Source: Amycolatopsis camponoti
GTDB lineage: Bacteria > Actinomycetota > Actinomycetes > Mycobacteriales > Pseudonocardiaceae
Assembly: GCF_902497555.1 (NCBI RefSeq)
Contig: NZ_CABVGP010000002.1
Coordinates: 2,740,501 to 2,804,500 of the forward strand
Length of the DNA: 64,000 nt
Direction: 5' to 3'
In this document: positions 1 through 64,000 of the stretch, one piece after another
Layout of the letters: each line of letters opens with the position of its first letter
Position numbering within the stretch: position 1 is the first letter of the stretch
Program-made: the position numbers and the translations under genes
Notes under the pieces: model-generated
What the model was told of the DNA's origin: nothing
The model's input: only the letters and a program-made list of their open reading frames with translations
The model's database searches: none

Positions 1-90
1 GGCGTCCGCGGCGCGGACCCAGGCGTCGGCCGCTCGCCGGGTGAATTCGCGCGTGAGGAGGGGGTGGGTCGCGGGCTGGACGCTGGTCAT
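1..90 (-). CDS. N-terminus of an unidentified protein (partial, runs off the window)
   Basis: An open frame starts with ATG at 90 on the minus strand and stays open to the window edge, giving about 30 residues (MTSVQPATHPLLTREFTRRA at the start). A GGAG-type ribosome binding site lies a few bases upstream of the ATG. The piece is too short to assign a family. The call rests only on the start context and the open frame. Confidence 0.45.
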   Translation of the reverse strand, partial: MTSVQPATHPLLTREFTRRAADAWVRAADA

Positions 91-537
91 CGGCTGCTCC
101 CGGTGGACGGGTGACGCGTGTTCGGCCACCGGGGTCCGGGGTTGCCGTGACGTGCTGCTCTTCCGAATCCTAGGCCGACTTCCGCCGGCGAGCGATTCGG
201 TGACCGACAGTCCGCCTCCGGCGGCAGTCGCGGCTGGTGCGCCCGGCGTTTCGCCTCGCGGCCGGGTTCAGCCGAATGGAGCAGCGGTACCGCCGGGTGG
301 GGGCGGGGAACCCGCAGGATTGGTCTCTTCGGCGCAGTTGATGTGACACAAGGCCCTAGCTGTCACCCCTGCCTCGACCGGATGCTGGGGACACGGAGAG
401 CAACACGCGGACGGCGGGTGGAGTCGTCACACCGCCTCCGCGTCACTGGGGGCTCAGTCGCACGTCGTGCTCGCCGCCTCCGAGAATCTCCGGCCCCTGA
501 ACGATTCCCTGGTTCACGAGTGCACGAAGGAGTCATC
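91..537. other. Intergenic region between divergent genes
   Basis: About 450 bp separate the partial minus-strand gene from the plus-strand gene at 538. Short open frames here have no convincing start context or recognisable product. Promoters for both flanking genes presumably lie here, but I could not pick them out. Confidence 0.4.
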
Positions 538-1257
538 ATGGTCACCCACCACTATCCGCGCGGCCCGGATCTGTTCGCCGGGCTCGGTTCCGGCGAACGC
601 CGGCAGGCCCGCGCCGTCGAGGCGAACCGTCGCGCCGATCCGGTGTTCGTCGATCCGAGCGGGCGCCGGCGGCTGCTGGTTCGCGGTTCGGCCGGGGTAC
701 TGGCCGTCGCGGGGGTCGCGTTCATCGCGGGTACCGGGCTGTTACTGGCCAACGAGCCGGCGACGTCCGCCGCCGGCGACGCCGAGTCCAATTCCGCGCC
801 GGGCGCCCTTCCGGCCGTCCCGGGTGCGGGGCGGCAGCCGGCCGCCGTCGCGGGAAAGCAGCAGCCGCCGGGGACGGGCTGGAATCCCGGGCCGCGGGTC
901 GCCATCCCCGCGAACGTCCTTCCCTTGTCCGCGGTAACGGGCGGCGCCGTGCCAGGGGGACAGCAGCCCGCAGGCGGAGCGCAGAGCGGCACGAGCGGCC
1001 CCGCGGTGGCGCCGCCGCCGGGGAACCAGGCGGCCGCCGGCCCGGCGCCGGCGAAGCGGGCCGATCCCGTTCCGCCCGCGCAGCCCGCAGCCGTGGTTCC
1101 GCCGGTCGCGGTGGTTCCGCCCGTGGTCGTGCCGCCACCCGCTCCGGCGGTGGTGGCGCCGGTCGTGACCGTCGTCCCTCCCGTGATCGAGGTCGTCGGC
1201 GGTGTGGTCGCACCCGTGACCGGGGCGGTCGGCTCGCTTCTCGGTAACCTGCTGTGA
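538..1257 (+). CDS. Membrane-anchored proline/valine-rich protein
   Basis: This 239-residue protein has a short charged N-terminus, one membrane segment at about residues 50-70 and a long low-complexity tail rich in Pro, Ala, Gly and Val with repeated VVPPV-type runs. It is probably anchored in the membrane with the tail outside. ATG 538 is chosen because GAAGGAG ends 5 nt upstream; an earlier in-frame start at 343 has no such site. Its stop overlaps the GTG of the next gene by 4 bp (GTGA), so the two are probably translationally coupled and this protein may assist the glycan enzyme encoded next. No enzymatic domain is visible. Confidence 0.7.
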   Translation: MVTHHYPRGPDLFAGLGSGERRQARAVEANRRADPVFVDPSGRRRLLVRGSAGVLAVAGVAFIAGTGLLLANEPATSAAGDAESNSAPGALPAVPGAGRQPAAVAGKQQPPGTGWNPGPRVAIPANVLPLSAVTGGAVPGGQQPAGGAQSGTSGPAVAPPPGNQAAAGPAPAKRADPVPPAQPAAVVPPVAVVPPVVVPPPAPAVVAPVVTVVPPVIEVVGGVVAPVTGAVGSLLGNLL

Positions 1258-4200
1258 CCGGGCGCCGGAGGTGGCGAGGCCGCCTCCGGCTGCCTTGGGT
1301 GTTCGCGGGCATCGCGGTGGCCTTGCTGTCGGTGATGCTCGTCATCGCGGGGCTGGCGAGCTCTCAGGTCAGCAACGACGCCAAGGCGCACGACCCGGTG
1401 GGCACCTCGTCGGTACCCGCCGCGGTGGTCGGCGGTGGCGCGGTGGTCGACGCGACCCGGTCTCCGGTCGTCTCGCGGGCGCCGGCCGCCAAGACCGTCG
1501 CACTGACTTTCGACGACGGGCCCGATCCGACCTGGACGCCCCAGATCCTCTCCATCCTGCGCAAGCACCAAGTGCCCGCGACGTTTTTCGTCGTCGGCTC
1601 GATGGCTTCGCGCCATCCGGAACTCCTCCGCAGGATCCACGACTCCGGTTCGGAGATCGGGCTGCACACCTTCACCCACCCCGACCTGGTGGACGTCTCC
1701 CCGTGGCGGCTGGACCGGGAGCTGGACGAGACGGAAACGGTGCTCGCCGGCAGCACCGGGCTGACCACCAACCTGTTCCGCCCGCCGTACTCTTCCACCG
1801 TCTCCGCGATCGACGACCTCGGCTACCGCACCGTGCAGTCGGCCGCGGCGCGCGGCTACCTCAGCGTTTTCACCGACACCGACAGCGACGACTGGGCGCG
1901 GCCGGGGGTCGCCGCGATCGTGCACAACGCCACGCCGCCCTCGGACGCGGGTTCGATCGTGCTGATGCACGACGCCGGCGGCGATCGGTCCGAGACGGTC
2001 GCGGCGCTGGACCTGCTGATCCCGCGGCTGCAACAGCAGGGCTACCACTTCGCCACCGTCACCGCCGCGGCCGGGATGGCCCCGGCCAACCAGCCCGCCA
2101 CCGCCCGGGACCGGGTGACCGGGGAGATCCTGCTGGGCGCCATCGGCGTTTCCCTCACCGTGGTCGCCTGGCTGCAGTGGATCCTGCTGGGTGTCGGCGT
2201 GCTGGTGATCGTCCGCCTGGTGCTGATGCTCGGCTACGCGGGCAGGCACGCCCGGCAGCGCCGCCATCCGCGCTGGAGCTGGGGACCCCCGGTGACCGAC
2301 CCGGTCTCAGTCGTCGTGCCCGCCTACAACGAGTCGGCCAACATCGAGGTGGCGCTGCGGTCCATCCTGGCCAGTGACCACCCGGTGGAGGTCGTGGTCG
2401 TCGACGACGGGTCCACCGACGGCACCGCCGACCTCGTCGAAGCTCTCGAGCTGCCCGGGGTACGGGTCTTCCGCCAGCCGAACCAGGGCAAGGCGGCCGC
2501 GCTGAACGCCGGGATCGCGCAGGCCCGGTACGACCTCGTCGTCATGGTCGACGGCGACACCGTGATCGAACCCACCACCGTCCGCCGCCTCGTACAGCCC
2601 TTCGCCCGGCCCGGGATCGGTGCGGTGTCCGGCAACGTGAAGATCGTCAACCGCGACACCTTCCTGACCAGGCTGCAGCACATCGAGTACGTCATCGGGT
2701 TCAGCGTGGACCGCCGCGTGCACGACCTGACCGGGTCGATCTGCACGATCCCGGGCGCCGCGGGCGCGTTCCGGCGTGCGGCGATCGCCGATGCCGGCGG
2801 CTTGAGCTCACTGACCCTGGCCGAGGACACCGACCTGACCATCGGGATCGGCCGCGCGGGCTGGCGCACGGCCTATGTGGACGACGCGGTCGCCTGGACC
2901 GAGGCCCCGGCGACCCTGCGGCAGCTGTGGCAGCAGCGGTTCCGCTGGACCTACGGCACGATGCAGTCGGTGTGGCGGCACCGCCGGGCGGTCGTCCAGC
3001 GGGGCACGGCGGGCCGCCTGGGCCGGTTCGGGCTCCTGCACGTCGTCGCGTTCCAGATCGTGCTGCCGGTGACCGCGCCGCTGATCGACGTGTTCTTCGT
3101 CTACGGCTTGTTCTTCCTCGATCCCGGGACGACGCTCGTGCTCTGGCTGTCGGTGATGCTGCTGCAGAGCGCGGGTGCGGCGTACGCTTTCCACCTCGAC
3201 GGCGAGCGGAAGAGCGCGCTGTGGCTGATCCCGATGCAGCAGCTGGTATACCGCCAGCTGATGTACGTGGTCCTCATCCAGTCGCTGGGCGCGGCGGTGT
3301 CCGGGATTCTCGTGCGCTGGCAACGGATGCACCGCATCGGTGCGCTGCGGGCGACCGTGCGGGCCGGGGTGGCGCCCGCCGCGCCGGCCGAGCCTCGGGT
3401 CGCTCCGGCCGCCGTACCCTCGCCGCCGGGACGCCGTGACCGCTGGCTCGACAGCCTGCGCGCGGTCGCGCTGGTGCGGGTCGTGCTCTACCACGCCACG
3501 GGCTGGGGGTGGCTGAGCCTCGTCTTCCCGTCCATGGGCGTGATGTTCGCACTCGGCGGTTCTCTCATGGTGAGCTCACTGCGCCGCACCCCCGCGGTGG
3601 ACGTCGTCGGCCACCGCATCCGCCGGCTGTTGCCCCCGCTGTGGCTCTTCGGCCTGGTCGCGGTCGGGCTGATGCTCGCGCACGGCTGGGCCCGCGACAC
3701 CGGTGACCTGGCCCTGAGCTGGCCGCGGATGGTGTTCTGGGTGTTCCCGATCCTGGACCCGCCGGGCAGTCTCTGGGGTGCGGACTTCACGGTGGCGCTG
3801 TGGTACCTGCGCGCCTACCTGTGGTTCGTGCTGCTCAGCCCGCTGCTGCTGCTCGCGTTCCGCCGCCGGCCGGTCGTCACCGTGCTCGCCCCGCTGGTCT
3901 TCGTCGCGGTGGACGCTGTACTGGGCTCCCCGCTCGCCGATTCGGGGCCGGTCGGCGAGGGTGTGCTGGACTTCGTCACCTTCGGGGCGTGCTGGATGCT
4001 GGGCTTCGCCCACCGGGAAGGCATGCTGCGCCGGATCCACCCGGCCGTGCTGGCGGGACTGTTCACCGCCGCGGTCGGACTGGGCGCCTGGTGGACGGCG
4101 GGGCACCCGCTGCCGGACGGGACGTTCGACCTCAACGAGATCCCGCTCGGGCAAGCGCTGATCTCCGCCGCCGCGATCCTCGTGTTCCTGCGGGTGTCGC

Positions 4201-4568
4201 CCAAGCTCGCCTGGCTGGACCGGACGCCGGTGCTCGGCCGGCTGGTGACCGTGCTCAACGCGCGTGCGGTGACGATCTACCTGTGGCACAACGTCGCCAT
4301 CGACCTGTCCTACCCCGTCGACGACCGGCTGGGCTGGTCGTCCCAGCCGGTTCGGCTGGCGACATCGGCCGTCCTCACGGCCGTGGCCGTGCTCGCCTTC
4401 GGCTGGGTCGAGGACGTGGCGGCCCGCCGTCCCCCGCGGCTCCTTCCCGGTGCGCGCCGGAAGCCGGTCGCTCCGCGGTCGTCCCGGCGGGCGTCTGACG
4501 GTTCCCGTGGTGTCGGTCTCGTCTCGTTTAGCGGGGATTCCGGAGGGAATCCCGGTCGGAGTAAGTGA
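1254..4568 (+). CDS. Trifunctional polysaccharide deacetylase / GT2 glycosyltransferase / acyltransferase 3 fusion
   Basis: This 1104-residue membrane protein joins three enzyme modules. A membrane segment at about 15-35 precedes a NodB deacetylase domain (80-270) with TFDDGPD at 85-91 and the metal-binding HTFTH at 138-142. After another membrane helix, a GT2 domain (347-600) has VDDGSTDG, VDGDT, AEDTD and QQRFRW, the Q-x-x-R-W signature of processive synthases such as PgaC or hyaluronan synthase. A C-terminal acyltransferase 3 domain (from about 728) opens with DSLRAVALVRVVLYHA and has about ten membrane helices. It likely builds, exports, deacetylates and acylates a surface polysaccharide. 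Deacetylase-GT2 fusions are known; the added acyltransferase is the unusual part. The substrate cannot be told from sequence. Confidence 0.9.
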   Translation: MTGRRRWRGRLRLPWVFAGIAVALLSVMLVIAGLASSQVSNDAKAHDPVGTSSVPAAVVGGGAVVDATRSPVVSRAPAAKTVALTFDDGPDPTWTPQILSILRKHQVPATFFVVGSMASRHPELLRRIHDSGSEIGLHTFTHPDLVDVSPWRLDRELDETETVLAGSTGLTTNLFRPPYSSTVSAIDDLGYRTVQSAAARGYLSVFTDTDSDDWARPGVAAIVHNATPPSDAGSIVLMHDAGGDRSETVAALDLLIPRLQQQGYHFATVTAAAGMAPANQPATARDRVTGEILLGAIGVSLTVVAWLQWILLGVGVLVIVRLVLMLGYAGRHARQRRHPRWSWGPPVTDPVSVVVPAYNESANIEVALRSILASDHPVEVVVVDDGSTDGTADLVEALELPGVRVFRQPNQGKAAALNAGIAQARYDLVVMVDGDTVIEPTTVRRLVQPFARPGIGAVSGNVKIVNRDTFLTRLQHIEYVIGFSVDRRVHDLTGSICTIPGAAGAFRRAAIADAGGLSSLTLAEDTDLTIGIGRAGWRTAYVDDAVAWTEAPATLRQLWQQRFRWTYGTMQSVWRHRRAVVQRGTAGRLGRFGLLHVVAFQIVLPVTAPLIDVFFVYGLFFLDPGTTLVLWLSVMLLQSAGAAYAFHLDGERKSALWLIPMQQLVYRQLMYVVLIQSLGAAVSGILVRWQRMHRIGALRATVRAGVAPAAPAEPRVAPAAVPSPPGRRDRWLDSLRAVALVRVVLYHATGWGWLSLVFPSMGVMFALGGSLMVSSLRRTPAVDVVGHRIRRLLPPLWLFGLVAVGLMLAHGWARDTGDLALSWPRMVFWVFPILDPPGSLWGADFTVALWYLRAYLWFVLLSPLLLLAFRRRPVVTVLAPLVFVAVDAVLGSPLADSGPVGEGVLDFVTFGACWMLGFAHREGMLRRIHPAVLAGLFTAAVGLGAWWTAGHPLPDGTFDLNEIPLGQALISAAAILVFLRVSPKLAWLDRTPVLGRLVTVLNARAVTIYLWHNVAIDLSYPVDDRLGWSSQPVRLATSAVLTAVAVLAFGWVEDVAARRPPRLLPGARRKPVAPRSSRRASDGSRGVGLVSFSGDSGGNPGRSK

Positions 4569-4617
4569 ACGAGTGGTCGCCCCGGTCCCCGGCGCCATGA
4601 CTTGGGGAAGGGCTTCC

Positions 4618-5661
4618 ATGGTTGTACCTCCGGAGAGCGCCGGTGTTCGCGCGAAGCCGCGTGATGACTTCAGTGAACTTGTTCGCCTCGTGCGGGGTGA
4701 AGGCCTGCTCGAGCGTCGCCGCGGCTACTACGCGGTGAAAACCGGTCTCACGCTGCTCGCGTTGGTCGGCGGGTGCGTGGCATTCGCGGTGCTGGGCGAT
4801 TCGTGGTGGCAGCTGGTCACCGCGGTGTTCTTCGCGGTGGTGTTCGCCCAGATCGCGTTCCTCGGCCACGACGCCGGGCACAACCAGATCTTCCGCACCG
4901 GGCGCGCCAACGATCGCGCCGGCTACGCCTTCGGCGGCCTCGTCGGGATGAGCTACGGCTGGTGGATGGGCAAGCATCGCCGCCACCACGCCAATCCCAA
5001 CCACGAAGGCGACGATCCCGACATCGACATCCCGCTGCTCGCCTTCACCCGGGGGCAGTCGGCCGAGAAGAGCGGGTTCGTGCGCTGGACTTCGAAGCAC
5101 CAGGCGGCCCTGTTCTTCCCGTTGCTGTTGCTGGAAGGGCTGAGCCTGCACTGGGCCGGCGTCCAAGCGGTGTGGCGCGGCGAGGTCAAAGCGCGTCGGC
5201 TCGAGGCGGTGCTGCTCATCGCCCACGTCGGTGTCTACCTCGGTGCGGTGTTCGTGGTGCTGTCGCCGCCGGTGGCGGTCGCGTTCATCGCGGTGCACCA
5301 GGGGCTGTGGGGCGTCTACCTGGGCTGCTCGTTCGCGCCGGGCCACAAGGGCATGCCCACCTTCACCGACAGGACGCAGCTGGACTTCCTGCGCAAGCAG
5401 GTGCTCACCAGCCGCAACGTCCGCGGCGGCCCGTGGGTCGACTTCACGCTCGGCGGGCTGAACTACCAGATCGAGCACCACCTGTTCCCGAGCATGCCGC
5501 GCGCCAACCTGCGCCGCGCGCAGCCCCTCGTGCGCGCGTTCTGCGCCGACCACGGGATCGACTACGCCCAATGCGGGCTGCTGAAGACCTACCACTACGT
5601 CCTGCGGCACCTGCACGACGTGAGCGCGCCACTCCGTGCGAAGAGCGCACCCGCCCGGTAG
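4618..5661 (+). CDS. Membrane fatty acid desaturase
   Basis: This 347-residue integral membrane protein has the three histidine boxes of a di-iron fatty acyl desaturase: HDAGH at 84-88, HRRHH at 120-124 and QIEHH near 284-288. The last box, with Q in place of the first H, is typical of front-end desaturases. It should introduce a double bond into membrane lipid acyl chains. ATG 4618 is preferred because GGGGAAGG lies about 6 nt upstream. It starts 50 bp after the glycan enzyme and may be co-transcribed with it. It converges with the hypX-like gene across a perfect palindrome. Confidence 0.88.
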   Translation: MVVPPESAGVRAKPRDDFSELVRLVRGEGLLERRRGYYAVKTGLTLLALVGGCVAFAVLGDSWWQLVTAVFFAVVFAQIAFLGHDAGHNQIFRTGRANDRAGYAFGGLVGMSYGWWMGKHRRHHANPNHEGDDPDIDIPLLAFTRGQSAEKSGFVRWTSKHQAALFFPLLLLEGLSLHWAGVQAVWRGEVKARRLEAVLLIAHVGVYLGAVFVVLSPPVAVAFIAVHQGLWGVYLGCSFAPGHKGMPTFTDRTQLDFLRKQVLTSRNVRGGPWVDFTLGGLNYQIEHHLFPSMPRANLRRAQPLVRAFCADHGIDYAQCGLLKTYHYVLRHLHDVSAPLRAKSAPAR

Positions 5662-5706
5662 CCGCGGCCTGACCCCACCGCCGCAACTCCGCGGTCGGCC
5701 GCGAGA

Positions 5707-5734
5707 AGCGGCACTTTCACGTGAAAGTGCCGCT
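5707..5734. terminator. Perfect 28-bp palindrome between convergent genes
   Basis: Fourteen bases (AGCGGCACTTTCAC) are followed immediately by their exact reverse complement, with no spacer. The palindrome sits between convergent genes and contains the stop codon of the minus-strand hypX-like gene. Neither side has a T-tract. The position suits a bidirectional terminator or mRNA 3' end structure; a protein-binding site is also possible. Confidence 0.6.
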
Positions 5735-7426
5735 CAGCCGGGGGAGACGTGGGCCGGGCAGCCGGGATGATTCCGATCCGGTCGGGCCGGCGGGCCTGCC
5801 GGTGAGGAAAGTGCGCCTGGCGTGGGCGAAACCGTGGCGGTCGTCGAAGATGTCGCGGCTCATCTCGGCGAGTTCCCGTACCCGGTAGGTTTCCAGCGGC
5901 CGGCGTTGCTCGTCGGCTGTCCGGGTGGCTCTTTTGTGGTCGAGCAGCGCCCTCGCGCGTCCGCCGGCGACCAGTTCGGTGGCGTAGTCCAGCGCGGTCG
6001 CGAGGAATTCCGCGCGGTCGCTCGCGGCGAGTTCGTCGACCAGCCCGATCCGGGCCGCCTCGGCGGCGGTGACCGGGTCGCAGTGCGTGGTCAGCCGGTC
6101 CGCCTGTGCTTCGCCGACCCGGTGTGGCAGCACGTAGGTCCAGTACTCCGAGCCGTACAGGCCCATCTTCCGGTAGTGCGGGTTGAAGAGGGTGCCGTCC
6201 CGGGCGATCACCTTGTCCGCGCCGAGGGCCAGCATCACCCCGCCCGCGCCCGCGTCGCCGGCGAGCGCGGACACCACGAGCTGGCCGGTGCAGGCGATGA
6301 TCTCCCGGCAGAGGTCGTCGATCGCGGTGATGTTCCGCCAGGCTTCCGCCGCGGGATTCGGATGGGCGTCGATGACACCCAGGTGCAAGCCGTTGGAGAA
6401 CACCTCACCGCCGGCCAGGACCACGGCAGCGGTGTCTTGCGTGGCCGCGTGGCGCACGGCCGTGGCCAGCCGCCGGCACTGCGCGGTGGACATCGCGCCG
6501 TTGTAGAACTCGAAGCGCACCAACCCCACCTCGCCGAAACGCCGGTAGCTGATCTCCCGGAGGCTCGGCGGGCCCGCGATCCGCGGCGCCTCGAGAGCGT
6601 CACCGAGAGCCAGTGCGGCGGGGAGCTTGACCGTCGTGCCCGGGGCCTCGGGAGCCAGCCGCCGCGCGTGCCCGATCCACAGCGCGCCGTCGCCGGTGCG
6701 GACCAGCACCGCACCTTCACAGCGTGCCGCGATGGTGCCGGGCGCACCGGGCGAGGACTCGCCGGGATGGGCGTCGAACACCGCGACCGGCACGCCGGCC
6801 AGCTCCGTGTGCACTCCGGGACGGCCGTCCGCGGCGCGGATGCGACGCAGGATGCGGTCGGCCGGGTCGTCCCAGGAGAAGGACCGATCGGCCTGCCGGA
6901 CCAGGGGGCGGAGCCTGCTTATCACGCCGGGCTGCCGGCGGTCCTGGCCTCGCGGCGTGAACCCGGTGTCTTCGGCTTTGGTCACCACCTCGTCGATCAG
7001 GCTCATCGCGGCGTCGGACACCTCGGTGTTGTAGAGGGTGCTCTTGCGCGGCGGATCAGCCGGCATCCGGAACACCCGCGTGCCCCAGACCGGCCCGCCG
7101 TCGAGGTCGCCGGTCGCCTGCAGGGCGGTCACGCCCCAGGTGTGCTCGGCGTCCATGATCGCCCGGTCGAGCGCGGACGGGCCGCGGTCCCCCGGCGGGC
7201 CGGGATGGATGATGATCGTGCGGTAACTCCGCCAGACCGGTTCCGGAACCCGCCGGCGCAGGAACGGGCAGATGATCAACTCGGGGTCGACGGCCACCGC
7301 CGCGGTGGCCATCTCCTGCGGGTCGTGCACCGTCCGGACCGTCACGCGGTGACCGCGAGCGCGCAGACCGGCCCAAGCGCGCTGGCTGAGGCCGTTGAAC
7401 GCGGAGCACAGCAGCAGGATCTTCAC
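5717..7426 (-). CDS. hypX: HypX/HoxX-like hydrogenase maturation protein (formyltransferase-enoyl-CoA hydratase fusion)
   Basis: The protein (569 residues from GTG 7426) starts KILLLCSAFNGLSQRAW and has a formyl-tetrahydrofolate-binding domain with HPGPPGDRGPSALD, followed by an enoyl-CoA hydratase/isomerase domain with NPHYRKMGLYGSEYWTYVLP. Both stretches are characteristic of HypX/HoxX, which makes CO from formyl-THF for the active site of O2-tolerant [NiFe] hydrogenases. GTG 7426 follows GGAGG by 4 nt and matches the family N-terminus; an ATG at 7441 is an alternative. No hydrogenase or other hyp gene is in the window, so its partner is elsewhere or it has another role. Confidence 0.85.
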   Translation of the reverse strand: MKILLLCSAFNGLSQRAWAGLRARGHRVTVRTVHDPQEMATAAVAVDPELIICPFLRRRVPEPVWRSYRTIIIHPGPPGDRGPSALDRAIMDAEHTWGVTALQATGDLDGGPVWGTRVFRMPADPPRKSTLYNTEVSDAAMSLIDEVVTKAEDTGFTPRGQDRRQPGVISRLRPLVRQADRSFSWDDPADRILRRIRAADGRPGVHTELAGVPVAVFDAHPGESSPGAPGTIAARCEGAVLVRTGDGALWIGHARRLAPEAPGTTVKLPAALALGDALEAPRIAGPPSLREISYRRFGEVGLVRFEFYNGAMSTAQCRRLATAVRHAATQDTAAVVLAGGEVFSNGLHLGVIDAHPNPAAEAWRNITAIDDLCREIIACTGQLVVSALAGDAGAGGVMLALGADKVIARDGTLFNPHYRKMGLYGSEYWTYVLPHRVGEAQADRLTTHCDPVTAAEAARIGLVDELAASDRAEFLATALDYATELVAGGRARALLDHKRATRTADEQRRPLETYRVRELAEMSRDIFDDRHGFAHARRTFLTGRPAGPTGSESSRLPGPRLPRLSGTFT

Positions 7427-7571
7427 CGGGCCTCCGATCATGCGGTCCTCGAGCCGGCCTGAGCCACCGAACATCCGGCACGAGGCAACGAGCAACCGGT
7501 CGACGGTACTTGGCGCCGCGACCCGAGTGACGCGGCCAAAGGGGTAAACACGTTCGGCCGACCAGGGCTAT

Positions 7572-7617
7572 CCACCACGACCCCCGCCGGCCGGGTGGCC
7601 TGCGGGGGTCGTGGTGG
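7572..7617 (-). terminator. Hairpin with perfect 16-bp stem
   Basis: CCACCACGACCCCCGC at 7572-7587 pairs exactly with 7602-7617 across a 14-nt loop. It begins 14 bp beyond the stop of the small minus-strand gene at 7631, where its transcript should end. There is no T-tract, as is common in high-GC actinobacteria. Confidence 0.65.
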
Positions 7618-7630
7618 CCGAGCTGTGGCG

Positions 7631-7747
7631 CTACAGCGGCAGGAGGGGGAGGAGGACGGCGGCGGCGGCGCTGGTGATGGCGACTACGGCGCCGTTGACG
7701 ATGCCGACGACGGAGTCGACCAAGCCGCCGATGATGACGATGCCCAT
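7631..7747 (-). CDS. 38-residue hydrophobic peptide
   Basis: A 38-codon frame starts at ATG 7747 behind AAAGGAG with 7 nt spacing. The peptide (MGIVIIGGLVDSVVGIVNGA then VVAITSAAAAVLLPLLPL) is hydrophobic throughout, with one acidic residue and no basic ones, so it should insert in or cross the membrane. It lies 59 bp downstream of the secreted-protein gene and just before a strong hairpin, so it is probably the last gene of that transcript. I do not recognise a family. The start context makes it more credible than a chance frame. Confidence 0.6.
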   Translation of the reverse strand: MGIVIIGGLVDSVVGIVNGAVVAITSAAAAVLLPLLPL

Positions 7748-7806
7748 GGTGGGTTCTCCTTTGTGGTGGGGTGGATCTGTTTGCGGGCTGCGGTCGGTGC
7801 GGGTGG

Positions 7807-8676
7807 TCACCCGGTGCAGTTGGGGACGGCGGGGACGCTGCCGACGCAGTTGTTCGGGGTGTTGGCGGTGATGGGTGCGTTGGTGGTGGTCATGGTGCCG
7901 CCCTGGCGGTAGACGCCGCCGGAGTTGCCCAGGAGCAGCAGGGCGTGGTTGTTGGTGACGGCGGTCTGGGTGAGGGTCGTCGCGGTGGCGGCGACGGCGG
8001 AGATCCCGCCGCCGCGGCCGGCGTTGTTGCCGGTGATGAACAGGGGGCTGCCGGTGACGCCGGTGACGGTCAGGGTGCCGCGGAGCCCGTTGTAGATGGC
8101 GCCGCCGTCGCCGAGGAGGGTGGTGTTGCCCGACAGCGGGCTGTTGGTGAACGTCGCGGCGGGTGCGGTGCCGGTGGGGGTGTCGGCGTTGGCGAGGCCG
8201 CCGCCGTTGCCGGAGGCGGTGTTGCCGGTCAGGGTGCTCCCGGTCAGGGTGACCGCGCCGCGGTTGAGGATGCCGCCGCCGTCGCCGACGACGTTGCCGC
8301 GGGTGAAGGAGACGCCGGTGGTGAGCGTGAGGCTGCCGGTCGGACCGACTTCGGCGATGCGGAAAAGCCCCAGGCCCAGCAGCGAGGCGTTGGTGACGGT
8401 GGCGGGGCCGATCATCTCGATCGGGGTGGTGATCACGGGGAGTGCGTTCGCGGCGCCGCCGTGGGCGGTGGTCATGCCGTAGGTGCAGCCACCCGCCAGG
8501 ACGAGGGTGTCCGGGGTGGGGGTGGAATTGGCCAGGTTGACCGCCGCGACGAGGGCGTTCTGGCTGCAGGCCACCGGAATGGTGATGGCTTGCGCCGCCG
8601 GGGCCAGCGCGATCAGGCCTCCGGTCGCGACGGTGGCGCCGAACATGAGCCTGGCTATGCCGTGGATGCGTCGCAT
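7807..8676 (-). CDS. Secreted Gly/Thr/Asn-rich protein, probable right-handed beta-helix
   Basis: The 289-residue product has a signal peptide ending near AQA at residue 30. The mature part is rich in G, T, N and A with recurring short strands such as GGGILNRGAVTLTGSTLTGN and NGGGLAN, a pattern typical of parallel beta-helix repeats in polymorphic outer-membrane or CSLREA-type proteins. It has two N-terminal and two C-terminal cysteines and no anchor, so it is probably released. ATG 8676 is preceded by AGGAAAG at about 8 nt. The gene follows a long leader with an intrinsic-terminator-like hairpin, which suggests control by attenuation. Confidence 0.75.
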   Translation of the reverse strand: MRRIHGIARLMFGATVATGGLIALAPAAQAITIPVACSQNALVAAVNLANSTPTPDTLVLAGGCTYGMTTAHGGAANALPVITTPIEMIGPATVTNASLLGLGLFRIAEVGPTGSLTLTTGVSFTRGNVVGDGGGILNRGAVTLTGSTLTGNTASGNGGGLANADTPTGTAPAATFTNSPLSGNTTLLGDGGAIYNGLRGTLTVTGVTGSPLFITGNNAGRGGGISAVAATATTLTQTAVTNNHALLLLGNSGGVYRQGGTMTTTNAPITANTPNNCVGSVPAVPNCTG

Positions 8677-8790
8677 GACGATTTCTTTCCTGGAACACAA
8701 TAGTGTCGGGCTGCGGCGCGGCGCGCCGGCAGGAGAATTTCGCAGTGGCCGGCCCGATTCATAGAACCGGCCGGATGAGATTGGTCCATG

Positions 8791-8853
8791 AAAAAGGACC
8801 TCGGCTCGTGATCTGCGCCGTAATCGTGGGGCGCGGATCAGGTACCGAGGTCC
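8791..8853 (-). terminator. Intrinsic-terminator-like hairpin in a 5' leader (candidate attenuator)
   Basis: On the minus strand, arms 8845-8853 and 8796-8804 pair over 9 bp (GGACCTCGG), and an inner pair 8830-8839 with 8810-8819 matches in 9 of 10 positions, around a 10-nt loop. Five Ts follow at once (8795-8791). That is a classic Rho-independent terminator, rare at this GC content. It lies 115 nt upstream of the start at 8676 and about 430 nt past the previous gene's stop, so attenuation of the downstream gene fits better than simple termination. A 28-codon frame (8838-8924) ends inside the first arm but lacks a clear ribosome binding site. Confidence 0.6.
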
Positions 8854-8953
8854 GGGGCAACAGAAGTCAGCCTATCGCGGCCCGCCGGATGATCGATACC
8901 GGGGTCCCCCGAATGGCGGCACATGAAGGGATTCACCTGCCACAACTGTACCG

Positions 8954-8990
8954 ATTCGATTAATGTCCAGGCTTGCGTGATTAATCGGAT
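8954..8990. repeat. Spaced inverted repeat in an AT-rich pocket
   Basis: ATTCGATTAAT at 8954-8964 and ATTAATCGGAT at 8980-8990 are inverted copies matching in 10 of 11 positions, 15 bp apart. The pocket is much richer in A and T than its surroundings. An operator for a dimeric regulator or a promoter-proximal RNA stem are both possible. Confidence 0.5.
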
Positions 8991-9281
8991 TCATGGGAAA
9001 TCGCTCGTTTGTCTACGGATTCGACTCTCTCGTCGGCGAATATCCTCGCGGAAGGGTGAACTACCCTCTTCTGGTTGACGAAGTGTCCGCGACGGGACGG
9101 GTGTGGGTCTTGAGAGTGCCGGCCGACCTTCGGCGGTACGGCCGGCCTCATCGTCGTGTGCTTCGCCTGAACGCAACTCGCCGAACCAGCCCGGGAGCCT
9201 GTCGGGGGCCCGGCGAGTTCCGTTCATTCAAGCGGGAAGTGCGGGTGAACGACACCCGACGGCCGCGGCCGGGGCCGATGG

Positions 9282-10649
9282 CTACGGCCTCGCCCTGCGG
9301 CGACGGGCGATCGTGAGCAGCAATCCGCCGAGGACGACGAGCAGCACTCCGAGCGCGATCAGCGGCCGGAGCAAGGGGCTGGCTCCGGTGCCGGCGAGGT
9401 TGGACGTACCACCGGGCACGGTGTCTTGAGTCCCGCTACCACCGTTGCGGTCGGTGGTGGTCCAGGTCGCGCCGAGGCCTGCCGCGGGTGAAGTGGTCCT
9501 CGTCTCGCTGCCGATGGTCTCACTGCCGGTGGAGGACGTGGTGCTCGTGGTCGATCCCGTGGTGGTGCCGGTGGTGGAAGACGGCGTGGTCGTGCCGGTG
9601 TCCGAAGTGGAGGGTGTGGTGGTTTCGGTGGTGGGGGGTGGTGTGGTGGTGTCGGTTGTCGGCGGTGGCGTGGTGGTGTCGGTGGTGGGAGCTGGTGTGG
9701 TGGTGTCGGTTGTCGGGGCTGGTGTGGTCGTGTCGGTGGTAGGAGACGGCGTGGTCGTGCCGGTGTCCGAAGTGGAGGGTGTGGTGGTTTCGGTGGTGGG
9801 GGGTGGCGTGGTGGTGTCGGTAGTCGGGGGTGGTGTGGTGGTGTCGGTGGTGGGGGATGGTGTGGTGGTGCCGGTGGTGCCCGGCGTCGTGGTGGGGTTC
9901 GGGGCGCAGCCGGGGGTGGTGAAAGTGTTGTCGTCGAGGGAGACCTGGCCGTTGCGGGCCAGCGCGCGCCCGGCGACGGTGGTGCCGGTCGTCACGGTGA
10001 TCGAGGTCAGCGCCATGATCGTGCCGACGAAGTCCGAGTTCGTGCCCAGTGTCGCCGAGCTGCCGACCTGCCAGAACACGTTGCACGCCTGAGCACCGTT
10101 GATCAGCGCCACCCTGCTCGACGAAGCCGTGATCAAGGTCGAGGCGACCTGGAAGATCCAGACGGTGCCGGAGGTGCCCTGGCCGTCCAGGGTCAGGGTT
10201 CCGCTGAGCGCGAGCGGGCCGGTGGACTTGTAGACACCACCGACCAGGGTCTGGCCGACGAGGTCGCCGGCTACGTTCGCGGTCGGCGCGCGGCCGGCCG
10301 CGTCGTCGTAGGCGACGACGAGGTCGGACTGGGCCTGACCGGACACCGCATCCCCCGCGTGCGTGGCCCCGGCCGCCGTGCCGGGCGGGAAGCCGGTGAT
10401 GGCTGTCCCGGGGGAAACGCCGAGGTCCCCGGCCAGCGTGCTGGGGCCGGTGTTGGTCACCGCCTGCCCACCCAGCACGGAATAGGACCCCGCGGTACCG
10501 AGCCCGACGGGTGCTTCGGCGGCGACGGCCTGAGGCACCCCGATCGCCAACCCCAGCACCAGCGTGCTCGCGGTTGCGCACAGTCCCATGACCGCACTGC
10601 CCCGGCGCCACGTCCGCGCCGGCCGGGTGGTGCGGAAAACGCGTTTCAT
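9282..10649 (-). CDS. DUF3494 ice-binding-like surface protein with Thr/Pro stalk and LAGTG sorting signal
   Basis: The 455-residue product has a long signal peptide (cleavage near AVA at 43) and a DUF3494 domain (about 48-255) with GTAGSYSVLGGQAVTNTG and VNVFWQ-like NVFWQVGSSATLG. A stalk of 8-residue TTDTTTPP-type repeats follows, then LAGTG, a hydrophobic helix and a basic RRRRARP tail. LAxTG is the motif used by class E sortases of high-GC Gram-positives, so the protein is probably attached to the cell wall. DUF3494 proteins can bind ice, but many act as adhesins. ATG 10649 follows GGAGG at 8 nt. The long stalk is probably length-variable. Confidence 0.87.
   Translation of the reverse strand: MKRVFRTTRPARTWRRGSAVMGLCATASTLVLGLAIGVPQAVAAEAPVGLGTAGSYSVLGGQAVTNTGPSTLAGDLGVSPGTAITGFPPGTAAGATHAGDAVSGQAQSDLVVAYDDAAGRAPTANVAGDLVGQTLVGGVYKSTGPLALSGTLTLDGQGTSGTVWIFQVASTLITASSSRVALINGAQACNVFWQVGSSATLGTNSDFVGTIMALTSITVTTGTTVAGRALARNGQVSLDDNTFTTPGCAPNPTTTPGTTGTTTPSPTTDTTTPPPTTDTTTPPPTTETTTPSTSDTGTTTPSPTTDTTTPAPTTDTTTPAPTTDTTTPPPTTDTTTPPPTTETTTPSTSDTGTTTPSSTTGTTTGSTTSTTSSTGSETIGSETRTTSPAAGLGATWTTTDRNGGSGTQDTVPGGTSNLAGTGASPLLRPLIALGVLLVVLGGLLLTIARRRRARP
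9555..9890. repeat. Tandem stalk repeats (24-bp unit, with a 165-bp higher-order duplication)
   Basis: The stalk-coding DNA repeats a roughly 24-bp unit encoding TTDTTTPP variants. A larger block including the TPSTSDTGTTTPS segment occurs twice, its equivalent bases offset by 165 bp (about 9592 and 9757). This should expand or contract by slippage or recombination and is hard to assemble from short reads. Confidence 0.75.
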
Positions 10650-10876
10650 TGATGTTGCCTCCACCGACTCGATGATCGAAGCCGGCGAGGTCTGGGCCGG
10701 GAAGTTCCTCCCACATCGGAGCGGTGCTCGTGCGCCACCTGCCCTCGATCCGGTGAACGGTAGACCGAGTCGGATCGCCCCACCAGAGAATGCCCCATGG
10801 TGAACACGAAAGTGTAGGCACGCATTCACTCACACGAGTGGCGACAGCTTTTCGTCGCAATGGCAACTCGTAAGGG

Positions 10877-12361
10877 TCACGGGCCCGCTTCTTCGAGCCG
10901 GGCGAGGAGGGCGTCCACCGGTACGGTGGCCAGGGCGACCCGGGTGTCGCTGCTGCCGTAGGGCAGCCAAAGCGTGCCGTCGTGGATCAGCCCGCCGCAG
11001 GAGTAGACGACGTTGGGAACGTAGCCGTCACGCTCGTCCTCGCCCGGCACCAGCAGCGGTTCGGGCAGCGCGCCCACGATCCGGGCCGGGTCGGCGAGGT
11101 CGAGCAGGAGAGCGCCGATGGCGTAGGTCCGCATCGGGCCGACGCCGTGGGTGAGCACCAGCCAGCCCGCCGGCGTTTCCAGGGGCGAGCCGCAGTTGCC
11201 GACCTGCAGCAGTTCCCAGGCCGCCGTCGGGCCGTGCAGCGGCACCTCGCCGGACCAGGAACGGCCGTCGGACGAGGTCGCCAGGCTCATCGTTTCCCCG
11301 TCCCCGCGGCACAACGCGAGGTGCCGGCCGCCGACGGGCCGGGGGAACAGCGCCATTCCCTTGTTGCGGGCCGCCGGTCCGGTGAGGGCGAACGCGCTGA
11401 ACGACGTCAGGTCGGCGCTTTCCAGCAGCCGGGGGGACACGGTGGCGCCGTTGTACGCGGTGTAGGTGGCCCGGTAACCGGCCACGCCGTTGTCGTCGGT
11501 GAAGCGGACGAAGCGAGCGTCCTCCATGCCGTGGCTTTCGGACGCGCCGACCGGCCACAGCAGCCGTTGCGCGAGATCGGTGTCGCCGGGAAAGCTCACC
11601 GTGTAGCCGGAGGTGGCGAGTTCGCGGATGCGCTGGGTCGTGCCGGCCGCCCCGGCGCGTTCGAGCAGGCGCGGATCGAGTGCGGCGAGCGCGTGGTCGA
11701 GGTCGTACTGGCCGAAGGGATCGGGGAGGGTCGCGGTCACGGTGGCGGTGATCTCGTTGTCGCAGTCGTCGTGGTCCACGGCGGCGCGTAGCCACGAGCG
11801 GCTCCAGGAATCCGGTTGGCGCTCGCCCGTGCTTACCGGCCCGGTCCGGGAACGCCACTCCGCGCGGGTCCCGGGCCCCAGAACGCCGGTGGCGAACCCG
11901 ATCGAGGAGATGTGCCCTTCGCCGATCCCGCGCAGGCTGAGCACCACTCGCACCTGACCGGGCGACAGCCCGTCCTGCCGGGGGTGCGCCACCAGGGACG
12001 GGTTGCACAGCGCGGCCGCCTCGACCGCGTACTCGTGCGTGAAGTACGCGCCGAGGAGCAGCCGGCGCCGAGCGTCGAGAGAGCGGGGATCGACGAGCCG
12101 GTGGCTCATGATCGACGCGTTGTGCTCGAGGACCGCGAGCAGATCCCGGTGGCGGCCGGCGAAACCGGCCAGGACCCGGTCCACTGTGGAATCGATCGAC
12201 CCTTCCGGCAGGGCGAGGACGCGCGCGATCAGCGCACCCGCCCGCGACCGGGTCTCCGGTGCCTCCTCGCCGGGCACGAACAGCTTCGTCACGACCCGCG
12301 TGGGGTCGGGCCGGAACCCGGCCGGGTGCCGGGTCACCAGTCCCGCGCTTTCGCCGGTCAC
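10877..12361 (-). CDS. Glycoside hydrolase family 130 protein (beta-mannoside phosphorylase/hydrolase-like)
   Basis: The 494-residue product shows the five-bladed propeller pattern of GH130: YRATYTAYNG, SHGMEDARFVRF with the conserved ED-R, ARNKGMALFPRPVGG, and VLTHGVGPMRTYAIGALLLD. Family members cleave or phosphorolyse beta-mannosides. The GTG at 12361 overlaps the previous stop by 4 bp (GTGA), so it is the last of three coupled genes and probably degrades or remodels the glycan handled by the others. Phosphorylase and hydrolase subfamilies cannot be told apart here. The sequence upstream of 12361 in this frame is out-of-frame shadow, so this start is firm. Confidence 0.85.
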   Translation of the reverse strand: MTGESAGLVTRHPAGFRPDPTRVVTKLFVPGEEAPETRSRAGALIARVLALPEGSIDSTVDRVLAGFAGRHRDLLAVLEHNASIMSHRLVDPRSLDARRRLLLGAYFTHEYAVEAAALCNPSLVAHPRQDGLSPGQVRVVLSLRGIGEGHISSIGFATGVLGPGTRAEWRSRTGPVSTGERQPDSWSRSWLRAAVDHDDCDNEITATVTATLPDPFGQYDLDHALAALDPRLLERAGAAGTTQRIRELATSGYTVSFPGDTDLAQRLLWPVGASESHGMEDARFVRFTDDNGVAGYRATYTAYNGATVSPRLLESADLTSFSAFALTGPAARNKGMALFPRPVGGRHLALCRGDGETMSLATSSDGRSWSGEVPLHGPTAAWELLQVGNCGSPLETPAGWLVLTHGVGPMRTYAIGALLLDLADPARIVGALPEPLLVPGEDERDGYVPNVVYSCGGLIHDGTLWLPYGSSDTRVALATVPVDALLARLEEAGP

Positions 12362-13377
12362 GCCGCACCGGCGCCGGTCAGCGCGCCGGTGCCGATGCGG
12401 CGGGAAACCTGGAACGTCGCGAGCATCGCCAGCGTCGATTCCGCACCCTGGTTGCGGTTGACGCCGTCGGCGCGGAGCCCGTCGCCGCAGCCACCGGTGT
12501 CCTGGTCCAGCAACGGCACACCGGCGTCGTTGGTGCCCAGGAACCAGGCGCGGGCCAGCTCCACAGTGGACGTCCAGCGGGCGTCGCCGGTGACCGCGTG
12601 GGCCCGGGCGCAGGCCGCCGCGAGCGCGGCCACCTCGATCGGCTGCTGGTCGAACCCGGGCGGCGACTGGCTCGGTGCCCAGCCACCGGTGGGCACCACC
12701 GACAACCGGTCCTCCCGGGTCTGCCGGTCCGCCAGCCAGTCCAGGGCGCGCAGGCCGTCGGCGAGTGCGTCCGGGTCGGGCAGCAGTGCGCCGGCGGCGA
12801 CCAGGACTTCGGCGACCGCGGCGTTGGCGTATGCCAGCCGGGGCTCGGGCCACGGCCAGTCCCGGCCGGGCGGAACCGGTCCGATCGTCGTGACGGCGGC
12901 ACCGAGCAGCGCCCGCGCCGGCTCGTCGGCCGGGAACCGGGTGAGCACCTCGGCGGCGCCCAGCGCGGCGAACACCATCGCGCGCAGGTCCGGAGACCGG
13001 CGGCGGGCTCCCGCGTCGAACAGCAGGCGGGCTTCGGCGCGCAGCCACGCGCGTCCGGCGTGTGCCGCCGTGCTGCCGAGGCCCCAGAGCGCGCGGCCCC
13101 ACCAGTCACCGAGACCGGGGGCGTCCTGCCAGCGGCGGTCGTAGCCGAGCCGGTTGCGGAAGCGGCCGTGTTCGTGCGCGTGCGCGGTGAAGGCGAAGAG
13201 CGTTTCCTGCACCCGCGACAGCTGGGGGGTCAGGTCCTGCTCGCGGCTCAGCACCACCAGGCCGCGAGCGGCGTCGTCGAGGCAGTACCCGTGCTCGCGT
13301 CGCGGGATCGCCCCGCACGCGTGCTCGAAGAGGCCGACGTCGTCGGACATGCGCAGCAGGTGACGGTCGTCCAGCAT
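12358..13377 (-). CDS. Glycan operon protein, probable alpha/alpha-barrel (six-hairpin-like)
   Basis: This 339-residue protein (MLDDRHLLRMSDDVGLFEHA) is rich in helices with regularly spaced aromatic and acidic residues: REHGYCLDDAARGL, LGDWWGRALWGLG, WAPSQSPPGFDQQPIEVAA and VNRNQGAESTLAML. The pattern resembles the helical toroid of six-hairpin glycosidases and the companion proteins of GT4/GH130 clusters. Its ATG overlaps the stop of the GT4 gene by one base (TGATG), and its stop overlaps the GH130 start. A role in processing the same mannose-type glycan is inferred from context. Confidence 0.7.
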   Translation of the reverse strand: MLDDRHLLRMSDDVGLFEHACGAIPRREHGYCLDDAARGLVVLSREQDLTPQLSRVQETLFAFTAHAHEHGRFRNRLGYDRRWQDAPGLGDWWGRALWGLGSTAAHAGRAWLRAEARLLFDAGARRRSPDLRAMVFAALGAAEVLTRFPADEPARALLGAAVTTIGPVPPGRDWPWPEPRLAYANAAVAEVLVAAGALLPDPDALADGLRALDWLADRQTREDRLSVVPTGGWAPSQSPPGFDQQPIEVAALAAACARAHAVTGDARWTSTVELARAWFLGTNDAGVPLLDQDTGGCGDGLRADGVNRNQGAESTLAMLATFQVSRRIGTGALTGAGAA

Positions 13378-14501
13378 CACGCCACGACCCGGGGCCGGGC
13401 GGCGACGAGCTCGGCGCCGAGCCGGCCGTACTGCGCGGCCACCGACGCCCAGCCGAGGCTGCCGGCGGCGATCCCGGCGGCCGCGGCCATCCGGCCCGCC
13501 GCGGCCCGGTCGGTGAGAATCTCCTGGAGCGCGTGCGCGATGGCCGCCGGATCCCGGTGGTCCACGAGCAGGCCCGCACCCCCGGAGAGCAGCTCGACGG
13601 CGTGCGGGAAGCGGGTCGCCACGACCGGTGTCCGCGAGGTGACGGCTTCGATGAGCACCCCGGAGGTGACCTGGTCGCGGGAGTCGTAGGGCAGGAGGAC
13701 CACCTCCGCGTGGGCCACCAGGCGCCGCAGCGACGCGGCGGCGAGGTAGCGGGCGTCGAACCGGACCCGGTCCCGCACGCCGAGCCGCTCGGTCCGCAGC
13801 TGCAGCGACCGGCGGTAGCTTTCCCCTTGCTGCGCCTGCACCTTCGGATGCGTGCGGCCGGCCACCAGGTAGCGCGGCTCCGGCCACTGGGCGGGGAGCA
13901 GGGCCATCGCCTCGATGCCCCATTCGATGCCCTTGCCGGGCCCGAGCAGGCCCCACGTCAGGATCTGGCGGTGCTGGCTGTGGTGCGGCATCGCCGCCGG
14001 ACCGCCGTTGTCGGGGGCACCGTGCGGGATCACGACGAGCCGGCCGGCGGGGACGTCGTAGCCGGCGACGAGCCGGGCCCGCGCGGTCTCGCTCATCACC
14101 ACGACCGCGGCCGCGGTGGCGAGCACGCGGTCGAGGACCACGCGCTGGTGCGGTGTCGGGGCGCTGAGGACGGTGTGCAGCACGACGATCGCGGGCACGC
14201 GCAGCAATTCCAGGACGCGCAGGACGTCTTCGCCGTCCGGGCCGCCGTAAATGCCGTATTCGTGCTGGACGATCGCGACGTCGTCCCGGTCGAGCAGGGT
14301 CGCCGCCGCGCGGCAGCTCGCCGGCGAGCCGGCGACCAGGTCGCCGACCACCTCCGGGCCGCCCGTGGGAGCCGCGGACTCGACCGCGCGGACCACCCCG
14401 CCCGCGGAGCCCGGCGGCAACGCGGCGCGCAGCGAGGCCGTGAACGACGCGAGGCCGCAGAGCGTGGGCGGGTAAGTACTCAGGAGACCGAACGTGATCA
14501 C
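13377..14501 (-). CDS. GT4-family glycosyltransferase
   Basis: The 374-residue product starts VITFGLLSTYPPTLCGLASF, an N-terminal GT-B acceptor domain, and has HEYGIYGGPDGEDVL, LTWGLLGPGKGIEWGIEAM and a donor-site region with VLLPYDSRDQVTSGVLIEAV, the E-x7-E type motif of retaining GT4 enzymes. It likely transfers a sugar from a nucleotide-sugar donor in the cytoplasm. GTG 14501 follows AAGGG by 5 nt and gives the usual N-terminus; an ATG at 14528 is possible. It is the first gene of the operon with the helical-barrel and GH130 genes. Confidence 0.85.
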   Translation of the reverse strand: MITFGLLSTYPPTLCGLASFTASLRAALPPGSAGGVVRAVESAAPTGGPEVVGDLVAGSPASCRAAATLLDRDDVAIVQHEYGIYGGPDGEDVLRVLELLRVPAIVVLHTVLSAPTPHQRVVLDRVLATAAAVVVMSETARARLVAGYDVPAGRLVVIPHGAPDNGGPAAMPHHSQHRQILTWGLLGPGKGIEWGIEAMALLPAQWPEPRYLVAGRTHPKVQAQQGESYRRSLQLRTERLGVRDRVRFDARYLAAASLRRLVAHAEVVLLPYDSRDQVTSGVLIEAVTSRTPVVATRFPHAVELLSGGAGLLVDHRDPAAIAHALQEILTDRAAAGRMAAAAGIAAGSLGWASVAAQYGRLGAELVAARPRVVA

Positions 14502-14838
14502 ACGGGCCCTTCGGGTCGGCGGCCGCACCCGGCAGCCGGGAGCGGCCGCGGTACGTCCTCGCTCGCGTCCGGGGCGACGCCGAGGTCATGCAGCGACTCT
14601 GTTTCCTCACGCGGTCCGGGCCTAGAGTCGTGTGACCTTTTTTCGAGGGGCGTTCGGCGGCCCGGACCGGAGTGCGGGGATGGCCGGCACGGCGCGTAAG
14701 ATGGAGGTATCGTCCCGGACCTCGGCGTATTCGGTGAAACTGGGATCCGAAGCCGGAATATCCAGCGAATCCTGACTTTTCTCGTCTGATCAGCGGACCG
14801 CGCCCGTGTGGTCGGCCATCTGAAAAGGAGAATCCGGT
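14502..14838. other. Divergent promoter region
   Basis: This 337-bp stretch separates the GT4 operon (minus) from the RGCVC gene (plus). It contains a TTTTTT run near 14638-14643 and an AT-richer segment near 14730-14790. The only clear signal is AAAGGAG just upstream of ATG 14839. Confidence 0.4.
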
Positions 14839-15051
14839 ATGTCGAGCATCGATGTCGAATCGGGCGTGGCCGTCGCGGAAATCGGCGATCCGGTGGTGAC
14901 CGCCTGTGCGGTGTGTCCCCATCCCGCCGGATCGCACGACGTGATCGCGCGCCGATTCTGCACGGCGACGCAGGCGGGCGCGTTCACCCGCGGCTGCGTC
15001 TGTTCCGGTGGACCGGAAAAAGCCACCGCCGCGATGCGCGTCCGGAAATGA
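14839..15051 (+). CDS. RGCVC family small cysteine-rich protein
   Basis: The 70-residue protein contains CAVCPHP and ends its core with TRGCVCS, the RGCVC signature of a small actinobacterial family of unknown function. The four cysteines, two in C-x-x-C and two in C-x-C, with nearby histidine suggest metal binding. ATG 14839 has AAAGGAG about 8 nt upstream. Its stop overlaps the DUF5994 start by 4 bp (ATGA), so the two are coupled. Confidence 0.8.
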   Translation: MSSIDVESGVAVAEIGDPVVTACAVCPHPAGSHDVIARRFCTATQAGAFTRGCVCSGGPEKATAAMRVRK

Positions 15052-15521
15052 CGTTCTTGTCGGAGAGCGCCGCGAGGCCCGTGGTCGGCTCGCCGGCCGT
15101 CGAGCAGCGGCTGCGGGTGAAACCGCCGGGCGCGGTCAAGGGCTGCTTCGACGGCGCCTGGTGGCCACGCTCGCGGGAGCCGGTCGCGGAGTTCAGCGCC
15201 CTGGTCACCGCGCTCGCCGCGGACTCCGGCCCGGTGGACCGGATCGGCTTCAACCCGGGTGTGTGGGATCTGGCTCCCCGGACGCTCGCGGCCGAGAGCG
15301 GTTTCGTCCGGCTGGCGGGGTTCTTCGGCCTGGATCGGCACACGATCGTCGTGATCGGACCGCACATCCGCCGGTTGACCCTGCTGGTGGTACCGGCCCG
15401 CGCCGACCCGGCCGCGGCGGAACGAGCGCTGGAAGCGGCCGCCGCGCCGGACGCGGTGGGGTCCGCCGAGCTGATCCTGACCACCAGCGGAGCCCTCGAG
15501 CCGTCCACCGGGACGGCTTGA
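15048..15521 (+). CDS. DUF5994 family protein (copy 1)
   Basis: This 157-residue protein has the DUF5994 landmarks: RLRVKPPG, FDGAWWPRSREP, FNPGVWDLAPR and HIRRLTLLVVPA. The family is actinobacterial and has no assigned function; the conserved tryptophans suggest a small ligand-binding or protein-binding fold. It overlaps the RGCVC gene and precedes a nitroreductase gene that has DevR-like boxes. Two more copies are at 18673 and 26773. Confidence 0.85.
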   Translation: MTFLSESAARPVVGSPAVEQRLRVKPPGAVKGCFDGAWWPRSREPVAEFSALVTALAADSGPVDRIGFNPGVWDLAPRTLAAESGFVRLAGFFGLDRHTIVVIGPHIRRLTLLVVPARADPAAAERALEAAAAPDAVGSAELILTTSGALEPSTGTA

Positions 15522-15535
15522 GCGCCATCGCCCAT

Positions 15536-15571
15536 GGGCCATAGGTCCCGGTCGCCGGTGACCAACGGCCG
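15536..15571 (+). promoter_or_regulatory. Tandem DevR/DosR-like boxes upstream of a nitroreductase
   Basis: GGGCCATAGGTCCC at 15536-15549 matches the DosR core GGGACTWWAGTCCC at 10 of 14 positions. A second site, GGTGACCAACGGCC from 15557, starts 21 bp later, about two helical turns. The second site recurs almost exactly at 30229, and both are followed by GATGCTGGA at a similar distance. DosR sites in Mycobacterium tuberculosis also occur in tandem. The match is by eye. Confidence 0.6.
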
Positions 15572-15636
15572 GCGCGCGGGGCGGCCGCCGTCCGCGATGC
15601 TGGAGTGATACAGAGTCCCGACGTCCGGAGCGCGCG

Positions 15637-16623
15637 ATGAGCCGACCGCACCCGACGATGTTCGAGCAGGCCCTCGCCTCGGCCGTCCGCGCACCGTCTC
15701 CGCACAACACCCAGCCCTGGCGGTTCGTGCTCGAGGGCGAAGCGATCGAGGTGTGGCTGGATCGCGAGCGCGTGCTCGCGGTGGCGGATCCGCTCGCGCG
15801 CGAAGCACGGCTGTCTTGTGGCGCGGCCGCGTTCAACGCGGCTGTCCACCTGGGAGCGGACGGGATCGCGACGACCGTCCGGACGATCCCGGATCCGGAC
15901 GCGCCCGACCTCCTGGCCGTGATCCGGCTCGACGGCAACCGGAAGGTGACGCAGACCGACCGCGATCTCGCCGCGGCCGTGTTCCGGCGGCACACCAACC
16001 GCAGGCCCTTCCTGGAGAGGCTGGTGCCGCCCGTCGCGCGCGTCGCGCTGAAGTCGGCCGCGCTGCAAGAAGGCGGGCAGGTGGAGTACCTCGACGAGGC
16101 CGGACACTTTTCCACCGTGACGACGTTGGTGCGTCGTGCCGAAGCGCTGCAGGAGAACGATCTCGCGTTCCGGGCCGAGACCGCGTCCTGGATGCGCCGC
16201 GATACCGCGGCCCCGGACGGCGTGCCGGCGAGCGCCTCCGGGCCTCCGCCGTACGGGTCCAGAGCGGTGTCGCTGCGCGCCTCGCACGCCAACCAGGAGC
16301 TGCCGCCGCGCGAGTTCGAGCAGGACCCGCTGCTGGCCGCCGTCCTCACGCGGGACCGCGGTCCGCACGCCGAGGTCCGGGCCGGGATGGCCATGCAGCA
16401 CGTGCTCCTCACCGCCACCGCGGCGGGCTTGGCGACCTCGTTCCTCTCCCAGCCCTTCGAGACACCGCAGACCCGGGAAGCGCTCGACCGGATCTTCGAC
16501 GGCCACGGGCAGGTCCACACGCTGCTGCGCATCGGCTACGGCCAGACGACGGCGACGACGGCACGACGAGCCGTGGCCGACGTGCTGACCGGCCGCGTCA
16601 CCCCGGATGCTCCCGTGAGGTGA
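15637..16623 (+). CDS. Acg-type nitroreductase family protein
   Basis: The 328-residue product contains RAPSPHNTQPWRF, AAAFNAAVHLG, FRRHTNRRPF and a C-terminal MAMQHVLLTATAAGLATSFL plus LLRIGYG, the pattern of the Acg family (Rv2032/Rv3127/Rv3131 of M. tuberculosis), flavin-binding relatives of nitroreductases that belong to the DosR regulon. It probably stores or binds flavin in hypoxic or nitrosative stress; activity is uncertain for this family. Tandem DevR-like boxes lie 65-100 bp upstream. A shorter paralogue is at 34704. Confidence 0.85.
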   Translation: MSRPHPTMFEQALASAVRAPSPHNTQPWRFVLEGEAIEVWLDRERVLAVADPLAREARLSCGAAAFNAAVHLGADGIATTVRTIPDPDAPDLLAVIRLDGNRKVTQTDRDLAAAVFRRHTNRRPFLERLVPPVARVALKSAALQEGGQVEYLDEAGHFSTVTTLVRRAEALQENDLAFRAETASWMRRDTAAPDGVPASASGPPPYGSRAVSLRASHANQELPPREFEQDPLLAAVLTRDRGPHAEVRAGMAMQHVLLTATAAGLATSFLSQPFETPQTREALDRIFDGHGQVHTLLRIGYGQTTATTARRAVADVLTGRVTPDAPVR

Positions 16624-16857
16624 GAGGGGAGGTGGCGGCCGGGATCTCCACCGCCATCCGCTGCGGCGTGAATCCGGCTGGTGTCGGAGAAGTCTTCCTC
16701 GGTGACGTCGCTCCAGGCGTGCACCGTGACGAGCGGGCGTACCGCGTGACGAGGCCTCCTCGAACGCCGCGCCTTCGAGATGGGGACCCGGCGCGTAGAG
16801 TGCGTGGTGAGTGCCCCGGACCCGGCGCGACGACCAGCCGACCGAGGAGAGCACACC

Positions 16858-17025
16858 ATGGCATCCGTTGATCTCGCGGGAATCGCCGAGCCGCACCGCA
16901 GCGCGGTGACCGCCATCATCGATCTCGCCCGGCAGGGCCTGTTCACGGATGCGCAGGCGCTCCTGATGATCGGACGGATCCGCGCCGTGGCCGGTGACCT
17001 CGTCGTCCGGGAGGGGACACCGTGA
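16858..17025 (+). CDS. Small hypothetical protein (55 residues)
   Basis: The 55-residue protein (MASVDLAGIAEPHRSAVTAI at its start) is mostly amphipathic helix with no cysteines or membrane segment. ATG 16858 is preceded by GAGGAGAG at about 7 nt, and a TAGAGT hexamer lies about 60 bp upstream. I do not recognise a family. Confidence 0.6.
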   Translation: MASVDLAGIAEPHRSAVTAIIDLARQGLFTDAQALLMIGRIRAVAGDLVVREGTP

Positions 17026-17076
17026 CGGCCGCGCGGGTCCGGCTCGCCGACCCCGGGCGGGCTGACCGATGTCGGT

Positions 17077-17274
17077 TCAGTCCGGGACGGGCGGCTCGTC
17101 GTCCGGCGCCGTGAGGCCGTCGGCGGGATCCAGCCCGAGGATGGCGAGCAGCGTGGCGCAGTCGCCGGCGTCGTCGGCCGACGACGCGACCACGCGGGCA
17201 CCACGCCGGCGTTGCTCGGGGCTGAGCGCGAAGGGGTCCGGCTCCCTGCGCGGGGCCACCTTCGGCTGCCTCAT
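17077..17274 (-). CDS. Small hypothetical protein (65 residues)
   Basis: The 65-residue product (MRQPKVAPRREPDPFALSPE then a helix-rich middle and an acidic tail ending PDDEPPVPD) has no recognised domain. The ATG at 17274 lacks a strong ribosome binding site. Support comes from codon bias and a frame that changes from shadow-like to protein-like composition at this start. Confidence 0.45.
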   Translation of the reverse strand: MRQPKVAPRREPDPFALSPEQRRRGARVVASSADDAGDCATLLAILGLDPADGLTAPDDEPPVPD

Positions 17275-17637
17275 CGGCGTGGGGACACGAAGGGAGCGCT
17301 CGGCTCCGCTCGCCGGTGACCCGGTGTGCCCGGTGTCGCGTTGATCATCACAGCCCTCCGCCCGGTCCGGCCACTTCGGGGTGGCACCGCCGAGGTCCGG
17401 GGCGGACACCACCGAGGATAGCCCGCCCGGCCCGCTCGGGACCTCGGCGAACGGGTGGGTACCGCTGCCCGGGCGCCCGCGATGCCGAAGCGGGCTTGCG
17501 GTGAACCGGCGGGCCCGGCCGGGCGCGGTACGCTCGGCACAGCGCCGAAGTGCCCGGTCCCCGCGCTTGCGACGACCGGACGCCCGCGCTCGCGCCCGAG
17601 GTGGCGGGAGCCGGACGGTGATGCCTGGAGCGAACCC
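17275..17637. other. Divergent intergenic region
   Basis: This 363-bp region separates a small minus-strand gene from the STAS gene. I see no recognisable small gene. Promoters for both are expected here; the only clear element is GGAG 8 nt before ATG 17638. Confidence 0.4.
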
Positions 17638-18087
17638 ATGAAGCTCAGCGCGCTGACCATCCGCCGTGGCCCCGACTTCGCACCGGAACCGGTGGTACCG
17701 CTCGTGTTCGGCACACGCCGGGCGCCGTCGCCGGGGCTGAGGCTGGGGGAAGAGCTGATCGGCCGCACCGCGATCCTGGCCCTGGACGGCGAATTCGACT
17801 CCTACACCGCACCCGAGGTCGACCGGGTCCTCGACCTGGTCCTGCGCCGGTGCCCGCAGCGGCTCGTGGTGGACCTCGCGCGGGTCCGCGTCCTGAGTTC
17901 GGCTGGCCTCGAAGTGCTCGTCGCCTGCCACCGGCGGGCCGGCCCGCGGACCGATCTGCGCGTCGTGGCGGCGACGCGGTCGACGTGGCGGCCGTTGCGG
18001 ATCGCCCGGCTGCACGAGACCCTGGTCATCCACAGCTCGCGGGCGGCCGCCGTCGCCGCTCCCGGGTTCGGGGAGCCACGCGCGTGA
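17638..18087 (+). CDS. STAS-domain anti-sigma factor antagonist (phosphorylatable serine kept)
   Basis: The 149-residue protein has about 40 leader residues and then a STAS domain with GRTAILALDGEFDSYTAPEVDRVL and LVVDLARVRVLSSAGLEVLV. In the usual D-S-S/T-G-L motif the phosphorylated serine corresponds to Ser88 here, so this copy can probably be switched by an anti-sigma kinase. It likely frees a sigma factor under stress. A close paralogue at 22917 lacks that serine. The C-terminus (IHSSRAAAVAAP) is nearly the same in both. Confidence 0.85.
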   Translation: MKLSALTIRRGPDFAPEPVVPLVFGTRRAPSPGLRLGEELIGRTAILALDGEFDSYTAPEVDRVLDLVLRRCPQRLVVDLARVRVLSSAGLEVLVACHRRAGPRTDLRVVAATRSTWRPLRIARLHETLVIHSSRAAAVAAPGFGEPRA

Positions 18088-18106
18088 CCCCCGGTTTCCG
18101 GCCGCC

Positions 18107-18640
18107 CTAGGGGTTCGCCGTCGCTTCGCGTGCGATCACGTCGTCGGCCAGCCGGGCGAGGACGGTGTCGACGGCGGGGCCGAGCTTCTGGACGCAGTCG
18201 CAGTCGGGGCCGTGGGCGTCCCGGTGCCAGGCGAACAGGTACTGCAGGGCGAGCTGGTCGACGCGGAAGTCGTGCTCGGCTTCGATCCGGTCGCGTTCGG
18301 CCTGCCGGTTCTGCGACAGCAGCAGCAACGGGGCCGCGTAGGCGGCTTGGGTGGAGAACACGAGGTTCAGCAGGATGAACGGGTACGGGTCCCAGCCGCC
18401 CGCCCAGGCCACGAGGTTGAGCCCGATCCACAGCAGCACGATCACGCTCTGCCCGACGATGAACGGCCACGAGCCGAACGAAGCGGTGACCCGGTCGGCG
18501 ATCCGTGCACCCGCGGTCCGGTGCTCGTACCGATGCCGATTGGCGGGGGAGCGGAACTCGCGCTTGTGTCCTTTTCGGACGTTCATCGGCCCGTTCCGGT
18601 TGTGCCTCGGGGTGCCCGGGCCGGTATCGGCTTCGGTCAT
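18107..18640 (-). CDS. DUF1003 membrane protein
   Basis: The 177-residue protein has a charged N-terminus, two membrane helices (about 60-82 and 88-108) and the DUF1003 signature FGSWPFIVGQSVIVLLWIGLN followed by FSTQAAYAAPLLLLSQNRQA. A cytoplasmic helix continues to the C-terminus. Function is unknown; relatives are sometimes linked with cyclic-nucleotide sensing. It begins 32 bp after the DUF5994 gene on the same strand, probably in one operon. An internal ATG at 18586 is an alternative start. Confidence 0.85.
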   Translation of the reverse strand: MTEADTGPGTPRHNRNGPMNVRKGHKREFRSPANRHRYEHRTAGARIADRVTASFGSWPFIVGQSVIVLLWIGLNLVAWAGGWDPYPFILLNLVFSTQAAYAAPLLLLSQNRQAERDRIEAEHDFRVDQLALQYLFAWHRDAHGPDCDCVQKLGPAVDTVLARLADDVIAREATANP

Positions 18641-18672
18641 CGGTCTCGTGTTCCGTGGTTCGGCGGGGGAGG

Positions 18673-19212
18673 TCAGGAGACTTGCCCGCCTTCGGTTTCC
18701 CAGCCGTCTTCGCTGGTGTCGGGGTGGAGCCGGGGTGCCGCCGGAGCGACGAGGGCCCCGCTCGCGGCCAGGATGTCCGCGGGCCGGTCGGTGTTGCCGC
18801 GACGGGACGCGGTCGTCAGCGCTCGGTGGCCCGCCGGGTCCGCCGCCTCCGGGGGAACGACGAGGAGCGTGAGCTGATCCGGTTCCGAGCCGGTGATCGA
18901 CAGAACGTGGCCGTCCCGGTCGAGGAGACCGTCGAGCCGGACGACGTGGCCGCCGATCTCCATCCGCCGCGGCGCACCGTCCCATTCGGACACGGTGTAC
19001 GCCACCCTGGTGAGGTAGCCCATCCGGGCCGTGAGCACCGCGGCCAGCCCCGGCAGTTCCGCCGCGAGATCACGCGACCGCGGCCACCAGCCGCCGTCGA
19101 CGTGACCAGCCGGCCCGCCCTGCGGTTTCCACCCCAGCCTGGGGGCGGGAGGGGTACCTCGACGCGGTCGCGCGGAGGGCGTTCCGGTTCTGGTGGGCGA
19201 TTCCGGCGTCAT
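18673..19212 (-). CDS. DUF5994 family protein (copy 2)
   Basis: This 179-residue protein carries GHVDGGWWPRSRDLAAELPG, YTVSEWDGAPRRMEIGGHVV and EPDQLTLLVVPPEA, matching the other two DUF5994 proteins of the window but with extra Pro/Arg-rich N-terminal residues. It leads a two-gene unit with the DUF1003 protein. A TAGAAT hexamer about 95 bp upstream could be its -10 element. Confidence 0.83.
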   Translation of the reverse strand: MTPESPTRTGTPSARPRRGTPPAPRLGWKPQGGPAGHVDGGWWPRSRDLAAELPGLAAVLTARMGYLTRVAYTVSEWDGAPRRMEIGGHVVRLDGLLDRDGHVLSITGSEPDQLTLLVVPPEAADPAGHRALTTASRRGNTDRPADILAASGALVAPAAPRLHPDTSEDGWETEGGQVS

Positions 19213-19312
19213 GCCGCTGTCCCGTCCCGATCGCGGTGATCGATGTGGAGGGCAACCGAGGACGGCGCGGGCTCTGCCGCCGACGCGCGAAATGCTCTCG
19301 GTACCTCGGATT

Positions 19313-19660
19313 CTACACCTGTCGCGGCGCATTTCGCGGCTCGCCCAGCTGCGAGACGTGATCTTCGGGGGCATCGGGGACCGGTGGTTCGCCGGCCGGT
19401 TGCGCGGTCACGGCGATGATGTCCCGGTCGTCGACCCAGCGCACCGAGGTCGCGGGGCCGTCGTCGGCGACGATGGGGACGCGGGCCCCTCCGGGGCCGA
19501 ACTCGGGCCGGCCGGCGAGGCTGCCGGTCCGCGGCGAGCGGGGATCCGGGCCGGCGTAGGTGACGCGCCAGCTCCCGACGCTGAACGCGATCTGGCGCCG
19601 AGGCGGGAAGGGAGTGACGTCGTCAGCCGGCACGTCGCGGTCCGGGTTCCCGGCAGTCAT
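19313..19660 (-). CDS. Hypothetical protein (115 residues)
   Basis: The 115-residue product begins MTAGNPDRDVPADDVTPFPP and contains IAFSVGSWRVTYAGPDPRSP and TSVRWVDDRDIIAVTAQPAG, which look like short beta strands. ATG 19660 follows GAGGAGGAG closely, a strong start. No family is recognised. Confidence 0.6.
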   Translation of the reverse strand: MTAGNPDRDVPADDVTPFPPRRQIAFSVGSWRVTYAGPDPRSPRTGSLAGRPEFGPGGARVPIVADDGPATSVRWVDDRDIIAVTAQPAGEPPVPDAPEDHVSQLGEPRNAPRQV

Positions 19661-19872
19661 CCGTCTCCTCCTCGGCCGTGGGTGCGTTCCGCGCGGTGCG
19701 GGGAACGGCGGGCACGCCGAGGTCTGGGGCGGTCCGGACAGCCTAGGCGTCCTACGCCATCCACCAGGGTTGAATCCCCCGGACGGGGGACCTCGAATGG
19801 AGGCGACGGTTGCGGGTCCGGTCGGCGCGCGAGATCGGTCTGCCGCGGACCGAGGTCGTCCCCGGAGCCGGC

Positions 19873-21048
19873 TCAGCCGTCGTGGACGGGCACCGGTCGT
19901 CGCCCCGGCACCGGGCGGGAGCCGCCGCTCCCGGCAAGAGTCGTCGAGGCCAGCTCCGCCACGAGCGCGGCCGGTGAGCAGGTCTCCGCGAACAGCGCGC
20001 GTTGGCGTGCCGCGCCGGTTTCCCCGGCCCGCACCGCGGCGAGCTGCCGCTCGATCGTCGCGAAGTCCCCGGTGGCCTCCAAGGCCGGCCGGACGTAGTC
20101 CAGGAGCCGGCCGACGAGCACGTGGTTCGGGAGGACCCGGCCGGTGCAGGGATCGATGCCTGGGCCGGGGTAGCCGCCGCGGGCCGCGGCGGTGAGCGAT
20201 GCGACGACCGGCGCGGTCCGCACCGGCCGCGGCGCGACGCCGGCCCGGGCCTCCGCGAGGATCGTGACCACCAGGGCGCGGATCAGCCCGGCGAGCAGCA
20301 CGGCGTCTTCGGCCGTCAAGCCGACGTCCGCGATGCGGATCTCGACCGTCGGGTACTTCGGTGAGAGCCGGGCGTAGTAGTAGACCCCGTTCGCGTCCAA
20401 CGCCTCATCACGGCGTACCGCGCCGTCGACGCTCGCGGCGTAGGCGGTCGCGTCCGGCCAGTCCAGGGGCGGGTTCGCGGTCGGCCAGCGCGACCACAGC
20501 GGGTACCGCCCGCTGGCCCACCCGGAGTCCGCGTCGTGGGCGAGCGGCGAATTGGCGCTGATGGCGAGGAGCGGGGCGAGCCAGGGCCGCAGGCCGGCCA
20601 GGACCCGGACGCCGAGTGCCGGGGACGGGATGCCGACGTGCACGTGGCAGGCGCACGTGCCGGCTTCCGGGAGGAGCGCGGGATATCGGGCGGCCAGCGC
20701 GCGGTAGCGGGGTTCGGCGGTGACGCCGGGCAGGCCCGGCAGGTCGCCGCAAGGGGGTGTCCCGGACGCCAGCACCAGGCAGCCGGCGCGACCGGCCGCG
20801 TCGGCCACGAGCCGGCGCAACCCGAGCAGCTCCGCCCGGATTTCGTCGAGGCCGGTGTGGATCCCGGTGGCGGTTTCGATCTGGAACCGCAGGAACTCCG
20901 GCATCACGGCGGGTTCGCCGTCGAGCAGCTCCAGCACCCGGGGCGCGGCGAGCGCCACCCCACCGGTCGCCGGGTCCGCGAGGATGAACTCCTCCTCCAC
21001 GCCGAGGGTCAGATCGTTCCTTTCCGGCAGGGAAAGTCGCACGTGCAC
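19873..21048 (-). CDS. GCS2-type carboxylate-amine ligase (YbdK/EgtA-like)
   Basis: The 391-residue enzyme has LTLGVEEEFILADPATG near its start, the metal/ATP-binding EEEF of glutamate-cysteine ligase type 2, plus ETATGIHTGLDEIRAELLGL, TCACHVHVGIP and YPTVEIRIADVG. The family makes gamma-glutamylcysteine or related amides; in actinobacteria roles in ergothioneine synthesis or weak GCS activity are known. Without neighbouring egt genes the substrate is open. Two DevR-like boxes lie 58-93 bp upstream on the same strand, putting it in the predicted hypoxia regulon. Confidence 0.85.
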   Translation of the reverse strand: MHVRLSLPERNDLTLGVEEEFILADPATGGVALAAPRVLELLDGEPAVMPEFLRFQIETATGIHTGLDEIRAELLGLRRLVADAAGRAGCLVLASGTPPCGDLPGLPGVTAEPRYRALAARYPALLPEAGTCACHVHVGIPSPALGVRVLAGLRPWLAPLLAISANSPLAHDADSGWASGRYPLWSRWPTANPPLDWPDATAYAASVDGAVRRDEALDANGVYYYARLSPKYPTVEIRIADVGLTAEDAVLLAGLIRALVVTILAEARAGVAPRPVRTAPVVASLTAAARGGYPGPGIDPCTGRVLPNHVLVGRLLDYVRPALEATGDFATIERQLAAVRAGETGAARQRALFAETCSPAALVAELASTTLAGSGGSRPVPGRRPVPVHDG

Positions 21049-21424
21049 GGCCGGGCTCCGTCCCTCGGTGGATCGCCAGTCTCACCGGCTCACCCGGTCC
21101 CGCGTAGGGCCTCAGGTCACCCATCGGGGAACTTTCGGCCCTTCCGCGGGACCGGCGGCGGACGGACCCGGAGTGCGCAAGACGATGGGGCGGCCCTCCG
21201 CATTTCCCATTTGTGTTCCAGCGGATGCACGTGAATGTTCCCGCCCTTTCAAAAAGAATCTTTCGGCATTACCCGTCCGGTGGGTTCGTGGCGCTCACGA
21301 TCGGCTAAAATCGGTTGACGCTCCGGACCCTGGTGGTGCATCCAGTCACACCTGGAAACGGAGGCGCTGCGATGGTCGGTATTTCCGTGCTTTTCGCGCC
21401 CGTGTCCTTACCGAGGAATCGTCG
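21049..21424. other. Divergent intergenic region
   Basis: Besides the boxes at 21106-21141, this 376-bp region has an AT-richer segment (about 21190-21310) and TTGACG at 21314-21319 that could serve as a -35 element for the plus-strand gene at 21425. No clear -10 follows at 17 bp. Confidence 0.45.
21106..21141 (-). promoter_or_regulatory. Tandem DevR/DosR-like boxes upstream of the GCS2 ligase
   Basis: Read on the minus strand, GGGCCGAAAGTTCC (21141-21128) matches the DosR core at 11 of 14 positions, and GGTGACCTGAGGCCCT (21121-21106) resembles the GGTGACCAACGGCCCT sites upstream of the phosphoribosyltransferase and the first nitroreductase. The two start 20 bp apart. Confidence 0.6.
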
Positions 21425-22393
21425 ATGACCACCGCCGCGCGCGGCGAACCACTGCCGTTCCGGGTCGAGGTGAGCGATCTCGAAGCGCTCGAGGCGACGA
21501 CCCGCGCGTTCCGCGCCCTGGACTACCGGTACGGCGGCGGGTACTGCCACGCCCCGCTCGCCGCACTCGCCTCGTGGACGGTTCTGCTGCGCGAGGGATC
21601 CGTTCCGCCGCGGCTGCGGCGACGGCTTTGCCGTGGTCTGGCCGACCTGCACAACCTGCTGGCGTGGACGGAGTTCGACTCCGGTCGCGACGGGGCGGCC
21701 CTCCGATCGTTCGACGTGGCGGCGGAGCTGGCCGGGGAAGCCGGGGACCACGATCTGCTCGCCAACGTCAGCTACCGGCGCGGTCGGCTGCACCTGCACC
21801 GCGGCTCGGTCGACGACGCGCTGGCGGAGTTCGCTCGTGGGCAGGACGCGGCGGTGCGGGGGGCGTCGGCCCGGGCGCGGGCCATCCTGTCGATCAACCA
21901 GGCGTGGGCCTGGGCGATGCGGGCGGACGAGTCCGCCGCCTTGCGGCACCTGGGCCAGGCGATCGACGCGTTCCCCGGCGACGCGTCCGCGGCGCCCTGG
22001 ACGCGGTTCTTCGACGCGAACGATCTCGCCGCCATGACCGGAACGGTCCGGGTCGAGCTCGGCCGTACCGTGGGGCGCTACCACGCGGTCCTCGCGATCC
22101 CGTTCCTCGACGACGCGGTGGCCGCCTACGGGCCGGAGATGAGCAGAAGCCGTTCGCTGACCCAGATCATGCTCGCCCTCGCCCACACCCTCGGGCGCGA
22201 CACCGAGGCGGCCGCGCGCGTGGGGACGGAGGCCATCAGCCTCGCACGCGCGATCCGGTCGGTGCGCGCAAAGGGGCGCTTGCGGCCGCTGGAGGCCGCG
22301 CTCCGGGACCGCTCGAGCAGCCGGGCCGGCGGGGAACTGCTGACCCGGATCGCCGAGTTCCAGGCGGAACCCGGGGACGTCCCGGCCGGCTGA
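21425..22393 (+). CDS. TPR-like helical protein resembling the C-terminal half of XRE-type regulators
   Basis: The 322-residue protein is all helical. From about residue 55 it has tetratricopeptide-like pairs: ADLHNLLAWTEFDSGRDGAA, LANVSYRRGRLHLHRGSVDD, ARAILSINQAWAWAMRADES and ALAHTLGRDTEAAARVGTEA. This is the usual sensor half of actinobacterial XRE regulators, but there is no N-terminal helix-turn-helix. ATG 21425 follows AGGAA. It may act as a stand-alone adaptor. Confidence 0.7.
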   Translation: MTTAARGEPLPFRVEVSDLEALEATTRAFRALDYRYGGGYCHAPLAALASWTVLLREGSVPPRLRRRLCRGLADLHNLLAWTEFDSGRDGAALRSFDVAAELAGEAGDHDLLANVSYRRGRLHLHRGSVDDALAEFARGQDAAVRGASARARAILSINQAWAWAMRADESAALRHLGQAIDAFPGDASAAPWTRFFDANDLAAMTGTVRVELGRTVGRYHAVLAIPFLDDAVAAYGPEMSRSRSLTQIMLALAHTLGRDTEAAARVGTEAISLARAIRSVRAKGRLRPLEAALRDRSSSRAGGELLTRIAEFQAEPGDVPAG

Positions 22394-22437
22394 GCCCGAC
22401 CGGCCGGGCGTCACGGCAGTGCGGTGGACGCGAGAAA

Positions 22438-22452
22438 GGTTCCTTCGGCCCT
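22438..22452 (+). promoter_or_regulatory. DevR-like box upstream of the HPF-like gene
   Basis: GGTTCCTTCGGCCCT at 22438-22452 shares the GG-CC-CGGCCCT framework of the other candidate boxes and lies 115 bp before the HPF-like start. It matches the mycobacterial core at only 9 of 14 positions, and no second box is clear. Confidence 0.4.
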
Positions 22453-22566
22453 CGGGCCGGGGGCGGGCGACTCTGGGCAGACCGTCGCCGGAGTGGACAC
22501 GGTGGTCGGAGGCCGGACGCCCGCGTCGCGCAGACCCGGGCCGGCCGGTCGGCGAGAGGACAACAC

Positions 22567-22920
22567 ATGCAGATCCAGATCAGCACGGACCGAGCCGTGG
22601 CCGGTGGCGAAGAGCTGCTCCGGCACTTCGAGGGAGAGCTGGCCGCCACGTTGTCGCGGTTCAGCGACCACATCACGCGGCTGGAGGTCCACTTCAGCGA
22701 GGAATCCGCCACCGACGGACCGGACCGCCGCTGCGTGCTCGAGGCCCGGCCGGTCGGACGGCGGACGGTGGCCGTCAGCCACCACGCGGGTTCGGTCGCC
22801 GAGGCGTGCCGGGGTGCCGTGCACAAACTCGAGAGCGTGCTCGAAGGTGTGTACGGGCGGACCGACCACCACAAGGGCGGGGACTCCATCCGGCACCAGG
22901 GCGGGCGTGCCGGGTCATGA
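22567..22920 (+). CDS. HPF/RaiA-type ribosome-associated protein
   Basis: The 117-residue protein (MQIQISTDRAVAGGEELLRH at its start) follows the short HPF/RaiA pattern, a beta strand, a helix and then LSRFSDHITRLEVHFSEES, with a basic C-terminal half. These proteins bind the small ribosomal subunit and silence or protect it in stationary phase or hypoxia; DosR controls one in M. tuberculosis. It lacks the long C-terminal dimerisation domain. Its stop overlaps the STAS gene by 4 bp (ATGA). Confidence 0.75.
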   Translation: MQIQISTDRAVAGGEELLRHFEGELAATLSRFSDHITRLEVHFSEESATDGPDRRCVLEARPVGRRTVAVSHHAGSVAEACRGAVHKLESVLEGVYGRTDHHKGGDSIRHQGGRAGS

Positions 22921-23363
22921 CCGTGCACCGTGGACAGTGTGCGCCGATCGTGCCCTCCGTCGTCATCGACTTCCCGCGCGCGCCGGTCGCCGGTCACCGG
23001 TACCAGGATTTGACGATCACCGTGGAGCGGCTCGGCGAGACGCTGGTCGTCGCCGTGGACGGGGACGTCGACCTCGGCACGGCGCCGATGCTGCACGACG
23101 TCCTGGACGCGAACCTGGGCCGGGCGCCGCGGCGGATCGTCGTGGACCTGTCGCTCGTGCGGTTCCTGAACGCCGCTGGGCTGGAGGTGCTGCTCGACGC
23201 CCACCGCCGGGCCTCCCCGGGCACCGATGTGCGGCTGGTCGCCACGACGCGCGCGACCTGGCGGCCGCTGCGGCTCACTCGCACCGATGAACGCCTGGTC
23301 GTCCACACCTCGCGGGCAGCGGCCATCGCGGCGCCGCTGTGGGCGGCGGCGGACACCGGCTGA
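22917..23363 (+). CDS. STAS-domain protein lacking the phosphorylatable serine
   Basis: The 148-residue protein has the STAS fold pattern with ETLVVAVDGDVDLGTAPMLH and IVVDLSLVRFLNAAGLEVLL. The motif reads N-A-A-G-L (85-89) where anti-sigma antagonists have D-S-S/T-G-L, so the usual phosphoserine is an alanine (Ala86). It may be constitutively in the unphosphorylated-like state, or not work by partner switching. It is coupled to the HPF-like gene and closely resembles the STAS protein at 17638. Confidence 0.83.
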   Translation: MTVHRGQCAPIVPSVVIDFPRAPVAGHRYQDLTITVERLGETLVVAVDGDVDLGTAPMLHDVLDANLGRAPRRIVVDLSLVRFLNAAGLEVLLDAHRRASPGTDVRLVATTRATWRPLRLTRTDERLVVHTSRAAAIAAPLWAAADTG

Positions 23364-23400
23364 CGCCGGAACCCGGTTTCACCTGCCGGAAAGGGACGGC

Positions 23401-23769
23401 TCAGTTCCCGGTCCGCTCGTCGGAACCGGGTGGCCGGGCGTCGAGGATGTCGGTGGCCCGCACCAGGCTGATCTGCTCGTCCGAGGCGGACCCCTGCCGG
23501 CGGATGGGCACCCAGGTGGTGCTGGTGTGCTCGTCGCGCAGGCTGTGCCCCGCGACGGTCCCGACGTTTTCGCGCCACGCCGGGGCCGCGCGCGAGGCGC
23601 GGTGGCGGTAGCGGTAGCGGACGACCCACCCGGGTGGGTACCCACCGCCGTGGCGCGTGGGCCAGGTCCGGTTCGCGCTCCCCGTGGTCCGTCCCGCCGG
23701 GTACGCATCGGTCTGCTCGTCGTCCACCGGTGCCAGCCTTCGCTCGCGGCGCACGGAGTACGCCGTCAT
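23401..23769 (-). CDS. Hypothetical protein (122 residues)
   Basis: This product (MTAYSVRRERRLAPVDDEQT at its start) is basic, rich in R, T and W, with RTWPTRHGGGYPPGWVVRYR in the middle. Its ATG overlaps the stop of the AI-2E transporter gene by 4 bp, the main reason to accept it. No family is recognised. Confidence 0.55.
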   Translation of the reverse strand: MTAYSVRRERRLAPVDDEQTDAYPAGRTTGSANRTWPTRHGGGYPPGWVVRYRYRHRASRAAPAWRENVGTVAGHSLRDEHTSTTWVPIRRQGSASDEQISLVRATDILDARPPGSDERTGN

Positions 23770-24899
23770 GCTTCGCCGGGGTCCGGGGCGCGGTCTTCCA
23801 CACTAGAACGGGTAGTCCCGGGCGCGGTTCGCCCGGGCGAGTGGTTCTCCGGCCGGGTGGCCAGGCTGCGCACGCCCGAGCTGAAGACGGCGAGCAGGGG
23901 CACGGCGAGCAGGGCACCCACGATGCCGGCGGTGACCAGCCCGATGGTGAGGGCGAGGACCACAGCGAGGGGATGAAGCCGGACGGCGCGCCCGAGCAGG
24001 AGTGGCTGCAGGACGTGGCTTTCGAGCTGCATGACACCGACGACGACGGCGAGCACGATGACGGCGGCCCACACGCCGTTGGTCACCAGGGCCACGAGGA
24101 CGGCGATCGCGCCCGCGATCACCGAGCCGATGACCGGGACGAACGCGCCGAGGAAGACCAGCGCGCTCAACGGAGCCGCCAGCGGGACCCCGATGATCAC
24201 CAGGCCGAGGCCGATGCCGACGGCGTCGACGAGCGCGACGGCCGCCGTGCCGCGGATGTAGTGCGCCAGGGTGGTGAACCCGCTGCGCCCGGCGGCGTCG
24301 ACGCGGTCGCGCACGCGGGCCGGGACGGCCCGCAGCACGAACACCCAGATCACGCGGCCCTGGGCGAGGAAGAAGATCAAGCAGAACACGACGAGCAGGG
24401 CTTCGGCGAGCAGTTCGCCCACGGTCACCGCCGTGGTGAGGGCGCCCGAGGCGATCGCCGACTTGTTCCGGCCGAGCATGGCGGTCAGGTTGCCGAGCAT
24501 CTCGTCGAGCTGGCCCTGGCTCAGGTGCAGCGGCCCGGTCTTCAGCCAGGTGTTCAGGTCGGTCAGGCTCGCGGTGACCTGGTCGATCAGCGCGGGCATG
24601 CCGACGGTGACGCTGATGACCACGAACGTCACCACGCCGCCGGCCAGGGCGATTCCCCCGACCAGCACGATCGCGGCCGCCAGCCCGCGGGGGACCTTCT
24701 TGCCCACCAGCCAGGAAACGGCCGGGGAGAACAGGCCCGCCAGCAGGAGCGCGACGGCGACCGGGACCAGCACCGAGGCCAGCTTGACGGCCAGGAAACC
24801 CACGACCGTCAGGGCGGCCGCGACGACCAGGGCGCGCCAGGCGACGGCGGCCGCGACGCGGAGCCCGTACGGTACCGGGGAAGAGTCGGGAGCCGGCAT
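23766..24899 (-). CDS. AI-2E family transporter
   Basis: The 377-residue membrane protein shows the family layout: N-terminal helix pairs, an extended amphipathic region (about 120-170), and C-terminal helices with LVFLGAFVPVIGSVIAGAIA and VMQLESHVLQPLLLGRAVRL, where the second stretch is the family signature. Members export AI-2 or act as Na+/H+ antiporters; the substrate here is unknown. It is followed by a coupled hypothetical gene. Confidence 0.87.
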   Translation of the reverse strand: MPAPDSSPVPYGLRVAAAVAWRALVVAAALTVVGFLAVKLASVLVPVAVALLLAGLFSPAVSWLVGKKVPRGLAAAIVLVGGIALAGGVVTFVVISVTVGMPALIDQVTASLTDLNTWLKTGPLHLSQGQLDEMLGNLTAMLGRNKSAIASGALTTAVTVGELLAEALLVVFCLIFFLAQGRVIWVFVLRAVPARVRDRVDAAGRSGFTTLAHYIRGTAAVALVDAVGIGLGLVIIGVPLAAPLSALVFLGAFVPVIGSVIAGAIAVLVALVTNGVWAAVIVLAVVVGVMQLESHVLQPLLLGRAVRLHPLAVVLALTIGLVTAGIVGALLAVPLLAVFSSGVRSLATRPENHSPGRTAPGTTRSSVEDRAPDPGEA

Positions 24900-25086
24900 C
24901 GGATCAGCGCGCGGCGGGTTGTGTTGCGAACATGAAGATCCTGCTCCTGGTGGGGGATGGCCGGGGCCGGCGATACTGCCGGCCGTCGCGAGAGCAGGGT
25001 CCGGACGCTCGGGAAGCCGCGCTCCGATCCTACTGCCGGCGGGCTCCCAGCGCGCTTTCGTTTCCCCGGCCGGGTGTGCCCCGCGG

Positions 25087-25539
25087 TCAGCCGCCCGCGG
25101 GGCGAGGCGAATCCGGTTCGGGGACGTCGCGGAGGTAGGGCCTCAGCTGCTCGGCCAGCGACCTTCGGGTCCCGGCAGCCACCGGCGCGGGACGCTCTTG
25201 GCCGGTGTGGCGCCCGGCGGCGGTGTCGGCGACGAACCGCGCGACCGCGTCCGGGTCCGGCACGAGGTCGCCGCCGCCTTGGTACGCGAGGACCACCGCG
25301 GCTTCGGCGGGGTCGGTTTCCACCGCGAGCGACCAGCCGCGCCGTTCGCTCCACACCAGCATGACGTCGTGGTCGGGCCGGTCGAGCCAGCGCCGGGGCA
25401 GCCCGAGGTAGGCGGTGGCCGTGTCGCTGATCTCCACCGTCGTGCTCTCGTCCGGGACGCCGACCGCGGCCGCGACGGCGCGCACGTACTCGCCGAGGCT
25501 GCGTTCCAGGGTTCGGGTGTCGGGTTCGGCATGCTCCAT
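25087..25539 (-). CDS. DUF6292 family protein
   Basis: The 150-residue product has LGEYVRAVAAAVGVPDESTT, GLPRRWLDRPDHDVMLVWSE, RGWSLAVETDPAEAAVVLAY and a C-terminal helix, matching actinobacterial DUF6292 proteins of unknown function. TAGCGT ends 7 nt before ATG 25539, so the mRNA is probably leaderless; a GTG at 25548 lies inside that hexamer region and is less likely. Confidence 0.75.
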   Translation of the reverse strand: MEHAEPDTRTLERSLGEYVRAVAAAVGVPDESTTVEISDTATAYLGLPRRWLDRPDHDVMLVWSERRGWSLAVETDPAEAAVVLAYQGGGDLVPDPDAVARFVADTAAGRHTGQERPAPVAAGTRRSLAEQLRPYLRDVPEPDSPRPAGG

Positions 25540-25726
25540 GCCCGCCACGCTAGGCGGCCGCCGCCCGGCGTGCCGGGCGGGCGACGTACCGGTCGTGCCG
25601 GGGGAACCTTTCCCTCGGTTCGTTCGTTATGGGTGGTGGCTGCTCTTGCCGCCCATCACTTCCACGGGCCTCTTGCAGCTTCGATCGCTCCGGACCCTGG
25701 CGACTGGCCGTGCCACGGAAAGAGCG

Positions 25727-26776
25727 ATGGAAATGACCCACACACTGGAACGCCCGCCGACCCGGTCGCCCAAGGCCGCCGAGCCGATGCTCGCGGGCGA
25801 AAAGTCCCGCACCGAAACCCTTCTGGTCAAGCTGTTCGCGGTGGTGCCGTTGCTCGCGCTGGCCGCGGCGGTGCCGTTCGCGTGGGGCTGGGGCCTCGGC
25901 TGGACCGACGTCGCCCTGACGGTCGGGTTCTACTTCCTGACCGGGCTCGGGGTGACGATCGGGTTCCACCGCTACTTCACCCACGGCGCGTTCAAGGCCG
26001 GCCGCGGCCTGCGGATCGCGCTCGCGGTCACGGGCAGCATGGCCATGCAGGGCCCGGTGATCGGCTGGGTCGCCGACCACCGCCGTCACCACGCCTTCGC
26101 CGACCGCGACGGCGACCCGCACTCGCCCTGGCGCTACGGCACCTCCGCCGCCGCGCTCGCGAAGGGGTTCTGGCACGCCCACATGGGCTGGTTGTTCGAC
26201 CGCGAGAAGACCAACGCCCAGCGGTTCGCGCCCGATCTGCTCGCCGACCGCGACATCGTCCGGATCGACGGCTGGTTCCCCGCGCTCACCGTCGTCACCC
26301 TGCTCTCCCCGGCACTGATCGGCGGCCTGGTGACGCTGTCCTGGTGGGGTGCGCTGACCGCGTTCTTCTGGGCCGGCCTGGTGCGGGTGGCGGTGCTGCA
26401 CCACGTGACCTGGTCGGTGAACTCCCTGTGCCACCTGATCGGCGAACGGCCCTACGCCGCCCGCGACAAGTCCGCGAACTTCTGGCCGCTGGCCATCGCC
26501 TCGATGGGCGAGTCCTGGCACAACTCCCACCACGCCGACCCCACCGGCGCCCGCCACGGCGTCCGCCGTGGCCAGCTGGACATGTCCGCGCGGCTGATCT
26601 GGCTGTTCGAGAAGCTCGGCTGGGCCACCGACGTCCGCTGGCCGAGGGCCGAACACCTGGCCCGCAAGCTCAATCCCGGTTACAGCGCGGCCCCCCGCGG
26701 GTTCGGCAGGCTGAAGCGCGGACTGCTCACCGAGACGCCGGCACGGCAGCACCCCGGCCGTGGGAGCCGGTCATGA
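25727..26776 (+). CDS. Acyl-CoA delta-9-type desaturase
   Basis: The 349-residue membrane protein has the three boxes of stearoyl-CoA desaturases: HRYFTH, HRRHH (DHRRHHAFAD) and HNSHH (ESWHNSHHADP). It should introduce a cis double bond into acyl-CoA, with electrons from a ferredoxin or similar partner. ATG 25727 follows GGAAAGAG. It overlaps the DUF5994 copy 3 gene by 4 bp (ATGA), an unusual coupling. Confidence 0.9.
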   Translation: MEMTHTLERPPTRSPKAAEPMLAGEKSRTETLLVKLFAVVPLLALAAAVPFAWGWGLGWTDVALTVGFYFLTGLGVTIGFHRYFTHGAFKAGRGLRIALAVTGSMAMQGPVIGWVADHRRHHAFADRDGDPHSPWRYGTSAAALAKGFWHAHMGWLFDREKTNAQRFAPDLLADRDIVRIDGWFPALTVVTLLSPALIGGLVTLSWWGALTAFFWAGLVRVAVLHHVTWSVNSLCHLIGERPYAARDKSANFWPLAIASMGESWHNSHHADPTGARHGVRRGQLDMSARLIWLFEKLGWATDVRWPRAEHLARKLNPGYSAAPRGFGRLKRGLLTETPARQHPGRGSRS

Positions 26777-27237
26777 CCGCCGTTCGCGACGAGGTCCGGC
26801 TGCAGCGGAAACCGGCGGCCGGCGGCGGGTACGTCGACGGAGCGTGGTGGCCGCGCTCCCGCGAAGCCGGCGTCGAGTTCGCCGACCTGATCACGGCGGC
26901 GCGCGACCAGGTCGGCCAGGTCGAGCGGATCGGTTACCCGCTGGGCGACGGCTGGGAGCTCACCCACCGCAAACTCGTGGTGGACGGCCACCTCGTGCGG
27001 CTGGAAGGGTTCCACGCCATGCCGGCGCACACCCTGACCCTCATCGGCACCCAGCAGCGGCGCCTGACCCTGCTCGTCATCGCACCCGGCACCCCGCAGG
27101 ACACCGCCACCACCGTCCTGAGGACCGCCGCGGACCCGGACGACACGGCAAGTCCCGATGACCTCCTCGCCGCGCGGAGCGGGCGCCGGCGCGGGCAAAC
27201 GGGTAGCGAACCCGCGTTGCCGGGCGCCGAGGTCTAG
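26773..27237 (+). CDS. DUF5994 family protein (copy 3)
   Basis: The 154-residue protein has VRLQRKPAAGGGYVDGAWWP, ERIGYPLGDGWELTHRKLVV and QQRRLTLLVIAPG, the DUF5994 pattern. It is coupled to the desaturase gene through ATGA. That link to a membrane-lipid enzyme, with the stress genes around the other copies, hints at envelope or stress function, but nothing catalytic is visible. Confidence 0.85.
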   Translation: MTAVRDEVRLQRKPAAGGGYVDGAWWPRSREAGVEFADLITAARDQVGQVERIGYPLGDGWELTHRKLVVDGHLVRLEGFHAMPAHTLTLIGTQQRRLTLLVIAPGTPQDTATTVLRTAADPDDTASPDDLLAARSGRRRGQTGSEPALPGAEV

Positions 27238-27322
27238 ACTGGGCACGACGCCCCAGACCTCGGCGATCCTGTTTCGCGGCACGGCTCGCAGCCGACGCCC
27301 GGCCCGGACGGTGAGGCGCACG

Positions 27323-27943
27323 ATGGTGGGACGTAGGGCGGTGGCCGTTCTCATCGGTCCCGTCAGTGCCCTGGCCGCGATCGGTGCCCTGACCTTGCCG
27401 GGGGACGTCCTGTTCGGCTGGATCCTGCTGGGAGCCGGCGCGGGAATCCTCGTCGCTTTCGGCGCTTCGCGGCTCCGGCGCGGGCGAGATGCGGCGAATG
27501 GGCCCGACCTCCCGGTGGGCGCTGCGGCGGCGGCGGCGTTCGTCACGGCGTGCCTGGTCCTCGCCGGCTTGCTCGCCACGGTGGGCGGCGCCCTGACCGC
27601 GACCGTCCTGGTCCTGCTCGTCGCCGGCGGGCTGGGGGCCGGCTATCGCCACCGTGCTGCGCCGTCCACCGCACCCGAGCCCCACGACCGCTCGGTCCGG
27701 CGCCCCGTGCCACCCGTCCCGGTGGCCGACATGGCCACCGACGACCTGTGCGTGGCGTGGCGGCGCAGCTACTTCCTCCTGCTCCTCGCCACCGACGAGC
27801 CGGCCCGACGGCGTGTCGTCCAGCGCCGGCAGGACTTCCTCGACGAGATCGAACGTCGCGACCGCCGCGGGTTCCTGCGCTGGCTCGACAGCGGCGCCCG
27901 GGCCGGCAGCGATCCCGGTCCGTACCTGACCACGGGAAGCTGA
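27323..27943 (+). CDS. Membrane protein of unknown function
   Basis: The 206-residue protein has four hydrophobic helices in its first 110 residues (for example VAVLIGPVSALAAIGALTL and AAFVTACLVLAGLLATVGGA) and a cytoplasmic tail with DDLCVAWRRSYFLLLLATDE and RRQDFLDEIERRDRRGFLRW. ATG 27323 follows GTGAGG. It precedes the sigma factor gene by 18 bp, so the tail may be linked to signalling. No family is recognised. Confidence 0.65.
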   Translation: MVGRRAVAVLIGPVSALAAIGALTLPGDVLFGWILLGAGAGILVAFGASRLRRGRDAANGPDLPVGAAAAAAFVTACLVLAGLLATVGGALTATVLVLLVAGGLGAGYRHRAAPSTAPEPHDRSVRRPVPPVPVADMATDDLCVAWRRSYFLLLLATDEPARRRVVQRRQDFLDEIERRDRRGFLRWLDSGARAGSDPGPYLTTGS

Positions 27944-27961
27944 CCGGCCGGGGAGGACACC

Positions 27962-28525
27962 ATGCGGGTCGACGGCACGCTCCTGGCGTCGGCGGTGTCG
28001 GGCGACCGCACCGCGACGAGCGCGTTGCTGGGTCTGCTGCACCCGGGTGTGCTGCAGTACTGCCGGGCCCGGCTGGGGGACCGGTGGCACCGCGACAGCG
28101 ACGCGGACGACTGCGCGCAGGAGGTCCTGATCGGCGTGCTGGGCGCGCTGCCGGGCTACCGGCACGGTGCCGGCGAGTTCATGGGCTTCGTCTACGGCGT
28201 CGCCGCGCACAAGGTGGTCGATGCGCACCGGCGCCGCGGTGCCGACGTCAGCGTCCCCGTTCCGGAGTTCGCTCCGGAACCCTCCCGGCAGCGTGGCCCG
28301 CTTCGCCACGTCGAAGACCTCGAGCGGCGGCAACGGCTGCGCGACCTGCTCGACCTCCTGGCGCCGCAGCAGCGGGACGTCGTGGTCCTGCGGGTCCTGT
28401 TCGGCTTGTCCGCCCACGAAACGGCCGCGGTGCTCGGGGTCGCCAGCCCGGGCGCGGTGCGGGTGAGCCAGCACCGCGCACTGATCGCGCTGCGCCGGCA
28501 CATCACCGCCGCGCCGGTGCCGTGA
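27962..28525 (+). CDS. ECF-type sigma factor (SigD/ShbA-like)
   Basis: The 187-residue protein has sigma region 2 with DADDCAQEVLIGVLGALPGY and FVYGVAAHKVVDAHRRR, and region 4 with LLDLLAPQQRDVVVLRVLFG and HETAAVLGVASPGAVRVSQH. The arrangement resembles actinobacterial SigD and ShbA, which in Streptomyces controls the principal sigma gene. No anti-sigma gene follows. ATG 27962 has GGGGAGGA upstream. Subfamily assignment is tentative. Confidence 0.82.
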   Translation: MRVDGTLLASAVSGDRTATSALLGLLHPGVLQYCRARLGDRWHRDSDADDCAQEVLIGVLGALPGYRHGAGEFMGFVYGVAAHKVVDAHRRRGADVSVPVPEFAPEPSRQRGPLRHVEDLERRQRLRDLLDLLAPQQRDVVVLRVLFGLSAHETAAVLGVASPGAVRVSQHRALIALRRHITAAPVP

Positions 28526-28560
28526 TGGCCCGGCCCGGCCGGCGGTTGCGGGTAGGGTGG

Positions 28561-28671
28561 GTGCCCGCGGCCGCGACAGCGGTGCTGATCCGGACCTGGC
28601 TGTGTCCGAGTTGGTGTGGCGATCACGTGCACCGACATGGGCGGAACTGGATGTGGAAACGCGGTGGCTGA
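28561..28671 (+). CDS. Possible small protein with a DUF6907-like Cys/His motif
   Basis: A 36-codon frame (GTG 28561 or GTG 28582) contains RTWLCPSWCGDHVHRHG, which recalls the C-P-x-W-C-x-x-D-H motif of DUF6907 proteins. Its TGA overlaps the proposed GTG 28664 of the GAF-ANTAR gene. There is no clear ribosome binding site, so it may be a relic. Confidence 0.25.
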   Translation: MPAAATAVLIRTWLCPSWCGDHVHRHGRNWMWKRGG

Positions 28672-29410
28672 GGTCGAAGTCTTGCGCGCGAGCGTGCTGG
28701 CCGCGCTGGGTGAGGGTGGAGCCGGCAGCGGGGTCGACGTCGTCGGCCGGGTGTGCCGGGCGTGTGTGCGCCTGTTGCCGGTGGACGGTGCGGCGGTGTC
28801 GGTGATGGCCGATGCCGGGCACCGCGAGATCGTCTACGCCAGTGACGCGGTGAGCACAGCGCTGGCGGAACTGCAGTTCTCCCTTGGTGAAGGGCCGTGT
28901 TTCGAGGCTTTCACCGTCGGTGGGCCGGTCCTGGTGCCCGATCTGGCCGCCGGGCCGCCGCCGGCGTGGCCGGTGTTCGCGGCCGAGGCCGCGGCGCAGC
29001 CGGTGGCCGCGCTGTTCACGTTCCCCGTGCAGATCGGGGCGGTCCGGGTGGCGACCCTCGACACCTACCGTTCGACGCCGGGCTCGCTGAGCCCGGACGA
29101 GCTGTCGACGGCGCTGCAGGTGGCCGACATCGCCGCGCTCGCCCTCTCGGGACTGCGCGCCGGAGGTGGTCTGTGGCTCGACGGGGACGGGCGGTGGATG
29201 GAGGGCGCGGGGATGCGGTACCGGGAGGTGCACCAGGCCACCGGGATGCTGATCGCGCACCTGGACCTGCCCGCGTCTGCCGCGTTGGCCCGGTTGCGGG
29301 CGTACGCGTTCGGGCACGGACGTTCCCTGCTCGAGATCGCGGCCGACATCGTGGCCGGGCGGCTGCGGTTGGACGAGGAGTTCGGTGAGGTACACCATGA
29401 AGGCAGCTGA
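28664..29410 (+). CDS. GAF-ANTAR antiterminator regulator (1)
   Basis: The 248-residue protein has a GAF sensor domain (about 20-165, with LGEGPCFEAFTVGGPVLVPD) and a C-terminal ANTAR RNA-binding domain (REVHQATGMLIAHLDLPASA). ANTAR proteins prevent transcription termination by binding paired RNA hairpins. GTG 28664 gives the same length as the other two copies; GTG 28616 would add 16 residues. The next gene is a second GAF-ANTAR protein 20 bp on. Confidence 0.82.
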   Translation: MAEVEVLRASVLAALGEGGAGSGVDVVGRVCRACVRLLPVDGAAVSVMADAGHREIVYASDAVSTALAELQFSLGEGPCFEAFTVGGPVLVPDLAAGPPPAWPVFAAEAAAQPVAALFTFPVQIGAVRVATLDTYRSTPGSLSPDELSTALQVADIAALALSGLRAGGGLWLDGDGRWMEGAGMRYREVHQATGMLIAHLDLPASAALARLRAYAFGHGRSLLEIAADIVAGRLRLDEEFGEVHHEGS

Positions 29411-29430
29411 CGAACCAGGAGATGGTGGGC

Positions 29431-30177
29431 ATGGCCGACCGTGAACGACAGGTGACCCGGGCGTTCGTCGCGTTGGCGGACACGCTGGTCGACGACTACG
29501 ACGTCGCCGACCTGCTGCACACGCTGGTGCAGCAGTGCGTGGAGCTGCTCGACGTCGCCGCGGCCGGACTGACACTGGTCGACGAACGGGGCGGCTTGCA
29601 GCTGCTCGCGTCCTCCACCGAGCAGGCGCGGCTGCTCGAGCTGTTCCAGCTCGACATCGACGAAGGCCCGTGCATCGAGTGCTTCACCACCAGCACCCCG
29701 GTGCTGGTGGCCGACATCGCGGCGCAGGCGGTGCGGTGGCCGCGGTTCGCCGCCGAGGCGGCCAAGGACGGGTTCGCGTCGGTGCACGCGCTGCCGCTGC
29801 GCCTGCGCAAGCAGACGATCGGGGCGCTGAACCTCTTCGGGCACGACTCGGGGGACCTGTCGGCGGACGACGTGGCACTGGCGCAGGGGCTGGCCGACAC
29901 CGCGACCATCGGCATCCTCCACGAACGAGCCTTGCGCCAGGGGGAGATCCTCTCCGAGCAGCTGCAGACCGCGTTGAACAGCCGGGTGATCATCGAGCAG
30001 GCCAAGGGTGTGCTCGCCGTCAGCGGGCAGCTGAGCATGGACGCGGCCTTCCGGGCCCTGCGCGGCTTCGCCCGGCGGAACAACCTCCGGCTCAGCGACG
30101 TCGCCCGCGCGCTGGCCGACCGCGATCTCGCTCCCGCGGTCGTCCTGGCCCCCGCGGAGACGAGTCACTCCCACTGA
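29431..30177 (+). CDS. GAF-ANTAR antiterminator regulator (2)
   Basis: The 248-residue protein has GAF residues 15-165 (LDIDEGPCIECFTTSTPVLV, VHALPLRLRKQTIGALNLFG) and an ANTAR domain (LQTALNSRVIIEQAKGVLAV with the A-x-G-I/V-L core). ATG 29431 is 9 nt after AGGAG; ATG 29422 sits directly on that site and is unlikely. It is probably co-transcribed with the previous copy, and a GAF ligand or redox cue may set its dimer state. Confidence 0.88.
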   Translation: MADRERQVTRAFVALADTLVDDYDVADLLHTLVQQCVELLDVAAAGLTLVDERGGLQLLASSTEQARLLELFQLDIDEGPCIECFTTSTPVLVADIAAQAVRWPRFAAEAAKDGFASVHALPLRLRKQTIGALNLFGHDSGDLSADDVALAQGLADTATIGILHERALRQGEILSEQLQTALNSRVIIEQAKGVLAVSGQLSMDAAFRALRGFARRNNLRLSDVARALADRDLAPAVVLAPAETSHSH

Positions 30178-30206
30178 CCGGGGGTCCGTTGCGCCACCGG
30201 TGAAAG

Positions 30207-30243
30207 GGTGCCGAACGGTCCACCTGGCGGTGACCAACGGCCC
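30207..30243 (+). promoter_or_regulatory. Tandem DevR-like boxes upstream of the phosphoribosyltransferase
   Basis: GGTGCCGAACGGTCC at 30207-30221 and GGTGACCAACGGCCC at 30229-30243 agree at 12 of 15 positions and start 22 bp apart. The second equals the site upstream of the first nitroreductase, and both are followed about 24 bp later by GATGCTGGA, which may include the -10 region. Confidence 0.62.
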
Positions 30244-30310
30244 TCGCGCCCCGGACGCGGTGCCGTGATGCTGGAAGCGGCCGACCGGCCCTCGACTCCC
30301 GGGAGTTCCC

Positions 30311-30967
30311 ATGCGGTTCCGCGATCGCCGGGAAGCCGGCGAGCGGCTGGCCCTGCGGTTGCGACCACTGCGCGGCGACCGTTCCGTGGTGCTCGGCCTG
30401 TCGGAGGGCGGCTTGGTGGTGGCCGGCGAGATCGCCGACGTCCTCGGCGCGCCGCTGGACATCCTGCTCACCGGCCGGATCGAGGCCGCGGGGCCGCCGC
30501 CGACGACGCTCGGCGCCGTCGGGGAGGGCGGCTTGGTCGTCTGGGACCACGACGCCATCCGCCGGTTCGACATCGACCCGGCGGAGCTCGCCCGGCTCCT
30601 CGACGAGGCGCGGGCCGGACTGTCCCGGCAGGTCGCCGTCTACCGGCGCACCGTGGCGCCGGCGGCGATCGCCGGCCGCACGGTCGTCCTCGCCGACGAC
30701 GGCGCCGCCACCGGCACGACCGCGCACACGGCGATCCGCGTCCTGCGGGCCCGCCAGGTCCGCCGGATCGTGCTGGCGGTCCCGGTCGCCCAGGCCGACG
30801 TGGTCGACCGGCTCGCCCGGGAGGTGGACCAGTTCGCCTGCCTGCGCCCGCTGCCCTGGCTGCACGCGGTCGGCAACAGCTACCGGAAGTTCCCCGCGGT
30901 CGCCGACACCGAGGCGCTCGCACTGCTGCACCGCGAACCCCGCCTGCCGACCGAGGTCCGCCACTGA
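30311..30967 (+). CDS. Phosphoribosyltransferase domain protein
   Basis: The 218-residue protein starts MRFRDRREAGERLALRLRPL and has VVLGLSEGGLVVAGEIADVL, a flexible-loop region, and VVLADDGAATGTTAHTAIRV, the PRPP-binding signature, then VRRIVLAVPVA. It resembles Rv0571c and the N-terminal half of Rv2030c, both DosR-regulon genes. The nucleobase or other acceptor is unknown. Paired DevR-like boxes lie 65-105 bp upstream. Confidence 0.85.
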   Translation: MRFRDRREAGERLALRLRPLRGDRSVVLGLSEGGLVVAGEIADVLGAPLDILLTGRIEAAGPPPTTLGAVGEGGLVVWDHDAIRRFDIDPAELARLLDEARAGLSRQVAVYRRTVAPAAIAGRTVVLADDGAATGTTAHTAIRVLRARQVRRIVLAVPVAQADVVDRLAREVDQFACLRPLPWLHAVGNSYRKFPAVADTEALALLHREPRLPTEVRH

Positions 30968-30988
30968 TGTCCACAGTGGACTGAAGAG

Positions 30989-31624
30989 TCAGCTCGGGAG
31001 GCGCACGCCGATTTCGTCGCCCAGCGCCGCGCCGCCGGCCAGCTCGAGGTCGTCACCGCTCCAGAACCGGCCCGCGTCGTACCAGTTCGGCCGGCGGTCG
31101 CGGGGCAGCAGGCCCATGGCTTCGTAGGTCAGGGCGACGATCTCGGCGCAGTAAGCGCTTTCGAGACCGGCCTCCCGGGCCTCCCGCCTGCGACGAGGCA
31201 GCCGGCCGCCGAGCCAGCGCGACGCGAGGCGAGCGGTCGACGGGAACGGCGTGCCGTCCAGCCGCGCGATCGTCCGCAGGACGGCGTCCTCCGCTTCCCC
31301 GGTGACCGGGTGGTCGAGCTGGCGCAGCCAGACCTGCTGGTGGTACTTCTCCGCCCACACGAGCACCGCCCGGCGCAGGTCGTGCAGCTGGGCGCCCCGC
31401 TGGTGGGTCCCGGACCAGACGTCCGGCAGGGCCCGACCCAGCTCCGCGTGCCACATCAGCGGCGGCAGGTCCTCGATCACCACGGCCATGCCGACGTGGT
31501 TGACCGGGCTGTTCGTCACGACGCGGATCGTGCGGTCGGCCGCGGACCGGCCCCGGAACAACCACAGGTCGCCGGTGCGCGTCACGGCCACGGCTTCGTC
31601 GAGATCCAGCTGGTTCCCCGGCAC
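30989..31624 (-). CDS. Permuted NlpC/P60-like (YiiX-type) cysteine hydrolase, predicted
   Basis: The 211-residue product has GDLWLFRGRSAADRTIRVVT and SPVNHVGMAVVIEDLPPLMW near the start and SAYCAEIVALTYEAMGLLPR near the end. A histidine before the cysteine is the order of permuted papain-like peptidases, so His in NHVGM and Cys in YCAEI are the candidate catalytic pair. There is no signal peptide. GTG 31624 lies 6 nt from a -10 hexamer shared with the divergent gene, so the mRNA is probably leaderless. Confidence 0.65.
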   Translation of the reverse strand: MPGNQLDLDEAVAVTRTGDLWLFRGRSAADRTIRVVTNSPVNHVGMAVVIEDLPPLMWHAELGRALPDVWSGTHQRGAQLHDLRRAVLVWAEKYHQQVWLRQLDHPVTGEAEDAVLRTIARLDGTPFPSTARLASRWLGGRLPRRRREAREAGLESAYCAEIVALTYEAMGLLPRDRRPNWYDAGRFWSGDDLELAGGAALGDEIGVRLPS

Positions 31625-31629
31625 GGCAG

Positions 31630-31636
31630 TAGCCTA
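31630..31636. promoter_or_regulatory. Symmetric bidirectional -10 element (TAGCCTA)
   Basis: TAGCCT (31630-31635) on the plus strand lies 6 nt before ATG 31642. The same bases read on the minus strand give TAGGCT (31636-31631), 6 nt before GTG 31624. Both genes have no ribosome binding site, so one 7-bp symmetric element can drive two divergent leaderless mRNAs. Confidence 0.7.
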
Positions 31637-31641
31637 GGCCG

Positions 31642-31818
31642 ATGCGCTGGTGGAAGACAGTGGGACTGGCCGGGCTCGTCGGGGTCGCCGCGACCGGGGT
31701 GGTGATCGCGCGCGAGGAACGCCGGCGGCGGGCCTACACCCCGGACGAGATCCGCGAACGGCTGCACGCCCGCCTGGATGCCTCGCCACCGGCGTCCCCC
31801 GGCGAAGCCGGCGGCTGA
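31642..31818 (+). CDS. Small membrane protein (58 residues)
   Basis: The product starts MRWWKTVGLAGLVGVAATGV, one membrane helix, then a basic and helical tail (EERRRRAYTPDEIRERLHAR). It has the form of a small membrane-anchored adaptor. The start is supported by the leaderless arrangement with the shared -10 hexamer. No family is recognised. Confidence 0.65.
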   Translation: MRWWKTVGLAGLVGVAATGVVIAREERRRRAYTPDEIRERLHARLDASPPASPGEAGG

Positions 31819-31825
31819 CCGGACG

Positions 31826-32323
31826 TCACTCCGGGGAGCGGTTCCGCGTTGGCAGGCCGGGCCGGAACGGGATGCCCAGTGCAGCGAAGACGCCGAGCAT
31901 CTTCGCGTTTCCCGCGTCCACGTCGGCGACGAACATCCGCACCCCTTCGTGTTCCGCCGAGACGGCGAGCTGTTCGAGCAGCAGGGCCGCCACGCCGAGC
32001 ACCGGGCCGTGGCCGTCGACCACCAGCGCGACCTGCGCTTCGGCCGGGTCGGCGAGAACGTCGTAGCGGGCGACGCCGGCGAGCCGGGAGTGCACGAAGC
32101 ACCCCACCGCCGTGTGCCCGACGCCGGAGCCGCGGGACAGCTGCGTCGAAAGCTCGGCGAGCCCCGCCACGCCGAGACCGAAGAACATCAGGTGCCGGTC
32201 GCGTCCGGAGAGCCGGGCCCGCAGCGCGAGGACCGCGGCGCCGTCGCATGCTTCCAGCTCGCGGACCCAGGCGACTTCGCCGTCCGGGAGCAGGGCTCGT
32301 ACCGGTGGGGTGGCGGTGGACAT
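31826..32323 (-). CDS. GNAT-like acetyltransferase domain protein
   Basis: The 165-residue product has the sequence order of a GNAT fold related to protein lysine acetyltransferases such as mycobacterial Pat, without a cyclic-nucleotide domain: LRARLSGRDRHLMFFGLG, GVARYDVLADPAEAQVALVV, GVAALLLEQLAVSAEHEGVR and DVDAGNAKMLGVFAALGIPF. A degenerate acetyl-CoA loop (GHGPVLGVAA) makes activity uncertain. ATG 32323 has GAGGAG upstream. It is downstream of slipin on the same strand. Confidence 0.72.
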   Translation of the reverse strand: MSTATPPVRALLPDGEVAWVRELEACDGAAVLALRARLSGRDRHLMFFGLGVAGLAELSTQLSRGSGVGHTAVGCFVHSRLAGVARYDVLADPAEAQVALVVDGHGPVLGVAALLLEQLAVSAEHEGVRMFVADVDAGNAKMLGVFAALGIPFRPGLPTRNRSPE

Positions 32324-32361
32324 GGACTCTCCTCGCAGGGCCGGTGACCCGCCCGGGTCCA

Positions 32362-32392
32362 CAGTGCTCTGTCCTTTTCGCACAGAACACTG
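32362..32392. terminator. Stem-loop between slipin and GNAT genes
   Basis: CAGTGCTCTGT at 32362-32372 pairs with 32382-32392 in 10 of 11 positions around a 9-nt loop. It lies just after the slipin stop on the minus strand. Without a T-run it could weaken read-through or stabilise the upstream mRNA. Confidence 0.5.
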
Positions 32393-32411
32393 CGGAGTCC
32401 GTCGGCGCGGG

Positions 32412-33260
32412 TCAGTGCTCTTCGGCCCGGGTTCCGTTCACGGCCGCTTTCGGCGGCACGATCGGGGCCGTGGCGGCCGGTTCCGGCCGGGTCGCGGCGG
32501 CGCTCTCGCGGGCCAGGAAGGAGCCCAGCTCGCCGATGGTGCTCATCAGCGGGGCGGGGAACACGACGGTGGTGTTCTTGTCCACGCCGATCTCCACCAG
32601 GCTCTGCAGGTTGCGCAGCTGCAGCGCGAGCGGGTGCGCCATCATCGTGTCCGACGCCTCGCCGAGTGCGGCGGCAGCGAGGGATTCGCCTTCGGCGCTG
32701 ATGATCTTGGCGCGCTTTTCGCGTTCCGCTTCGGCCTGCCGGGCCATCGCCCGTTTCATCGTGTCGGGCAGCTGGATGTCCTTCAGTTCCACCAAAGTCA
32801 CTTCCACGCCCCAGTCGAGCGTGGTGACGTCCAGGATCCGGCGGATGTCGACGTTGATGCTGTCGGTCTCGGACAGCGTCTCGTCGAGCGTGTGCTGCCC
32901 GACGACCTTCCGCAGCGTCGTCTGGGCGATCTGGTCGATCGCGGCGTAGACGTTCTCGATCGCGACGACCGACTTCACCGCGTCCCGTACCCGGAAGTAC
33001 GCCACCGCGGACACGTCGACGCTCACGTTGTCCCGGGTGATGATGCCCTGGGACTGGATCGGCATCGTGATGATCCGCAACGGCACCCGGCGCAGGACGT
33101 CGACGACGGGGACGATCAGCCGCAACCCCGGCTCGCGCACGCCGATCACCCGGCCGAGCCGGAACAGGACACCCTGTTCGTACTGCTTGACGATCCGCAC
33201 CGCGGTAGCGAGGAGAAGCAGCAACGCGGCGGCGATGGCGATGATCACGAGAACGTTCAT
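32412..33260 (-). CDS. SPFH-domain slipin/stomatin-like membrane protein
   Basis: The 282-residue protein has an N-terminal membrane helix (3-22) and a stomatin-type SPFH domain: IVKQYEQGVLFRLGRVIGVR, PGLRLIVPVVDVLRRV, AVAYFRVRDAVKSVVAIENV and a coiled coil with AMARQAEAEREKRAKIISAE. It likely forms oligomeric membrane microdomains. No NfeD partner gene is adjacent. It is 36 bp downstream of the BON-domain gene and probably in its operon. Confidence 0.9.
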   Translation of the reverse strand: MNVLVIIAIAAALLLLLATAVRIVKQYEQGVLFRLGRVIGVREPGLRLIVPVVDVLRRVPLRIITMPIQSQGIITRDNVSVDVSAVAYFRVRDAVKSVVAIENVYAAIDQIAQTTLRKVVGQHTLDETLSETDSINVDIRRILDVTTLDWGVEVTLVELKDIQLPDTMKRAMARQAEAEREKRAKIISAEGESLAAAALGEASDTMMAHPLALQLRNLQSLVEIGVDKNTTVVFPAPLMSTIGELGSFLARESAAATRPEPAATAPIVPPKAAVNGTRAEEH

Positions 33261-33296
33261 GGTGCTCCAGACTTCGCGGCTAGCGCGGGAGGAGGT

Positions 33297-33995
33297 TCAG
33301 CCGGAGAGCTTCACCTGGTTGTCGACCGAGGTCACACCGGGGGCGAACCACGCGGTCTGCTCGGCCGAACGGCGTTCGGCCGGGGTGAGGACCTGGCCGG
33401 TCAGGGTGACCTGGCCGTCGTCGATGCCGACCTCGACGTGCTGCGCGAACCCCGGCGCGTGCCGGGCGAGCGCCGCGACGATCTGCGCCTTGGTCTCGGA
33501 CGCCGAGACACCCGGCGAAGGCCGCAGCGTGATCAGGTTCCGCACCCCGCTGATGCCGGGGAGCACGGCCACCGCCCGGCGGGCGGCTTCGCGCTGGTAG
33601 TGCCAGTCCACCGAGCCGCGTAGGGTGACCACCCGGTCGCGCACGTCGACCTGCACCGAGTCCTTCGGCACGACGATCGTGTGGCGGTCGAACACGGCCA
33701 TGGCCTCCCGGGCGAGATCCGCGTCCACCGGAACGTCGTGACCGTGCCGGACGAGGATCTTGTCCGCGGTCGTGGTCACGCCCTGGACCCGCGTCGCGGC
33801 GCGCAGCGCCTCTTCCTTCTCGGGGTAGGTGCCCACGTGTCCGGACAGCGTCGCGACACCGTCCGAGACGGTCACGCCGATCCCTTCGGCGTTGACGCTG
33901 GGGGTCCAGGCGAGTTCATCGGTGACAGCGGTCTTGAGGTGATGATCGGGCCTGTGCTGGATCTCGGTCATCCCTCCACCGTGGTCCGTCCGCAC
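33297..33995 (-). CDS. BON-domain protein with three BON repeats
   Basis: The 232-residue soluble protein (from GTG 33995) has three BON domains: GIGVTVSDGVATLSGHVGTY, SVQVDVRDRVVTLRGSVDWH and HVEVGIDDGQVTLTGQVLTP. BON domains bind phospholipid or hydrophobic ligands and protect membranes under stress. The alternative ATG 33971 has GGAGGG only 1 nt away, too close, whereas GTG 33995 lies 5 nt after TAGGCA and may be leaderless. The gene is divergent from devR across a shared regulatory region. Confidence 0.82.
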   Translation of the reverse strand: MRTDHGGGMTEIQHRPDHHLKTAVTDELAWTPSVNAEGIGVTVSDGVATLSGHVGTYPEKEEALRAATRVQGVTTTADKILVRHGHDVPVDADLAREAMAVFDRHTIVVPKDSVQVDVRDRVVTLRGSVDWHYQREAARRAVAVLPGISGVRNLITLRPSPGVSASETKAQIVAALARHAPGFAQHVEVGIDDGQVTLTGQVLTPAERRSAEQTAWFAPGVTSVDNQVKLSG

Positions 33996-34013
33996 CGCGC
34001 TGCCTAGTGCCGC

Positions 34014-34057
34014 GGGACCCTTCTTCCGGGGTCGTTCGGCGCGGGCGGGCGTAGCCT
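34014..34057 (+). promoter_or_regulatory. devR promoter with possible autoregulatory DevR box
   Basis: GGGACCCTTCTTCC (34014-34027) matches the DosR core at 9 of 14 positions and is centred 44 bp before the GTG 34064. TAGCCT at 34052-34057 leaves 6 nt before that GTG, so transcription probably starts at the start codon. The box could also act on the divergent BON gene. Confidence 0.5.
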
Positions 34058-34063
34058 GGGGAA

Positions 34064-34744
34064 GTGGATGACCGCACGCAGCACGACCTCCCCGTCATCA
34101 CGGTCTTCCTGGTCGACGACCACGAACTCGTGCGGCGCGGAGTCGCCGAACTCGTCGACGACGAACCCGACCTGACCGTCGTCGGGCAGGCGTCCTCGGT
34201 CGCCGAGGCCATGGCCAGGATCCCCGCGCTGCGCCCGGACGTGGCGGTGCTCGACGTGCGGCTGCCCGACGGGAACGGCGTGGAGCTGTGCCGAGACCTG
34301 CGCGCGGCGCTGCCCGGCCTGCGGTGCCTGATGCTGACCTCCTTCACCGACGAGGATTCGATGGTCGAAGCGGTCTTGGCCGGCGCCGAGGGGTACGTCA
34401 TCAAGGACGTGAAGGGATTGCAGCTGGTCGACGCCATCCGCCGCGTGGGGTCCGGCGAGACCCTGCTGGACGCCCGGGCGGTCGCCGCGCTCGTGGGCGA
34501 ACTGCGGGCGAAGACCGGGAAACCGGGGCCCCTCGCGGGGCTGAGCGAGCAGGAACTCGTCCTGCTGGACCTGCTCGGGGAAAGCCTGACGAACCGGCAG
34601 ATCGCCGAGCGGATGTTCCTCGCGGAGAAGACCGTCAAGAACTACGTGTCCCGCTTGCTGGCGAAGCTCGGCTTGGAGCGGCGGTCGCAGGCGGCGGTGC
34701 TGGTCACCGGGATCCACGACGCGGAGCGCCGTCCGGGCGGCTAG
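34064..34744 (+). CDS. devR: NarL/FixJ-type response regulator, DevR/DosR-like
   Basis: The 226-residue protein has a receiver domain with acidic D18/D19, phospho-acceptor Asp64 ([13 protein letters not shown]), Thr92 ([10 protein letters not shown]) and Lys114 (YVIKDVKGL), and a LuxR-type helix-turn-helix with [20 protein letters not shown]. The linker and HTH wording closely follow mycobacterial DevR/DosR, which activates dormancy genes in hypoxia or NO. The partner kinase is probably the one at 35752. Its 3' end overlaps the convergent nitroreductase gene by 41 bp. Confidence 0.92.
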
Positions 34745-35606
34745 TGGCGAACGGGTGCTCGTCGCTGATCACGACGTCCTCGAGCGGGGTCCGCGCCGAC
34801 GACGGCACCGCGGTGCCGTGACCGAGCCGCAGCATGATCTGGGGCCAGAGCCCGCCGCCGAGCAGCTGCCGCAGTTCACGCCGGGTCGTCGGCTCGGCCA
34901 TCGCCTGGGAGGAGAGGGCTGCCGAGATCCCGGCGGCGGCGGCCGTCAGCAGTACCCGCTGCATGGCCTGGCCGGCCTGGAGCCGGCCGAGGGGGGTGTC
35001 GTGCAGCGTGCCGACTACCACGACCAGCCGGCCGGGGTCAACGTCGAGGTCGTTCCCGCCACCCGGTCCCGGTGTTCCGGGCGAGACTTCCGTGCGGCGC
35101 ATGATGTCGCGCAGCTGCGGCACCTGGTCGGCGGTGATGGTGGCCAGCCAGGCGCGTTCCACTTCGGCCGCCCGCCGGAGCTGCCGCTGCACCGCGTCGG
35201 GGACGACGGCGGCGGTGAACGGGCGCCGGTTGCTCTGCCGGCCGGCGATGGCCGCCACGAGCTCCCCGTCGTGCGGGGTGATCGTCTCGTAGCCGTTCGG
35301 CTGTACGACGGCGAGCAGCTCGGGCCGCCCCGCCGTGGGCAACAGCCGGACGTCGGCGTGGCTGCCCTGCGCCTTGATCGCCAGCCGGAGGTTGAGCAGC
35401 GCCGCGCCGCAGTCCAGCATTCGTTCCCGTTGTTCGCTGTCGGTGCCTGTGGTGAGCGGATCCGCGTACAGCTCGACGGAATCCGGGGTGCACTGGAACC
35501 GCCACGGCCGGGCGGACCGCAGCGGCGGGGGAGCCGTGGCCGCGAGGAGGACGGCGTGCACCTGGCTCGCGCTGAGGTGGCCGACGGGCATGACACCGGT
35601 CTTCAT
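34704..35606 (-). CDS. Acg-type nitroreductase family protein (second copy)
   Basis: The 300-residue protein has [56 protein letters not shown] and [20 protein letters not shown], the Acg pattern seen in the copy at 15637. ATG 35606 follows GGAG at 7 nt. It lies between devR and the kinase and shares the latter's divergent control region. Known Acg proteins bind flavin but lack part of the usual dimer, so enzymatic activity is uncertain. Confidence 0.85.
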
Positions 35607-35673
35607 GGACGGCTCCGAACTCCTGGATTACTGGATGCGCTTTCACCGTCTGCCCGGACAGCGGGCTCCGCCC

Positions 35674-35711
35674 AGTGCCGAACGGCCCCCGCCTCCGGGC
35701 GAAGGTCGTCG
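35674..35711. promoter_or_regulatory. DevR-like boxes between kinase and nitroreductase genes
   Basis: AGTGCCGAACGGCCC at 35674-35688 differs by 3 positions from the site GGTGACCAACGGCCC. A weaker GGGCGAAGGTCGTC starts at 35697, 23 bp later. The pair lies between divergent start codons at 35606 and 35752 and could serve both genes. Confidence 0.55.
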
Positions 35712-35751
35712 GTTGCGACCCGGATCGGGACCGCTGTGTCACAGTGGTGGC

Positions 35752-37344
35752 ATGCCCGAGGAAACGACGTCGGGCCGGGACCGGATGGACGCGCTGCCGG
35801 CGGCCGTCCTCGCCTTTTCCGCCGGTCTGGAGCTCGAGACGACGCTGCACCGGATCGTCACGGCCGCGGCCGGCCTGGTCGGCGCCCGGTACGGCGCGCT
35901 GGCCCTGCTCGACGAGGACGGCCGGACGACCGCGTTCGCCGTGACCGGCGTCGACGACGCCACCCGGGAGCGGCTGGGCCCGCCACCGGACGGCCACGGG
36001 CTGCTCGGCGCGCTGGTGACCGGCCGGGCTCCGGTGCGCCTGGCCCACCTGGGGACCGGTGAGTTCCCGCCGGGCCATCCGCCGATGGGGGCGTTCCTCG
36101 GCGTCCCGCTGCCGGTGCGGGGCGAGGTCCTCGGACGGTTGTACCTCAGCCGCGAGCAGCCGTTCACCGCCGACGACGAACGGGTGACCGTGGCGCTGGC
36201 CGCGGCGGCCGGGATCGCGGTCGACAACGCGCGGCTTTACGAGGAGAGCCGGAGCAGGCAGCGGTGGCTGGAAGCCACCGGGGAAATCTCCGCCGAGCTC
36301 CTGGGCGGCACGGACGTCCGTGAGGTGCTGCACCTGATCGCGACCCGGGCCGCCGAGCTCACCGGCGCCGACGACGCGCTCATCGCGTTGCCCGAGCAGC
36401 CGGGTGGGGCACTGGTCGTCACGGTGTGCGCCGGCCCGGACGCCGATGTGCTGGCCGGTCGCCGCATCCCGCTCGACGGGTCGACCTCGGGCGCGGTCCT
36501 GCGGGACCACGTGCCGCGCAGTGTGCCGAAGCTGACGTACGACCTGGCCGGCGGCCTCGGCGTGGACCTCGGGCCGGCGCTGGTGGTGCGGTTGCGGTCC
36601 GGCTCGCGGTCCGGCGCGGCGGTGCTCCTGGCGATCCGCGGCCGCGGGGCGGCGCGGTTCGCCGAGCACGAGCTGCAGCTCGTGTCCGCCTTCGCCGACC
36701 AGGCCGCGCTGGCGCTGCGGGACGCCGAAAGCCAGGCCGCCCGCCGGGAGCTGGACGTCGTGGTGGACCGCGACCGGATCGCCCGCGACCTGCACGACCA
36801 GGTCATCCAGCGGCTCTTCGCGGTGGGCCTGGGGATCGAGGGCACCCGCCGCCGGTCCGATTCGCCCGCGGTCACCAGCCGGCTCACCCAGCACATCGAC
36901 CAGCTCCAGGACGTCATCGAGGAGATCCGCAGCGCGATCTTCGCCCTGCAAGCGCAGCCGGGAGCCGGGCGGGGCCTGCGGGCCCGCCTGCAGAACGCGA
37001 TCGCCGACACGACCGCCGACTCCGCGATCCGCACGACGGTGCGGCTGTCGGGGGCGTTCGACCGGGTGCCCGCCGGTCTGGCCGAACACGCCGACGCGGT
37101 CGTCCGCGAGGCGGTCACCAACGTCCTGCGGCACGCGAGGGCGGCCGAACTGGCGGTCACCGTGTCCCTGGAAGGCGACCTGGTCGTCGAGGTGTCGGAC
37201 ACGGGGGTCGGGATGCCGGAAGCCGTGGCCCGCAGCGGACTCCGCAACCTCGAGCAGCGCGCCGCGGAGGCGGGCGGATCGTTGCGGCTCGACCGCCCGG
37301 CCGGAGGTGGCACCCGTCTGGTGTGGACGGTCCCCGTTCCCTGA
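35752..37344 (+). CDS. Sensor histidine kinase with heme-type GAF domain, DevS/DosT-like
   Basis: The 530-residue kinase has GAF-A (about 20-160), GAF-B (165-325), HisKA_3 with phospho-acceptor His348 (RDLHDQVIQRLFAVGLGIEG) and an ATPase domain with EAVTNVLRHA and DTGVGMPE. In DevS the proximal heme ligand His149 lies in HPPM and Tyr171 is 22 residues on. Here HPPMGAFLGVPLPVRGEVLG starts at His109 and Tyr131 is also 22 residues on, so heme binding and O2/NO/CO sensing are likely. The mRNA may be leaderless: CACAGT ends 6 nt before ATG 35752. Confidence 0.92.
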   Translation: MPEETTSGRDRMDALPAAVLAFSAGLELETTLHRIVTAAAGLVGARYGALALLDEDGRTTAFAVTGVDDATRERLGPPPDGHGLLGALVTGRAPVRLAHLGTGEFPPGHPPMGAFLGVPLPVRGEVLGRLYLSREQPFTADDERVTVALAAAAGIAVDNARLYEESRSRQRWLEATGEISAELLGGTDVREVLHLIATRAAELTGADDALIALPEQPGGALVVTVCAGPDADVLAGRRIPLDGSTSGAVLRDHVPRSVPKLTYDLAGGLGVDLGPALVVRLRSGSRSGAAVLLAIRGRGAARFAEHELQLVSAFADQAALALRDAESQAARRELDVVVDRDRIARDLHDQVIQRLFAVGLGIEGTRRRSDSPAVTSRLTQHIDQLQDVIEEIRSAIFALQAQPGAGRGLRARLQNAIADTTADSAIRTTVRLSGAFDRVPAGLAEHADAVVREAVTNVLRHARAAELAVTVSLEGDLVVEVSDTGVGMPEAVARSGLRNLEQRAAEAGGSLRLDRPAGGGTRLVWTVPVP

Positions 37345-37507
37345 CGCCGGGGGATCCCGTGGACGTCACCGACCGGGTGGTCCGCCCACGGGCTGGTCAC
37401 ACGAGCTGCAGGTCGGTCGTGAACTTCAGGGTGGGGTTGTGGAGTGACTTCTCGTGTGGGACCGCCGCAGCTGATCGTCAGGCAGTTCGTTCTCAGGTAA
37501 GTGGTCT

Positions 37508-37755
37508 TCACGAACGTAGACGTTCCTGGCGAGTCCGGATGCCGTCGCGCTGTGTGCGTCGGGCCGTGCGTATGCCCTGGATCGCCGGGAAAGTCGCCTC
37601 GTCCACGAGCGCCGGATGTGACTGTCGGGTGGGAAGACCGTGGTGGGCCGGGCCGGTTGTGCCGGCGCTGTGCCGGTTCACACCTGCCGCCCTGTGTACC
37701 GCGGATTCTCGAGGATGCCGACCACCGTGCGGACGATCGACTCGTGCCTCGTCCG
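37508..37755 (-). pseudogene. Decayed serine recombinase fragment
   Basis: On the minus strand one frame reads SIVRTVVGILENPRYTGRQV before a stop at 37678, and another frame continues NRHSAGTTGPAHHGLPTRQS, HPALVDEATF and GIRTARRTQRDGIR. Together they match the linker and start of the zinc-ribbon region of large serine recombinases (NPRYTGRQVWNRQ, HPALVSEEDF). The catalytic N-terminus is missing and the frame is broken, so this is the relic of an integrase or transposon. Confidence 0.65.
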
Positions 37756-37789
37756 GTGCCGGTTGCGGTCCCGGTCGGCGCTCGAGGGG

Positions 37790-38085
37790 CATGGGACGCC
37801 GCGGTTGCCCGCCTGGGCGCCCGCGAGTACGACCCGGTGACCGGCCGGTTCGCCTCGGCCGACCCGGTGCTGGATTTCGACGATCCGCAGCAGCTCAACG
37901 GGTACGCCTACGGCAACAACTCGCCGGTGACGAACTCGGACCCGAACGGCCTGTACTGGAAGACCGTCTCGGTGGCCAAGCGGACCGCGGTGACGACGTT
38001 CGTCTGGGCGCTCTACATCGTCGGGCTGTTCATGCCGGTCGTGATGCTGGTGGCGGTGACTTATTGGGTTGTGCAGGTCTTCTAA
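37790..38085 (+). pseudogene. Rhs core fragment of a polymorphic toxin
   Basis: The frame contains RLGAREYDPVTGRFASADPV and LNGYAYGNNSPVTNSDPNGL, the Rhs-repeat-associated core that ends Rhs shells just before the toxin tip. After this it runs into a hydrophobic stretch and stops at 38085. The upstream Rhs/YD repeats and secretion signals are missing. The following pretoxin region lies in another frame, so the gene is broken twice. Confidence 0.75.
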
Positions 38086-38131
38086 TACCGGATCTGGATC
38101 GACCCGCCGTGGGCGGGCGGTGGTGGGGCGG

Positions 38132-39131
38132 GCGGCGGGTGACGCCGAACAGCAGGCACTGAAAGAGGCGGGCCTGAGCCAAGCCGAGTACGAGGAAGCC
38201 AAGAAGGCGGCGGCGGACAAGCGCAGCTGGATCGACGTGGCGATCCAGGTCGGTGGCGACATCCTGCAGGAGATCATCGGTGTCAAGGGCGTTGTCGACA
38301 ACTGCATCAAGGACTTCAACCTGGCCGGCTGCGCCTGGGAGATCCTGACCTCGCTGCCATGGGGGAAGGTGCTCAAGGGCGGCAAGATCGTCGACAAGAT
38401 CGTGTCGGCGTTCAAGGACACGCTGACGTGGATGCGCCGCCGCGACAAGGCGGCAGCGGATCTGCGGCGGGTCGAGCAGGCCGAGGAGCGCCTGTCGAAG
38501 GTTTCGTGCAACAGCTTCGCGCCGGGCACGCTGGTCCTGATGGCGGACGGGAGCCGTCGTCCGATCGAAGAGATCCGGCTTGGGGACCGGGTGCTGGCCA
38601 CGGACGTTTCGACGGGCCGAACCACCTCACGCGAGGTGGTCGCGACGATCATCGGCCAGGGCTGGAAGCACATGGTGCAGATCTCGGTCGCGGGTCAAGC
38701 CCCGATCGTGGCCACCGACGGTCACCCGTTCTGGGTGCCTTCGCAGCGTGGCTGGGTGGATGCGGAGGCCCTCCGGGCGGGCGATGACCTGCTGGTGGCA
38801 GGTGGGGCCGTGGTGACGGTTTCAGCGGTCCGCGAGCTGACTCGGCCGGCGCGGGTCCACAACCTGACGGTGGACGCGGACCACACCTTCTGCGTCGAGG
38901 CCGGGGAGCGTCCGGTGCTCGTCCACAACGACAATTGCCCGAAGGGCAAGTTGTCCGACCCCCTGCCCAAGGGCATGAACAACAAGATCGCCTCTGCCTA
39001 CGACGATGTGAAAGCCGGAAAGCTGACGTCGCATGACACCTACTCGGGACGCGAGTACCCGTGGTGGGGCGGAGCCAAGGAAGATCCAACGGTTCAGCGC
39101 GCCGCACTTCCCTGATTCGGGCTGGAACTGA
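38132..39131 (+). pseudogene. Pretoxin-HINT region with truncated RNase-like tip
   Basis: This frame has GLSQAEYEEAKKAAADKRSW, a hydrophobic pretoxin region, and a HINT domain beginning SCNSFAPGTLVLMADGSRRP and ending HTFCVEAGERPVLVHND. HINT domains cut off the C-terminal toxin. The tip starts MNNKIASAYDDVKAGKLTSH and HDTYSGREYPWWGGAKE, then stops at 39115. A +1 frame continues RKIQRFSAPHFPDSGWN to 39131, which looks like the true C-terminus, so an internal deletion with a frameshift has inactivated the tip. The barstar-like gene downstream suggests that it was an RNase. Confidence 0.75.
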
Positions 39132-39188
39132 GGAGTCGGCAGCGGTCGTGCGCGTCCAGCGGTGACGGGAAGGGAAAGGGGGAGTCAG

Positions 39189-39935
39189 GTGGAGTCCGTT
39201 GAGAGTGGTGCGCTGTACCGCCTGGTCGACGGGAGCGGGGGCAACCTGCTCGTCGGGGCCGAAGAGCTGGACGGTTTCTTCGTCTCTCCGGGCGACGACT
39301 CGTCGGAAGTCGCGTTCTTACGGGCGCGCCTCGGTGAGAGACCTCCGCGGCGCGTCGAGGACGCGGTCCTCGAGGTAGTGAACACACAGCGCGAAAGGAT
39401 AGGTGAGTACCTCGTCGGAGGGGTGATTTTCGGTGACTCCGGTACGGCGGACGCGCGGGGCGAAGTTCCCCGCGTTTCGTTCCGGTACTTCGGCGACCGG
39501 TGTGAGTATCCGGAAGCAGCCGGGATTTGGCCGCGGTGGGCGTCGGGACGGCCGCTGCTGACGGGCGAGTGGCTTCAACGCCCGGGCGGCCACCACCAGG
39601 CTTGGCTGCACGTCGTGCGGAACTCGTGGTTCGCCACCGGTCACGGTGCTGTCAGGTACGGGAACGCGGAGGTGATGACCCTCGACGGTGCATCGACTGT
39701 GACGAAGGCCGGCTTTTACTGTGCGTTGGGCGAAGCCGCCAACGGTCCGGGGGGCTACTTCGGTTCGAATCTCGACGCCCTCGCCGATTGCCTCCGCTCG
39801 AGTCCGGTGGGGACGCGACCGGTCAGGCTCCTGTGGAAAGACTTCTCCTCCTCTGAAGAGGCACTGGGGAAGCAGTTCGTGAGCGCGATCACGGCTGTCT
39901 TGGGTGAGTTCGGCGTGGTCGTCGAGGTTCGATGA
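39189..39935 (+). CDS. Barstar-family immunity protein with N-terminal extension
   Basis: The 248-residue protein ends with a barstar-type domain (about 155-248): VMTLDGASTVTKAGFYCALG, GGYFGSNLDALADCLRSS and VRLLWKDFSSSEEALGKQFV. Barstars block barnase-type RNases by filling the active site with acidic residues. The first 150 residues are a separate unrecognised domain. GTG 39189 has GGGGGAG 4 nt upstream. It should neutralise the RNase tip once encoded just upstream, now damaged, so it may persist as an orphan. Confidence 0.82.
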   Translation: MESVESGALYRLVDGSGGNLLVGAEELDGFFVSPGDDSSEVAFLRARLGERPPRRVEDAVLEVVNTQRERIGEYLVGGVIFGDSGTADARGEVPRVSFRYFGDRCEYPEAAGIWPRWASGRPLLTGEWLQRPGGHHQAWLHVVRNSWFATGHGAVRYGNAEVMTLDGASTVTKAGFYCALGEAANGPGGYFGSNLDALADCLRSSPVGTRPVRLLWKDFSSSEEALGKQFVSAITAVLGEFGVVVEVR

Positions 39936-39954
39936 CTCCGGACGACATGGGTGA

Positions 39955-40344
39955 GGACAGCAGGGGCGGTTTGCCCGCCGCACTGTCCCGGTCGAGTTCT
40001 TCGAGTCCCGAACCGCCGCCCACGTCGCCGGTGAGATGGTCGACGTGATGCCGGGCGACTTGCTCGCCTCGGAGGAGATCGCGCTGCTGGACCGGGCGCT
40101 GGTGGAGTGGGGTGGTCCTGCCCGGTGTAGTGACGAGCTGGTCGCGGCGGAGATCGTCTTCGTCGGTGATCCGGCGGGTACGGGGTGCGAGTGGCCGACG
40201 ACGACCGGGCTTGACGGTGTGGTGACGCTCCCGACTTTGCGTGGAATCCAGTGGAATCCAGTGGAAGCTGGGGGAAGGTTGTTCGCGCGTACTACGGGAA
40301 GCGGCCGAGCGAGGCGTGACAGAAGAGATCCGGTGGTTGAGTGA
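39955..40344 (+). pseudogene. Probable gene fragment of unknown function
   Basis: An open frame reads RTVPVEFFESRTAAHVAGEM, LASEEIALLDRALVEWGGPA and then loses protein-like composition after about 40150. No start codon is available at the natural N-terminus; ATG 40036 is internal. A 10-bp unit (GTGGAATCCA) is repeated 2.5 times at 40241-40266 near its end. It looks like a 5' piece of an Rhs-locus accessory gene. Confidence 0.4.
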
Positions 40345-40612
40345 GTGGTTCTCGAGTCAATGCGACGGCGACTGGGAGCACGAGTTCGGCGTCCGGCTCG
40401 AGACGTTGGACAATCCGGGTTGGAGGCTGCGCGTCGACATCGTGGGCACCAGTGTGGAGGGCCGAGTGCTGCCGAGGTCGAAAGTGGACCTTGGAGCGGG
40501 TCGTTGGCTCTGGACGTCAGCTGACGGGACAAGTTACGAAGGGTCCTGTGACGTGCGGTCGCTGCGTGAGTTGGTCGCTGCGTTCCGGGGGTTCGTGTCG
40601 TCTCTGGGGTGA
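40316..40612 (+). CDS. Imm53-type immunity protein
   Basis: The 98-residue protein has IRWLSEWFSSQCDGDWEHEF, GVRLETLDNPGWRLRVDIVG and a C-terminal LRELVAAFRGFVSSLG, the pattern of Imm53 immunity proteins from polymorphic toxin loci. The cognate toxin tip is not present. GTG 40316 gives the usual N-terminus. It probably remains from an alternative toxin cassette. Confidence 0.75.
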   Translation: MTEEIRWLSEWFSSQCDGDWEHEFGVRLETLDNPGWRLRVDIVGTSVEGRVLPRSKVDLGAGRWLWTSADGTSYEGSCDVRSLRELVAAFRGFVSSLG

Positions 40613-40774
40613 GGAACGGTCATGACCGAGCAAGCGAGTGGTATGCGACGCGCCGCGTTCCGGTGAACCGAAGTCAACGATCCGGCGTACGAGGCGCTGG
40701 TCACGCTAGAGCGGGCGACTGAGCTCGACGCGGCCATCGGGCGCCTCGCCGCGCTCCGACGATTGAGCTCATGG

Positions 40775-41230
40775 CGCGCAGCAGGCTCCGGCCGAGCCGC
40801 TCGATGGCGTCCCGGTACAAGCCGTCAGCCCGCTCGCCGGTCGTCATCAACGCCCGGGACCGGGCGACGATGCCCTGAGCCGCGTCGTTGGGCAGGTGGA
40901 CCGTGGCCTCGAGCACGTGGTGGAGGGCGTCCTCCGCGACTGCCGTCCGGCCGGCTCGGATTGCGGCTTTGAGCAGCTCCACCGCGGCCCAGGCGGACAG
41001 ATACATCCGGGGGTGGTAGTCGACGGCCGCGCGCGCGGCGACCAGCGCTTCTTCGTACTGGCCGAGCCCGTTGCACAGAACGGCGCGGGAGAAGTCGCAG
41101 CGCTCGGTCACCGTTCCCTGCCCGGCCGCCGTGGCCTCGGTCAGGACGGCCTCGATCACCGCCCGAGCCTTTGGCGCCGTCTCCGGCCGCATCGGTTTCC
41201 GCGATCGCTTGCGCGACGTCGGCGAAGTCA
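40775..41230 (-). pseudogene. Fragment of a LuxR/AAA-type regulator (TPR part)
   Basis: The minus-strand frame contains CDFSRAVLCNGLGQYEEALV, YLSAWAAVELLKAAIRAGRT and DGLYRDAIERLGRSLLR, matching the helical repeats near the end of large LuxR-family ATPase regulators. The ATPase and the C-terminal LuxR helix-turn-helix are missing; the match ends near 40775 and starts at the junction near 41230. Confidence 0.65.
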
Positions 41231-41473
41231 CCGCACCGCACCCCGGCTTGCGCGAAGACACTGCACCCGGCCGAGGTCGTACCCGTTCGCCCAGTACTGG
41301 ACCAGCGCCCGGATCGTCGCCAGCTGCACCCCCTGGGAGCGATCGCCCACGAGCTCCCGGCTCGGCCAGCGCGTCGCCGCCAGCCGGTGGCGTAGGTCGT
41401 CGAGCGCCCCTTTGCGGAAGGACACGGTGAACGGTCGGATCGCGTGGCTCGTTTGCTGCTCGAGCGTGGTCAT
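41228..41473 (-). pseudogene. N-terminal fragment of an epoxide hydrolase
   Basis: From ATG 41473 the frame reads MTTLEQQTSHAIRPFTVSFR and ALDDLRHRLAATRWPSRELV and QYWANGYDLGRV, the epoxide hydrolase N-terminal (EHN) domain. After about 75 residues the match ends and a stop follows at 41228. The alpha/beta hydrolase core is missing. The break abuts the LuxR fragment, which marks a deletion junction. Confidence 0.75.
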
Positions 41474-41758
41474 CTCATGCGCGGCCTTTCCCTCGAATTC
41501 CGGCACGAACGGATCCGGGTACGGGAGGCGGTATGCCCCTCGCCGGCTCTTCGGATGTGCACCAGCGTGGCAACCCGCTCGGGCGATTCGCGCCCGTGGA
41601 AGATCCCGGTCGACACACTGGGGCAGGGCCCCAGGGGGCGCCCGGGTTTTGGTGAGTCGGACCATCGACCCGGTTCGGAACGGGCAGTTCGTTCGGCTGG
41701 GGCAACCTGGACGGCCCTTCTGGGCGTCAGTCCGGCACGGGAACGCCGGGAGGTCGCT

Positions 41759-42274
41759 TTGGATGTGCCGTCGAATGTTCTGCTGCCGGGTGAGCGGTTG
41801 CTGTGGTCGGGACGGCCACAGCGTTTCACCCTTGCTCGGTTCGACTGGCTTCAGCTCGTCTTCGGGCTGTCCTGGTTGATCGCGACCATCGTGGTCCCGG
41901 TGGCCAGGCACCAATCGCTGTCGTTCTTGGCCTGGGTCGTCGGGGTGGGAGGTGTCGCGTCCCTCTGGGTGCCGGTCGTCGTCAGGTTGCGGGGGCGGCG
42001 CGGTGTCGAGTACGTCGTGACCGACCGGCGGATCGTGCTGGCCGATCGCTTCTCGGGGAGGACGCGCGCATCGGCGTATCTGGGCACGTTGCCGCCGCCG
42101 GTGGTCCGGATCCGGCGAGACGGCAGCGGAACCATCGTCTTCGGCAGGTTCTCGCGTGCCCGTGTGATGCCCCCTCCTTCGTTGGGGCCCCTGGTGTTGA
42201 CGGGACTGGTCGCCGTGCCGGAGGCCGGGCGTGTTCGCGATCTGATCGCGTGGGCGCAGGCCGGGCAGGCCTGA
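41759..42274 (+). CDS. PH-domain-like membrane protein
   Basis: The 171-residue protein starts DVPSNVLLPGERLLWSGRPQ, the usual opening of bacterial bPH-type proteins, has two membrane helices (about 35-70) and a beta-rich C-terminal part with GVEYVVTDRRIVLADRFSGR. TTG 41759 lies 5 nt after GGGAGG; GTG 41765 is an alternative. Function is unknown, probably at the membrane. Confidence 0.68.
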   Translation: MDVPSNVLLPGERLLWSGRPQRFTLARFDWLQLVFGLSWLIATIVVPVARHQSLSFLAWVVGVGGVASLWVPVVVRLRGRRGVEYVVTDRRIVLADRFSGRTRASAYLGTLPPPVVRIRRDGSGTIVFGRFSRARVMPPPSLGPLVLTGLVAVPEAGRVRDLIAWAQAGQA

Positions 42275-42348
42275 CCTCACCCGGCATCCGCCCATCGGCG
42301 TGAGCGTGCGTCGTGGCAGGATGACGGGCACCTTCCGCGCCGCACCGG

Positions 42349-43125
42349 TCAACGAGCTGAAATCCGCCGAGTTTCGATCACCTTGGTGTTGTAGTAGGCA
42401 CCGTTCACGACCGTCGTCTCGACAAGGACCTCGAAATGTTTCATCTTTTTCAGCCTGCGGAGGAGCTTCCGGTCTCCGAGTTTCTCCGCTGCGGCTGCGG
42501 TGCCATGTTCCCAGCAGCCCGCCACGATGACGATTTCCGACGTATCCGGAGCCAAGGGGTTCGGCGTCCGGATGATCAAGGCGTGGTCTCTGACCGGATA
42601 GCCTGACTCCTCGTACTGCGGCGCCAGCGTTCGGCCTGATCTCAGGTCGTTCACGACGTGCGCCTCGTGGTCCGGATCTTCGGCGAAAGCGTAGGAGACT
42701 ACTCCGTCCAGCTTCGCCAGCATGGTCCTCGTCACGTCGTTAGCCACCGGCCCGCCGATCAGGACGAGGTCGGAACTCAGTTCACGCGGGGTCAATTGCT
42801 TCGACTCGGTGATCTTCCCGGCGAAGCCCAGCTTGCGGAGCTGGGCTTCGATTTCAACGAGGGCCTGGATGTCACCCATGCCGACCACGCCGGCTCTGGC
42901 CCACCGTTGCCGCGGTCCGAAGTCGTGGGCTCCCAGGACGATCAGCGGGTGGCGGCCACCCAGCGCCCGCCAGAATCTGCGCGCACGGACCAGCTTCAGG
43001 CGTCGTCTCGCGGTCGTCGTCGACCAGACCAGCACGCCCCCGATGGCTGCCGCGATCAGATTGCTGGAGATGTCGGGGAAGGCTTGGACCAGCCAGCCAC
43101 CGATTCCTCCGACAGCCGGCTCCAT
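42349..43125 (-). CDS. Membrane-anchored protein of unknown function beside the conflict-system genes
   Basis: The 258-residue protein has one membrane segment (about 18-36) and a soluble domain with IVLGAHDFGPRQRWARAGVV, SSDLVLIGGPVANDVTR, HALIIRTPNPLAPDTSEIVI and VAGCWEHGTAAAAEKLG. The glycine-rich loops LIGGPVAN and AGCWEHGTAAAA suggest a nucleotide- or sugar-binding Rossmann-like fold. I do not recognise the family with certainty. It is on the same strand as the trypsin-CHAT gene, 251 bp downstream, and could be an effector or sensor of that system. Confidence 0.6.
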   Translation of the reverse strand: MEPAVGGIGGWLVQAFPDISSNLIAAAIGGVLVWSTTTARRRLKLVRARRFWRALGGRHPLIVLGAHDFGPRQRWARAGVVGMGDIQALVEIEAQLRKLGFAGKITESKQLTPRELSSDLVLIGGPVANDVTRTMLAKLDGVVSYAFAEDPDHEAHVVNDLRSGRTLAPQYEESGYPVRDHALIIRTPNPLAPDTSEIVIVAGCWEHGTAAAAEKLGDRKLLRRLKKMKHFEVLVETTVVNGAYYNTKVIETRRISAR

Positions 43126-43376
43126 TCACAACACCCCCATCGACACGAGTCCGCTTACCCAGTCGCACTCAGCCTAGGTCCTGTTACTGCCTGCTTAGCT
43201 GCTCGGTCAGCACCGCGCGGAGCTTGCCCGGGACACAGCAGCTGCACCCGCCGCCATCAGCCACAGTTCGGCCGCGTCGGTTATAGCACGCTCTGCGGCC
43301 TGAGCGGGTGTCGGTATAGCAGGTCGAGTAGATGGTCAACATACTGAAAGTGGTGCACCAGCGAGGTGCCCAGTGG

Positions 43377-46300
43377 CTATTCGTTATGCCCATAGATTTC
43401 CAAAACAGTAGTGAGTGCAGTAGCCGCGTCTTCGCCGATAGCTCCTCGAACTGCCTCGTCAAATCTTTGTGCCCCTACCACATCGCGCAGGGACTGAAGT
43501 CGGCGAAGATCAAAAACCTGTTCGTGCAGATTCAGCTGAACGCGCACGTGGGCGGCGTGCGCGTGATGCGCGACAGCACCGATATGGTCGTTCATTGCTT
43601 CAGCGAGAGTTCCAAGCTGACTGGTTGTGATGGCCATGCCGGGGCGGTCGCCGAGCTCTTCGTCGATGGTAAGTGCGTCGGTGTAGCGGCGTTCGGCTTC
43701 GGTGTAGTCACCCCGGGCTTGGGCAAGGATGCCGAGTTGGTAGTAGGTGATGGCCATGCCGGCGCGGTCGCCGAGCTCCTCCAGGATGGTGAGTGCGACG
43801 GTGTAGCGGCGTTCGGCTTCGGTGTAGTCACCGCGGGCCCGGGCAAGGATGCCGAGCTGCCCGTAGCTGCGGGCCATGTCGGCGCGGTTGCCGAGCTCCT
43901 CGTTGATGGTGAGTGCGTCGGTGTAGCGGCGTTCGGCTTCGGTGTAGTCACCCCGGTCCTGGGCGAGGGTGCCGAGTTGGTGGTAGGTGCTGGCCATGCC
44001 GGCGCGGTCGCCGAGCTCCTTTTTGATGGTGAGGGAGTTGGTGTAGCGGCGTTCTGCTTCGGTGTAGTCACCCCGGGCTTGGGCGAGGGTGCCGAGTTGG
44101 TGGTAGGTGATGGCCATGCCGGGGCGGTCGCCGAACTCCTTTTTGATGGTGAGGGAGTCGGTGTAGCGGCGTTCTGCTTCGGTGTAGTCACCCCGGGCCT
44201 GGGCCAGCATGCCTAGCTGCCCGTAGCTACTGGCCATCCTGGCGCGGTCGCCGAGCTCCTCCAGGATGGTGAGTGCGTCGGTGTAGCGGCGTTCGGCTTC
44301 GGTGTAGTCACCCCGGGCTTGGGCGAGGATGCCGAGTTGGTGTTGCCACGGTACTTGCTGATCTACTGTCCGTGCCAGGACAGCGAGTGTGTGATGGATA
44401 AGTGCCAGTTCGTGATCCCAGCCGCCCACAGCATGAAGTCGGCGAGCGATGGTCCAACTAATTGCTTCTGCCTCGTCTAGTTGGTCGCCTGCGATGAGGT
44501 GGTGGCGCGCTTCCAGAGCGTCGTGCAGATCCGCCTCGCGGTCCTGAGGCCAGACCCTGATGCGCCAGTTCCAGTATTCCGCGGCCTTGCGGTGCGCTTG
44601 CCGCAGCTCGTCGTCGCGGCAGCGGCGTTCGAGAGCGGAGGCGGTCCAGCGATGCACGAACACCACCCCGGCCTCAGAATCCACGGTCAACAGACTGGTC
44701 GCCGCCAATGCCGCTACGAGGTCGCCAAGGTCGTATGAAGATGACCGTGGTGGCATCGGCACAGCCGCGAGCTCGTCGAGATCGGATTGAACCTGGGCCA
44801 GCACGTGCGCCGGCAGCTTGCCGATATCAAACTCGGCCAACGGGATATGTTGCTGCTCAAGCACATCCGAGATGTGTTGCTGTGCGCCTTCATATTCCGG
44901 TACATGTGCGGCGTCCTCGTCGACGTCGCCGATCTGGAACAGCAGCGCATCAAGGCCGAACGGTTCCCGGTAGACGGATGCGCCGAGCAGCAGCTCGCGT
45001 GCACCGGGGTGCTTCTCGAGCGTGCGCAGGAGTGCGTCGAGCAGAACGTCATCGGCGATCAGCGTCACCGTCTGCGCCAGCGCAGCGTCGAGCGTGTCGG
45101 CAGTCACGGCAGCTTGAGCCTTGGGGTGGGCCTGCAGCGCCTTGCTCAGGCGTGCGGTGACGTCGTGGTAACGGGCGTGGCCGTGGTTGAGGAGGGCGTC
45201 GAGGTATTCGAGGCTGCGGGGATGCCCGCCGACCAGTCGCCACACCTTCTCGAGGTCGTCATCGTCCAGCCGGTCCAGTGCCGGCAGCGACCAGATCAGC
45301 TTGAATGTCTCGGCCATCGACATCGGCCCGACCAGCGAAGACCGCAGATGCCGGTGCGCGTCGCCGGGCAGGCTGAACTCATAGCGGGACGTGACCAGCA
45401 ACCGGCTCTCACCCGGATCCGTAGCCCAGCGCGCCAGCAGATTTGCTAGCGCGTCGTCGCCAAGCCGGCGGTTGGTGAGGTTGTCTTCGAAGTTGTCGAG
45501 CACCAGCAGGACCGGGACCTGACTGAACACTTCTTCGCATAAGGCGAGGAACCGGTCTTGCCACGCCTCGCTGACCTGGCTGGCATAGCCGACAATGCGC
45601 AGCAGCTGTTCGTAGCCGCCCTGTGTCGCCAGATGACGGCGAAGCGCGCCGGTCACCGCGGCGAGCACGTCATCCACTGACACTTCGCCCGTACAAACGG
45701 CGACCACCGGAAACTGCAGATGTTGTAGAAGTTCCGCGGCCAAGGTCGTCTTCCCGACGCCGCCGATACCGTGCAGGACGACACCGCTGACCGCACGCCC
45801 CGCAAGAGCGGCCGGCAGAGCTCGCTGCTCGCGACGACGGCCGACGAACTCGCCGTGACCACGCCACAGCAACCCACCCACCGACCTGCTCCTCGGCCAC
45901 GACACCCGTTCCTGCTCTGCCGGATCAAACACCCTCATCGAGCCGGAACCCGCCAGAACAGTGACGACGCTCCATTCGTCCAGCGCCGCCAGGATGCTCT
46001 CTCGCGGATGCTCCGAGGCCGCCAGGTACAGCTGGACGATCCGGCGGGCATCGGCGACCGCGGCGACCACGTCCGGGACCGACGACTGCGCGAGTTCCTG
46101 ATAGACGCGGGCGAACAGCGCGGTGGCGTACCAGTCGGTCACCGAGGTTTCGGTCCCGATGATGGCGCTCGCGCCGTGCTCGATCAGGTTTGCCGCCAGC
46201 GACGGCGCTCCTTCCTCGCCGGGAACGTCGGTGTAGCAAGCGGCCAGGCAGATCACCGGCGGCATCATCCCCGGCGGGACCGCCTCCTCCACCAACTCCT

Positions 46301-47675
46301 CTCCAGTCACCGCCCGCGCTGCGCCGTCGTCGTCTTCGAGCACGAGGACACCGGGGCCACCATGGCATGACAGGTGCAGAACGTGCGCTGGTGCCTCGTC
46401 CAGGGCGGCGCGGATTGCCGCGGTCGTCGCGAACGGCACCACCCGCACGTCCGCGTCACCGGCGCGGGCGCCGCGGACCGCGGCGACCACGTTGCGGAGT
46501 TCGCGTTCGTAGTCCAGCAGCGCACCGCCGCCGCGTTCCGGGGCGGAGATCGCGACCAGGATCCGCAGCGGCCCCGGAATCTTGCGGACCTTCGGTGCCT
46601 GCACCTGACGGAACACGGTGACCAGCGGACACAAGGCCAGCGGTCGCGACGTCACCGGGTCTGGCAGCGACTCCCACGGCAGTCCAGGCCATCCCGGCGC
46701 GTCGATGCCGAGACGGACCGGCACATGTTCGGTTGTGGCGCGCCGCAGCATCCGCGCCAGCGCGTCCGCGATCGGCGCGGGCAGGAACGATTCCGCCAGC
46801 AACTGCCCGGCCCGCCGCAGCGACACTGCTCCTATCGACTCGGCACGTTCCGCGTCGGGCGCGATCGTGCGGTCCACGGCGCCGGCGCCGGCGCCGGCGC
46901 GGGCCCGGGCGCGGTGCGCGTCGCCCAGCACGGCAGCAAGGCCCTCGCTGACCCCGCGATGGGGTGCCGTGATGGCGATGTTCGGGCCGGTCAGTCGGAC
47001 CTCGGTCTCCGACATCGACAGCACCAGATCGACGGCCTCGCCCAGATCCGGCGCGCCGTCGACCACGACGTCAACGACGCCGGCCAGGAGGTTCTCGATG
47101 TCTTCAGTGCGGGCCACCCACACCGAATGCTCCAGCCAGCCGTCCGCCGCGTTGTAGCGGGCCGACACGACCCCGACCACCCGATCGTCGGAGATCCGCC
47201 GGACTGGGGCGCCGCTCATGCCTTTCATGACGTCTTTCGCCGACAACCGTCCCAGCGGGACTTGCCGGTCCCGGGTCGTCCCGCCCGCCCAGTGTCCGGG
47301 TGCGTCGAGGTGCCGGTACTCGTGTTCGGGGTCGTCTACCTCGACGACCCCGGTGACCACGACGGGATCGTTGAGTTCCGTCCAGTCGGTCGCGAACCAC
47401 CCGGTCACCGACCCGGGTAACGGCTGTGACGCCCGCAGTACGGCTAGATCGTGCAGCGGATCGGTCCGGATGACCTGCGCTGTGGTGGGTTCGATCGCGC
47501 CGTTGAGCGCGTCGATGCTGACCGTGTCGTGTTCGGCGCCGCGGCCGAGATCGTTCAGGACGTGCCACGCCGTGACCAACACACTCGGCGACACCTGGAA
47601 ACAGGTACCTACCGAGGCACCCTCGTCATTGAGCACCCGCCCCAGATAGGCACGTATGCGCGAGTCCGGCGGCAT
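43377..47675 (-). CDS. Trypsin-CHAT-NB-ARC-TPR multidomain protein (predicted conflict/defence effector)
   Basis: The 1432-residue protein has four modules. Residues 10-215 are a trypsin-like protease with triad His38 (TAWHVL), Asp76 (HDLAVL) and Ser154 (GMSGAP). Residues 290-580 are a CHAT caspase-like protease with His438 (LHLSCHGGP) and Cys480 (CLAACYTD). Residues 605-900 are an NB-ARC STAND ATPase with Walker A GIGGVGKTT (636-644), Walker B VLLVLDNFED and sensor LLVTSRYE. From about 1115 come six near-identical 40-residue TPRs and a degenerate seventh. Such proteins act as NTP-dependent switches in bacterial conflict systems. Both protease sites look intact. It starts 5 bp after the Trypco1-like gene. 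Confidence 0.88.
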   Translation of the reverse strand: MPPDSRIRAYLGRVLNDEGASVGTCFQVSPSVLVTAWHVLNDLGRGAEHDTVSIDALNGAIEPTTAQVIRTDPLHDLAVLRASQPLPGSVTGWFATDWTELNDPVVVTGVVEVDDPEHEYRHLDAPGHWAGGTTRDRQVPLGRLSAKDVMKGMSGAPVRRISDDRVVGVVSARYNAADGWLEHSVWVARTEDIENLLAGVVDVVVDGAPDLGEAVDLVLSMSETEVRLTGPNIAITAPHRGVSEGLAAVLGDAHRARARAGAGAGAVDRTIAPDAERAESIGAVSLRRAGQLLAESFLPAPIADALARMLRRATTEHVPVRLGIDAPGWPGLPWESLPDPVTSRPLALCPLVTVFRQVQAPKVRKIPGPLRILVAISAPERGGGALLDYERELRNVVAAVRGARAGDADVRVVPFATTAAIRAALDEAPAHVLHLSCHGGPGVLVLEDDDGAARAVTGEELVEEAVPPGMMPPVICLAACYTDVPGEEGAPSLAANLIEHGASAIIGTETSVTDWYATALFARVYQELAQSSVPDVVAAVADARRIVQLYLAASEHPRESILAALDEWSVVTVLAGSGSMRVFDPAEQERVSWPRSRSVGGLLWRGHGEFVGRRREQRALPAALAGRAVSGVVLHGIGGVGKTTLAAELLQHLQFPVVAVCTGEVSVDDVLAAVTGALRRHLATQGGYEQLLRIVGYASQVSEAWQDRFLALCEEVFSQVPVLLVLDNFEDNLTNRRLGDDALANLLARWATDPGESRLLVTSRYEFSLPGDAHRHLRSSLVGPMSMAETFKLIWSLPALDRLDDDDLEKVWRLVGGHPRSLEYLDALLNHGHARYHDVTARLSKALQAHPKAQAAVTADTLDAALAQTVTLIADDVLLDALLRTLEKHPGARELLLGASVYREPFGLDALLFQIGDVDEDAAHVPEYEGAQQHISDVLEQQHIPLAEFDIGKLPAHVLAQVQSDLDELAAVPMPPRSSSYDLGDLVAALAATSLLTVDSEAGVVFVHRWTASALERRCRDDELRQAHRKAAEYWNWRIRVWPQDREADLHDALEARHHLIAGDQLDEAEAISWTIARRLHAVGGWDHELALIHHTLAVLARTVDQQVPWQHQLGILAQARGDYTEAERRYTDALTILEELGDRARMASSYGQLGMLAQARGDYTEAERRYTDSLTIKKEFGDRPGMAITYHQLGTLAQARGDYTEAERRYTNSLTIKKELGDRAGMASTYHQLGTLAQDRGDYTEAERRYTDALTINEELGNRADMARSYGQLGILARARGDYTEAERRYTVALTILEELGDRAGMAITYYQLGILAQARGDYTEAERRYTDALTIDEELGDRPGMAITTSQLGTLAEAMNDHIGAVAHHAHAAHVRVQLNLHEQVFDLRRLQSLRDVVGAQRFDEAVRGAIGEDAATALTTVLEIYGHNE
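43624..44345. repeat. TPR-encoding tandem repeat, 120-bp unit, six copies
   Basis: Six consecutive 120-bp units encode the 40-residue repeat with the core GDYTEAERRYTDALTI, with the next unit degenerate. The DNA is nearly the same between copies, including synonymous sites, which implies recent duplication or gene conversion. Copy number probably varies between strains and may alter ligand recognition. Confidence 0.85.
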
Positions 47676-47680
47676 CAGGG

Positions 47681-48013
47681 TTACTTCGCAGCGTCGGGCT
47701 CGTAGGTCAGCTTCACCTTCAACGTTGCGTCCACAGAGCCGCCCGCAACGATCACATTGCCCTTGGCCGAAAACCCGAGCCCGAACTCGACCTCCAGCTT
47801 TGTTGGCCGCGCCGACTCCGCCGTCAGCTTGCCCAGCACCTCGACCGTCGACGCCGCCGCACCCACGATCACCTCATGCGCGCGACCGAACGCATCCAGC
47901 GCCTTCGCGCCAGCGTCTCCGAGCTTTGACGTCGGTTCCGTCCCCGCCACCGGCACCGTCGCTACCAGTACTTCGACCCCACCGAAACGCATCGGCACAA
48001 CCTGACCAGCCAC
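47681..48013 (-). CDS. Trypsin-co-occurring domain 1 (Trypco1/CU044_2847-like) protein
   Basis: The 110-residue protein is a beta-rich single domain with VPMRFGGVEVLVATVPVAGT, a central helix, and KLEVEFGLGFSAKGNVIVAG then DATLKVKLTYEP. This is the pattern of Trypco1 proteins, which co-occur with trypsin-like STAND proteins. GTG 48013 has GGAGGAG 5 nt upstream. Only 5 bp separate it from the trypsin-CHAT gene, so the two probably form one functional unit. Confidence 0.8.
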   Translation of the reverse strand: MAGQVVPMRFGGVEVLVATVPVAGTEPTSKLGDAGAKALDAFGRAHEVIVGAAASTVEVLGKLTAESARPTKLEVEFGLGFSAKGNVIVAGGSVDATLKVKLTYEPDAAK

Positions 48014-48175
48014 CGTGGCTCCTCCCTCGGGCTACCACAAACAGTCGCTTCTTCCGTCCGCACTGTTACGCAGGGTGCTGATCAACACCAGTGCCGTGGG
48101 CAGATCGCGTCCGCTCTTCGGCACGAGCGGGCATATCGGCTACTGGCAGACGACCGGTGCTTCACAGGTGCGCGG

Positions 48176-48745
48176 TTACGCGTCCGGCTCCCAGGCTGCG
48201 AGCTGCTCCACCGGCTCGATGTCGCCGGTGATTTCCAGGCTGTCGAGCGGGACGTGCTCGTAGAAGCAGAGGACCAGTTCGCTTGCTGTTCCTCGCATCG
48301 CCGCGTCGCCCGGTTCCGCGTCGGCGGCGAGGTCGCCGCGGCGGACGCCGTCGGCGTCGAGGGTCAGGCGCCAGGAGCGGCCCTCGGTGGTGTGCAGGTC
48401 GATGGTCGCCGGGGTGAACGGCCAGGGGACAGTCGTCGCCGAGACGGTGGTCAGGAACTCGTCGACGCCCTCGACCGCGACGTCGGTCGGCAGCGGCTGC
48501 GCGGCCCCCCGGGTGAGCTGGGCGTCGTAGGTGTGGACGGCGATCTCCTGGAGCTGGTGCCGGGCCACGGCCCCGCTGGTCTGCGGGGCCTGCGAGCGGG
48601 GCCACCACGTCCAGCAGCCGCGATCCGGGCCGGCGGCGCGCAGCGCGCCGAGCGTGAGTTCGGTCGACTCGGCGAGCCAGGCGTCCAGGGCTTCGAGGTC
48701 GCGGGGCGCGCTCGGGGCGGCCTTCGGGTCCGTCTTCGCCGGGGG
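48176..48745 (-). pseudogene. 5'-truncated mycothiol-dependent maleylpyruvate isomerase-like gene
   Basis: The frame matches the family from about 60-80 residues into the protein: LDAWLAESTELTLGALRAAG, RGCWTWWPRSQ, QLQEIAVHTYDAQLTRGAAQ and a full C-terminal domain ending PVEQLAAWEPDA. The N-terminal helical domain with its first metal ligands is missing, replaced by unrelated sequence near 48745. It is probably inactive, unless an internal start is used. Confidence 0.7.
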
Positions 48746-48754
48746 CTCGGCGCC

Positions 48755-48832
48755 CTGTCGGTGGCCGGTGAGGGTGAGCCGATCCTGCTGTTGCACGGTT
48801 TTCCGCAGAGCCGGGCGTCCTGGACCGGTGGG
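48755..48832 (+). pseudogene. N-terminal scrap of an alpha/beta hydrolase
   Basis: The plus-strand frame reads LSVAGEGEPILLLHGFPQSR then ASWTG, a typical start of an alpha/beta hydrolase with its oxyanion-hole HGFPQS motif. It is cut off at both sides, next to the truncated isomerase and 9 bp before the TetR gene. It marks a deletion junction. Confidence 0.7.
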
Positions 48833-48840
48833 AGAGTTCG

Positions 48841-49398
48841 ATGGCACGCCAGCGGGACGAGCGGATCGACCAGGCCGTGCTGGCCGCCGTCACCACGCTC
48901 TTGCGCGAGGTCGGCTACCCGGGCCTGACCATGGAGGCCATCGCCCAGCGCGCGGGCACCACCAAGCCCGCCGTCCGCCGCCGGTGGAAAAGTCAGAAAC
49001 ACGTCGTCGTCGCCGCGCTGGCCGAGGAGCGCGCCGGGGTCGTGGAGGTCGACACCGGGTGCACCTGCTGTGACCTTTTCGGACATCTCGAGGCGCTCCG
49101 GCTCGGGATGGCCGACCTGGCCGACGATCCGGAACTGCGGGAGACCTTTCTCGCCGTCGTCTGGGAGCCTCGCCGGGAGGCGTGCGTCGAGTCCTTGAAG
49201 AAGGGTGAGGCGCGTGGGGAGATCCGCCCCGGACTCGACGTCGTCCTCATCGACCTCTTCGCCGCTCCGGTCGTGTTCCGCGTGCTCTTCGGGCATCGGA
49301 AACTCGACCAGGAGTTCGTGCGGGACGTCATAGGCGGCGTCCTGTCCGGAGTGGGCACGGCCGACGGCGGCCGCCTCTGTGCGCACATCGGTCCTTGA
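48841..49398 (+). CDS. TetR family transcriptional regulator
   Basis: The 185-residue regulator has an N-terminal helix-turn-helix (LREVGYPGLTMEAIAQRAGT, TKPAVRRRWKSQ) and a helical ligand domain. A CTCC pair (DTGCTCCDL) near residue 78 could bind metal or sense thiols, but this is speculative. ATG 48841 has GGGAGAG 4 nt upstream. Its original target was perhaps the hydrolase whose remains lie just upstream. Confidence 0.85.
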   Translation: MARQRDERIDQAVLAAVTTLLREVGYPGLTMEAIAQRAGTTKPAVRRRWKSQKHVVVAALAEERAGVVEVDTGCTCCDLFGHLEALRLGMADLADDPELRETFLAVVWEPRREACVESLKKGEARGEIRPGLDVVLIDLFAAPVVFRVLFGHRKLDQEFVRDVIGGVLSGVGTADGGRLCAHIGP

Positions 49399-49430
49399 TG
49401 GACATCAGCGGTTCGTCGCGCCCGACCTGG

Positions 49431-50177
49431 TCAGTGCCGGCTCGGGGAAGCCGTGGTCTCGGCGACGAACTTTTCGGCGACGTCGCGCAGTTTGACGTTC
49501 TGGTCCTGTGACGCCTTGACGAGCAGGTCGAACGCGTCGTCGGACGGGATGCTGTGCAGGGCCATGAGGATGCCCTTGGCCTGGTCGATCACCGCGCGGG
49601 AGTTGAGCGCGGCGCGTAGTTGTCCCATGGTCTCGCGGGCGGTGTGGTGCCGGAGGGTGCTGCGCAGCGCGGATTCGGCGGCGGCGGTGTAGAGGCCCAG
49701 CAGCGCGGCGTCGAGCGCGCCGAAGCTGTTGCCGCCGGTGTCGTAGAGGTTGAGTGAACCGTGGTAGTGGTGGTCGACGAACAGTGGGGCGGACAGGTAG
49801 GCGACGACTGAGTGTTCGTTCGCGGCCGCGGTGAATTCGGGCCATTGTGCTGCGGCTTCGGTCACCCTGACGCGTTGGAGTTCGCCGGTGCGGGCGGCCT
49901 CCAGGCACGGGCCTCGCCCGGCGTCGTACTGAGCCTGGTCGACGTGGTGCGCGCTGTCACCGGTCGCTGTCGCGGTGTACGGGGCGCCGTCGCGCAGCAG
50001 GGTGATGCTGGCGATTTCCGCGTCCGGCACCGCATGCATGACCTGCCGGCACACTCGCTGCAGAACGACCAGCAGTTCCTCTTCTTCGGCGATGGTGCCG
50101 GTCAGGCGATCCAGCGCGTCGGTCACGTCGTCCACTCTTCGTGCGGCGTCCCGCTCGGACAGCAGGTTGTCTTCCAT
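49431..50177 (-). CDS. GAF-ANTAR antiterminator regulator (3)
   Basis: The 248-residue protein has a GAF domain (about 25-170, with DAGRGPCLEAARTGELQRVR and SAPLFVDHHYHGSLNLYDTG) and an ANTAR domain (LRAALNSRAVIDQAKGILMA). It is the third in the window and, by eye, closer to the copy at 29431. ATG 50177 has GAGGGAG upstream; an ATG or GTG further upstream at 50216 is less well placed. Confidence 0.88.
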   Translation of the reverse strand: MEDNLLSERDAARRVDDVTDALDRLTGTIAEEEELLVVLQRVCRQVMHAVPDAEIASITLLRDGAPYTATATGDSAHHVDQAQYDAGRGPCLEAARTGELQRVRVTEAAAQWPEFTAAANEHSVVAYLSAPLFVDHHYHGSLNLYDTGGNSFGALDAALLGLYTAAAESALRSTLRHHTARETMGQLRAALNSRAVIDQAKGILMALHSIPSDDAFDLLVKASQDQNVKLRDVAEKFVAETTASPSRH

Positions 50178-50335
50178 GTCGTGCTCCCTCGCGGCGGGCT
50201 CGGCGTCTCCGACCACAGTAAGCGTCGCCTGGCGGCCCAGGCAGGGTGGGCGTTGATGCCGGGCCTCCGCTCACCGCGGCGGTCCTGCCGCACCGGACTC
50301 GGGAACGCGACTCGGCCACCTTGATCGCCGGGGTG

Positions 50336-51010
50336 TTATCGGGGAATCGCCGTGACCACAATGTTGTCCAGGTAGTTCCTCGTCTTTCGGTCGAACGTGC
50401 CACCGCAGGTGAACAACGTGACGCGAGGGCTGCCCTCGGTGTCGAAGTAGGTCCGCAGGTCGATGTCTTCCTTGGGAATCTGCTCGCGCGCGGTGACGAC
50501 GTAAGTGCGTGTCTTGCCGTCGTCGCCAATGAGTTGCAGTGACGATCCGGGCCGCACTCGGTGCAACTGGAAGAAGGCGCCGGGGCCGGATTCCGCGCTG
50601 TCGACGTGGCCGCCGATGACCAGCGACCCGGTATTCGCGTCGAGTCCGGGGCCGTACCGGTACCAGCCGACGGCGCCTACGTCGCGGGGCGCGTCGAAGG
50701 CGCCGGTCTCGTCCACTCCCGCGGGCAGCACCGTCGCCGTCACGCCGATTTCCGGCAGCTTAAGCACCGTCGGGTTGATGACCCGCGTCGGCGTCGGCAA
50801 CTCGGCGGCACTGGTCGGCGGTGCGGTGGTTTCCGGGGTGACCGAGGGCGGCGCCGTGGTGGCGAGGGCGACGACTTCTCGCTGTGGTTGTGAGGTCGAC
50901 GCAACGGTGCCGGCCACCGCGAGGACGACTCCGGCGGCGACGAACGTCGCACCGAGGTGGCGGTGCGCCCCGGCGAACCGGGACGCACCGCCATGCGCGG
51001 GTCCGCTCAT
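50336..51010 (-). CDS. Class F sortase
   Basis: The 224-residue enzyme has a membrane helix (20-37), a Thr/Pro-rich linker and a sortase core with catalytic His135 (VIGGHVDS), Cys202 (LFTCGG) and Arg211 (TRNYLDNI). Class F sortases anchor surface proteins in actinobacteria. It overlaps the DUF4397 gene by 4 bp (ATGA), so that protein is the likely substrate, although its C-terminus carries no clear LPxTG. Confidence 0.9.
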   Translation of the reverse strand: MSGPAHGGASRFAGAHRHLGATFVAAGVVLAVAGTVASTSQPQREVVALATTAPPSVTPETTAPPTSAAELPTPTRVINPTVLKLPEIGVTATVLPAGVDETGAFDAPRDVGAVGWYRYGPGLDANTGSLVIGGHVDSAESGPGAFFQLHRVRPGSSLQLIGDDGKTRTYVVTAREQIPKEDIDLRTYFDTEGSPRVTLFTCGGTFDRKTRNYLDNIVVTAIPR

Positions 51011-51831
51011 CGCGACGTCGGGTCCGGACGCCGGCGGACCAGCAGGGCGGTGCCGAGGAGCGCCAGCAGCACACCACCCGCGGCCAGGAGGGACCAGCCG
51101 CCGGCGACCTCGTCGGTAGCCAGACCGCCCGAGCCGGTCGGCATCGACGAGGGTGCGGAACCCAGGTTCTTGATCGTCTGGGCGGCGAGAGCGAGGGTTT
51201 TGGCGTCCGCGGAACCGATCGCATAGACGATCGTGGCCGTTCCGGCGGCCAGGTCGAGGTCCTTCGGCCCGAGCACGACGGTGGCGGTGCCGGCCAGGGT
51301 CACGTCGGCGTTGACGACGCCGGCGGGAAGGTCGGCCATGACTTCGTTCGGGTTCGTCAGCCCGGTGAACACCGGCTTTCCCGCGGCGCGCACGTCCACG
51401 GCCGGCGCGGCGGCGGTGTGCCGGACGACCACCCGGGCTTTGCCCGGCGCGGTCCGGCCGGTGTCGTTGACGAACGCGGTCAGCGCGGGCTTCGCCGCAG
51501 TGTCCAGGTGAGCGACGAGGCTGAGGTTCTTCCCGCCGGGGACGGCGAGGGTCTTGTTCTCCAGCAGCGCGCTGGAGACGGGCTCGCCGGGCTTGGTCAG
51601 CGCGACGTCGTAACTGCCCGCGGCCAGAGACAGCGGGCCGGCCACGCTCGCCGGTTGGAAGTTGTCGAGGGTCTTCTTCCCGTTGACGTAGACGTCGACC
51701 GGCTGGCCGGGGATGCCGTGGACGACCGAGACCATGGATTCCGTGGCCGCGCCGGCGGGAACCTGTGCCGAGAAAGTGGCCAGGACCCCGGCGGAGACGA
51801 CCAGGGCGAGCGAACGCAGTGATCTGGGCAT
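51007..51831 (-). CDS. DUF4397 secreted/anchored protein
   Basis: The 274-residue protein has a signal peptide (cleavage near AGA at 29) and two DUF4397 repeats: SMVSVVHGIPGQPVDVYVNG and ARVVVRHTAAAPAVDVRAAG. A C-terminal membrane helix with LLVRRRP tail follows MPTGSGGLATD, a possible variant sorting motif. ATG 51831 has AAGGAG at 7 nt. It is coupled to the class F sortase gene. Confidence 0.87.
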   Translation of the reverse strand: MPRSLRSLALVVSAGVLATFSAQVPAGAATESMVSVVHGIPGQPVDVYVNGKKTLDNFQPASVAGPLSLAAGSYDVALTKPGEPVSSALLENKTLAVPGGKNLSLVAHLDTAAKPALTAFVNDTGRTAPGKARVVVRHTAAAPAVDVRAAGKPVFTGLTNPNEVMADLPAGVVNADVTLAGTATVVLGPKDLDLAAGTATIVYAIGSADAKTLALAAQTIKNLGSAPSSMPTGSGGLATDEVAGGWSLLAAGGVLLALLGTALLVRRRPDPTSR

Positions 51832-52063
51832 CGACTGCTCCTTCGGATCGGTGGCTCGTGCATCCGGTGGTTCGCCGCGGAGCGGGCGAACGGATGCGAC
51901 GCGGAAGAAACAGCCGGTCGCCGGGGGTGAATCCGCCGGGGCCGCCGCGGGCGTACTGCTGTTCGCCGGGATCTGCCGGCCCGGGGACCGGAACTCGAGG
52001 TGCACGAGGATGCTGCTGGTGGAAGGTGTTGCGTCGACCGGGAGTGCGGTTACTGTGGCGCCC

Positions 52064-52669
52064 GTGTCCGATGACGCCGAGATGGCCGGCGAGCTCGCCC
52101 GCCGGTTCGCCGACGGGGAGCCGGATGCCTTGCGGGCCGTGTTCGACCGGCACGGCCCGGCGGTGCAGCGGCTGGTGCGCGCCAGCTTGCGTGACCAGGC
52201 CGACGTCGATGATGTCGTCCAGGCCACCTTCGTCTCCGCGTGGAACGGGCGGCACAGCTACGACCCGGACAAGGCCGGCCTGCTGGCCTGGCTGCTGGGC
52301 ATCACCCGGCGTCGCATCGTGGACCTGCTGCGCGCCCGGGGCCGCCGGCAGCGCGACAGTGCCGCTGCCGCCGCGACGGCCCCGGCCGAGGCGCCCTCGG
52401 CGGAGTCCCCGGAGCGGATCGTCGACCGGTTGATCGTCGCGGACGGTTTGCGCCGGTTGCCGGACGCGCAGCGCGAGGTGCTCGAACTGGCCTTCTATGC
52501 TGACTTGACCCACACCCAGATCGCCGAGCGGACGGGCCTGCCGCTCGGGACGGTGAAGAGCCACCTGCGCCGCGGCATGCAGAAGTTGCGCTCCGATCTC
52601 GACAGCGCGCCGGAGGAGGTGCCCGATGACGCATCCCGATCGCGATCACCTCGTCCTGCTCGCCCTTGA
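52064..52669 (+). CDS. ECF-type sigma-70 family factor
   Basis: The 201-residue sigma factor has region 2 (ADVDDVVQATFVSAWNGRHS, GLLAWLLGITRRRIVDLLRA) and region 4 (LPDAQREVLELAFYADLTHT, IAERTGLPLGTVKSHLRRGM). GTG 52064 lies 7 nt after TACTGT, so the mRNA is probably leaderless. The anti-sigma gene overlaps its 3' end by 44 bp. It may control the divergent DUF4397-sortase pair and the secreted protein downstream. Confidence 0.9.
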   Translation: MSDDAEMAGELARRFADGEPDALRAVFDRHGPAVQRLVRASLRDQADVDDVVQATFVSAWNGRHSYDPDKAGLLAWLLGITRRRIVDLLRARGRRQRDSAAAAATAPAEAPSAESPERIVDRLIVADGLRRLPDAQREVLELAFYADLTHTQIAERTGLPLGTVKSHLRRGMQKLRSDLDSAPEEVPDDASRSRSPRPARP

Positions 52670-53357
52670 CGATCAGGAACCCGGCGCGGCGGACACCGCT
52701 CACCTCGACAGCTGCGCCGACTGCCGTGAAGAGCTCGAATCGCTGCGAGCGGTAGCGGGCCTCGGCCGTGAGGCGGCGGCGGAGACGGCTCTACCACCGG
52801 TGGCGGAGGCGGTGTGGGAGCGGATCGCGGCCGAGACCGGTCAGCCGTCGCTCGGGGCCGCGCGCGAGACGGCGGAATCGGCACACGATGCCGATCGTCG
52901 GGATGTCCTGCGGCCTCGCTTCAGCCGGGCCGTACGGTACGGCGTGGTCGCGGCGGCCGCCGCCGCGGTGGCCGCCGTGGTGACGGTGGCTCTCACGGGC
53001 GGTGGCCCGGATGAGGGCCGGGTGATCGCGCAGGCGCAGCTGAACCGGCAGGTGGCCGCGCCCGCCGAGGCAGCCGGTCAGGTCCGGATCATCGACAGCG
53101 GCGGCGGCTCGCTGCGACTCAAGCTCGAGCTGACCGGCATGCCGGCGCCGGCGGGCCTGTACGAGATCTGGCTCTACGACGGCAAGACCACCATGATTCC
53201 GCTCGGGGTCGTCGCCGGCACAGATGCCGACGTCGCCATCCCCCACACCCTGACGCTGCAAGCCTTCCCGATCGTCGACGTATCGGCGCAGCAGCTCGGG
53301 CAGCAGGAGCACGGCACCAGCATGGTTCAGGGAACCCTCCGCGTCGAAGGGCCGTAG
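52626..53357 (+). CDS. Anti-sigma factor with zinc-binding and RskA-type domains
   Basis: The 243-residue protein has the zinc-binding anti-sigma motif HLDSCADC (26-33), a membrane helix (about 105-125) and an extracytoplasmic RskA-like domain with LELTGMPAPAGLYEIWLYDG. It should hold the upstream sigma factor at the membrane until released. The 44-bp overlap with the sigma gene supports balanced expression. Confidence 0.88.
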   Translation: MTHPDRDHLVLLALDDQEPGAADTAHLDSCADCREELESLRAVAGLGREAAAETALPPVAEAVWERIAAETGQPSLGAARETAESAHDADRRDVLRPRFSRAVRYGVVAAAAAAVAAVVTVALTGGGPDEGRVIAQAQLNRQVAAPAEAAGQVRIIDSGGGSLRLKLELTGMPAPAGLYEIWLYDGKTTMIPLGVVAGTDADVAIPHTLTLQAFPIVDVSAQQLGQQEHGTSMVQGTLRVEGP

Positions 53358-53461
53358 CCGAGCGAGAGCGAAAGCCACCGCGAATTCTCGTCCGTGGTGC
53401 ATCCGGCATGGCCGCTGTCGCCGTACCAACTGCGTCCGGAAGCATCGAGAATGGAGCTGTT

Positions 53462-54028
53462 ATGCGTCTTCGCGTGGTCGGAGTATCGATTGCCGCAGCG
53501 GCGATCATGACTGGCGCCGTGGCAGCGCCGGCTCAGGCCGCTCAGCCGGCCGGCACCACGGCAGCGTTTCATGCCGCCTCGCACCACCACGGGTTCCACT
53601 TCGGGAAAGGCCGCACCGACCTGACGCTGGACCCGGCGGCCGCCGGCGCGCTCACCTCGCTCGGGGTGCGGGTTTCCCCGGTCCTCGCCAAGGTCAGCCA
53701 CCCCGGCGGCAAGACCGTGTTCGGATTCACGATCGTCGGAAACCCCAAGGACGGCACCATCGAGCACGTCGGCGGGCTGCTGCTGCGCGCGGGCGGGACC
53801 TGCCTGTACCTGACCAGTTACACGATCGACCTCAACCGCGGCGTGCTGAGCGGGCGGGTCGACTTCGGCACCCGGGCCGACTTGTTCACCGTCGGCGCCG
53901 CGACACCCGATGGCGTCACGCTGGCGTTGACCGCCCCGGCGGCGGCGCTGCTGAACAAGACCTTCAAGGTCAGTGCCTTCACCGCCGGCCTGGTCATCGG
54001 GTACGGCAATCCCATGATCCGCAAGTAG
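53462..54028 (+). CDS. Secreted hypothetical protein
   Basis: The 188-residue protein has a signal peptide (cleavage near AQA at 27), a His-rich stretch (ASHHHGFHFG) and a beta-rich domain with GGKTVFGFTIVGNPKDGTIE and LTSYTIDLNRGVLSGRVDFG, which has some likeness to HtaA-type surface domains. Histidines may bind metal or heme; this is a guess. ATG 53462 has GGAG at 6 nt. It is probably in the regulon of the upstream sigma factor. Confidence 0.7.
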   Translation: MRLRVVGVSIAAAAIMTGAVAAPAQAAQPAGTTAAFHAASHHHGFHFGKGRTDLTLDPAAAGALTSLGVRVSPVLAKVSHPGGKTVFGFTIVGNPKDGTIEHVGGLLLRAGGTCLYLTSYTIDLNRGVLSGRVDFGTRADLFTVGAATPDGVTLALTAPAAALLNKTFKVSAFTAGLVIGYGNPMIRK

Positions 54029-54040
54029 CACCGGTTCTCG

Positions 54041-54071
54041 GCCGGGGGAGTGGCCTCGCCACTTCCCCGGC
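54041..54071. terminator. Hairpin after the secreted-protein gene
   Basis: GCCGGGGGAGTGGC (54041-54054) pairs with 54058-54071 with one G-T mismatch and a 3-nt loop. It lies 12 bp after the plus-strand stop and faces the convergent amidohydrolase gene. There is no T-run, so it may end transcription in both directions. Confidence 0.65.
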
Positions 54072-54157
54072 GATCTGGCCAGGAGATCACGATGGCTTCT
54101 TCGAACCTGCACGCTTGTCTCAGCCCATAGTCACGCCCGTTTCCCGGCCGACCGGCG

Positions 54158-55621
54158 TCAGCTGTAGGCGAACAGGTTCTGCTGGACGTCCGCTGCGCGG
54201 AACAGGTGATCGCGGGACCGCTCGAGCTCACCGCGCAGGCGGACGAGGTCGGCTTCGAGCAGGGATCCCTGCCACTTGCGGATCTTGCCGGCGACGATGA
54301 CGGTCTCGACGTTGCTCCGGTCCATGAGCGACACCACGGCTCCAGGCACACTGTTGAGCGGGGTGACGTTGAGTGCGGTGGCGTCGAGCAGGACGATGTC
54401 GGCTTCTTTGCCCGGCGTCAGTGAGCCGGTCTTGTGGTCGAGACGCAGGTGTTCGGCGCCGTTGATGGTGGCGAACCGCAGGACATCCCGGACGGTGAAC
54501 AGCTGCGGAGTGCCCGGTGCGGGCGCCGGGTAGTGGCCGGGCGGGGTGAAGCCTCCCTGGGCGAGGACGCTCTCGTTGACCAGCATGCGCTGCATGGTCA
54601 TCGTGGAGCGCATGAGCGTGAAGGGGTCGGGTGCCATGGTGGTCTCGACGTCGGAGCTGAGAGAAGGTTCCAAGCCCAGTTGCTGCAGCTTCAGCAGCGG
54701 AGGGGTGCCGTGGCGCATGGTCATCTCGATCGGTGTGGACACCGAGACGTGGACACCGGCGTCGCGGACGCGCTCCCACGCGAAGTCCGACATGCCCGTC
54801 ATGTGGATGAGGAGCACGTCCGGACCGAAGCCGATGTCTTTTCCGGTCCCGCCGCGGCCGTGGGCGAGGTCGTCGAGGAGCGGTCGCATGCCGAACGCAC
54901 CCACGGCGTGGGCGGCGATCTGCAGGTCCAGCTCGCGGGCGATGCCCCAGGCGTTCGAATACAGCTCCTCGCCGAGGTAGAACTCGCCACCCATGACCAT
55001 GGTCACCAGCTGGTCGTCGGAGGAGAACCACTGCTTGCGGACGCGGTAGGCGTCCTGGGGGTAGCGGGCTTCGGCGCGGCCGTCGCCTTCGAAATAGCCG
55101 AAGGCCGCGCGACGGCCGGCGTCGGCCAAGGCTTCGATCGCGGCGTCGGTGTGCTCGGGGGAGTGGTGGATCTGGGAGACGTCGAGCACGGTGGTGACGC
55201 CGGCGTCGAGCTGAGCGAGCCCACCGAAAAGCGTGGTGATGTAGACGTCCTCGGGCCGGTACACCGGCGCGAACCGCTGCAGGACGTGGCCGACATACGT
55301 GGGGTCCGCGCTCGGCGTGCCGGATCCGTCGTCGACCAGCAGGCCGTTGGCGAGGAACGAACGCAGCGCGGTTTCGAACAAGTGGTGGTGGGTGTCGATG
55401 AAGCCGGGCATGACGATGCGCCCGCGTGCGTCGACGACGTCCACCCCGGGTGCCTCGATCGCGGGAGCGATGGCGGCGATCTTGTCACCGTCGACCAGGA
55501 CGTCGGCGATCTCGAAGTCGCCCACCTCCGGGTCCATGGACATGACGGCTCCGCCGCGGATGAGGTAGCGCCGACCCGGACGGCCGGTGTCGACCGGGGC
55601 GGTGGCGGGGTTCTCGGGCAT
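54158..55621 (-). CDS. Amidohydrolase family protein (TrzA/AtzA-like deaminase fold)
   Basis: The 487-residue enzyme has the metal-binding VMPGFIDTHHHLFET, a middle with VSQIHHSPEHTD, and C-terminal SLSSDVETTMAPDPFTLMRS and GKEADIVLLDATALNVTPL. It resembles amidohydrolases that deaminate or dechlorinate heterocycles. It is the last gene of the catabolic operon, and may hydrolyse an imine or amide in the upper or side pathway. The substrate is unknown. Confidence 0.83.
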   Translation of the reverse strand: MPENPATAPVDTGRPGRRYLIRGGAVMSMDPEVGDFEIADVLVDGDKIAAIAPAIEAPGVDVVDARGRIVMPGFIDTHHHLFETALRSFLANGLLVDDGSGTPSADPTYVGHVLQRFAPVYRPEDVYITTLFGGLAQLDAGVTTVLDVSQIHHSPEHTDAAIEALADAGRRAAFGYFEGDGRAEARYPQDAYRVRKQWFSSDDQLVTMVMGGEFYLGEELYSNAWGIARELDLQIAAHAVGAFGMRPLLDDLAHGRGGTGKDIGFGPDVLLIHMTGMSDFAWERVRDAGVHVSVSTPIEMTMRHGTPPLLKLQQLGLEPSLSSDVETTMAPDPFTLMRSTMTMQRMLVNESVLAQGGFTPPGHYPAPAPGTPQLFTVRDVLRFATINGAEHLRLDHKTGSLTPGKEADIVLLDATALNVTPLNSVPGAVVSLMDRSNVETVIVAGKIRKWQGSLLEADLVRLRGELERSRDHLFRAADVQQNLFAYS

Positions 55622-55652
55622 GGCTGTACTCCTTCATGACTGGTTCGATGGG

Positions 55653-56651
55653 TTAGGAAGACGCGGGGGCGGCGCGCGGCGCCCCGGTGTAGCTGGGCAG
55701 CCCGGCGCCGGGCGGCGGGACCTGCCGGGCACCGACCGGGTTGCGCAGCACGCCGACGCCGGACGCTTCCAGCTCCACGACGTCACCGGCCTGGATCCAG
55801 CGGTCCAGTTCGAGACCGCAGCCGCCACCCACGGTGCCGAGCGCGAAGAACTCGCCAGGATGCACGGGTTCATCGAGGGAGGCCCAAGCCAGCACCTCGG
55901 CGAAGGAGAACTGCCGGTCGGCCGTGGTTCCGCTCGCCCAGGTTTCGCCGTTGACCCGGGCCGCCAGCCCGATCGACCATTCGTCGACTTCGTCCATGGT
56001 GAGCACGCTCGGCCCCATCGCGGTGCAGAAGTGCTTTCCCTTGGACGGCCCGATGGTCAGGCTCATCTCGAAGAACTGGATGTCCCGTGCGCTCACGTCG
56101 TTGAAGATCGTCACGCCGGCGATCAGGCGGCCCGCCTCGTCGGGAGTGAGGTTGACCCCGCCGCCCGAAGTGAAGAAGCCCAGCTCGAGTTCGAAGTCGA
56201 GTTGTCCGGTGTAGGACGGCCACAGCAGCGGATCACCAGGTCCGACGACCGTCTCGGCGTTGCCCTGGTAGCAGATCGGCATGGCGGTGAAGGCCGGTGG
56301 AACCGGTAGCCCGGATCCTGCCGCGTGGTCGGTGTAGGTCAGGTAGTCGCGGATGCGGCGCGGGCGGGGGACCGGTGCCAGCAACCGCACGTCGTCGAGG
56401 GGGAAGACCGCCGGTGTCCCGTCCGGCGCGCTCAGCTCGGGTCCGCGCTCGTCGGCGAGGAGCAGTGCGTGCGCGCCGAGGTCGAGCCCGCGAGCACCTT
56501 CTCCGAAGAAGGCCACCATCTCGGTGGGAAGGCGTGGTGCATCGCCCCGTGTGGCGCCCCGCAGCGCGCGGTCGGGGTCGACGACGACGTCGCCGTGCTG
56601 GATGCCCACCCGCGGCAGCTCGCCGGGGGCGACGTAGGTGACCAGGCGCAT
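55653..56651 (-). CDS. Fumarylacetoacetate hydrolase family protein (1)
   Basis: The 332-residue enzyme has MRLVTYVAPGELPRVGIQHG, DYLTYTDHAAGSGLPVPPAF, YTGQLDFELELGFFTSGGGV with the E-x-E metal site, and SMTIGPSKGKHFCTAMGPSV. The fold hydrolyses C-C bonds of beta-diketo acids or decarboxylates/isomerises them. The longer length and N-terminal domain resemble true FAH rather than HpcE. It probably cleaves a ring-fission product. Confidence 0.87.
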   Translation of the reverse strand: MRLVTYVAPGELPRVGIQHGDVVVDPDRALRGATRGDAPRLPTEMVAFFGEGARGLDLGAHALLLADERGPELSAPDGTPAVFPLDDVRLLAPVPRPRRIRDYLTYTDHAAGSGLPVPPAFTAMPICYQGNAETVVGPGDPLLWPSYTGQLDFELELGFFTSGGGVNLTPDEAGRLIAGVTIFNDVSARDIQFFEMSLTIGPSKGKHFCTAMGPSVLTMDEVDEWSIGLAARVNGETWASGTTADRQFSFAEVLAWASLDEPVHPGEFFALGTVGGGCGLELDRWIQAGDVVELEASGVGVLRNPVGARQVPPPGAGLPSYTGAPRAAPASS

Positions 56652-56666
56652 GGTTCCCCCGTTCGG

Positions 56667-57536
56667 TCAGCGGTACTGGAGGCGGGCTTGGCGGGGGACG
56701 TCACCGAAGTCGCCGCGGTGGAAATCACGGAAGGCCTGGGCGATCTCGTCCTCGGTGTTCATCACGAACGGGCCGCCGACGGCGACGGGCTCGCCGATCG
56801 GTTCTCCGCTGCAGGCCATGACGACGACAGGTGTGTCTCCCCGTGCCTCCACGGCGATCGATGAGACGAGCGCATGTGGGGCGGGGTCGGACCAGGCGAT
56901 CTGACCGGCTTCGACAGCGTGTCCGGCGATCGACGCTCGGCCGGAGAGGACGTAGAGGAACGCGCGGTCGCGGCCGGGCAGGAGGTGGTCGAGCCGGTGA
57001 CCCGGTTCCAGCGTGAGAATCGCGCCGGAAATGGGCCACTCGGTGACAGCGGGTCCGCTGAGCTCGCCCACCTGGCCCGAGATCACGTCGATCCGAGTCC
57101 CGTCCTGCTCGATGACAGGGCGTTGTCCGGCGAGCAGGTCCTGGTAGCGCGGACCGGTCAGCTTCCGGTCGGCGGGAAGGTTCACCCACAGCTGCAGGGT
57201 GTGTGCCCGTTCGTCGCGGAAGGCGAGCTCGCGGTGGATGATGCCGTGGCCCGCGGTCATCCACTGCACGTCGCCGGTGGTCAGCGCGCCGCTGTTACCG
57301 GCGCTGTCTCCGTGCTCGAGGACGCCGTCGACGACCAGGGTCACGGTTTCCACGCCGCGGTGCGGGTGCCATTCGAAGCCGGGAGAAGAGAACCAGTCTT
57401 CGCTCAGGACGAGGAAGGGATCGGTCAGCTCCGGACGGGCTGGGCCCATGACGAGGTACCGGTCGTCCACTTGGGCGTCCGGCCCCAGGTGCGTCTTGCT
57501 TTCGATCCGCGCGAGAGCGCGTTGCGGGATGGTCAT
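56667..57536 (-). CDS. Pirin family protein
   Basis: The 289-residue bicupin has metal-binding His57 and His59 (WHPHRGVETVTLVVDG) with His101 and Glu103 (GHGIIHRELAF). Pirins can act as quercetin-type dioxygenases. Its ATG overlaps the previous stop by one base (TGATG). In a ring-cleavage operon it may act as an oxygenase or protect against a reactive intermediate; this is inferred from context. Confidence 0.9.
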   Translation of the reverse strand: MTIPQRALARIESKTHLGPDAQVDDRYLVMGPARPELTDPFLVLSEDWFSSPGFEWHPHRGVETVTLVVDGVLEHGDSAGNSGALTTGDVQWMTAGHGIIHRELAFRDERAHTLQLWVNLPADRKLTGPRYQDLLAGQRPVIEQDGTRIDVISGQVGELSGPAVTEWPISGAILTLEPGHRLDHLLPGRDRAFLYVLSGRASIAGHAVEAGQIAWSDPAPHALVSSIAVEARGDTPVVVMACSGEPIGEPVAVGGPFVMNTEDEIAQAFRDFHRGDFGDVPRQARLQYR

Positions 57537-58381
57537 CAGCGCGCCACGAAACGCTGCCGCAGCTCGCCGATTCCCTCGACCCAGCTGCGGAGCTCGTCTC
57601 CGGGCCGCAGGTACCGCTCGGGTTTCCGGCCCATGCCCACGCCGGCCGGCGTGCCGGTGAAGATCACGTCGCCGGGATAGAGGGTGACGACCGACGACAG
57701 GTGTGCGATCAGCTCCGGGACGGAGAAGATCATGTCGGCCGTTCGGGCCTTCTGCACTTCCTCGCCGTTGACCGTGCACCCGATCTCCAGGTCGTCGGGG
57801 TCGGGCAGCTCGTCCGGCGTCACGAGGACCGGGCCGGTGGGGGAGAAACCGGCGTGGGACTTGGCCAGGCTGAACTGCGGGACCGGGCCGCGCAGCTGCG
57901 ACCGGCGCTCCGAAAGGTCTTGGCCCACGGTCAGCCCGGCCACGTGGCTCCAGGCGTGCTCGAGGTCGACGTCGCGGGCCGTCCGGGAGATCACCGCGAC
58001 GAGCTCCACCTCCCAATCGACGGCCGCGGTCGGCAGGCGCACCACGCTGACCGGCCCGGAGAAGGAACTCGCGAACTTGGTGAAGACCGTCGGCTCCTCC
58101 GGGAGCTGGGTGATACCGCCCTCGGCGGCGTGGTCTGCGTAGTTGAGACCGATCGCGAAGACCTGCCGGGGTGCCGGCGCCGGCGAGCCGAGCGACGCCG
58201 GGTCCAGCTCGGCCGCGTCAAGGTGGTCGTCCTGTCCGGCTGCCCACTGCTTGAAGTCGTCGAAGACCTCGTACACGGCTTGCGGATCCGCGGCGAATCG
58301 GCCCTCGCTGGCACTGGCGACGTCGATGGCACGGTCGGCGATGAGGAGCTTCAGGCGTCCTCCGACATTGGCGATACGCAT
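57536..58381 (-). CDS. Fumarylacetoacetate hydrolase family protein (2)
   Basis: The 281-residue protein is the shorter FAH/HpaG type with VFAIGLNYADHAAEGGITQL, AVDWEVELVAVISRTARDVD and GDVIFTGTPAGVGMGRKPER. It is typical of hydratase/isomerase or acylpyruvate hydrolase steps after extradiol cleavage. It lies 6 bp after the dioxygenase gene and is coupled to the pirin gene. Confidence 0.9.
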   Translation of the reverse strand: MRIANVGGRLKLLIADRAIDVASASEGRFAADPQAVYEVFDDFKQWAAGQDDHLDAAELDPASLGSPAPAPRQVFAIGLNYADHAAEGGITQLPEEPTVFTKFASSFSGPVSVVRLPTAAVDWEVELVAVISRTARDVDLEHAWSHVAGLTVGQDLSERRSQLRGPVPQFSLAKSHAGFSPTGPVLVTPDELPDPDDLEIGCTVNGEEVQKARTADMIFSVPELIAHLSSVVTLYPGDVIFTGTPAGVGMGRKPERYLRPGDELRSWVEGIGELRQRFVAR

Positions 58382-58387
58382 GGTCGA

Positions 58388-59320
58388 TCAGGCTTTCTCG
58401 TGCGAGTCGGTCATCAGTTCCGCGAGGTCCTCGGGTTTCAGGAACGACGGCGGGGGCGGCGGTCCCCAGGCGTACAGGCTCTTCTCGCCGGCGATGACGC
58501 CGGGCTTCCAAAGCTGGTCGTCGACGATGCAGTCGAGGTCGGAGTAGTACTCGGAGAAGTTGCCGGCCGGGTCGCGCAGGTACCAGAAGAAGTTCGAGCC
58601 GATGTGGTGCCGGCCCAGCCCCCAGGTGTGCCGCTCCGGGTGACCTTCCAGCATCGCGGTCGCACCCCGGCCGACCTCGTCGACGTCGTCGACCTCCCAC
58701 GATGTGTGGTGCAGGAAATTGACGGGCGCCTGCTGGACGAGGACGTTGTGGTGGTCGGTGGAGCAGCGCAGGAACGACGCGAGTCCGGGGGCCTCGTCGC
58801 TGACCTTGAAGCCGAGGCCTTCGGTGAAGAACCGCTGGGTCGCGGCCTGGTCGGCGGATCCGAAGACCACATGACCCAGCTTCCGGGGCCGGACCGGCTC
58901 CTGCCGCTCGACGCCGGGTGCCCGCACGTCGGGTCTGGTGACCGCGCCGGGCGTGTTGTACAGGGGAGCGGGCGTCGGCTTCTGCTGCAGCCGAGGCGCT
59001 ATCGACACCACGACCTCGAGGCCGGTGACCGGGTCGGCGGCGCGGAGGGCGTCGCCTTCGCGCCGGGCATCGACCTCGAGCCGGTTCAACGACGCCTTGA
59101 CGCGCTCCAGGTCGTCCGGGTCGTCGACGCCGACGCCGAGGGTCAGCAGCCGTCGGCGCGGGCTGTGCCTGATGTGCAGTTGGTCGCCTCCGTCCGTGGT
59201 GGCGAACCGGTGCCCGTTGCCCTCGCCGGAGGGAGTGAGCCCGAACTCCCGGTAGTAGCCGGCGGTTTCCTCGACGTTCGGCACGCCGACGGTGATATCG
59301 GTCAAGCGGTGCAGCCCCAT
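58388..59320 (-). CDS. Extradiol (VOC-type) ring-cleavage dioxygenase
   Basis: The 310-residue protein is a two-domain type I extradiol dioxygenase. The C-terminal domain keeps the iron ligands: His150 (RKLGHVVFGS), a His of the pair at 204-205 (FLHHTSWEVDD) and Glu257 (NFSEYYSDLD). GLGRHHIGSNFFWYLRDPAG is the family signature before the Glu. It is the first gene of the operon, with AAGGAGG before ATG 59320. The substrate is a catechol-like compound, but which is unknown. Confidence 0.9.
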   Translation of the reverse strand: MGLHRLTDITVGVPNVEETAGYYREFGLTPSGEGNGHRFATTDGGDQLHIRHSPRRRLLTLGVGVDDPDDLERVKASLNRLEVDARREGDALRAADPVTGLEVVVSIAPRLQQKPTPAPLYNTPGAVTRPDVRAPGVERQEPVRPRKLGHVVFGSADQAATQRFFTEGLGFKVSDEAPGLASFLRCSTDHHNVLVQQAPVNFLHHTSWEVDDVDEVGRGATAMLEGHPERHTWGLGRHHIGSNFFWYLRDPAGNFSEYYSDLDCIVDDQLWKPGVIAGEKSLYAWGPPPPPSFLKPEDLAELMTDSHEKA

Positions 59321-59396
59321 CGATGGCCTCCTTGCTCAGCTGGGTGACGACCTCCGAGATTTCATACTCCACCGCAAACTCTCGATCGTCAACAAG

Positions 59397-59430
59397 AGAA
59401 TCGATTCTGTGGGGTAGAGTGTGGTATCGT
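59397..59430. promoter_or_regulatory. Divergent control region with 12-bp palindrome and GntR promoter
   Basis: AGAATCGATTCT at 59397-59408 is a perfect palindrome in an AT-rich pocket between the operon and the GntR gene, a likely operator. TATCGT at 59425-59430 lies 7 nt before ATG 59438, which fits a leaderless repressor mRNA. The palindrome is centred about 35 bp upstream of that start. Confidence 0.6.
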
Positions 59431-59437
59431 TGCCGGC

Positions 59438-60151
59438 ATGGTGAAGCGTGCGGGTGGAGAGAGCCTGGCCGTGGCCGTGTACGAGCAGGTGCGGTCCGCG
59501 ATCCTCAACAGCGGCGAACTCCTCCCGGGGCAGCGGCTGAAGCCCGCAGACCTCAGCGGCCGCTATGGCGTGAGCCTCAGCGTCGTCCGTGAGGCGCTCG
59601 GAATGCTGGCCGCCAAGGGGCTCGTGCGCATCGACCGCAACCGCGGCTTCCACGTCACCCCGCTGACCGAGGAGACGCTGGCCGACTTGACCGAGGCGCG
59701 GCTGATCAACGAAGGCGCGGCGGTGCGGCTGTCAGTGCAACGGGGCGACGTCAGCTGGGAGTCCGAAGTCCTGGCCGCGCACCACCGGCTGGCCAGCCAG
59801 CCGCTGTTCCTGCCCGGCGACCCGCCACCACGCAACGAGGAGTGGGCTCAGGCGCACATCGACTTCCACCACGCCCTGATCAAGGCCTGCGGCAACCCGA
59901 TCCTGCTCGACATCTGCGCGCGGTTGACCGACACCGCCGAGCTCTACCGGGCATGGTCCGCCGCCGGAACCCGGCAGGTGCACCGCGACGTCGCCGCCGA
60001 GCACCGGGGCCTGCTCGAGGCCGCGCTCGCGCGCGACGCCGACCTGGCCGTAGCGCGGTTCGAAGCGCACGTGACCCGGACCGGCCAGGTCCTCGCCAGC
60101 TCCGGTCTGCTCGCGGCCGACGGCGAACCCGCAAGCGGTGCGGCGAGCTGA
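59438..60151 (+). CDS. GntR/FadR-subfamily transcriptional regulator
   Basis: The 237-residue regulator has an N-terminal winged helix (LAVAVYEQVRSAILNSGELL, YGVSLSVVREALGMLAAKGL) and an FCD ligand domain with DFHHALIKACGNPILLDICA and AAEHRGLLEAALARDADLAV, including metal-binding histidines. It is divergent from the catabolic operon and most likely represses it until the pathway substrate binds. Confidence 0.9.
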   Translation: MVKRAGGESLAVAVYEQVRSAILNSGELLPGQRLKPADLSGRYGVSLSVVREALGMLAAKGLVRIDRNRGFHVTPLTEETLADLTEARLINEGAAVRLSVQRGDVSWESEVLAAHHRLASQPLFLPGDPPPRNEEWAQAHIDFHHALIKACGNPILLDICARLTDTAELYRAWSAAGTRQVHRDVAAEHRGLLEAALARDADLAVARFEAHVTRTGQVLASSGLLAADGEPASGAAS

Positions 60152-60366
60152 TCCAGGTCCACGACGTCGTCCATCGGGCAGCGGCGATTGCGCGCCGCAT
60201 CACGGGTGCGGAACGCCTCGACGCTTCTGGACGTCGACACCTGCCCCAGCGTGGCGCCCGGTGTTCCCGTATGCCGCGGTCGAGAACCAGAGCCTCGATG
60301 CCGGTGTCACGCTACAGCGCTGTTGGCTCCGCTTGCCGCCGCAGCCTAGGTCGTCGTTGCAGAGCT

Positions 60367-61467
60367 TCAGGTGGCGTCGCTCAGCAATCGGCCGAAGCCT
60401 TCGACAGCGAGGTATGGGTTGAGTTGCGGGTGACGGCCGGCCACCGCCACGTCGCGCCAAAAGCGCTGCAGCGCGTTGCTCGTGGCGAAGCCGCTCGCGC
60501 CGTGGAGGTCGAGCATGCGCTCGATCGCCGCGCGGCAATCCGTTGCGGCGTCGGCCCGCTCCTGCTGCATGCGGCTGTTTTCGAGGGGCGTGACGGCCGG
60601 CTCCGCGTCGATCCGCGCCGCCAGGGCCTGCATCGTCCGCTCGGCGCGCTGCGCCAAGGTCGTCGCCTCCGCCAGCCAGTGCCGGGCGCCCGGCGAGTCG
60701 CTCATTCGCGTGTACGACGTCATGAACGGCTTGCGGGGTGAGGCGAACATCGAGCCGATGACGTCCAGTGCGCCGAACGTCGCGCCCACGACCGTCGCGA
60801 GCACACTGAGCCCCCACAAGTTGATGGCTTTGGGGTCGGGTGGGTAGTGCACCCGATGGCCCGACGCCACCTGATCAAGGGGAACCAGGATGTCGTCGGC
60901 CACGAGTGAATGGCTGCCGGTACCGCGCATGCCGGCCATGTCCCACGTGTGATCGACGCTCAGCTCGGCCGTCGGGACGAGGACGAGCGCGAACTCACCG
61001 TCGACGATCGTGCCGAGGCTGGCCCACGTGGCGTCCTCGCATCCGGAGACGGCCGCCCACCGGCCGCTGACACGCACGCCATCCGGGCCGCTCTCGCCGC
61101 GACCGGTCGGCGCGCCGACCCCGCAGAACAGAGCGTCGGGATCCGCGAACAGTTCGTCGAGGGTGTGGTCGGGGAAGTCGCCGAACGTGATCATGTTCTT
61201 GCTGACCAGGCAGGTGCTCACGATCCAGGCGGTGGACGGGCAATCCCGGGCCATCGCGGCGATCACGTCCGCGACGGTGGTGGCCGTCGCCCAGGAGCCG
61301 CCGTGCGTGGCGGGCGTACGGAGGGCGAACGCGCCGACCGCCTTCGCGGCCTTCAGGCTGGTCGAAGCCAGCCGACCGCGTTGTTCGGTTTCCGCAGCGT
61401 TGGCGGCGAGGATTTCGATCACGATGTCCACCGAAGCGCGGTCGGTGGCACGCTGCCATAAGCGCAC
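60367..61467 (-). CDS. Acyl-CoA dehydrogenase-fold flavin-dependent monooxygenase (oxygenase component)
   Basis: The 366-residue protein has the acyl-CoA dehydrogenase fold: FALRTPATHGGSWATATTVA, MARDCPSTAWIVSTCLVSKN, WDMAGMRGTGSHSLVADDIL and LHGASGFATSNALQRFWRDV. This is the pattern of flavin-dependent hydroxylases such as DszC, HsaA and NcnH. It needs a flavin reductase, not seen here. GTG 61467 is used. It is divergent from the AraC regulator. Confidence 0.85.
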   Translation of the reverse strand: MRLWQRATDRASVDIVIEILAANAAETEQRGRLASTSLKAAKAVGAFALRTPATHGGSWATATTVADVIAAMARDCPSTAWIVSTCLVSKNMITFGDFPDHTLDELFADPDALFCGVGAPTGRGESGPDGVRVSGRWAAVSGCEDATWASLGTIVDGEFALVLVPTAELSVDHTWDMAGMRGTGSHSLVADDILVPLDQVASGHRVHYPPDPKAINLWGLSVLATVVGATFGALDVIGSMFASPRKPFMTSYTRMSDSPGARHWLAEATTLAQRAERTMQALAARIDAEPAVTPLENSRMQQERADAATDCRAAIERMLDLHGASGFATSNALQRFWRDVAVAGRHPQLNPYLAVEGFGRLLSDAT

Positions 61468-61548
61468 GGTCCGGATTCATAAGAATTCGGACGGCATCGG
61501 AGCCCGCTGCGCCTGTCGTCGCCGCGACGGCGAGCTACGATCGTCTTC

Positions 61549-62484
61549 GTGGACATGATCAGCGAGGTGATCAGCGCACTCCACGCAGGGAGGCCGTCCG
61601 CGGCGCGGGTCAGCCAGTCCGGAGAGTGGGGCTTCCGGCTTCCGGATATCGAGGGCATGGGCTTTCACGTGGTGCTCGGCGGCGAAGGCTGGTTGACCAC
61701 AGGCGGCGGTCCGCCGGTGAGGCTGCGACCCGGAGATGTGGTGCTCGTGCCGTACGGCGCGGAGCACGGGCTCAGCCATTCGGCCGCGGCCCGGCTCGGG
61801 AGCCTGCCGATGATGCGGCAACCGCTCTGGACCAGGCCCGCCGAGGGATCCGCGCACATCGACTTGATCCTCGGGTGCTACCACGTCGGGCACACCCGGA
61901 CCCACCGGTTGCTTCGAGACCTCCCGCCGGTCGTCGCCGTTTCGCCGGACTTCGAGCGGCACCCGGAGCTGCGGGCGCTGATGGAATTGCTCTCGGCGGA
62001 CGTGTCCGAAGGCGCGTCGGGCATGGCGACGGCTCGGGCCGCGCTGGTCGACCTGACGCTCGCCCACGCGCTGCGCCACGGATGGCAGCAGTCCCGTGAC
62101 ACGGAGTGGCCCGATGTCACGGATCCGGGCATCGCCGCGGCGATCGACCAAATGCACGCCAATCCGCAGCAGCCGTGGACGTTGAAAAGTCTCAGTGAAA
62201 TCGCGGGCATGTCGCGCACCGCGTTCAAGCAACAGTTCACCGCTCTGGTCGGTACGCCGCCGATCACCTATCTCATCGATTGGCGCCTGACGCGCGGCGC
62301 GCGTGCACTGCGCGATTCAACGGCGCCGCTGGCGGTGATCGCGCGTCAGGTGGGCTACTCGAGCGAGTATGCCTTCGGAAACGCGTTCCGGCGCAAATTC
62401 GGCGTGTCGCCGGGCCGATTCCGCCAGCAGGTGACTCGCGAACTGACGCCGGTAGGTGAATCGGCCGTCCCGACCCGGACTTGA
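61549..62484 (+). CDS. AraC family regulator with cupin sensor domain
   Basis: The 311-residue regulator has an N-terminal cupin_6-type domain (VVLGGEGWLTTGGGPPVRLR, PGDVVLVPYGAEHGL) and a C-terminal AraC helix-turn-helix pair (WTLKSLSEIAGMSRTAFKQQ, VIARQVGYSSEYAFGNAFRR). TACGAT ends 7 nt before GTG 61549, so the mRNA is probably leaderless. It likely controls the divergent flavin oxygenase gene. Confidence 0.88.
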   Translation: MDMISEVISALHAGRPSAARVSQSGEWGFRLPDIEGMGFHVVLGGEGWLTTGGGPPVRLRPGDVVLVPYGAEHGLSHSAAARLGSLPMMRQPLWTRPAEGSAHIDLILGCYHVGHTRTHRLLRDLPPVVAVSPDFERHPELRALMELLSADVSEGASGMATARAALVDLTLAHALRHGWQQSRDTEWPDVTDPGIAAAIDQMHANPQQPWTLKSLSEIAGMSRTAFKQQFTALVGTPPITYLIDWRLTRGARALRDSTAPLAVIARQVGYSSEYAFGNAFRRKFGVSPGRFRQQVTRELTPVGESAVPTRT

Positions 62485-62532
62485 CCGCGGTCGGGGCGTC
62501 CGATGACCTGCTTTTCAAGAGGGGCCACAGAA

Positions 62533-63345
62533 CTACCGGGCGGTGACGCGGCGAGGATCGAAGACACGCGCCATCGTCGAGGCAGCTCGCCGGTGGCTCA
62601 GGAGCCGGCTCGCGAGCACGCCGAGGCGGTTCGCGCGGCCGTCGATCACGACCGGGCCCGGGTCGCGGCTCTCCAGGTGGTTCAGTGCGGTGGTCACGAC
62701 GTCGTCGGGCCGGCGGAGTTTTCCGGCGGTCAGCACCGCCGCGTCCGGGCCCATGCTCGACGTGAAGTCGGTGGCGGTGGCGCCGGGGCAGACGGCGAAC
62801 ACAGTGACGCCCGTGCCGCGCAGTTCGGTCCACAGCGATTCCGTGAAGCTGAGGGAAAACGCTTTCGTGGCGCCGTAGACCGCCATCCGGGGTGCGGGCA
62901 GGTAGGCGGACACGCTGGCGAGGTTGATGACGAAGCCGTGGCGGGCGTTCACCATGCCGGGGAGGAAGGCGGCGGTCAGCCGCATCGGTGCCAGGGCACC
63001 CACGGCGACCTCGGCGGAGAGCCGGGCGGGTTCTGATTCGAGGAACGGGGCGAACGATCCGGACGCGGCGTTGTTGATCAGGCCGGTGACGTGGATGCCC
63101 TGCCCGGTGACCGTTTGGTGCAGTTCATCGGCGGCGTCGGGCCGGGCGAGATCCGCCGGGACCACGTCGACGCGGGCGTCGGCAGTGCGGCGGAGTTCCT
63201 CCGCCAGCGAGGTCAGCCGGTCGGCGCGGCGGGCGACGAGCACGAGGTTCGCGCCGCGGGCGGCCAGTGTCCGGGCGAACGCGGCTCCGATACCGGAGCT
63301 CGCTCCCGTGAGCAGCACGGTCTGGGCGCGGTAGTCAACGGTCAT
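62533..63345 (-). CDS. SDR family oxidoreductase
   Basis: The 270-residue enzyme has the cofactor motif TGASSGIG, NNA (LINNAAS) and catalytic Ser-Tyr-Lys (NLASVSAYLPAPRMAVYGATK). The arginine in VARRADRL suggests NADP(H) preference. The C-terminal part is basic, as in membrane-associated lipid SDRs. ATG 63345 gives the usual N-terminus; an upstream in-frame ATG at 63381 adds 12 unlikely residues. Confidence 0.88.
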   Translation of the reverse strand: MTVDYRAQTVLLTGASSGIGAAFARTLAARGANLVLVARRADRLTSLAEELRRTADARVDVVPADLARPDAADELHQTVTGQGIHVTGLINNAASGSFAPFLESEPARLSAEVAVGALAPMRLTAAFLPGMVNARHGFVINLASVSAYLPAPRMAVYGATKAFSLSFTESLWTELRGTGVTVFAVCPGATATDFTSSMGPDAAVLTAGKLRRPDDVVTTALNHLESRDPGPVVIDGRANRLGVLASRLLSHRRAASTMARVFDPRRVTAR

Positions 63346-63399
63346 GCCCCCAGCGAACCGGCGGCCGGCGCGCGCGTCCAAGACCTGTTCCGCACCTGG

Positions 63400-64000
63400 T
63401 CATGCACGAGCGGCATCGCGGACGAGCAGCCTCTCCGCGGAGCGGATGAACTCCGCGACGAGCGGGTCGGTTTCCCCGGCACGGCTGGCGACGACGACCC
63501 GGCTCGGCTCGGCCCCGTCGACGGGAACGGCGACCAGGTCGGGACGCAGGGTGAAGCGCCGGTCATCGGCGGGGACGACCGCGATGGCGGTGCCCTCGGC
63601 GATGGCCTCGAGTTTGTCGTCGTAGGTGTCGGCGAGGGTGGGACCCAACGGGGCCGCGCCATTGCCTTCGCGGGGTTCGAGACGCCAGAAGCCGGTCCAG
63701 TCCTCGCCCATGCCGGTGCAGCCGACGAGCGGCTCCGATCGGACGTCCGCGACGTCGATGGACTCCTTGCCCGCGAAGCGGTGGGCGGTCGACACCAGCG
63801 CGACCAGAGGCTCGGTGTAGAGCGCTGTCACGGCGAGGTCGTCTTCGGGGATCGGCAGTGGTGCGCGGATGACCAGCGCGTCGATCTGCCGGGCCACCAG
63901 CGCACCGGCCTCCCGTGAGCTGAGATGACGGGTGCGGACGTGGGCGCCGGGACAACGGTTTCGCAGGTCGCGGACGGCGGGGGTGATGACGAGGTCGTCG
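63400..64000 (-). CDS. LysR family regulator, C-terminal part (partial, runs off the window)
   Basis: The open frame continues to the window edge and covers a LysR substrate-binding domain: DALVIRAPLPIPEDDLAVTA, LYTEPLVALVSTAHRFAGKE and VVPADDRRFTLRPDLVAVPV. The N-terminal DNA-binding domain lies outside. The neighbouring SDR gene is on the same strand, 54 bp downstream, and may be part of its operon or target. Confidence 0.85.
   Translation of the reverse strand, partial: DDLVITPAVRDLRNRCPGAHVRTRHLSSREAGALVARQIDALVIRAPLPIPEDDLAVTALYTEPLVALVSTAHRFAGKESIDVADVRSEPLVGCTGMGEDWTGFWRLEPREGNGAAPLGPTLADTYDDKLEAIAEGTAIAVVPADDRRFTLRPDLVAVPVDGAEPSRVVVASRAGETDPLVAEFIRSAERLLVRDAARA

Follow-up and report, generated by a model that had tools for sequence, protein, structure and literature searches.

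A DevR/DevS island in Amycolatopsis

We analysed a window of 64 kb, that is, the whole stretch of DNA presented above, from the soil actinomycete Amycolatopsis, and found in it a gene region that is very probably best explained as the regulon island ('DevRS-A') of a paralogous DevR/DevS system in an Amycolatopsis subgroup. In mycobacterial dormancy, DevR/DevS is the textbook switch responding to oxygen and NO. The initial annotation had proposed a regulon of DevR/DosR type in which the targets are clustered and have tandem boxes, a proposal supported here by site enrichment and by conservation among relatives. A Pfam scan of 30 frames confirmed that a devR-like gene, a DevS-like kinase, an HPF-like protein, a phosphoribosyltransferase, BON and GCS2 genes lie together, with three DUF5994, two STAS and two GAF-ANTAR genes. 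The two genes described as Acg nitroreductases both proved to be of the nitroreductase family by Pfam, 'Acg-like' being a label of that annotation only. Searches of the window for tRNAs and Rfam families found nothing. The main genes are as follows.

15637..16623, plus strand: NTR1, nitroreductase-family gene (Pfam)
19873..21048, minus strand: GCS2, glutamate-cysteine ligase family 2 (Pfam)
21425..22393, plus strand: TPR-like protein, divergent from GCS2 (Pfam matches below cut-off)
22567..22920, plus strand: HPF / S30AE-like protein (Pfam)
22950-23363: STAS2, 29 bases after HPF
30311..30967, plus strand: PRT, phosphoribosyltransferase (Pfam)
33297..33971, minus strand: BON-domain protein with three BON stretches, divergent from devR (Pfam)
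34064..34744, plus strand: DevR-A, a LuxR/NarL-type response regulator of 226 aa (Pfam receiver and GerE)
34704..35606, minus strand: NTR2, nitroreductase-family gene, divergent from devS (Pfam)
35752..37344, plus strand: DevS-A sensor kinase, 530 aa (Pfam GAF-GAF-HisKA_3-HATPase); the frame is 35335-37344 and the start was taken as 35752

A DevR 91-97% identical to that of the window was present in 16 of 80 genomes of the genus Amycolatopsis. NTR1 had no counterpart at 55% identity or more in 20 other loci, and some mycobacterial and Nocardia loci carry PRT homologues of 38-42% identity close to devR. DevR-A, with its receiver and NarL/LuxR DNA-binding domain, aligned over its full length with DevR 3c3w (291 bits, residues 12-224) and keeps the DVRLPDGNG phospho-acceptor region and the recognition helix. 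This helix, in common with mycobacterial DevR, is identical in nearly all of the aligned rows inspected, whether A-type, B-type or mycobacterial (including L059, M. gastri). In the tree, DevR-A, a label assigned by identity to the window protein, forms one group of 21 rows (100/98) separate from five B rows.

Paired DevR boxes in the island

The sequence GGTGACCAACGGCC was indeed present at 15557 and 30229, as the initial annotation had reported, with relatives at 21106, 30207 and 35674. The sites retained are listed below.

15535..15550: NTR1 distal box GGGACCTATGGCCC (minus-strand reading), 22 bp from the proximal box
15557..15572: NTR1 proximal box GGTGACCAACGGCCGG
21106..21121: paired box AGGGCCTCAGGTCACC, 21 bp from the 21127 box
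21127..21142: box GGGAACTTTCGGCCCT, between GCS2 and TPR
22437..22452: HPF box AGGTTCCTTCGGCCCT
30207..30222: distal PRT box GGTGCCGAACGGTCCA, 22 bp from the proximal box
30229..30244: proximal PRT box GGTGACCAACGGCCCT, followed by the -10-like TGATGCTGG
30277..30292: further strong match of 14.4 bits, on the downstream side of the PRT -10 and less regular among relatives
34006-34021 and 34028-34043: weak tandem pair between BON and devR (4.4 and 5.6 bits)
35674..35689: DevR box AGTGCCGAACGGCCCC, common to NTR2 and devS, top-scoring site of the 64 kb (15.97 bits)
35695..35710: weak second box CCGGGCGAAGGTCGTC, 21 bp from the 35674 box

Sites were scored with an independent matrix made from 26 published OsdR sites only, and 400 kb of the relative G025 (54,781 intergenic and 344,919 coding bases) served as background. 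Intergenic sites of at least 8 bits numbered 6 in 5,089 bases of the island, 1 in 8,632 in the remainder of the window and 5 in 54,781 in the G025 sample; at 10 bits or more the counts over the same lengths were 4, 0 and 1, an excess of about 40-fold in the island over a background of one site. Boxes are thus enriched upstream of the clustered genes, and 15 other islands likewise contained 57 (8 bits or more) and 36 (10 bits or more) sites in 61,618 intergenic bases. No excess was seen in the coding DNA of these islands, with 12 sites of at least 10 bits in 238,157 bases versus 17 in 344,919 in the sample. The upstream sites are not chance matches, but with the OsdR matrix three are weaker than the initial annotation implied (15535, 6.2 bits; 15557 and 21106, below 6). 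With a matrix of Amycolatopsis sites the same three scored 4.5, 9.3 and 11.0 bits, respectively; the 15535 box was low with both matrices.

When second sites were sought 12-40 bp away on either side, the top offset was 21 or 22 bp in all five promoter groups, which agrees with the pairing noticed at first sight. On the other hand, the box is not a variant of the island's own, as had been suggested: it matches the published OsdR/DevR element, though island boxes favour C at position 5 (0.82 among 22 distinct sites of the islands versus 0.40 among 31 second-DevR sites from six regions, both sets having been picked with the OsdR matrix).

Among relatives, a box of at least 8 bits with the OsdR matrix was found upstream of devS in 19/20 rows, NTR2 in 20/21 and PRT in 16/17. 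The counts were 6/12 for HPF, whose box core is present in 11 of 12 aligned promoters, and 3/8 for GCS2, whose promoter carries GGCCGAAAG and GGCCCT blocks in all eight rows and shares its box pair with the TPR-like gene. For devR and BON they were 3/21 and 4/17; autoregulation through the 34006..34043 pair is possible. Neither a box density like that of the island in intergenic DNA sampled from the genus nor a loss of box conservation on positional comparison was seen.

The initial annotation had also counted DUF5994, STAS and GAF-ANTAR genes as possible members, and here the promoters spoke against direct control: boxes of at least 8 bits occurred in 0/5, 1/4 and 0/8 rows for DUF5994 a, b and c, in 0/2 and 0/9 for STAS1 and STAS2, and in 0/15 and 1/18 for ANTAR1 and ANTAR2. 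AI-2E (0/10), Band7 (0/12) and ECF (0/8) gave none. On these counts, direct control in the window was rejected for DUF5994, GAF-ANTAR, Band7, AI-2E and ECF. STAS2 could come under DevR only via read-through from HPF, and DUF5994c, which overlaps the desaturase gene by 4 bases, only via that gene. Since ANTAR, Band7 and others travel along without boxes, the island is not one regulon. A search of the open-access literature returned nothing on DUF5994. Unclaimed promoters occasionally reached 8 bits (p31826 in 4/14 rows, p27515 in 3/13, p30989 in 2/8). Boxes of at least 10 bits were seen at the desaturase promoter in 4/13 rows (G001, G031, G055, G076) and at the DUF6292 promoter in 5/10 (the same four and G040), such boxes being absent from both promoters in the window.

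A second DevR/DevS system in relatives

The pattern GGKGACCWWNGGCCC gave 27 matches in 8 of 19 island genomes versus 6 with a reversed control, and pointed to second DevR clusters. A B-type DevS was found in 14 of the 19 relatives with the island, the other five having none at E <=1e-50, and all 20 distinct B-type DevS retain the heme His and Tyr. In G025, the one relative whose region was read in detail, the B-type cluster (3.01-3.07 Mb) has a canonical dormancy gene set with HSP20, USP, cydA, NiFe hydrogenase, PPDK and XFP. The gene order devR-nitroreductase-devS is the same in the A and B systems. Because relatives hold this second DevR/DevS, the island is probably a paralogous satellite regulon, a second DevR in the window species being presumed from these relatives. 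DevR-B could use the island boxes too, since the recognition helix is common to both regulators. On DosR dormancy in Amycolatopsis, the accessible part of the open-access literature yielded the MnoSR work only.

Heme-ligand loss in DevS-A and alternative explanations

The window DevS-A has the GAF-GAF-HisKA_3-HATPase plan of DevS/DosT kinases, and its GAF-A keeps the heme-ligand His109 (HPPM) and Tyr131, equivalent to His149 and Tyr171, whose roles are treated in the available text of PMC4082495. As this histidine and the distal tyrosine are kept, the window protein may still sense O2, NO or CO. The heme-ligand histidine is absent from 8 of 22 A-type DevS genes, by deletion in seven and by change of His to Asn in one, and our reading of the DevR tree gives at least four such events. 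The DevS of A. iheyensis has the deleted form. The kinase and the boxes persist in the lineage despite this loss. We found no publication on heme loss in DosS homologues in the open-access literature, as far as its texts were accessible.

These losses raise the possibility, to which we give a little less than an even chance, that DevS-A is being released from its role in gas sensing, with a dispensable heme lobe and with DevR-A driven by GAF-B, by another kinase or by cross-phosphorylation from a B-type DevS. Within one clade carrying the deletion, three pairs gave dN/dS of 0.29-0.38 for the kinase and 0.68-1.09 for GAF-A, ratios based on few changes (106 codons); a heme-type DevS-B is present in six of the seven genomes whose DevS-A lacks the ligand; and structure predictions of moderate confidence (mean pLDDT 81.2 and 77.0, pTM 0.50 and 0.48) suggest that the GAF strands remain after the deletion. 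However, His and Tyr are kept in 14 of the 22 A-type genes including that of the window, and another deleted pair, G060-G011, gave the contrary picture (GAF-A 0.28, GAF-B 1.09, kinase 0.79). In G011 the segment running from GAF-B to beyond the phospho-acceptor histidine is in a different frame, so this copy may be dead or misread, and in G031 the first 26 codons are out of frame. Moreover, ligand loss showed no clear link to the B-type gene (6/14 genomes with it, 1/5 without). With the same reserve, we tentatively picture DevRS-A as a dormancy two-component system changing its input, in which the heme ligand was discarded at least four times in one genus, mostly by deletion, while kinase, regulator and tandem-box operators were conserved and the regulon came to follow either the second DevS or some signal that is not heme-bound gas.

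The view of the initial annotation, that the island is the organism's ordinary regulon for hypoxia and dormancy and DevS-A a normal heme-based gas sensor, seems rather unlikely to us. It agrees with the kept His and Tyr, with the conserved DevR and boxes, with the clustering of OsdR targets around osdR, a published precedent in Streptomyces in the available text of PMC5069765, and with the five island genomes lacking a detected B-type DevS. Against it stand the eight genes without heme ligand, a window GAF-A whose stretch before HPPM is four residues shorter than that of DevS/DosT, and the canonical set (HSP20, USP, bd oxidase, hydrogenase, phosphoketolase), which in G025 lies near a different DevR. 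Judged from sequence, hypoxia control of the island is plausible; the label itself derives from the name of the system, and the ligand behind it is lost repeatedly in the lineage and kept in the window. Chance motif matches in GC-rich DNA are very improbable and were rejected on the intergenic enrichment with the published-OsdR matrix, together with conservation and constant 21-22 bp spacing, even if single moderate matches are common in coding DNA (49 of at least 8 bits in the 344,919 bases of the G025 sample).

Proposed mechanism and significance

Under the preferred reading of a paralogous DevRS-A regulon island, DevS-A would be the likely kinase for DevR-A, and phosphorylated DevR-A would bind box pairs 21-22 bp apart just upstream of the core promoter, a distance of two helical turns that would place two dimers on one DNA face. 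We infer that DevR-A would activate NTR2 and devS through one common divergent control region, as well as PRT, HPF (perhaps with STAS2) and GCS2/TPR, with NTR1 and devR/BON as less sure targets. The gene products point to ribosome hibernation, thiol/redox chemistry and roles of the nitroreductase family in cells that are not growing.

A genus with a canonical copy in many members and a second copy repeatedly losing its heme ligand is a natural experiment that could separate the parts of DevS needed for gas sensing from those needed for kinase control. From the box footprint, a few candidate targets of dormancy type can be named outside mycobacteria (HPF, the GCS2 ligase and the phosphoribosyltransferase); the same footprint speaks against direct control of DUF5994 and GAF-ANTAR. 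"Low-oxygen switch" may be an incomplete description of the island, because the oxygen-sensing part of the sensor is lost in several relatives.

Comparison with known systems

The B-type DevRS of Amycolatopsis (e.g. G025) resembles the island in gene order, recognition helix and similar boxes, and differs in its separate DevR group, its canonical gene set (G025) and the heme His and Tyr kept in all its DevS. The DevR(DosR)-DevS/DosT system of M. tuberculosis shares with the window the DevR/DevS domain plan and the heme-ligand His. In contrast, its regulon has a different gene set, and in the island a nitroreductase separates devR and devS and the lineage loses the heme ligand. Rv3131 is presumably a nitroreductase. 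Like NTR2/devS, tgs1-Rv3131 has two close boxes in a divergent promoter region, according to the available text of PMC3029386. In Streptomyces coelicolor, OsdR/OsdK (SCO0204/SCO0203) likewise combines a DevR-type regulator, a DevS-type kinase and the same box, with targets clustered around the regulator and a nitroreductase-family gene among them (PMC5069765, accessible portion). The cluster published there is rich in USPs and nitrate reductase, whereas Pfam found no USP among the 30 frames scanned; the words phosphoribosyltransferase and glutamate-cysteine are absent from the main text of that paper. Finally, Mycobacterium smegmatis, like many of the Amycolatopsis relatives, carries two DevR-type regulators per genome, MSMEG_5244 and MSMEG_3944, both induced by low oxygen as far as the available text of PMC8125055 describes.

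The DevR-A island

The candidate DevR-type regulon (hereafter the island) lies at ~15.5-37.3 kb within the high-GC window, and the genes that the initial annotation had named in it were borne out by Pfam matches.

34064-34744, response regulator DevR-A
35752-37344, kinase DevS-A (530 aa)

DevR-A matched M. tuberculosis DevR (3c3w) with 291 bits over residues 12-224, the next entry, VraR, reaching 124, and its recognition helix is common to the mycobacterial sequence aligned. The source is an Amycolatopsis, since identity to A. iheyensis DevR was 91%, and DevR was 91-97% identical in 16 of the 80 Amycolatopsis genomes searched. For single target genes, homology with M. tuberculosis genes beyond that computed here is presumed. 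DevS-A matched both the heme domains and the kinase cores of DosT/DevS. The histidine of its HPPM stretch, residue 109, lines up with a DevS histidine that is His149 by our own count, provided that residue 63 is the first of the crystallised construct; His149 is the heme ligand and the construct spans 63-210, as given in PMC4082495.

Distribution of DevR boxes

We scored sites with a matrix built from 26 published Streptomyces OsdR site sequences (from Table 1 of PMC5069765), which is therefore independent of the window. The top-scoring site in the entire 64 kb was at 35674, between the nitroreductase-family gene NTR2 and devS, and six intergenic sites of the island reached at least 8 bits (35674, 30277, 30229, 21127, 22437 and 30207). 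At 10 bits or more, intergenic DNA held 4 sites per 5,089 bases in the island, 36 per 61,618 in 15 other islands (the 20 other fetched loci minus G001, G023, G060 and both G011 loci) and 1 per 54,781 in a 400-kb evenly spaced sample of the relative G025, the intergenic borders being approximate because gene calls came from our own GC-frame script. Coding DNA showed no such excess at this threshold (0/18,396 bases in the island, 17/344,919 in the G025 sample and 12/238,157 in the 15 other islands).

Outside the island, the window carries the following features.

1164-1179 and 40532-40547, intergenic DevR-box-like sites that score 11.2 and 12.4 bits when the Amycolatopsis matrix, made from relatives' boxes, is used
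9493-10092, repetitive valine/glycine-rich frame with no Pfam match, which may be a spurious reading of the repeat
14839-15051, 70-aa small ORF with the cysteine pattern CAVCPHP...RGCVC, directly before DUF5994a and overlapping its start by 4 bases
37837-38085, short frame, Rhs-like by eye, with no Pfam match
38120-39115, Pretoxin-HINT domain protein following that frame and adjoining a GC drop at 40-48 kb
43377-47582, 1401-aa protein with trypsin-like, CHAT, AAA and TPR domains

Conservation and spacing of the boxes

Boxes were then counted promoter by promoter with the window included, rows below 55% identity (60% for DUF5994 and STAS1) having been dropped first; this cut-off removed the G011 devS row, which is thus absent from the counts.

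Promoter rows with a DevR box of at least 8 bits (PRT, phosphoribosyltransferase; HPF, S30AE/HPF-like; GCS2, glutamate-cysteine ligase family 2; TPR, TPR-like gene divergent from GCS2; NTR1, nitroreductase-family gene)
devS: 19/20
NTR2: 20/21
PRT: 16/17
HPF: 6/12
GCS2: 3/8
TPR: 2/4
BON: 4/17
devR: 3/21
desaturase: 4/13
DUF6292: 5/10
NTR1: 0/1

Beyond these threshold counts, the HPF box core was seen in 11 of 12 aligned promoters, and the GCS2 blocks GGCCGAAAG and GGCCCT were kept in all 8. Boxes of this strength were found in no row for AI-2E (0/10), Band7 (0/12), ECF (0/8) or DUF1003 (0/4). The suggestion that the regulon includes GAF-ANTAR, DUF5994 and STAS genes was not upheld for direct targets (ANTAR1 0/15, ANTAR2 1/18; DUF5994a 0/5, b 1/4, c 0/8; STAS1 0/2, STAS2 0/9), and three genes not proposed as targets had a box in some rows (p31826 4/14, p27515 3/13, p30989 2/8).

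The desaturase/DUF6292 intergenic region has a strong box (10.1-14.1 bits) in G001, G031, G055 and G076 and none in the window, and it reads as a target gained or lost. The leader regions of the TPR gene and the desaturase share GCTCCGGACCCTGG (21320-21333 and 25687-25700). A related CGCYCCGGACCC-TGGCG before the desaturase is kept in most relatives, where a GTTT...GGGCTA stretch, absent from the window, lies beside it; this stretch is reminiscent of what we take to be the consensus of stress-sigma promoters.

For spacing, we took the offset from the best box with the highest mean second-site score, at 12-40 bp either side. It was 21 or 22 bp in all five groups, namely PRT (17 rows; partly circular, since the Amycolatopsis matrix was trained on relatives' boxes including both PRT boxes), GCS2 (8), devS (20), HPF (12) and devR (a weak pair; 11 rows at this offset), which count as five observations because rows within a group are orthologous. 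DevR is known to bind closely packed boxes cooperatively (PMC3029386).

Loss of the heme ligand in some A-type DevS

Among 22 distinct A-type DevS (the window's, 19 from other loci, the frame-disturbed G011 copy and that of G063), the heme-ligand histidine was absent from eight: G001, G031, G055, G076, G060, G011, G011b and G009. It is replaced by Asn in G009, while G001, G031, G055 and G076 share an identical in-frame deletion (491 vs 530 residues); the Tyr171 equivalent is changed too in these four and in G011b. The phospho-acceptor histidine stretch of G011 is in a different frame, as are the first 26 codons of G031. On our informal reading of the DevR tree, the losses would represent at least four events. 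Both residues were kept in 20 distinct B-type DevS, the kinases of a second system (21 rows, of which L075 and L240 are the same gene). The histidine was kept in 67 of 69 other DevS-like rows (duplicates included, G011 counted as A-type); of the two exceptions, the L024 match stops short of the site and L055 lacks the residue.

In the G001/G031/G055 clade, dN/dS was 0.29-0.38 for the kinase and 0.68-1.09 for GAF-A (three pairs with few changes; G055-G076 was too close to be read), and GAF-A gave 0.22-0.44 in six ligand-keeping pairs. By contrast, the GAF-A value was 0.28 in the deleted pair G060-G011, so that the remnant GAF-A may still be under constraint there; the values of GAF-B (1.09) and the kinase (0.79) in this pair are raised by the G011 frame. 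In the AlphaFold model of the DevS-A from A. iheyensis, a deleted form, four strands of GAF-A were retained (block pLDDT 74-88), with pLDDT 62 at residues 71-80, the site of the missing stretch; in the window DevS-A, modelled without heme, residues 85-113 surrounding the heme histidine fell below 50. The lineage shows that whatever selection maintains on the rest of DevS-A does not depend on the gas-sensing ligand. The window's own DevS-A may still sense gas.

A second DevR system in relatives

A strict box pattern gave 27 matches in 8 relatives, several within ~30 kb of another DevR. One such DevR lies with a DevS in G025, here too in the order devR-nitroreductase-devS. The ten proteins scanned in this B region comprised NiFe hydrogenase, pyridine-nucleotide oxidoreductase, USP, PPDK, GNAT/CoA-ligase, HSP20, cytochrome bd subunit I, phosphoketolase, WS/DGAT and globin; gene content comes from G025 only, the other five fetched B regions having been scanned for boxes. 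On a tree of 104 sequences, DevR-A formed one group (21 rows, 100/98; label preset at 75% or more identity to the window) apart from five B rows. The B-type rows aligned have the recognition helix of DevR-A except for one residue near its end. Of the 19 island genomes, 14 had a B-type DevS (at least 74% identical to that of G025); at E <=1e-50 none was found in G001, G062, G065, G068 and G069, whose completeness was not given. A further B-type DevS on G025 contig C1 spans two overlapping frames (3700794-3702483; 94% and 86% identity) and is probably a broken extra copy.

Judged by sequence comparison, the island is a genuine DevR-box regulon. The compact DevR/DosR-type regulon first proposed holds to that extent, but with few targets and as what appears to be a lineage-specific second copy of the system.
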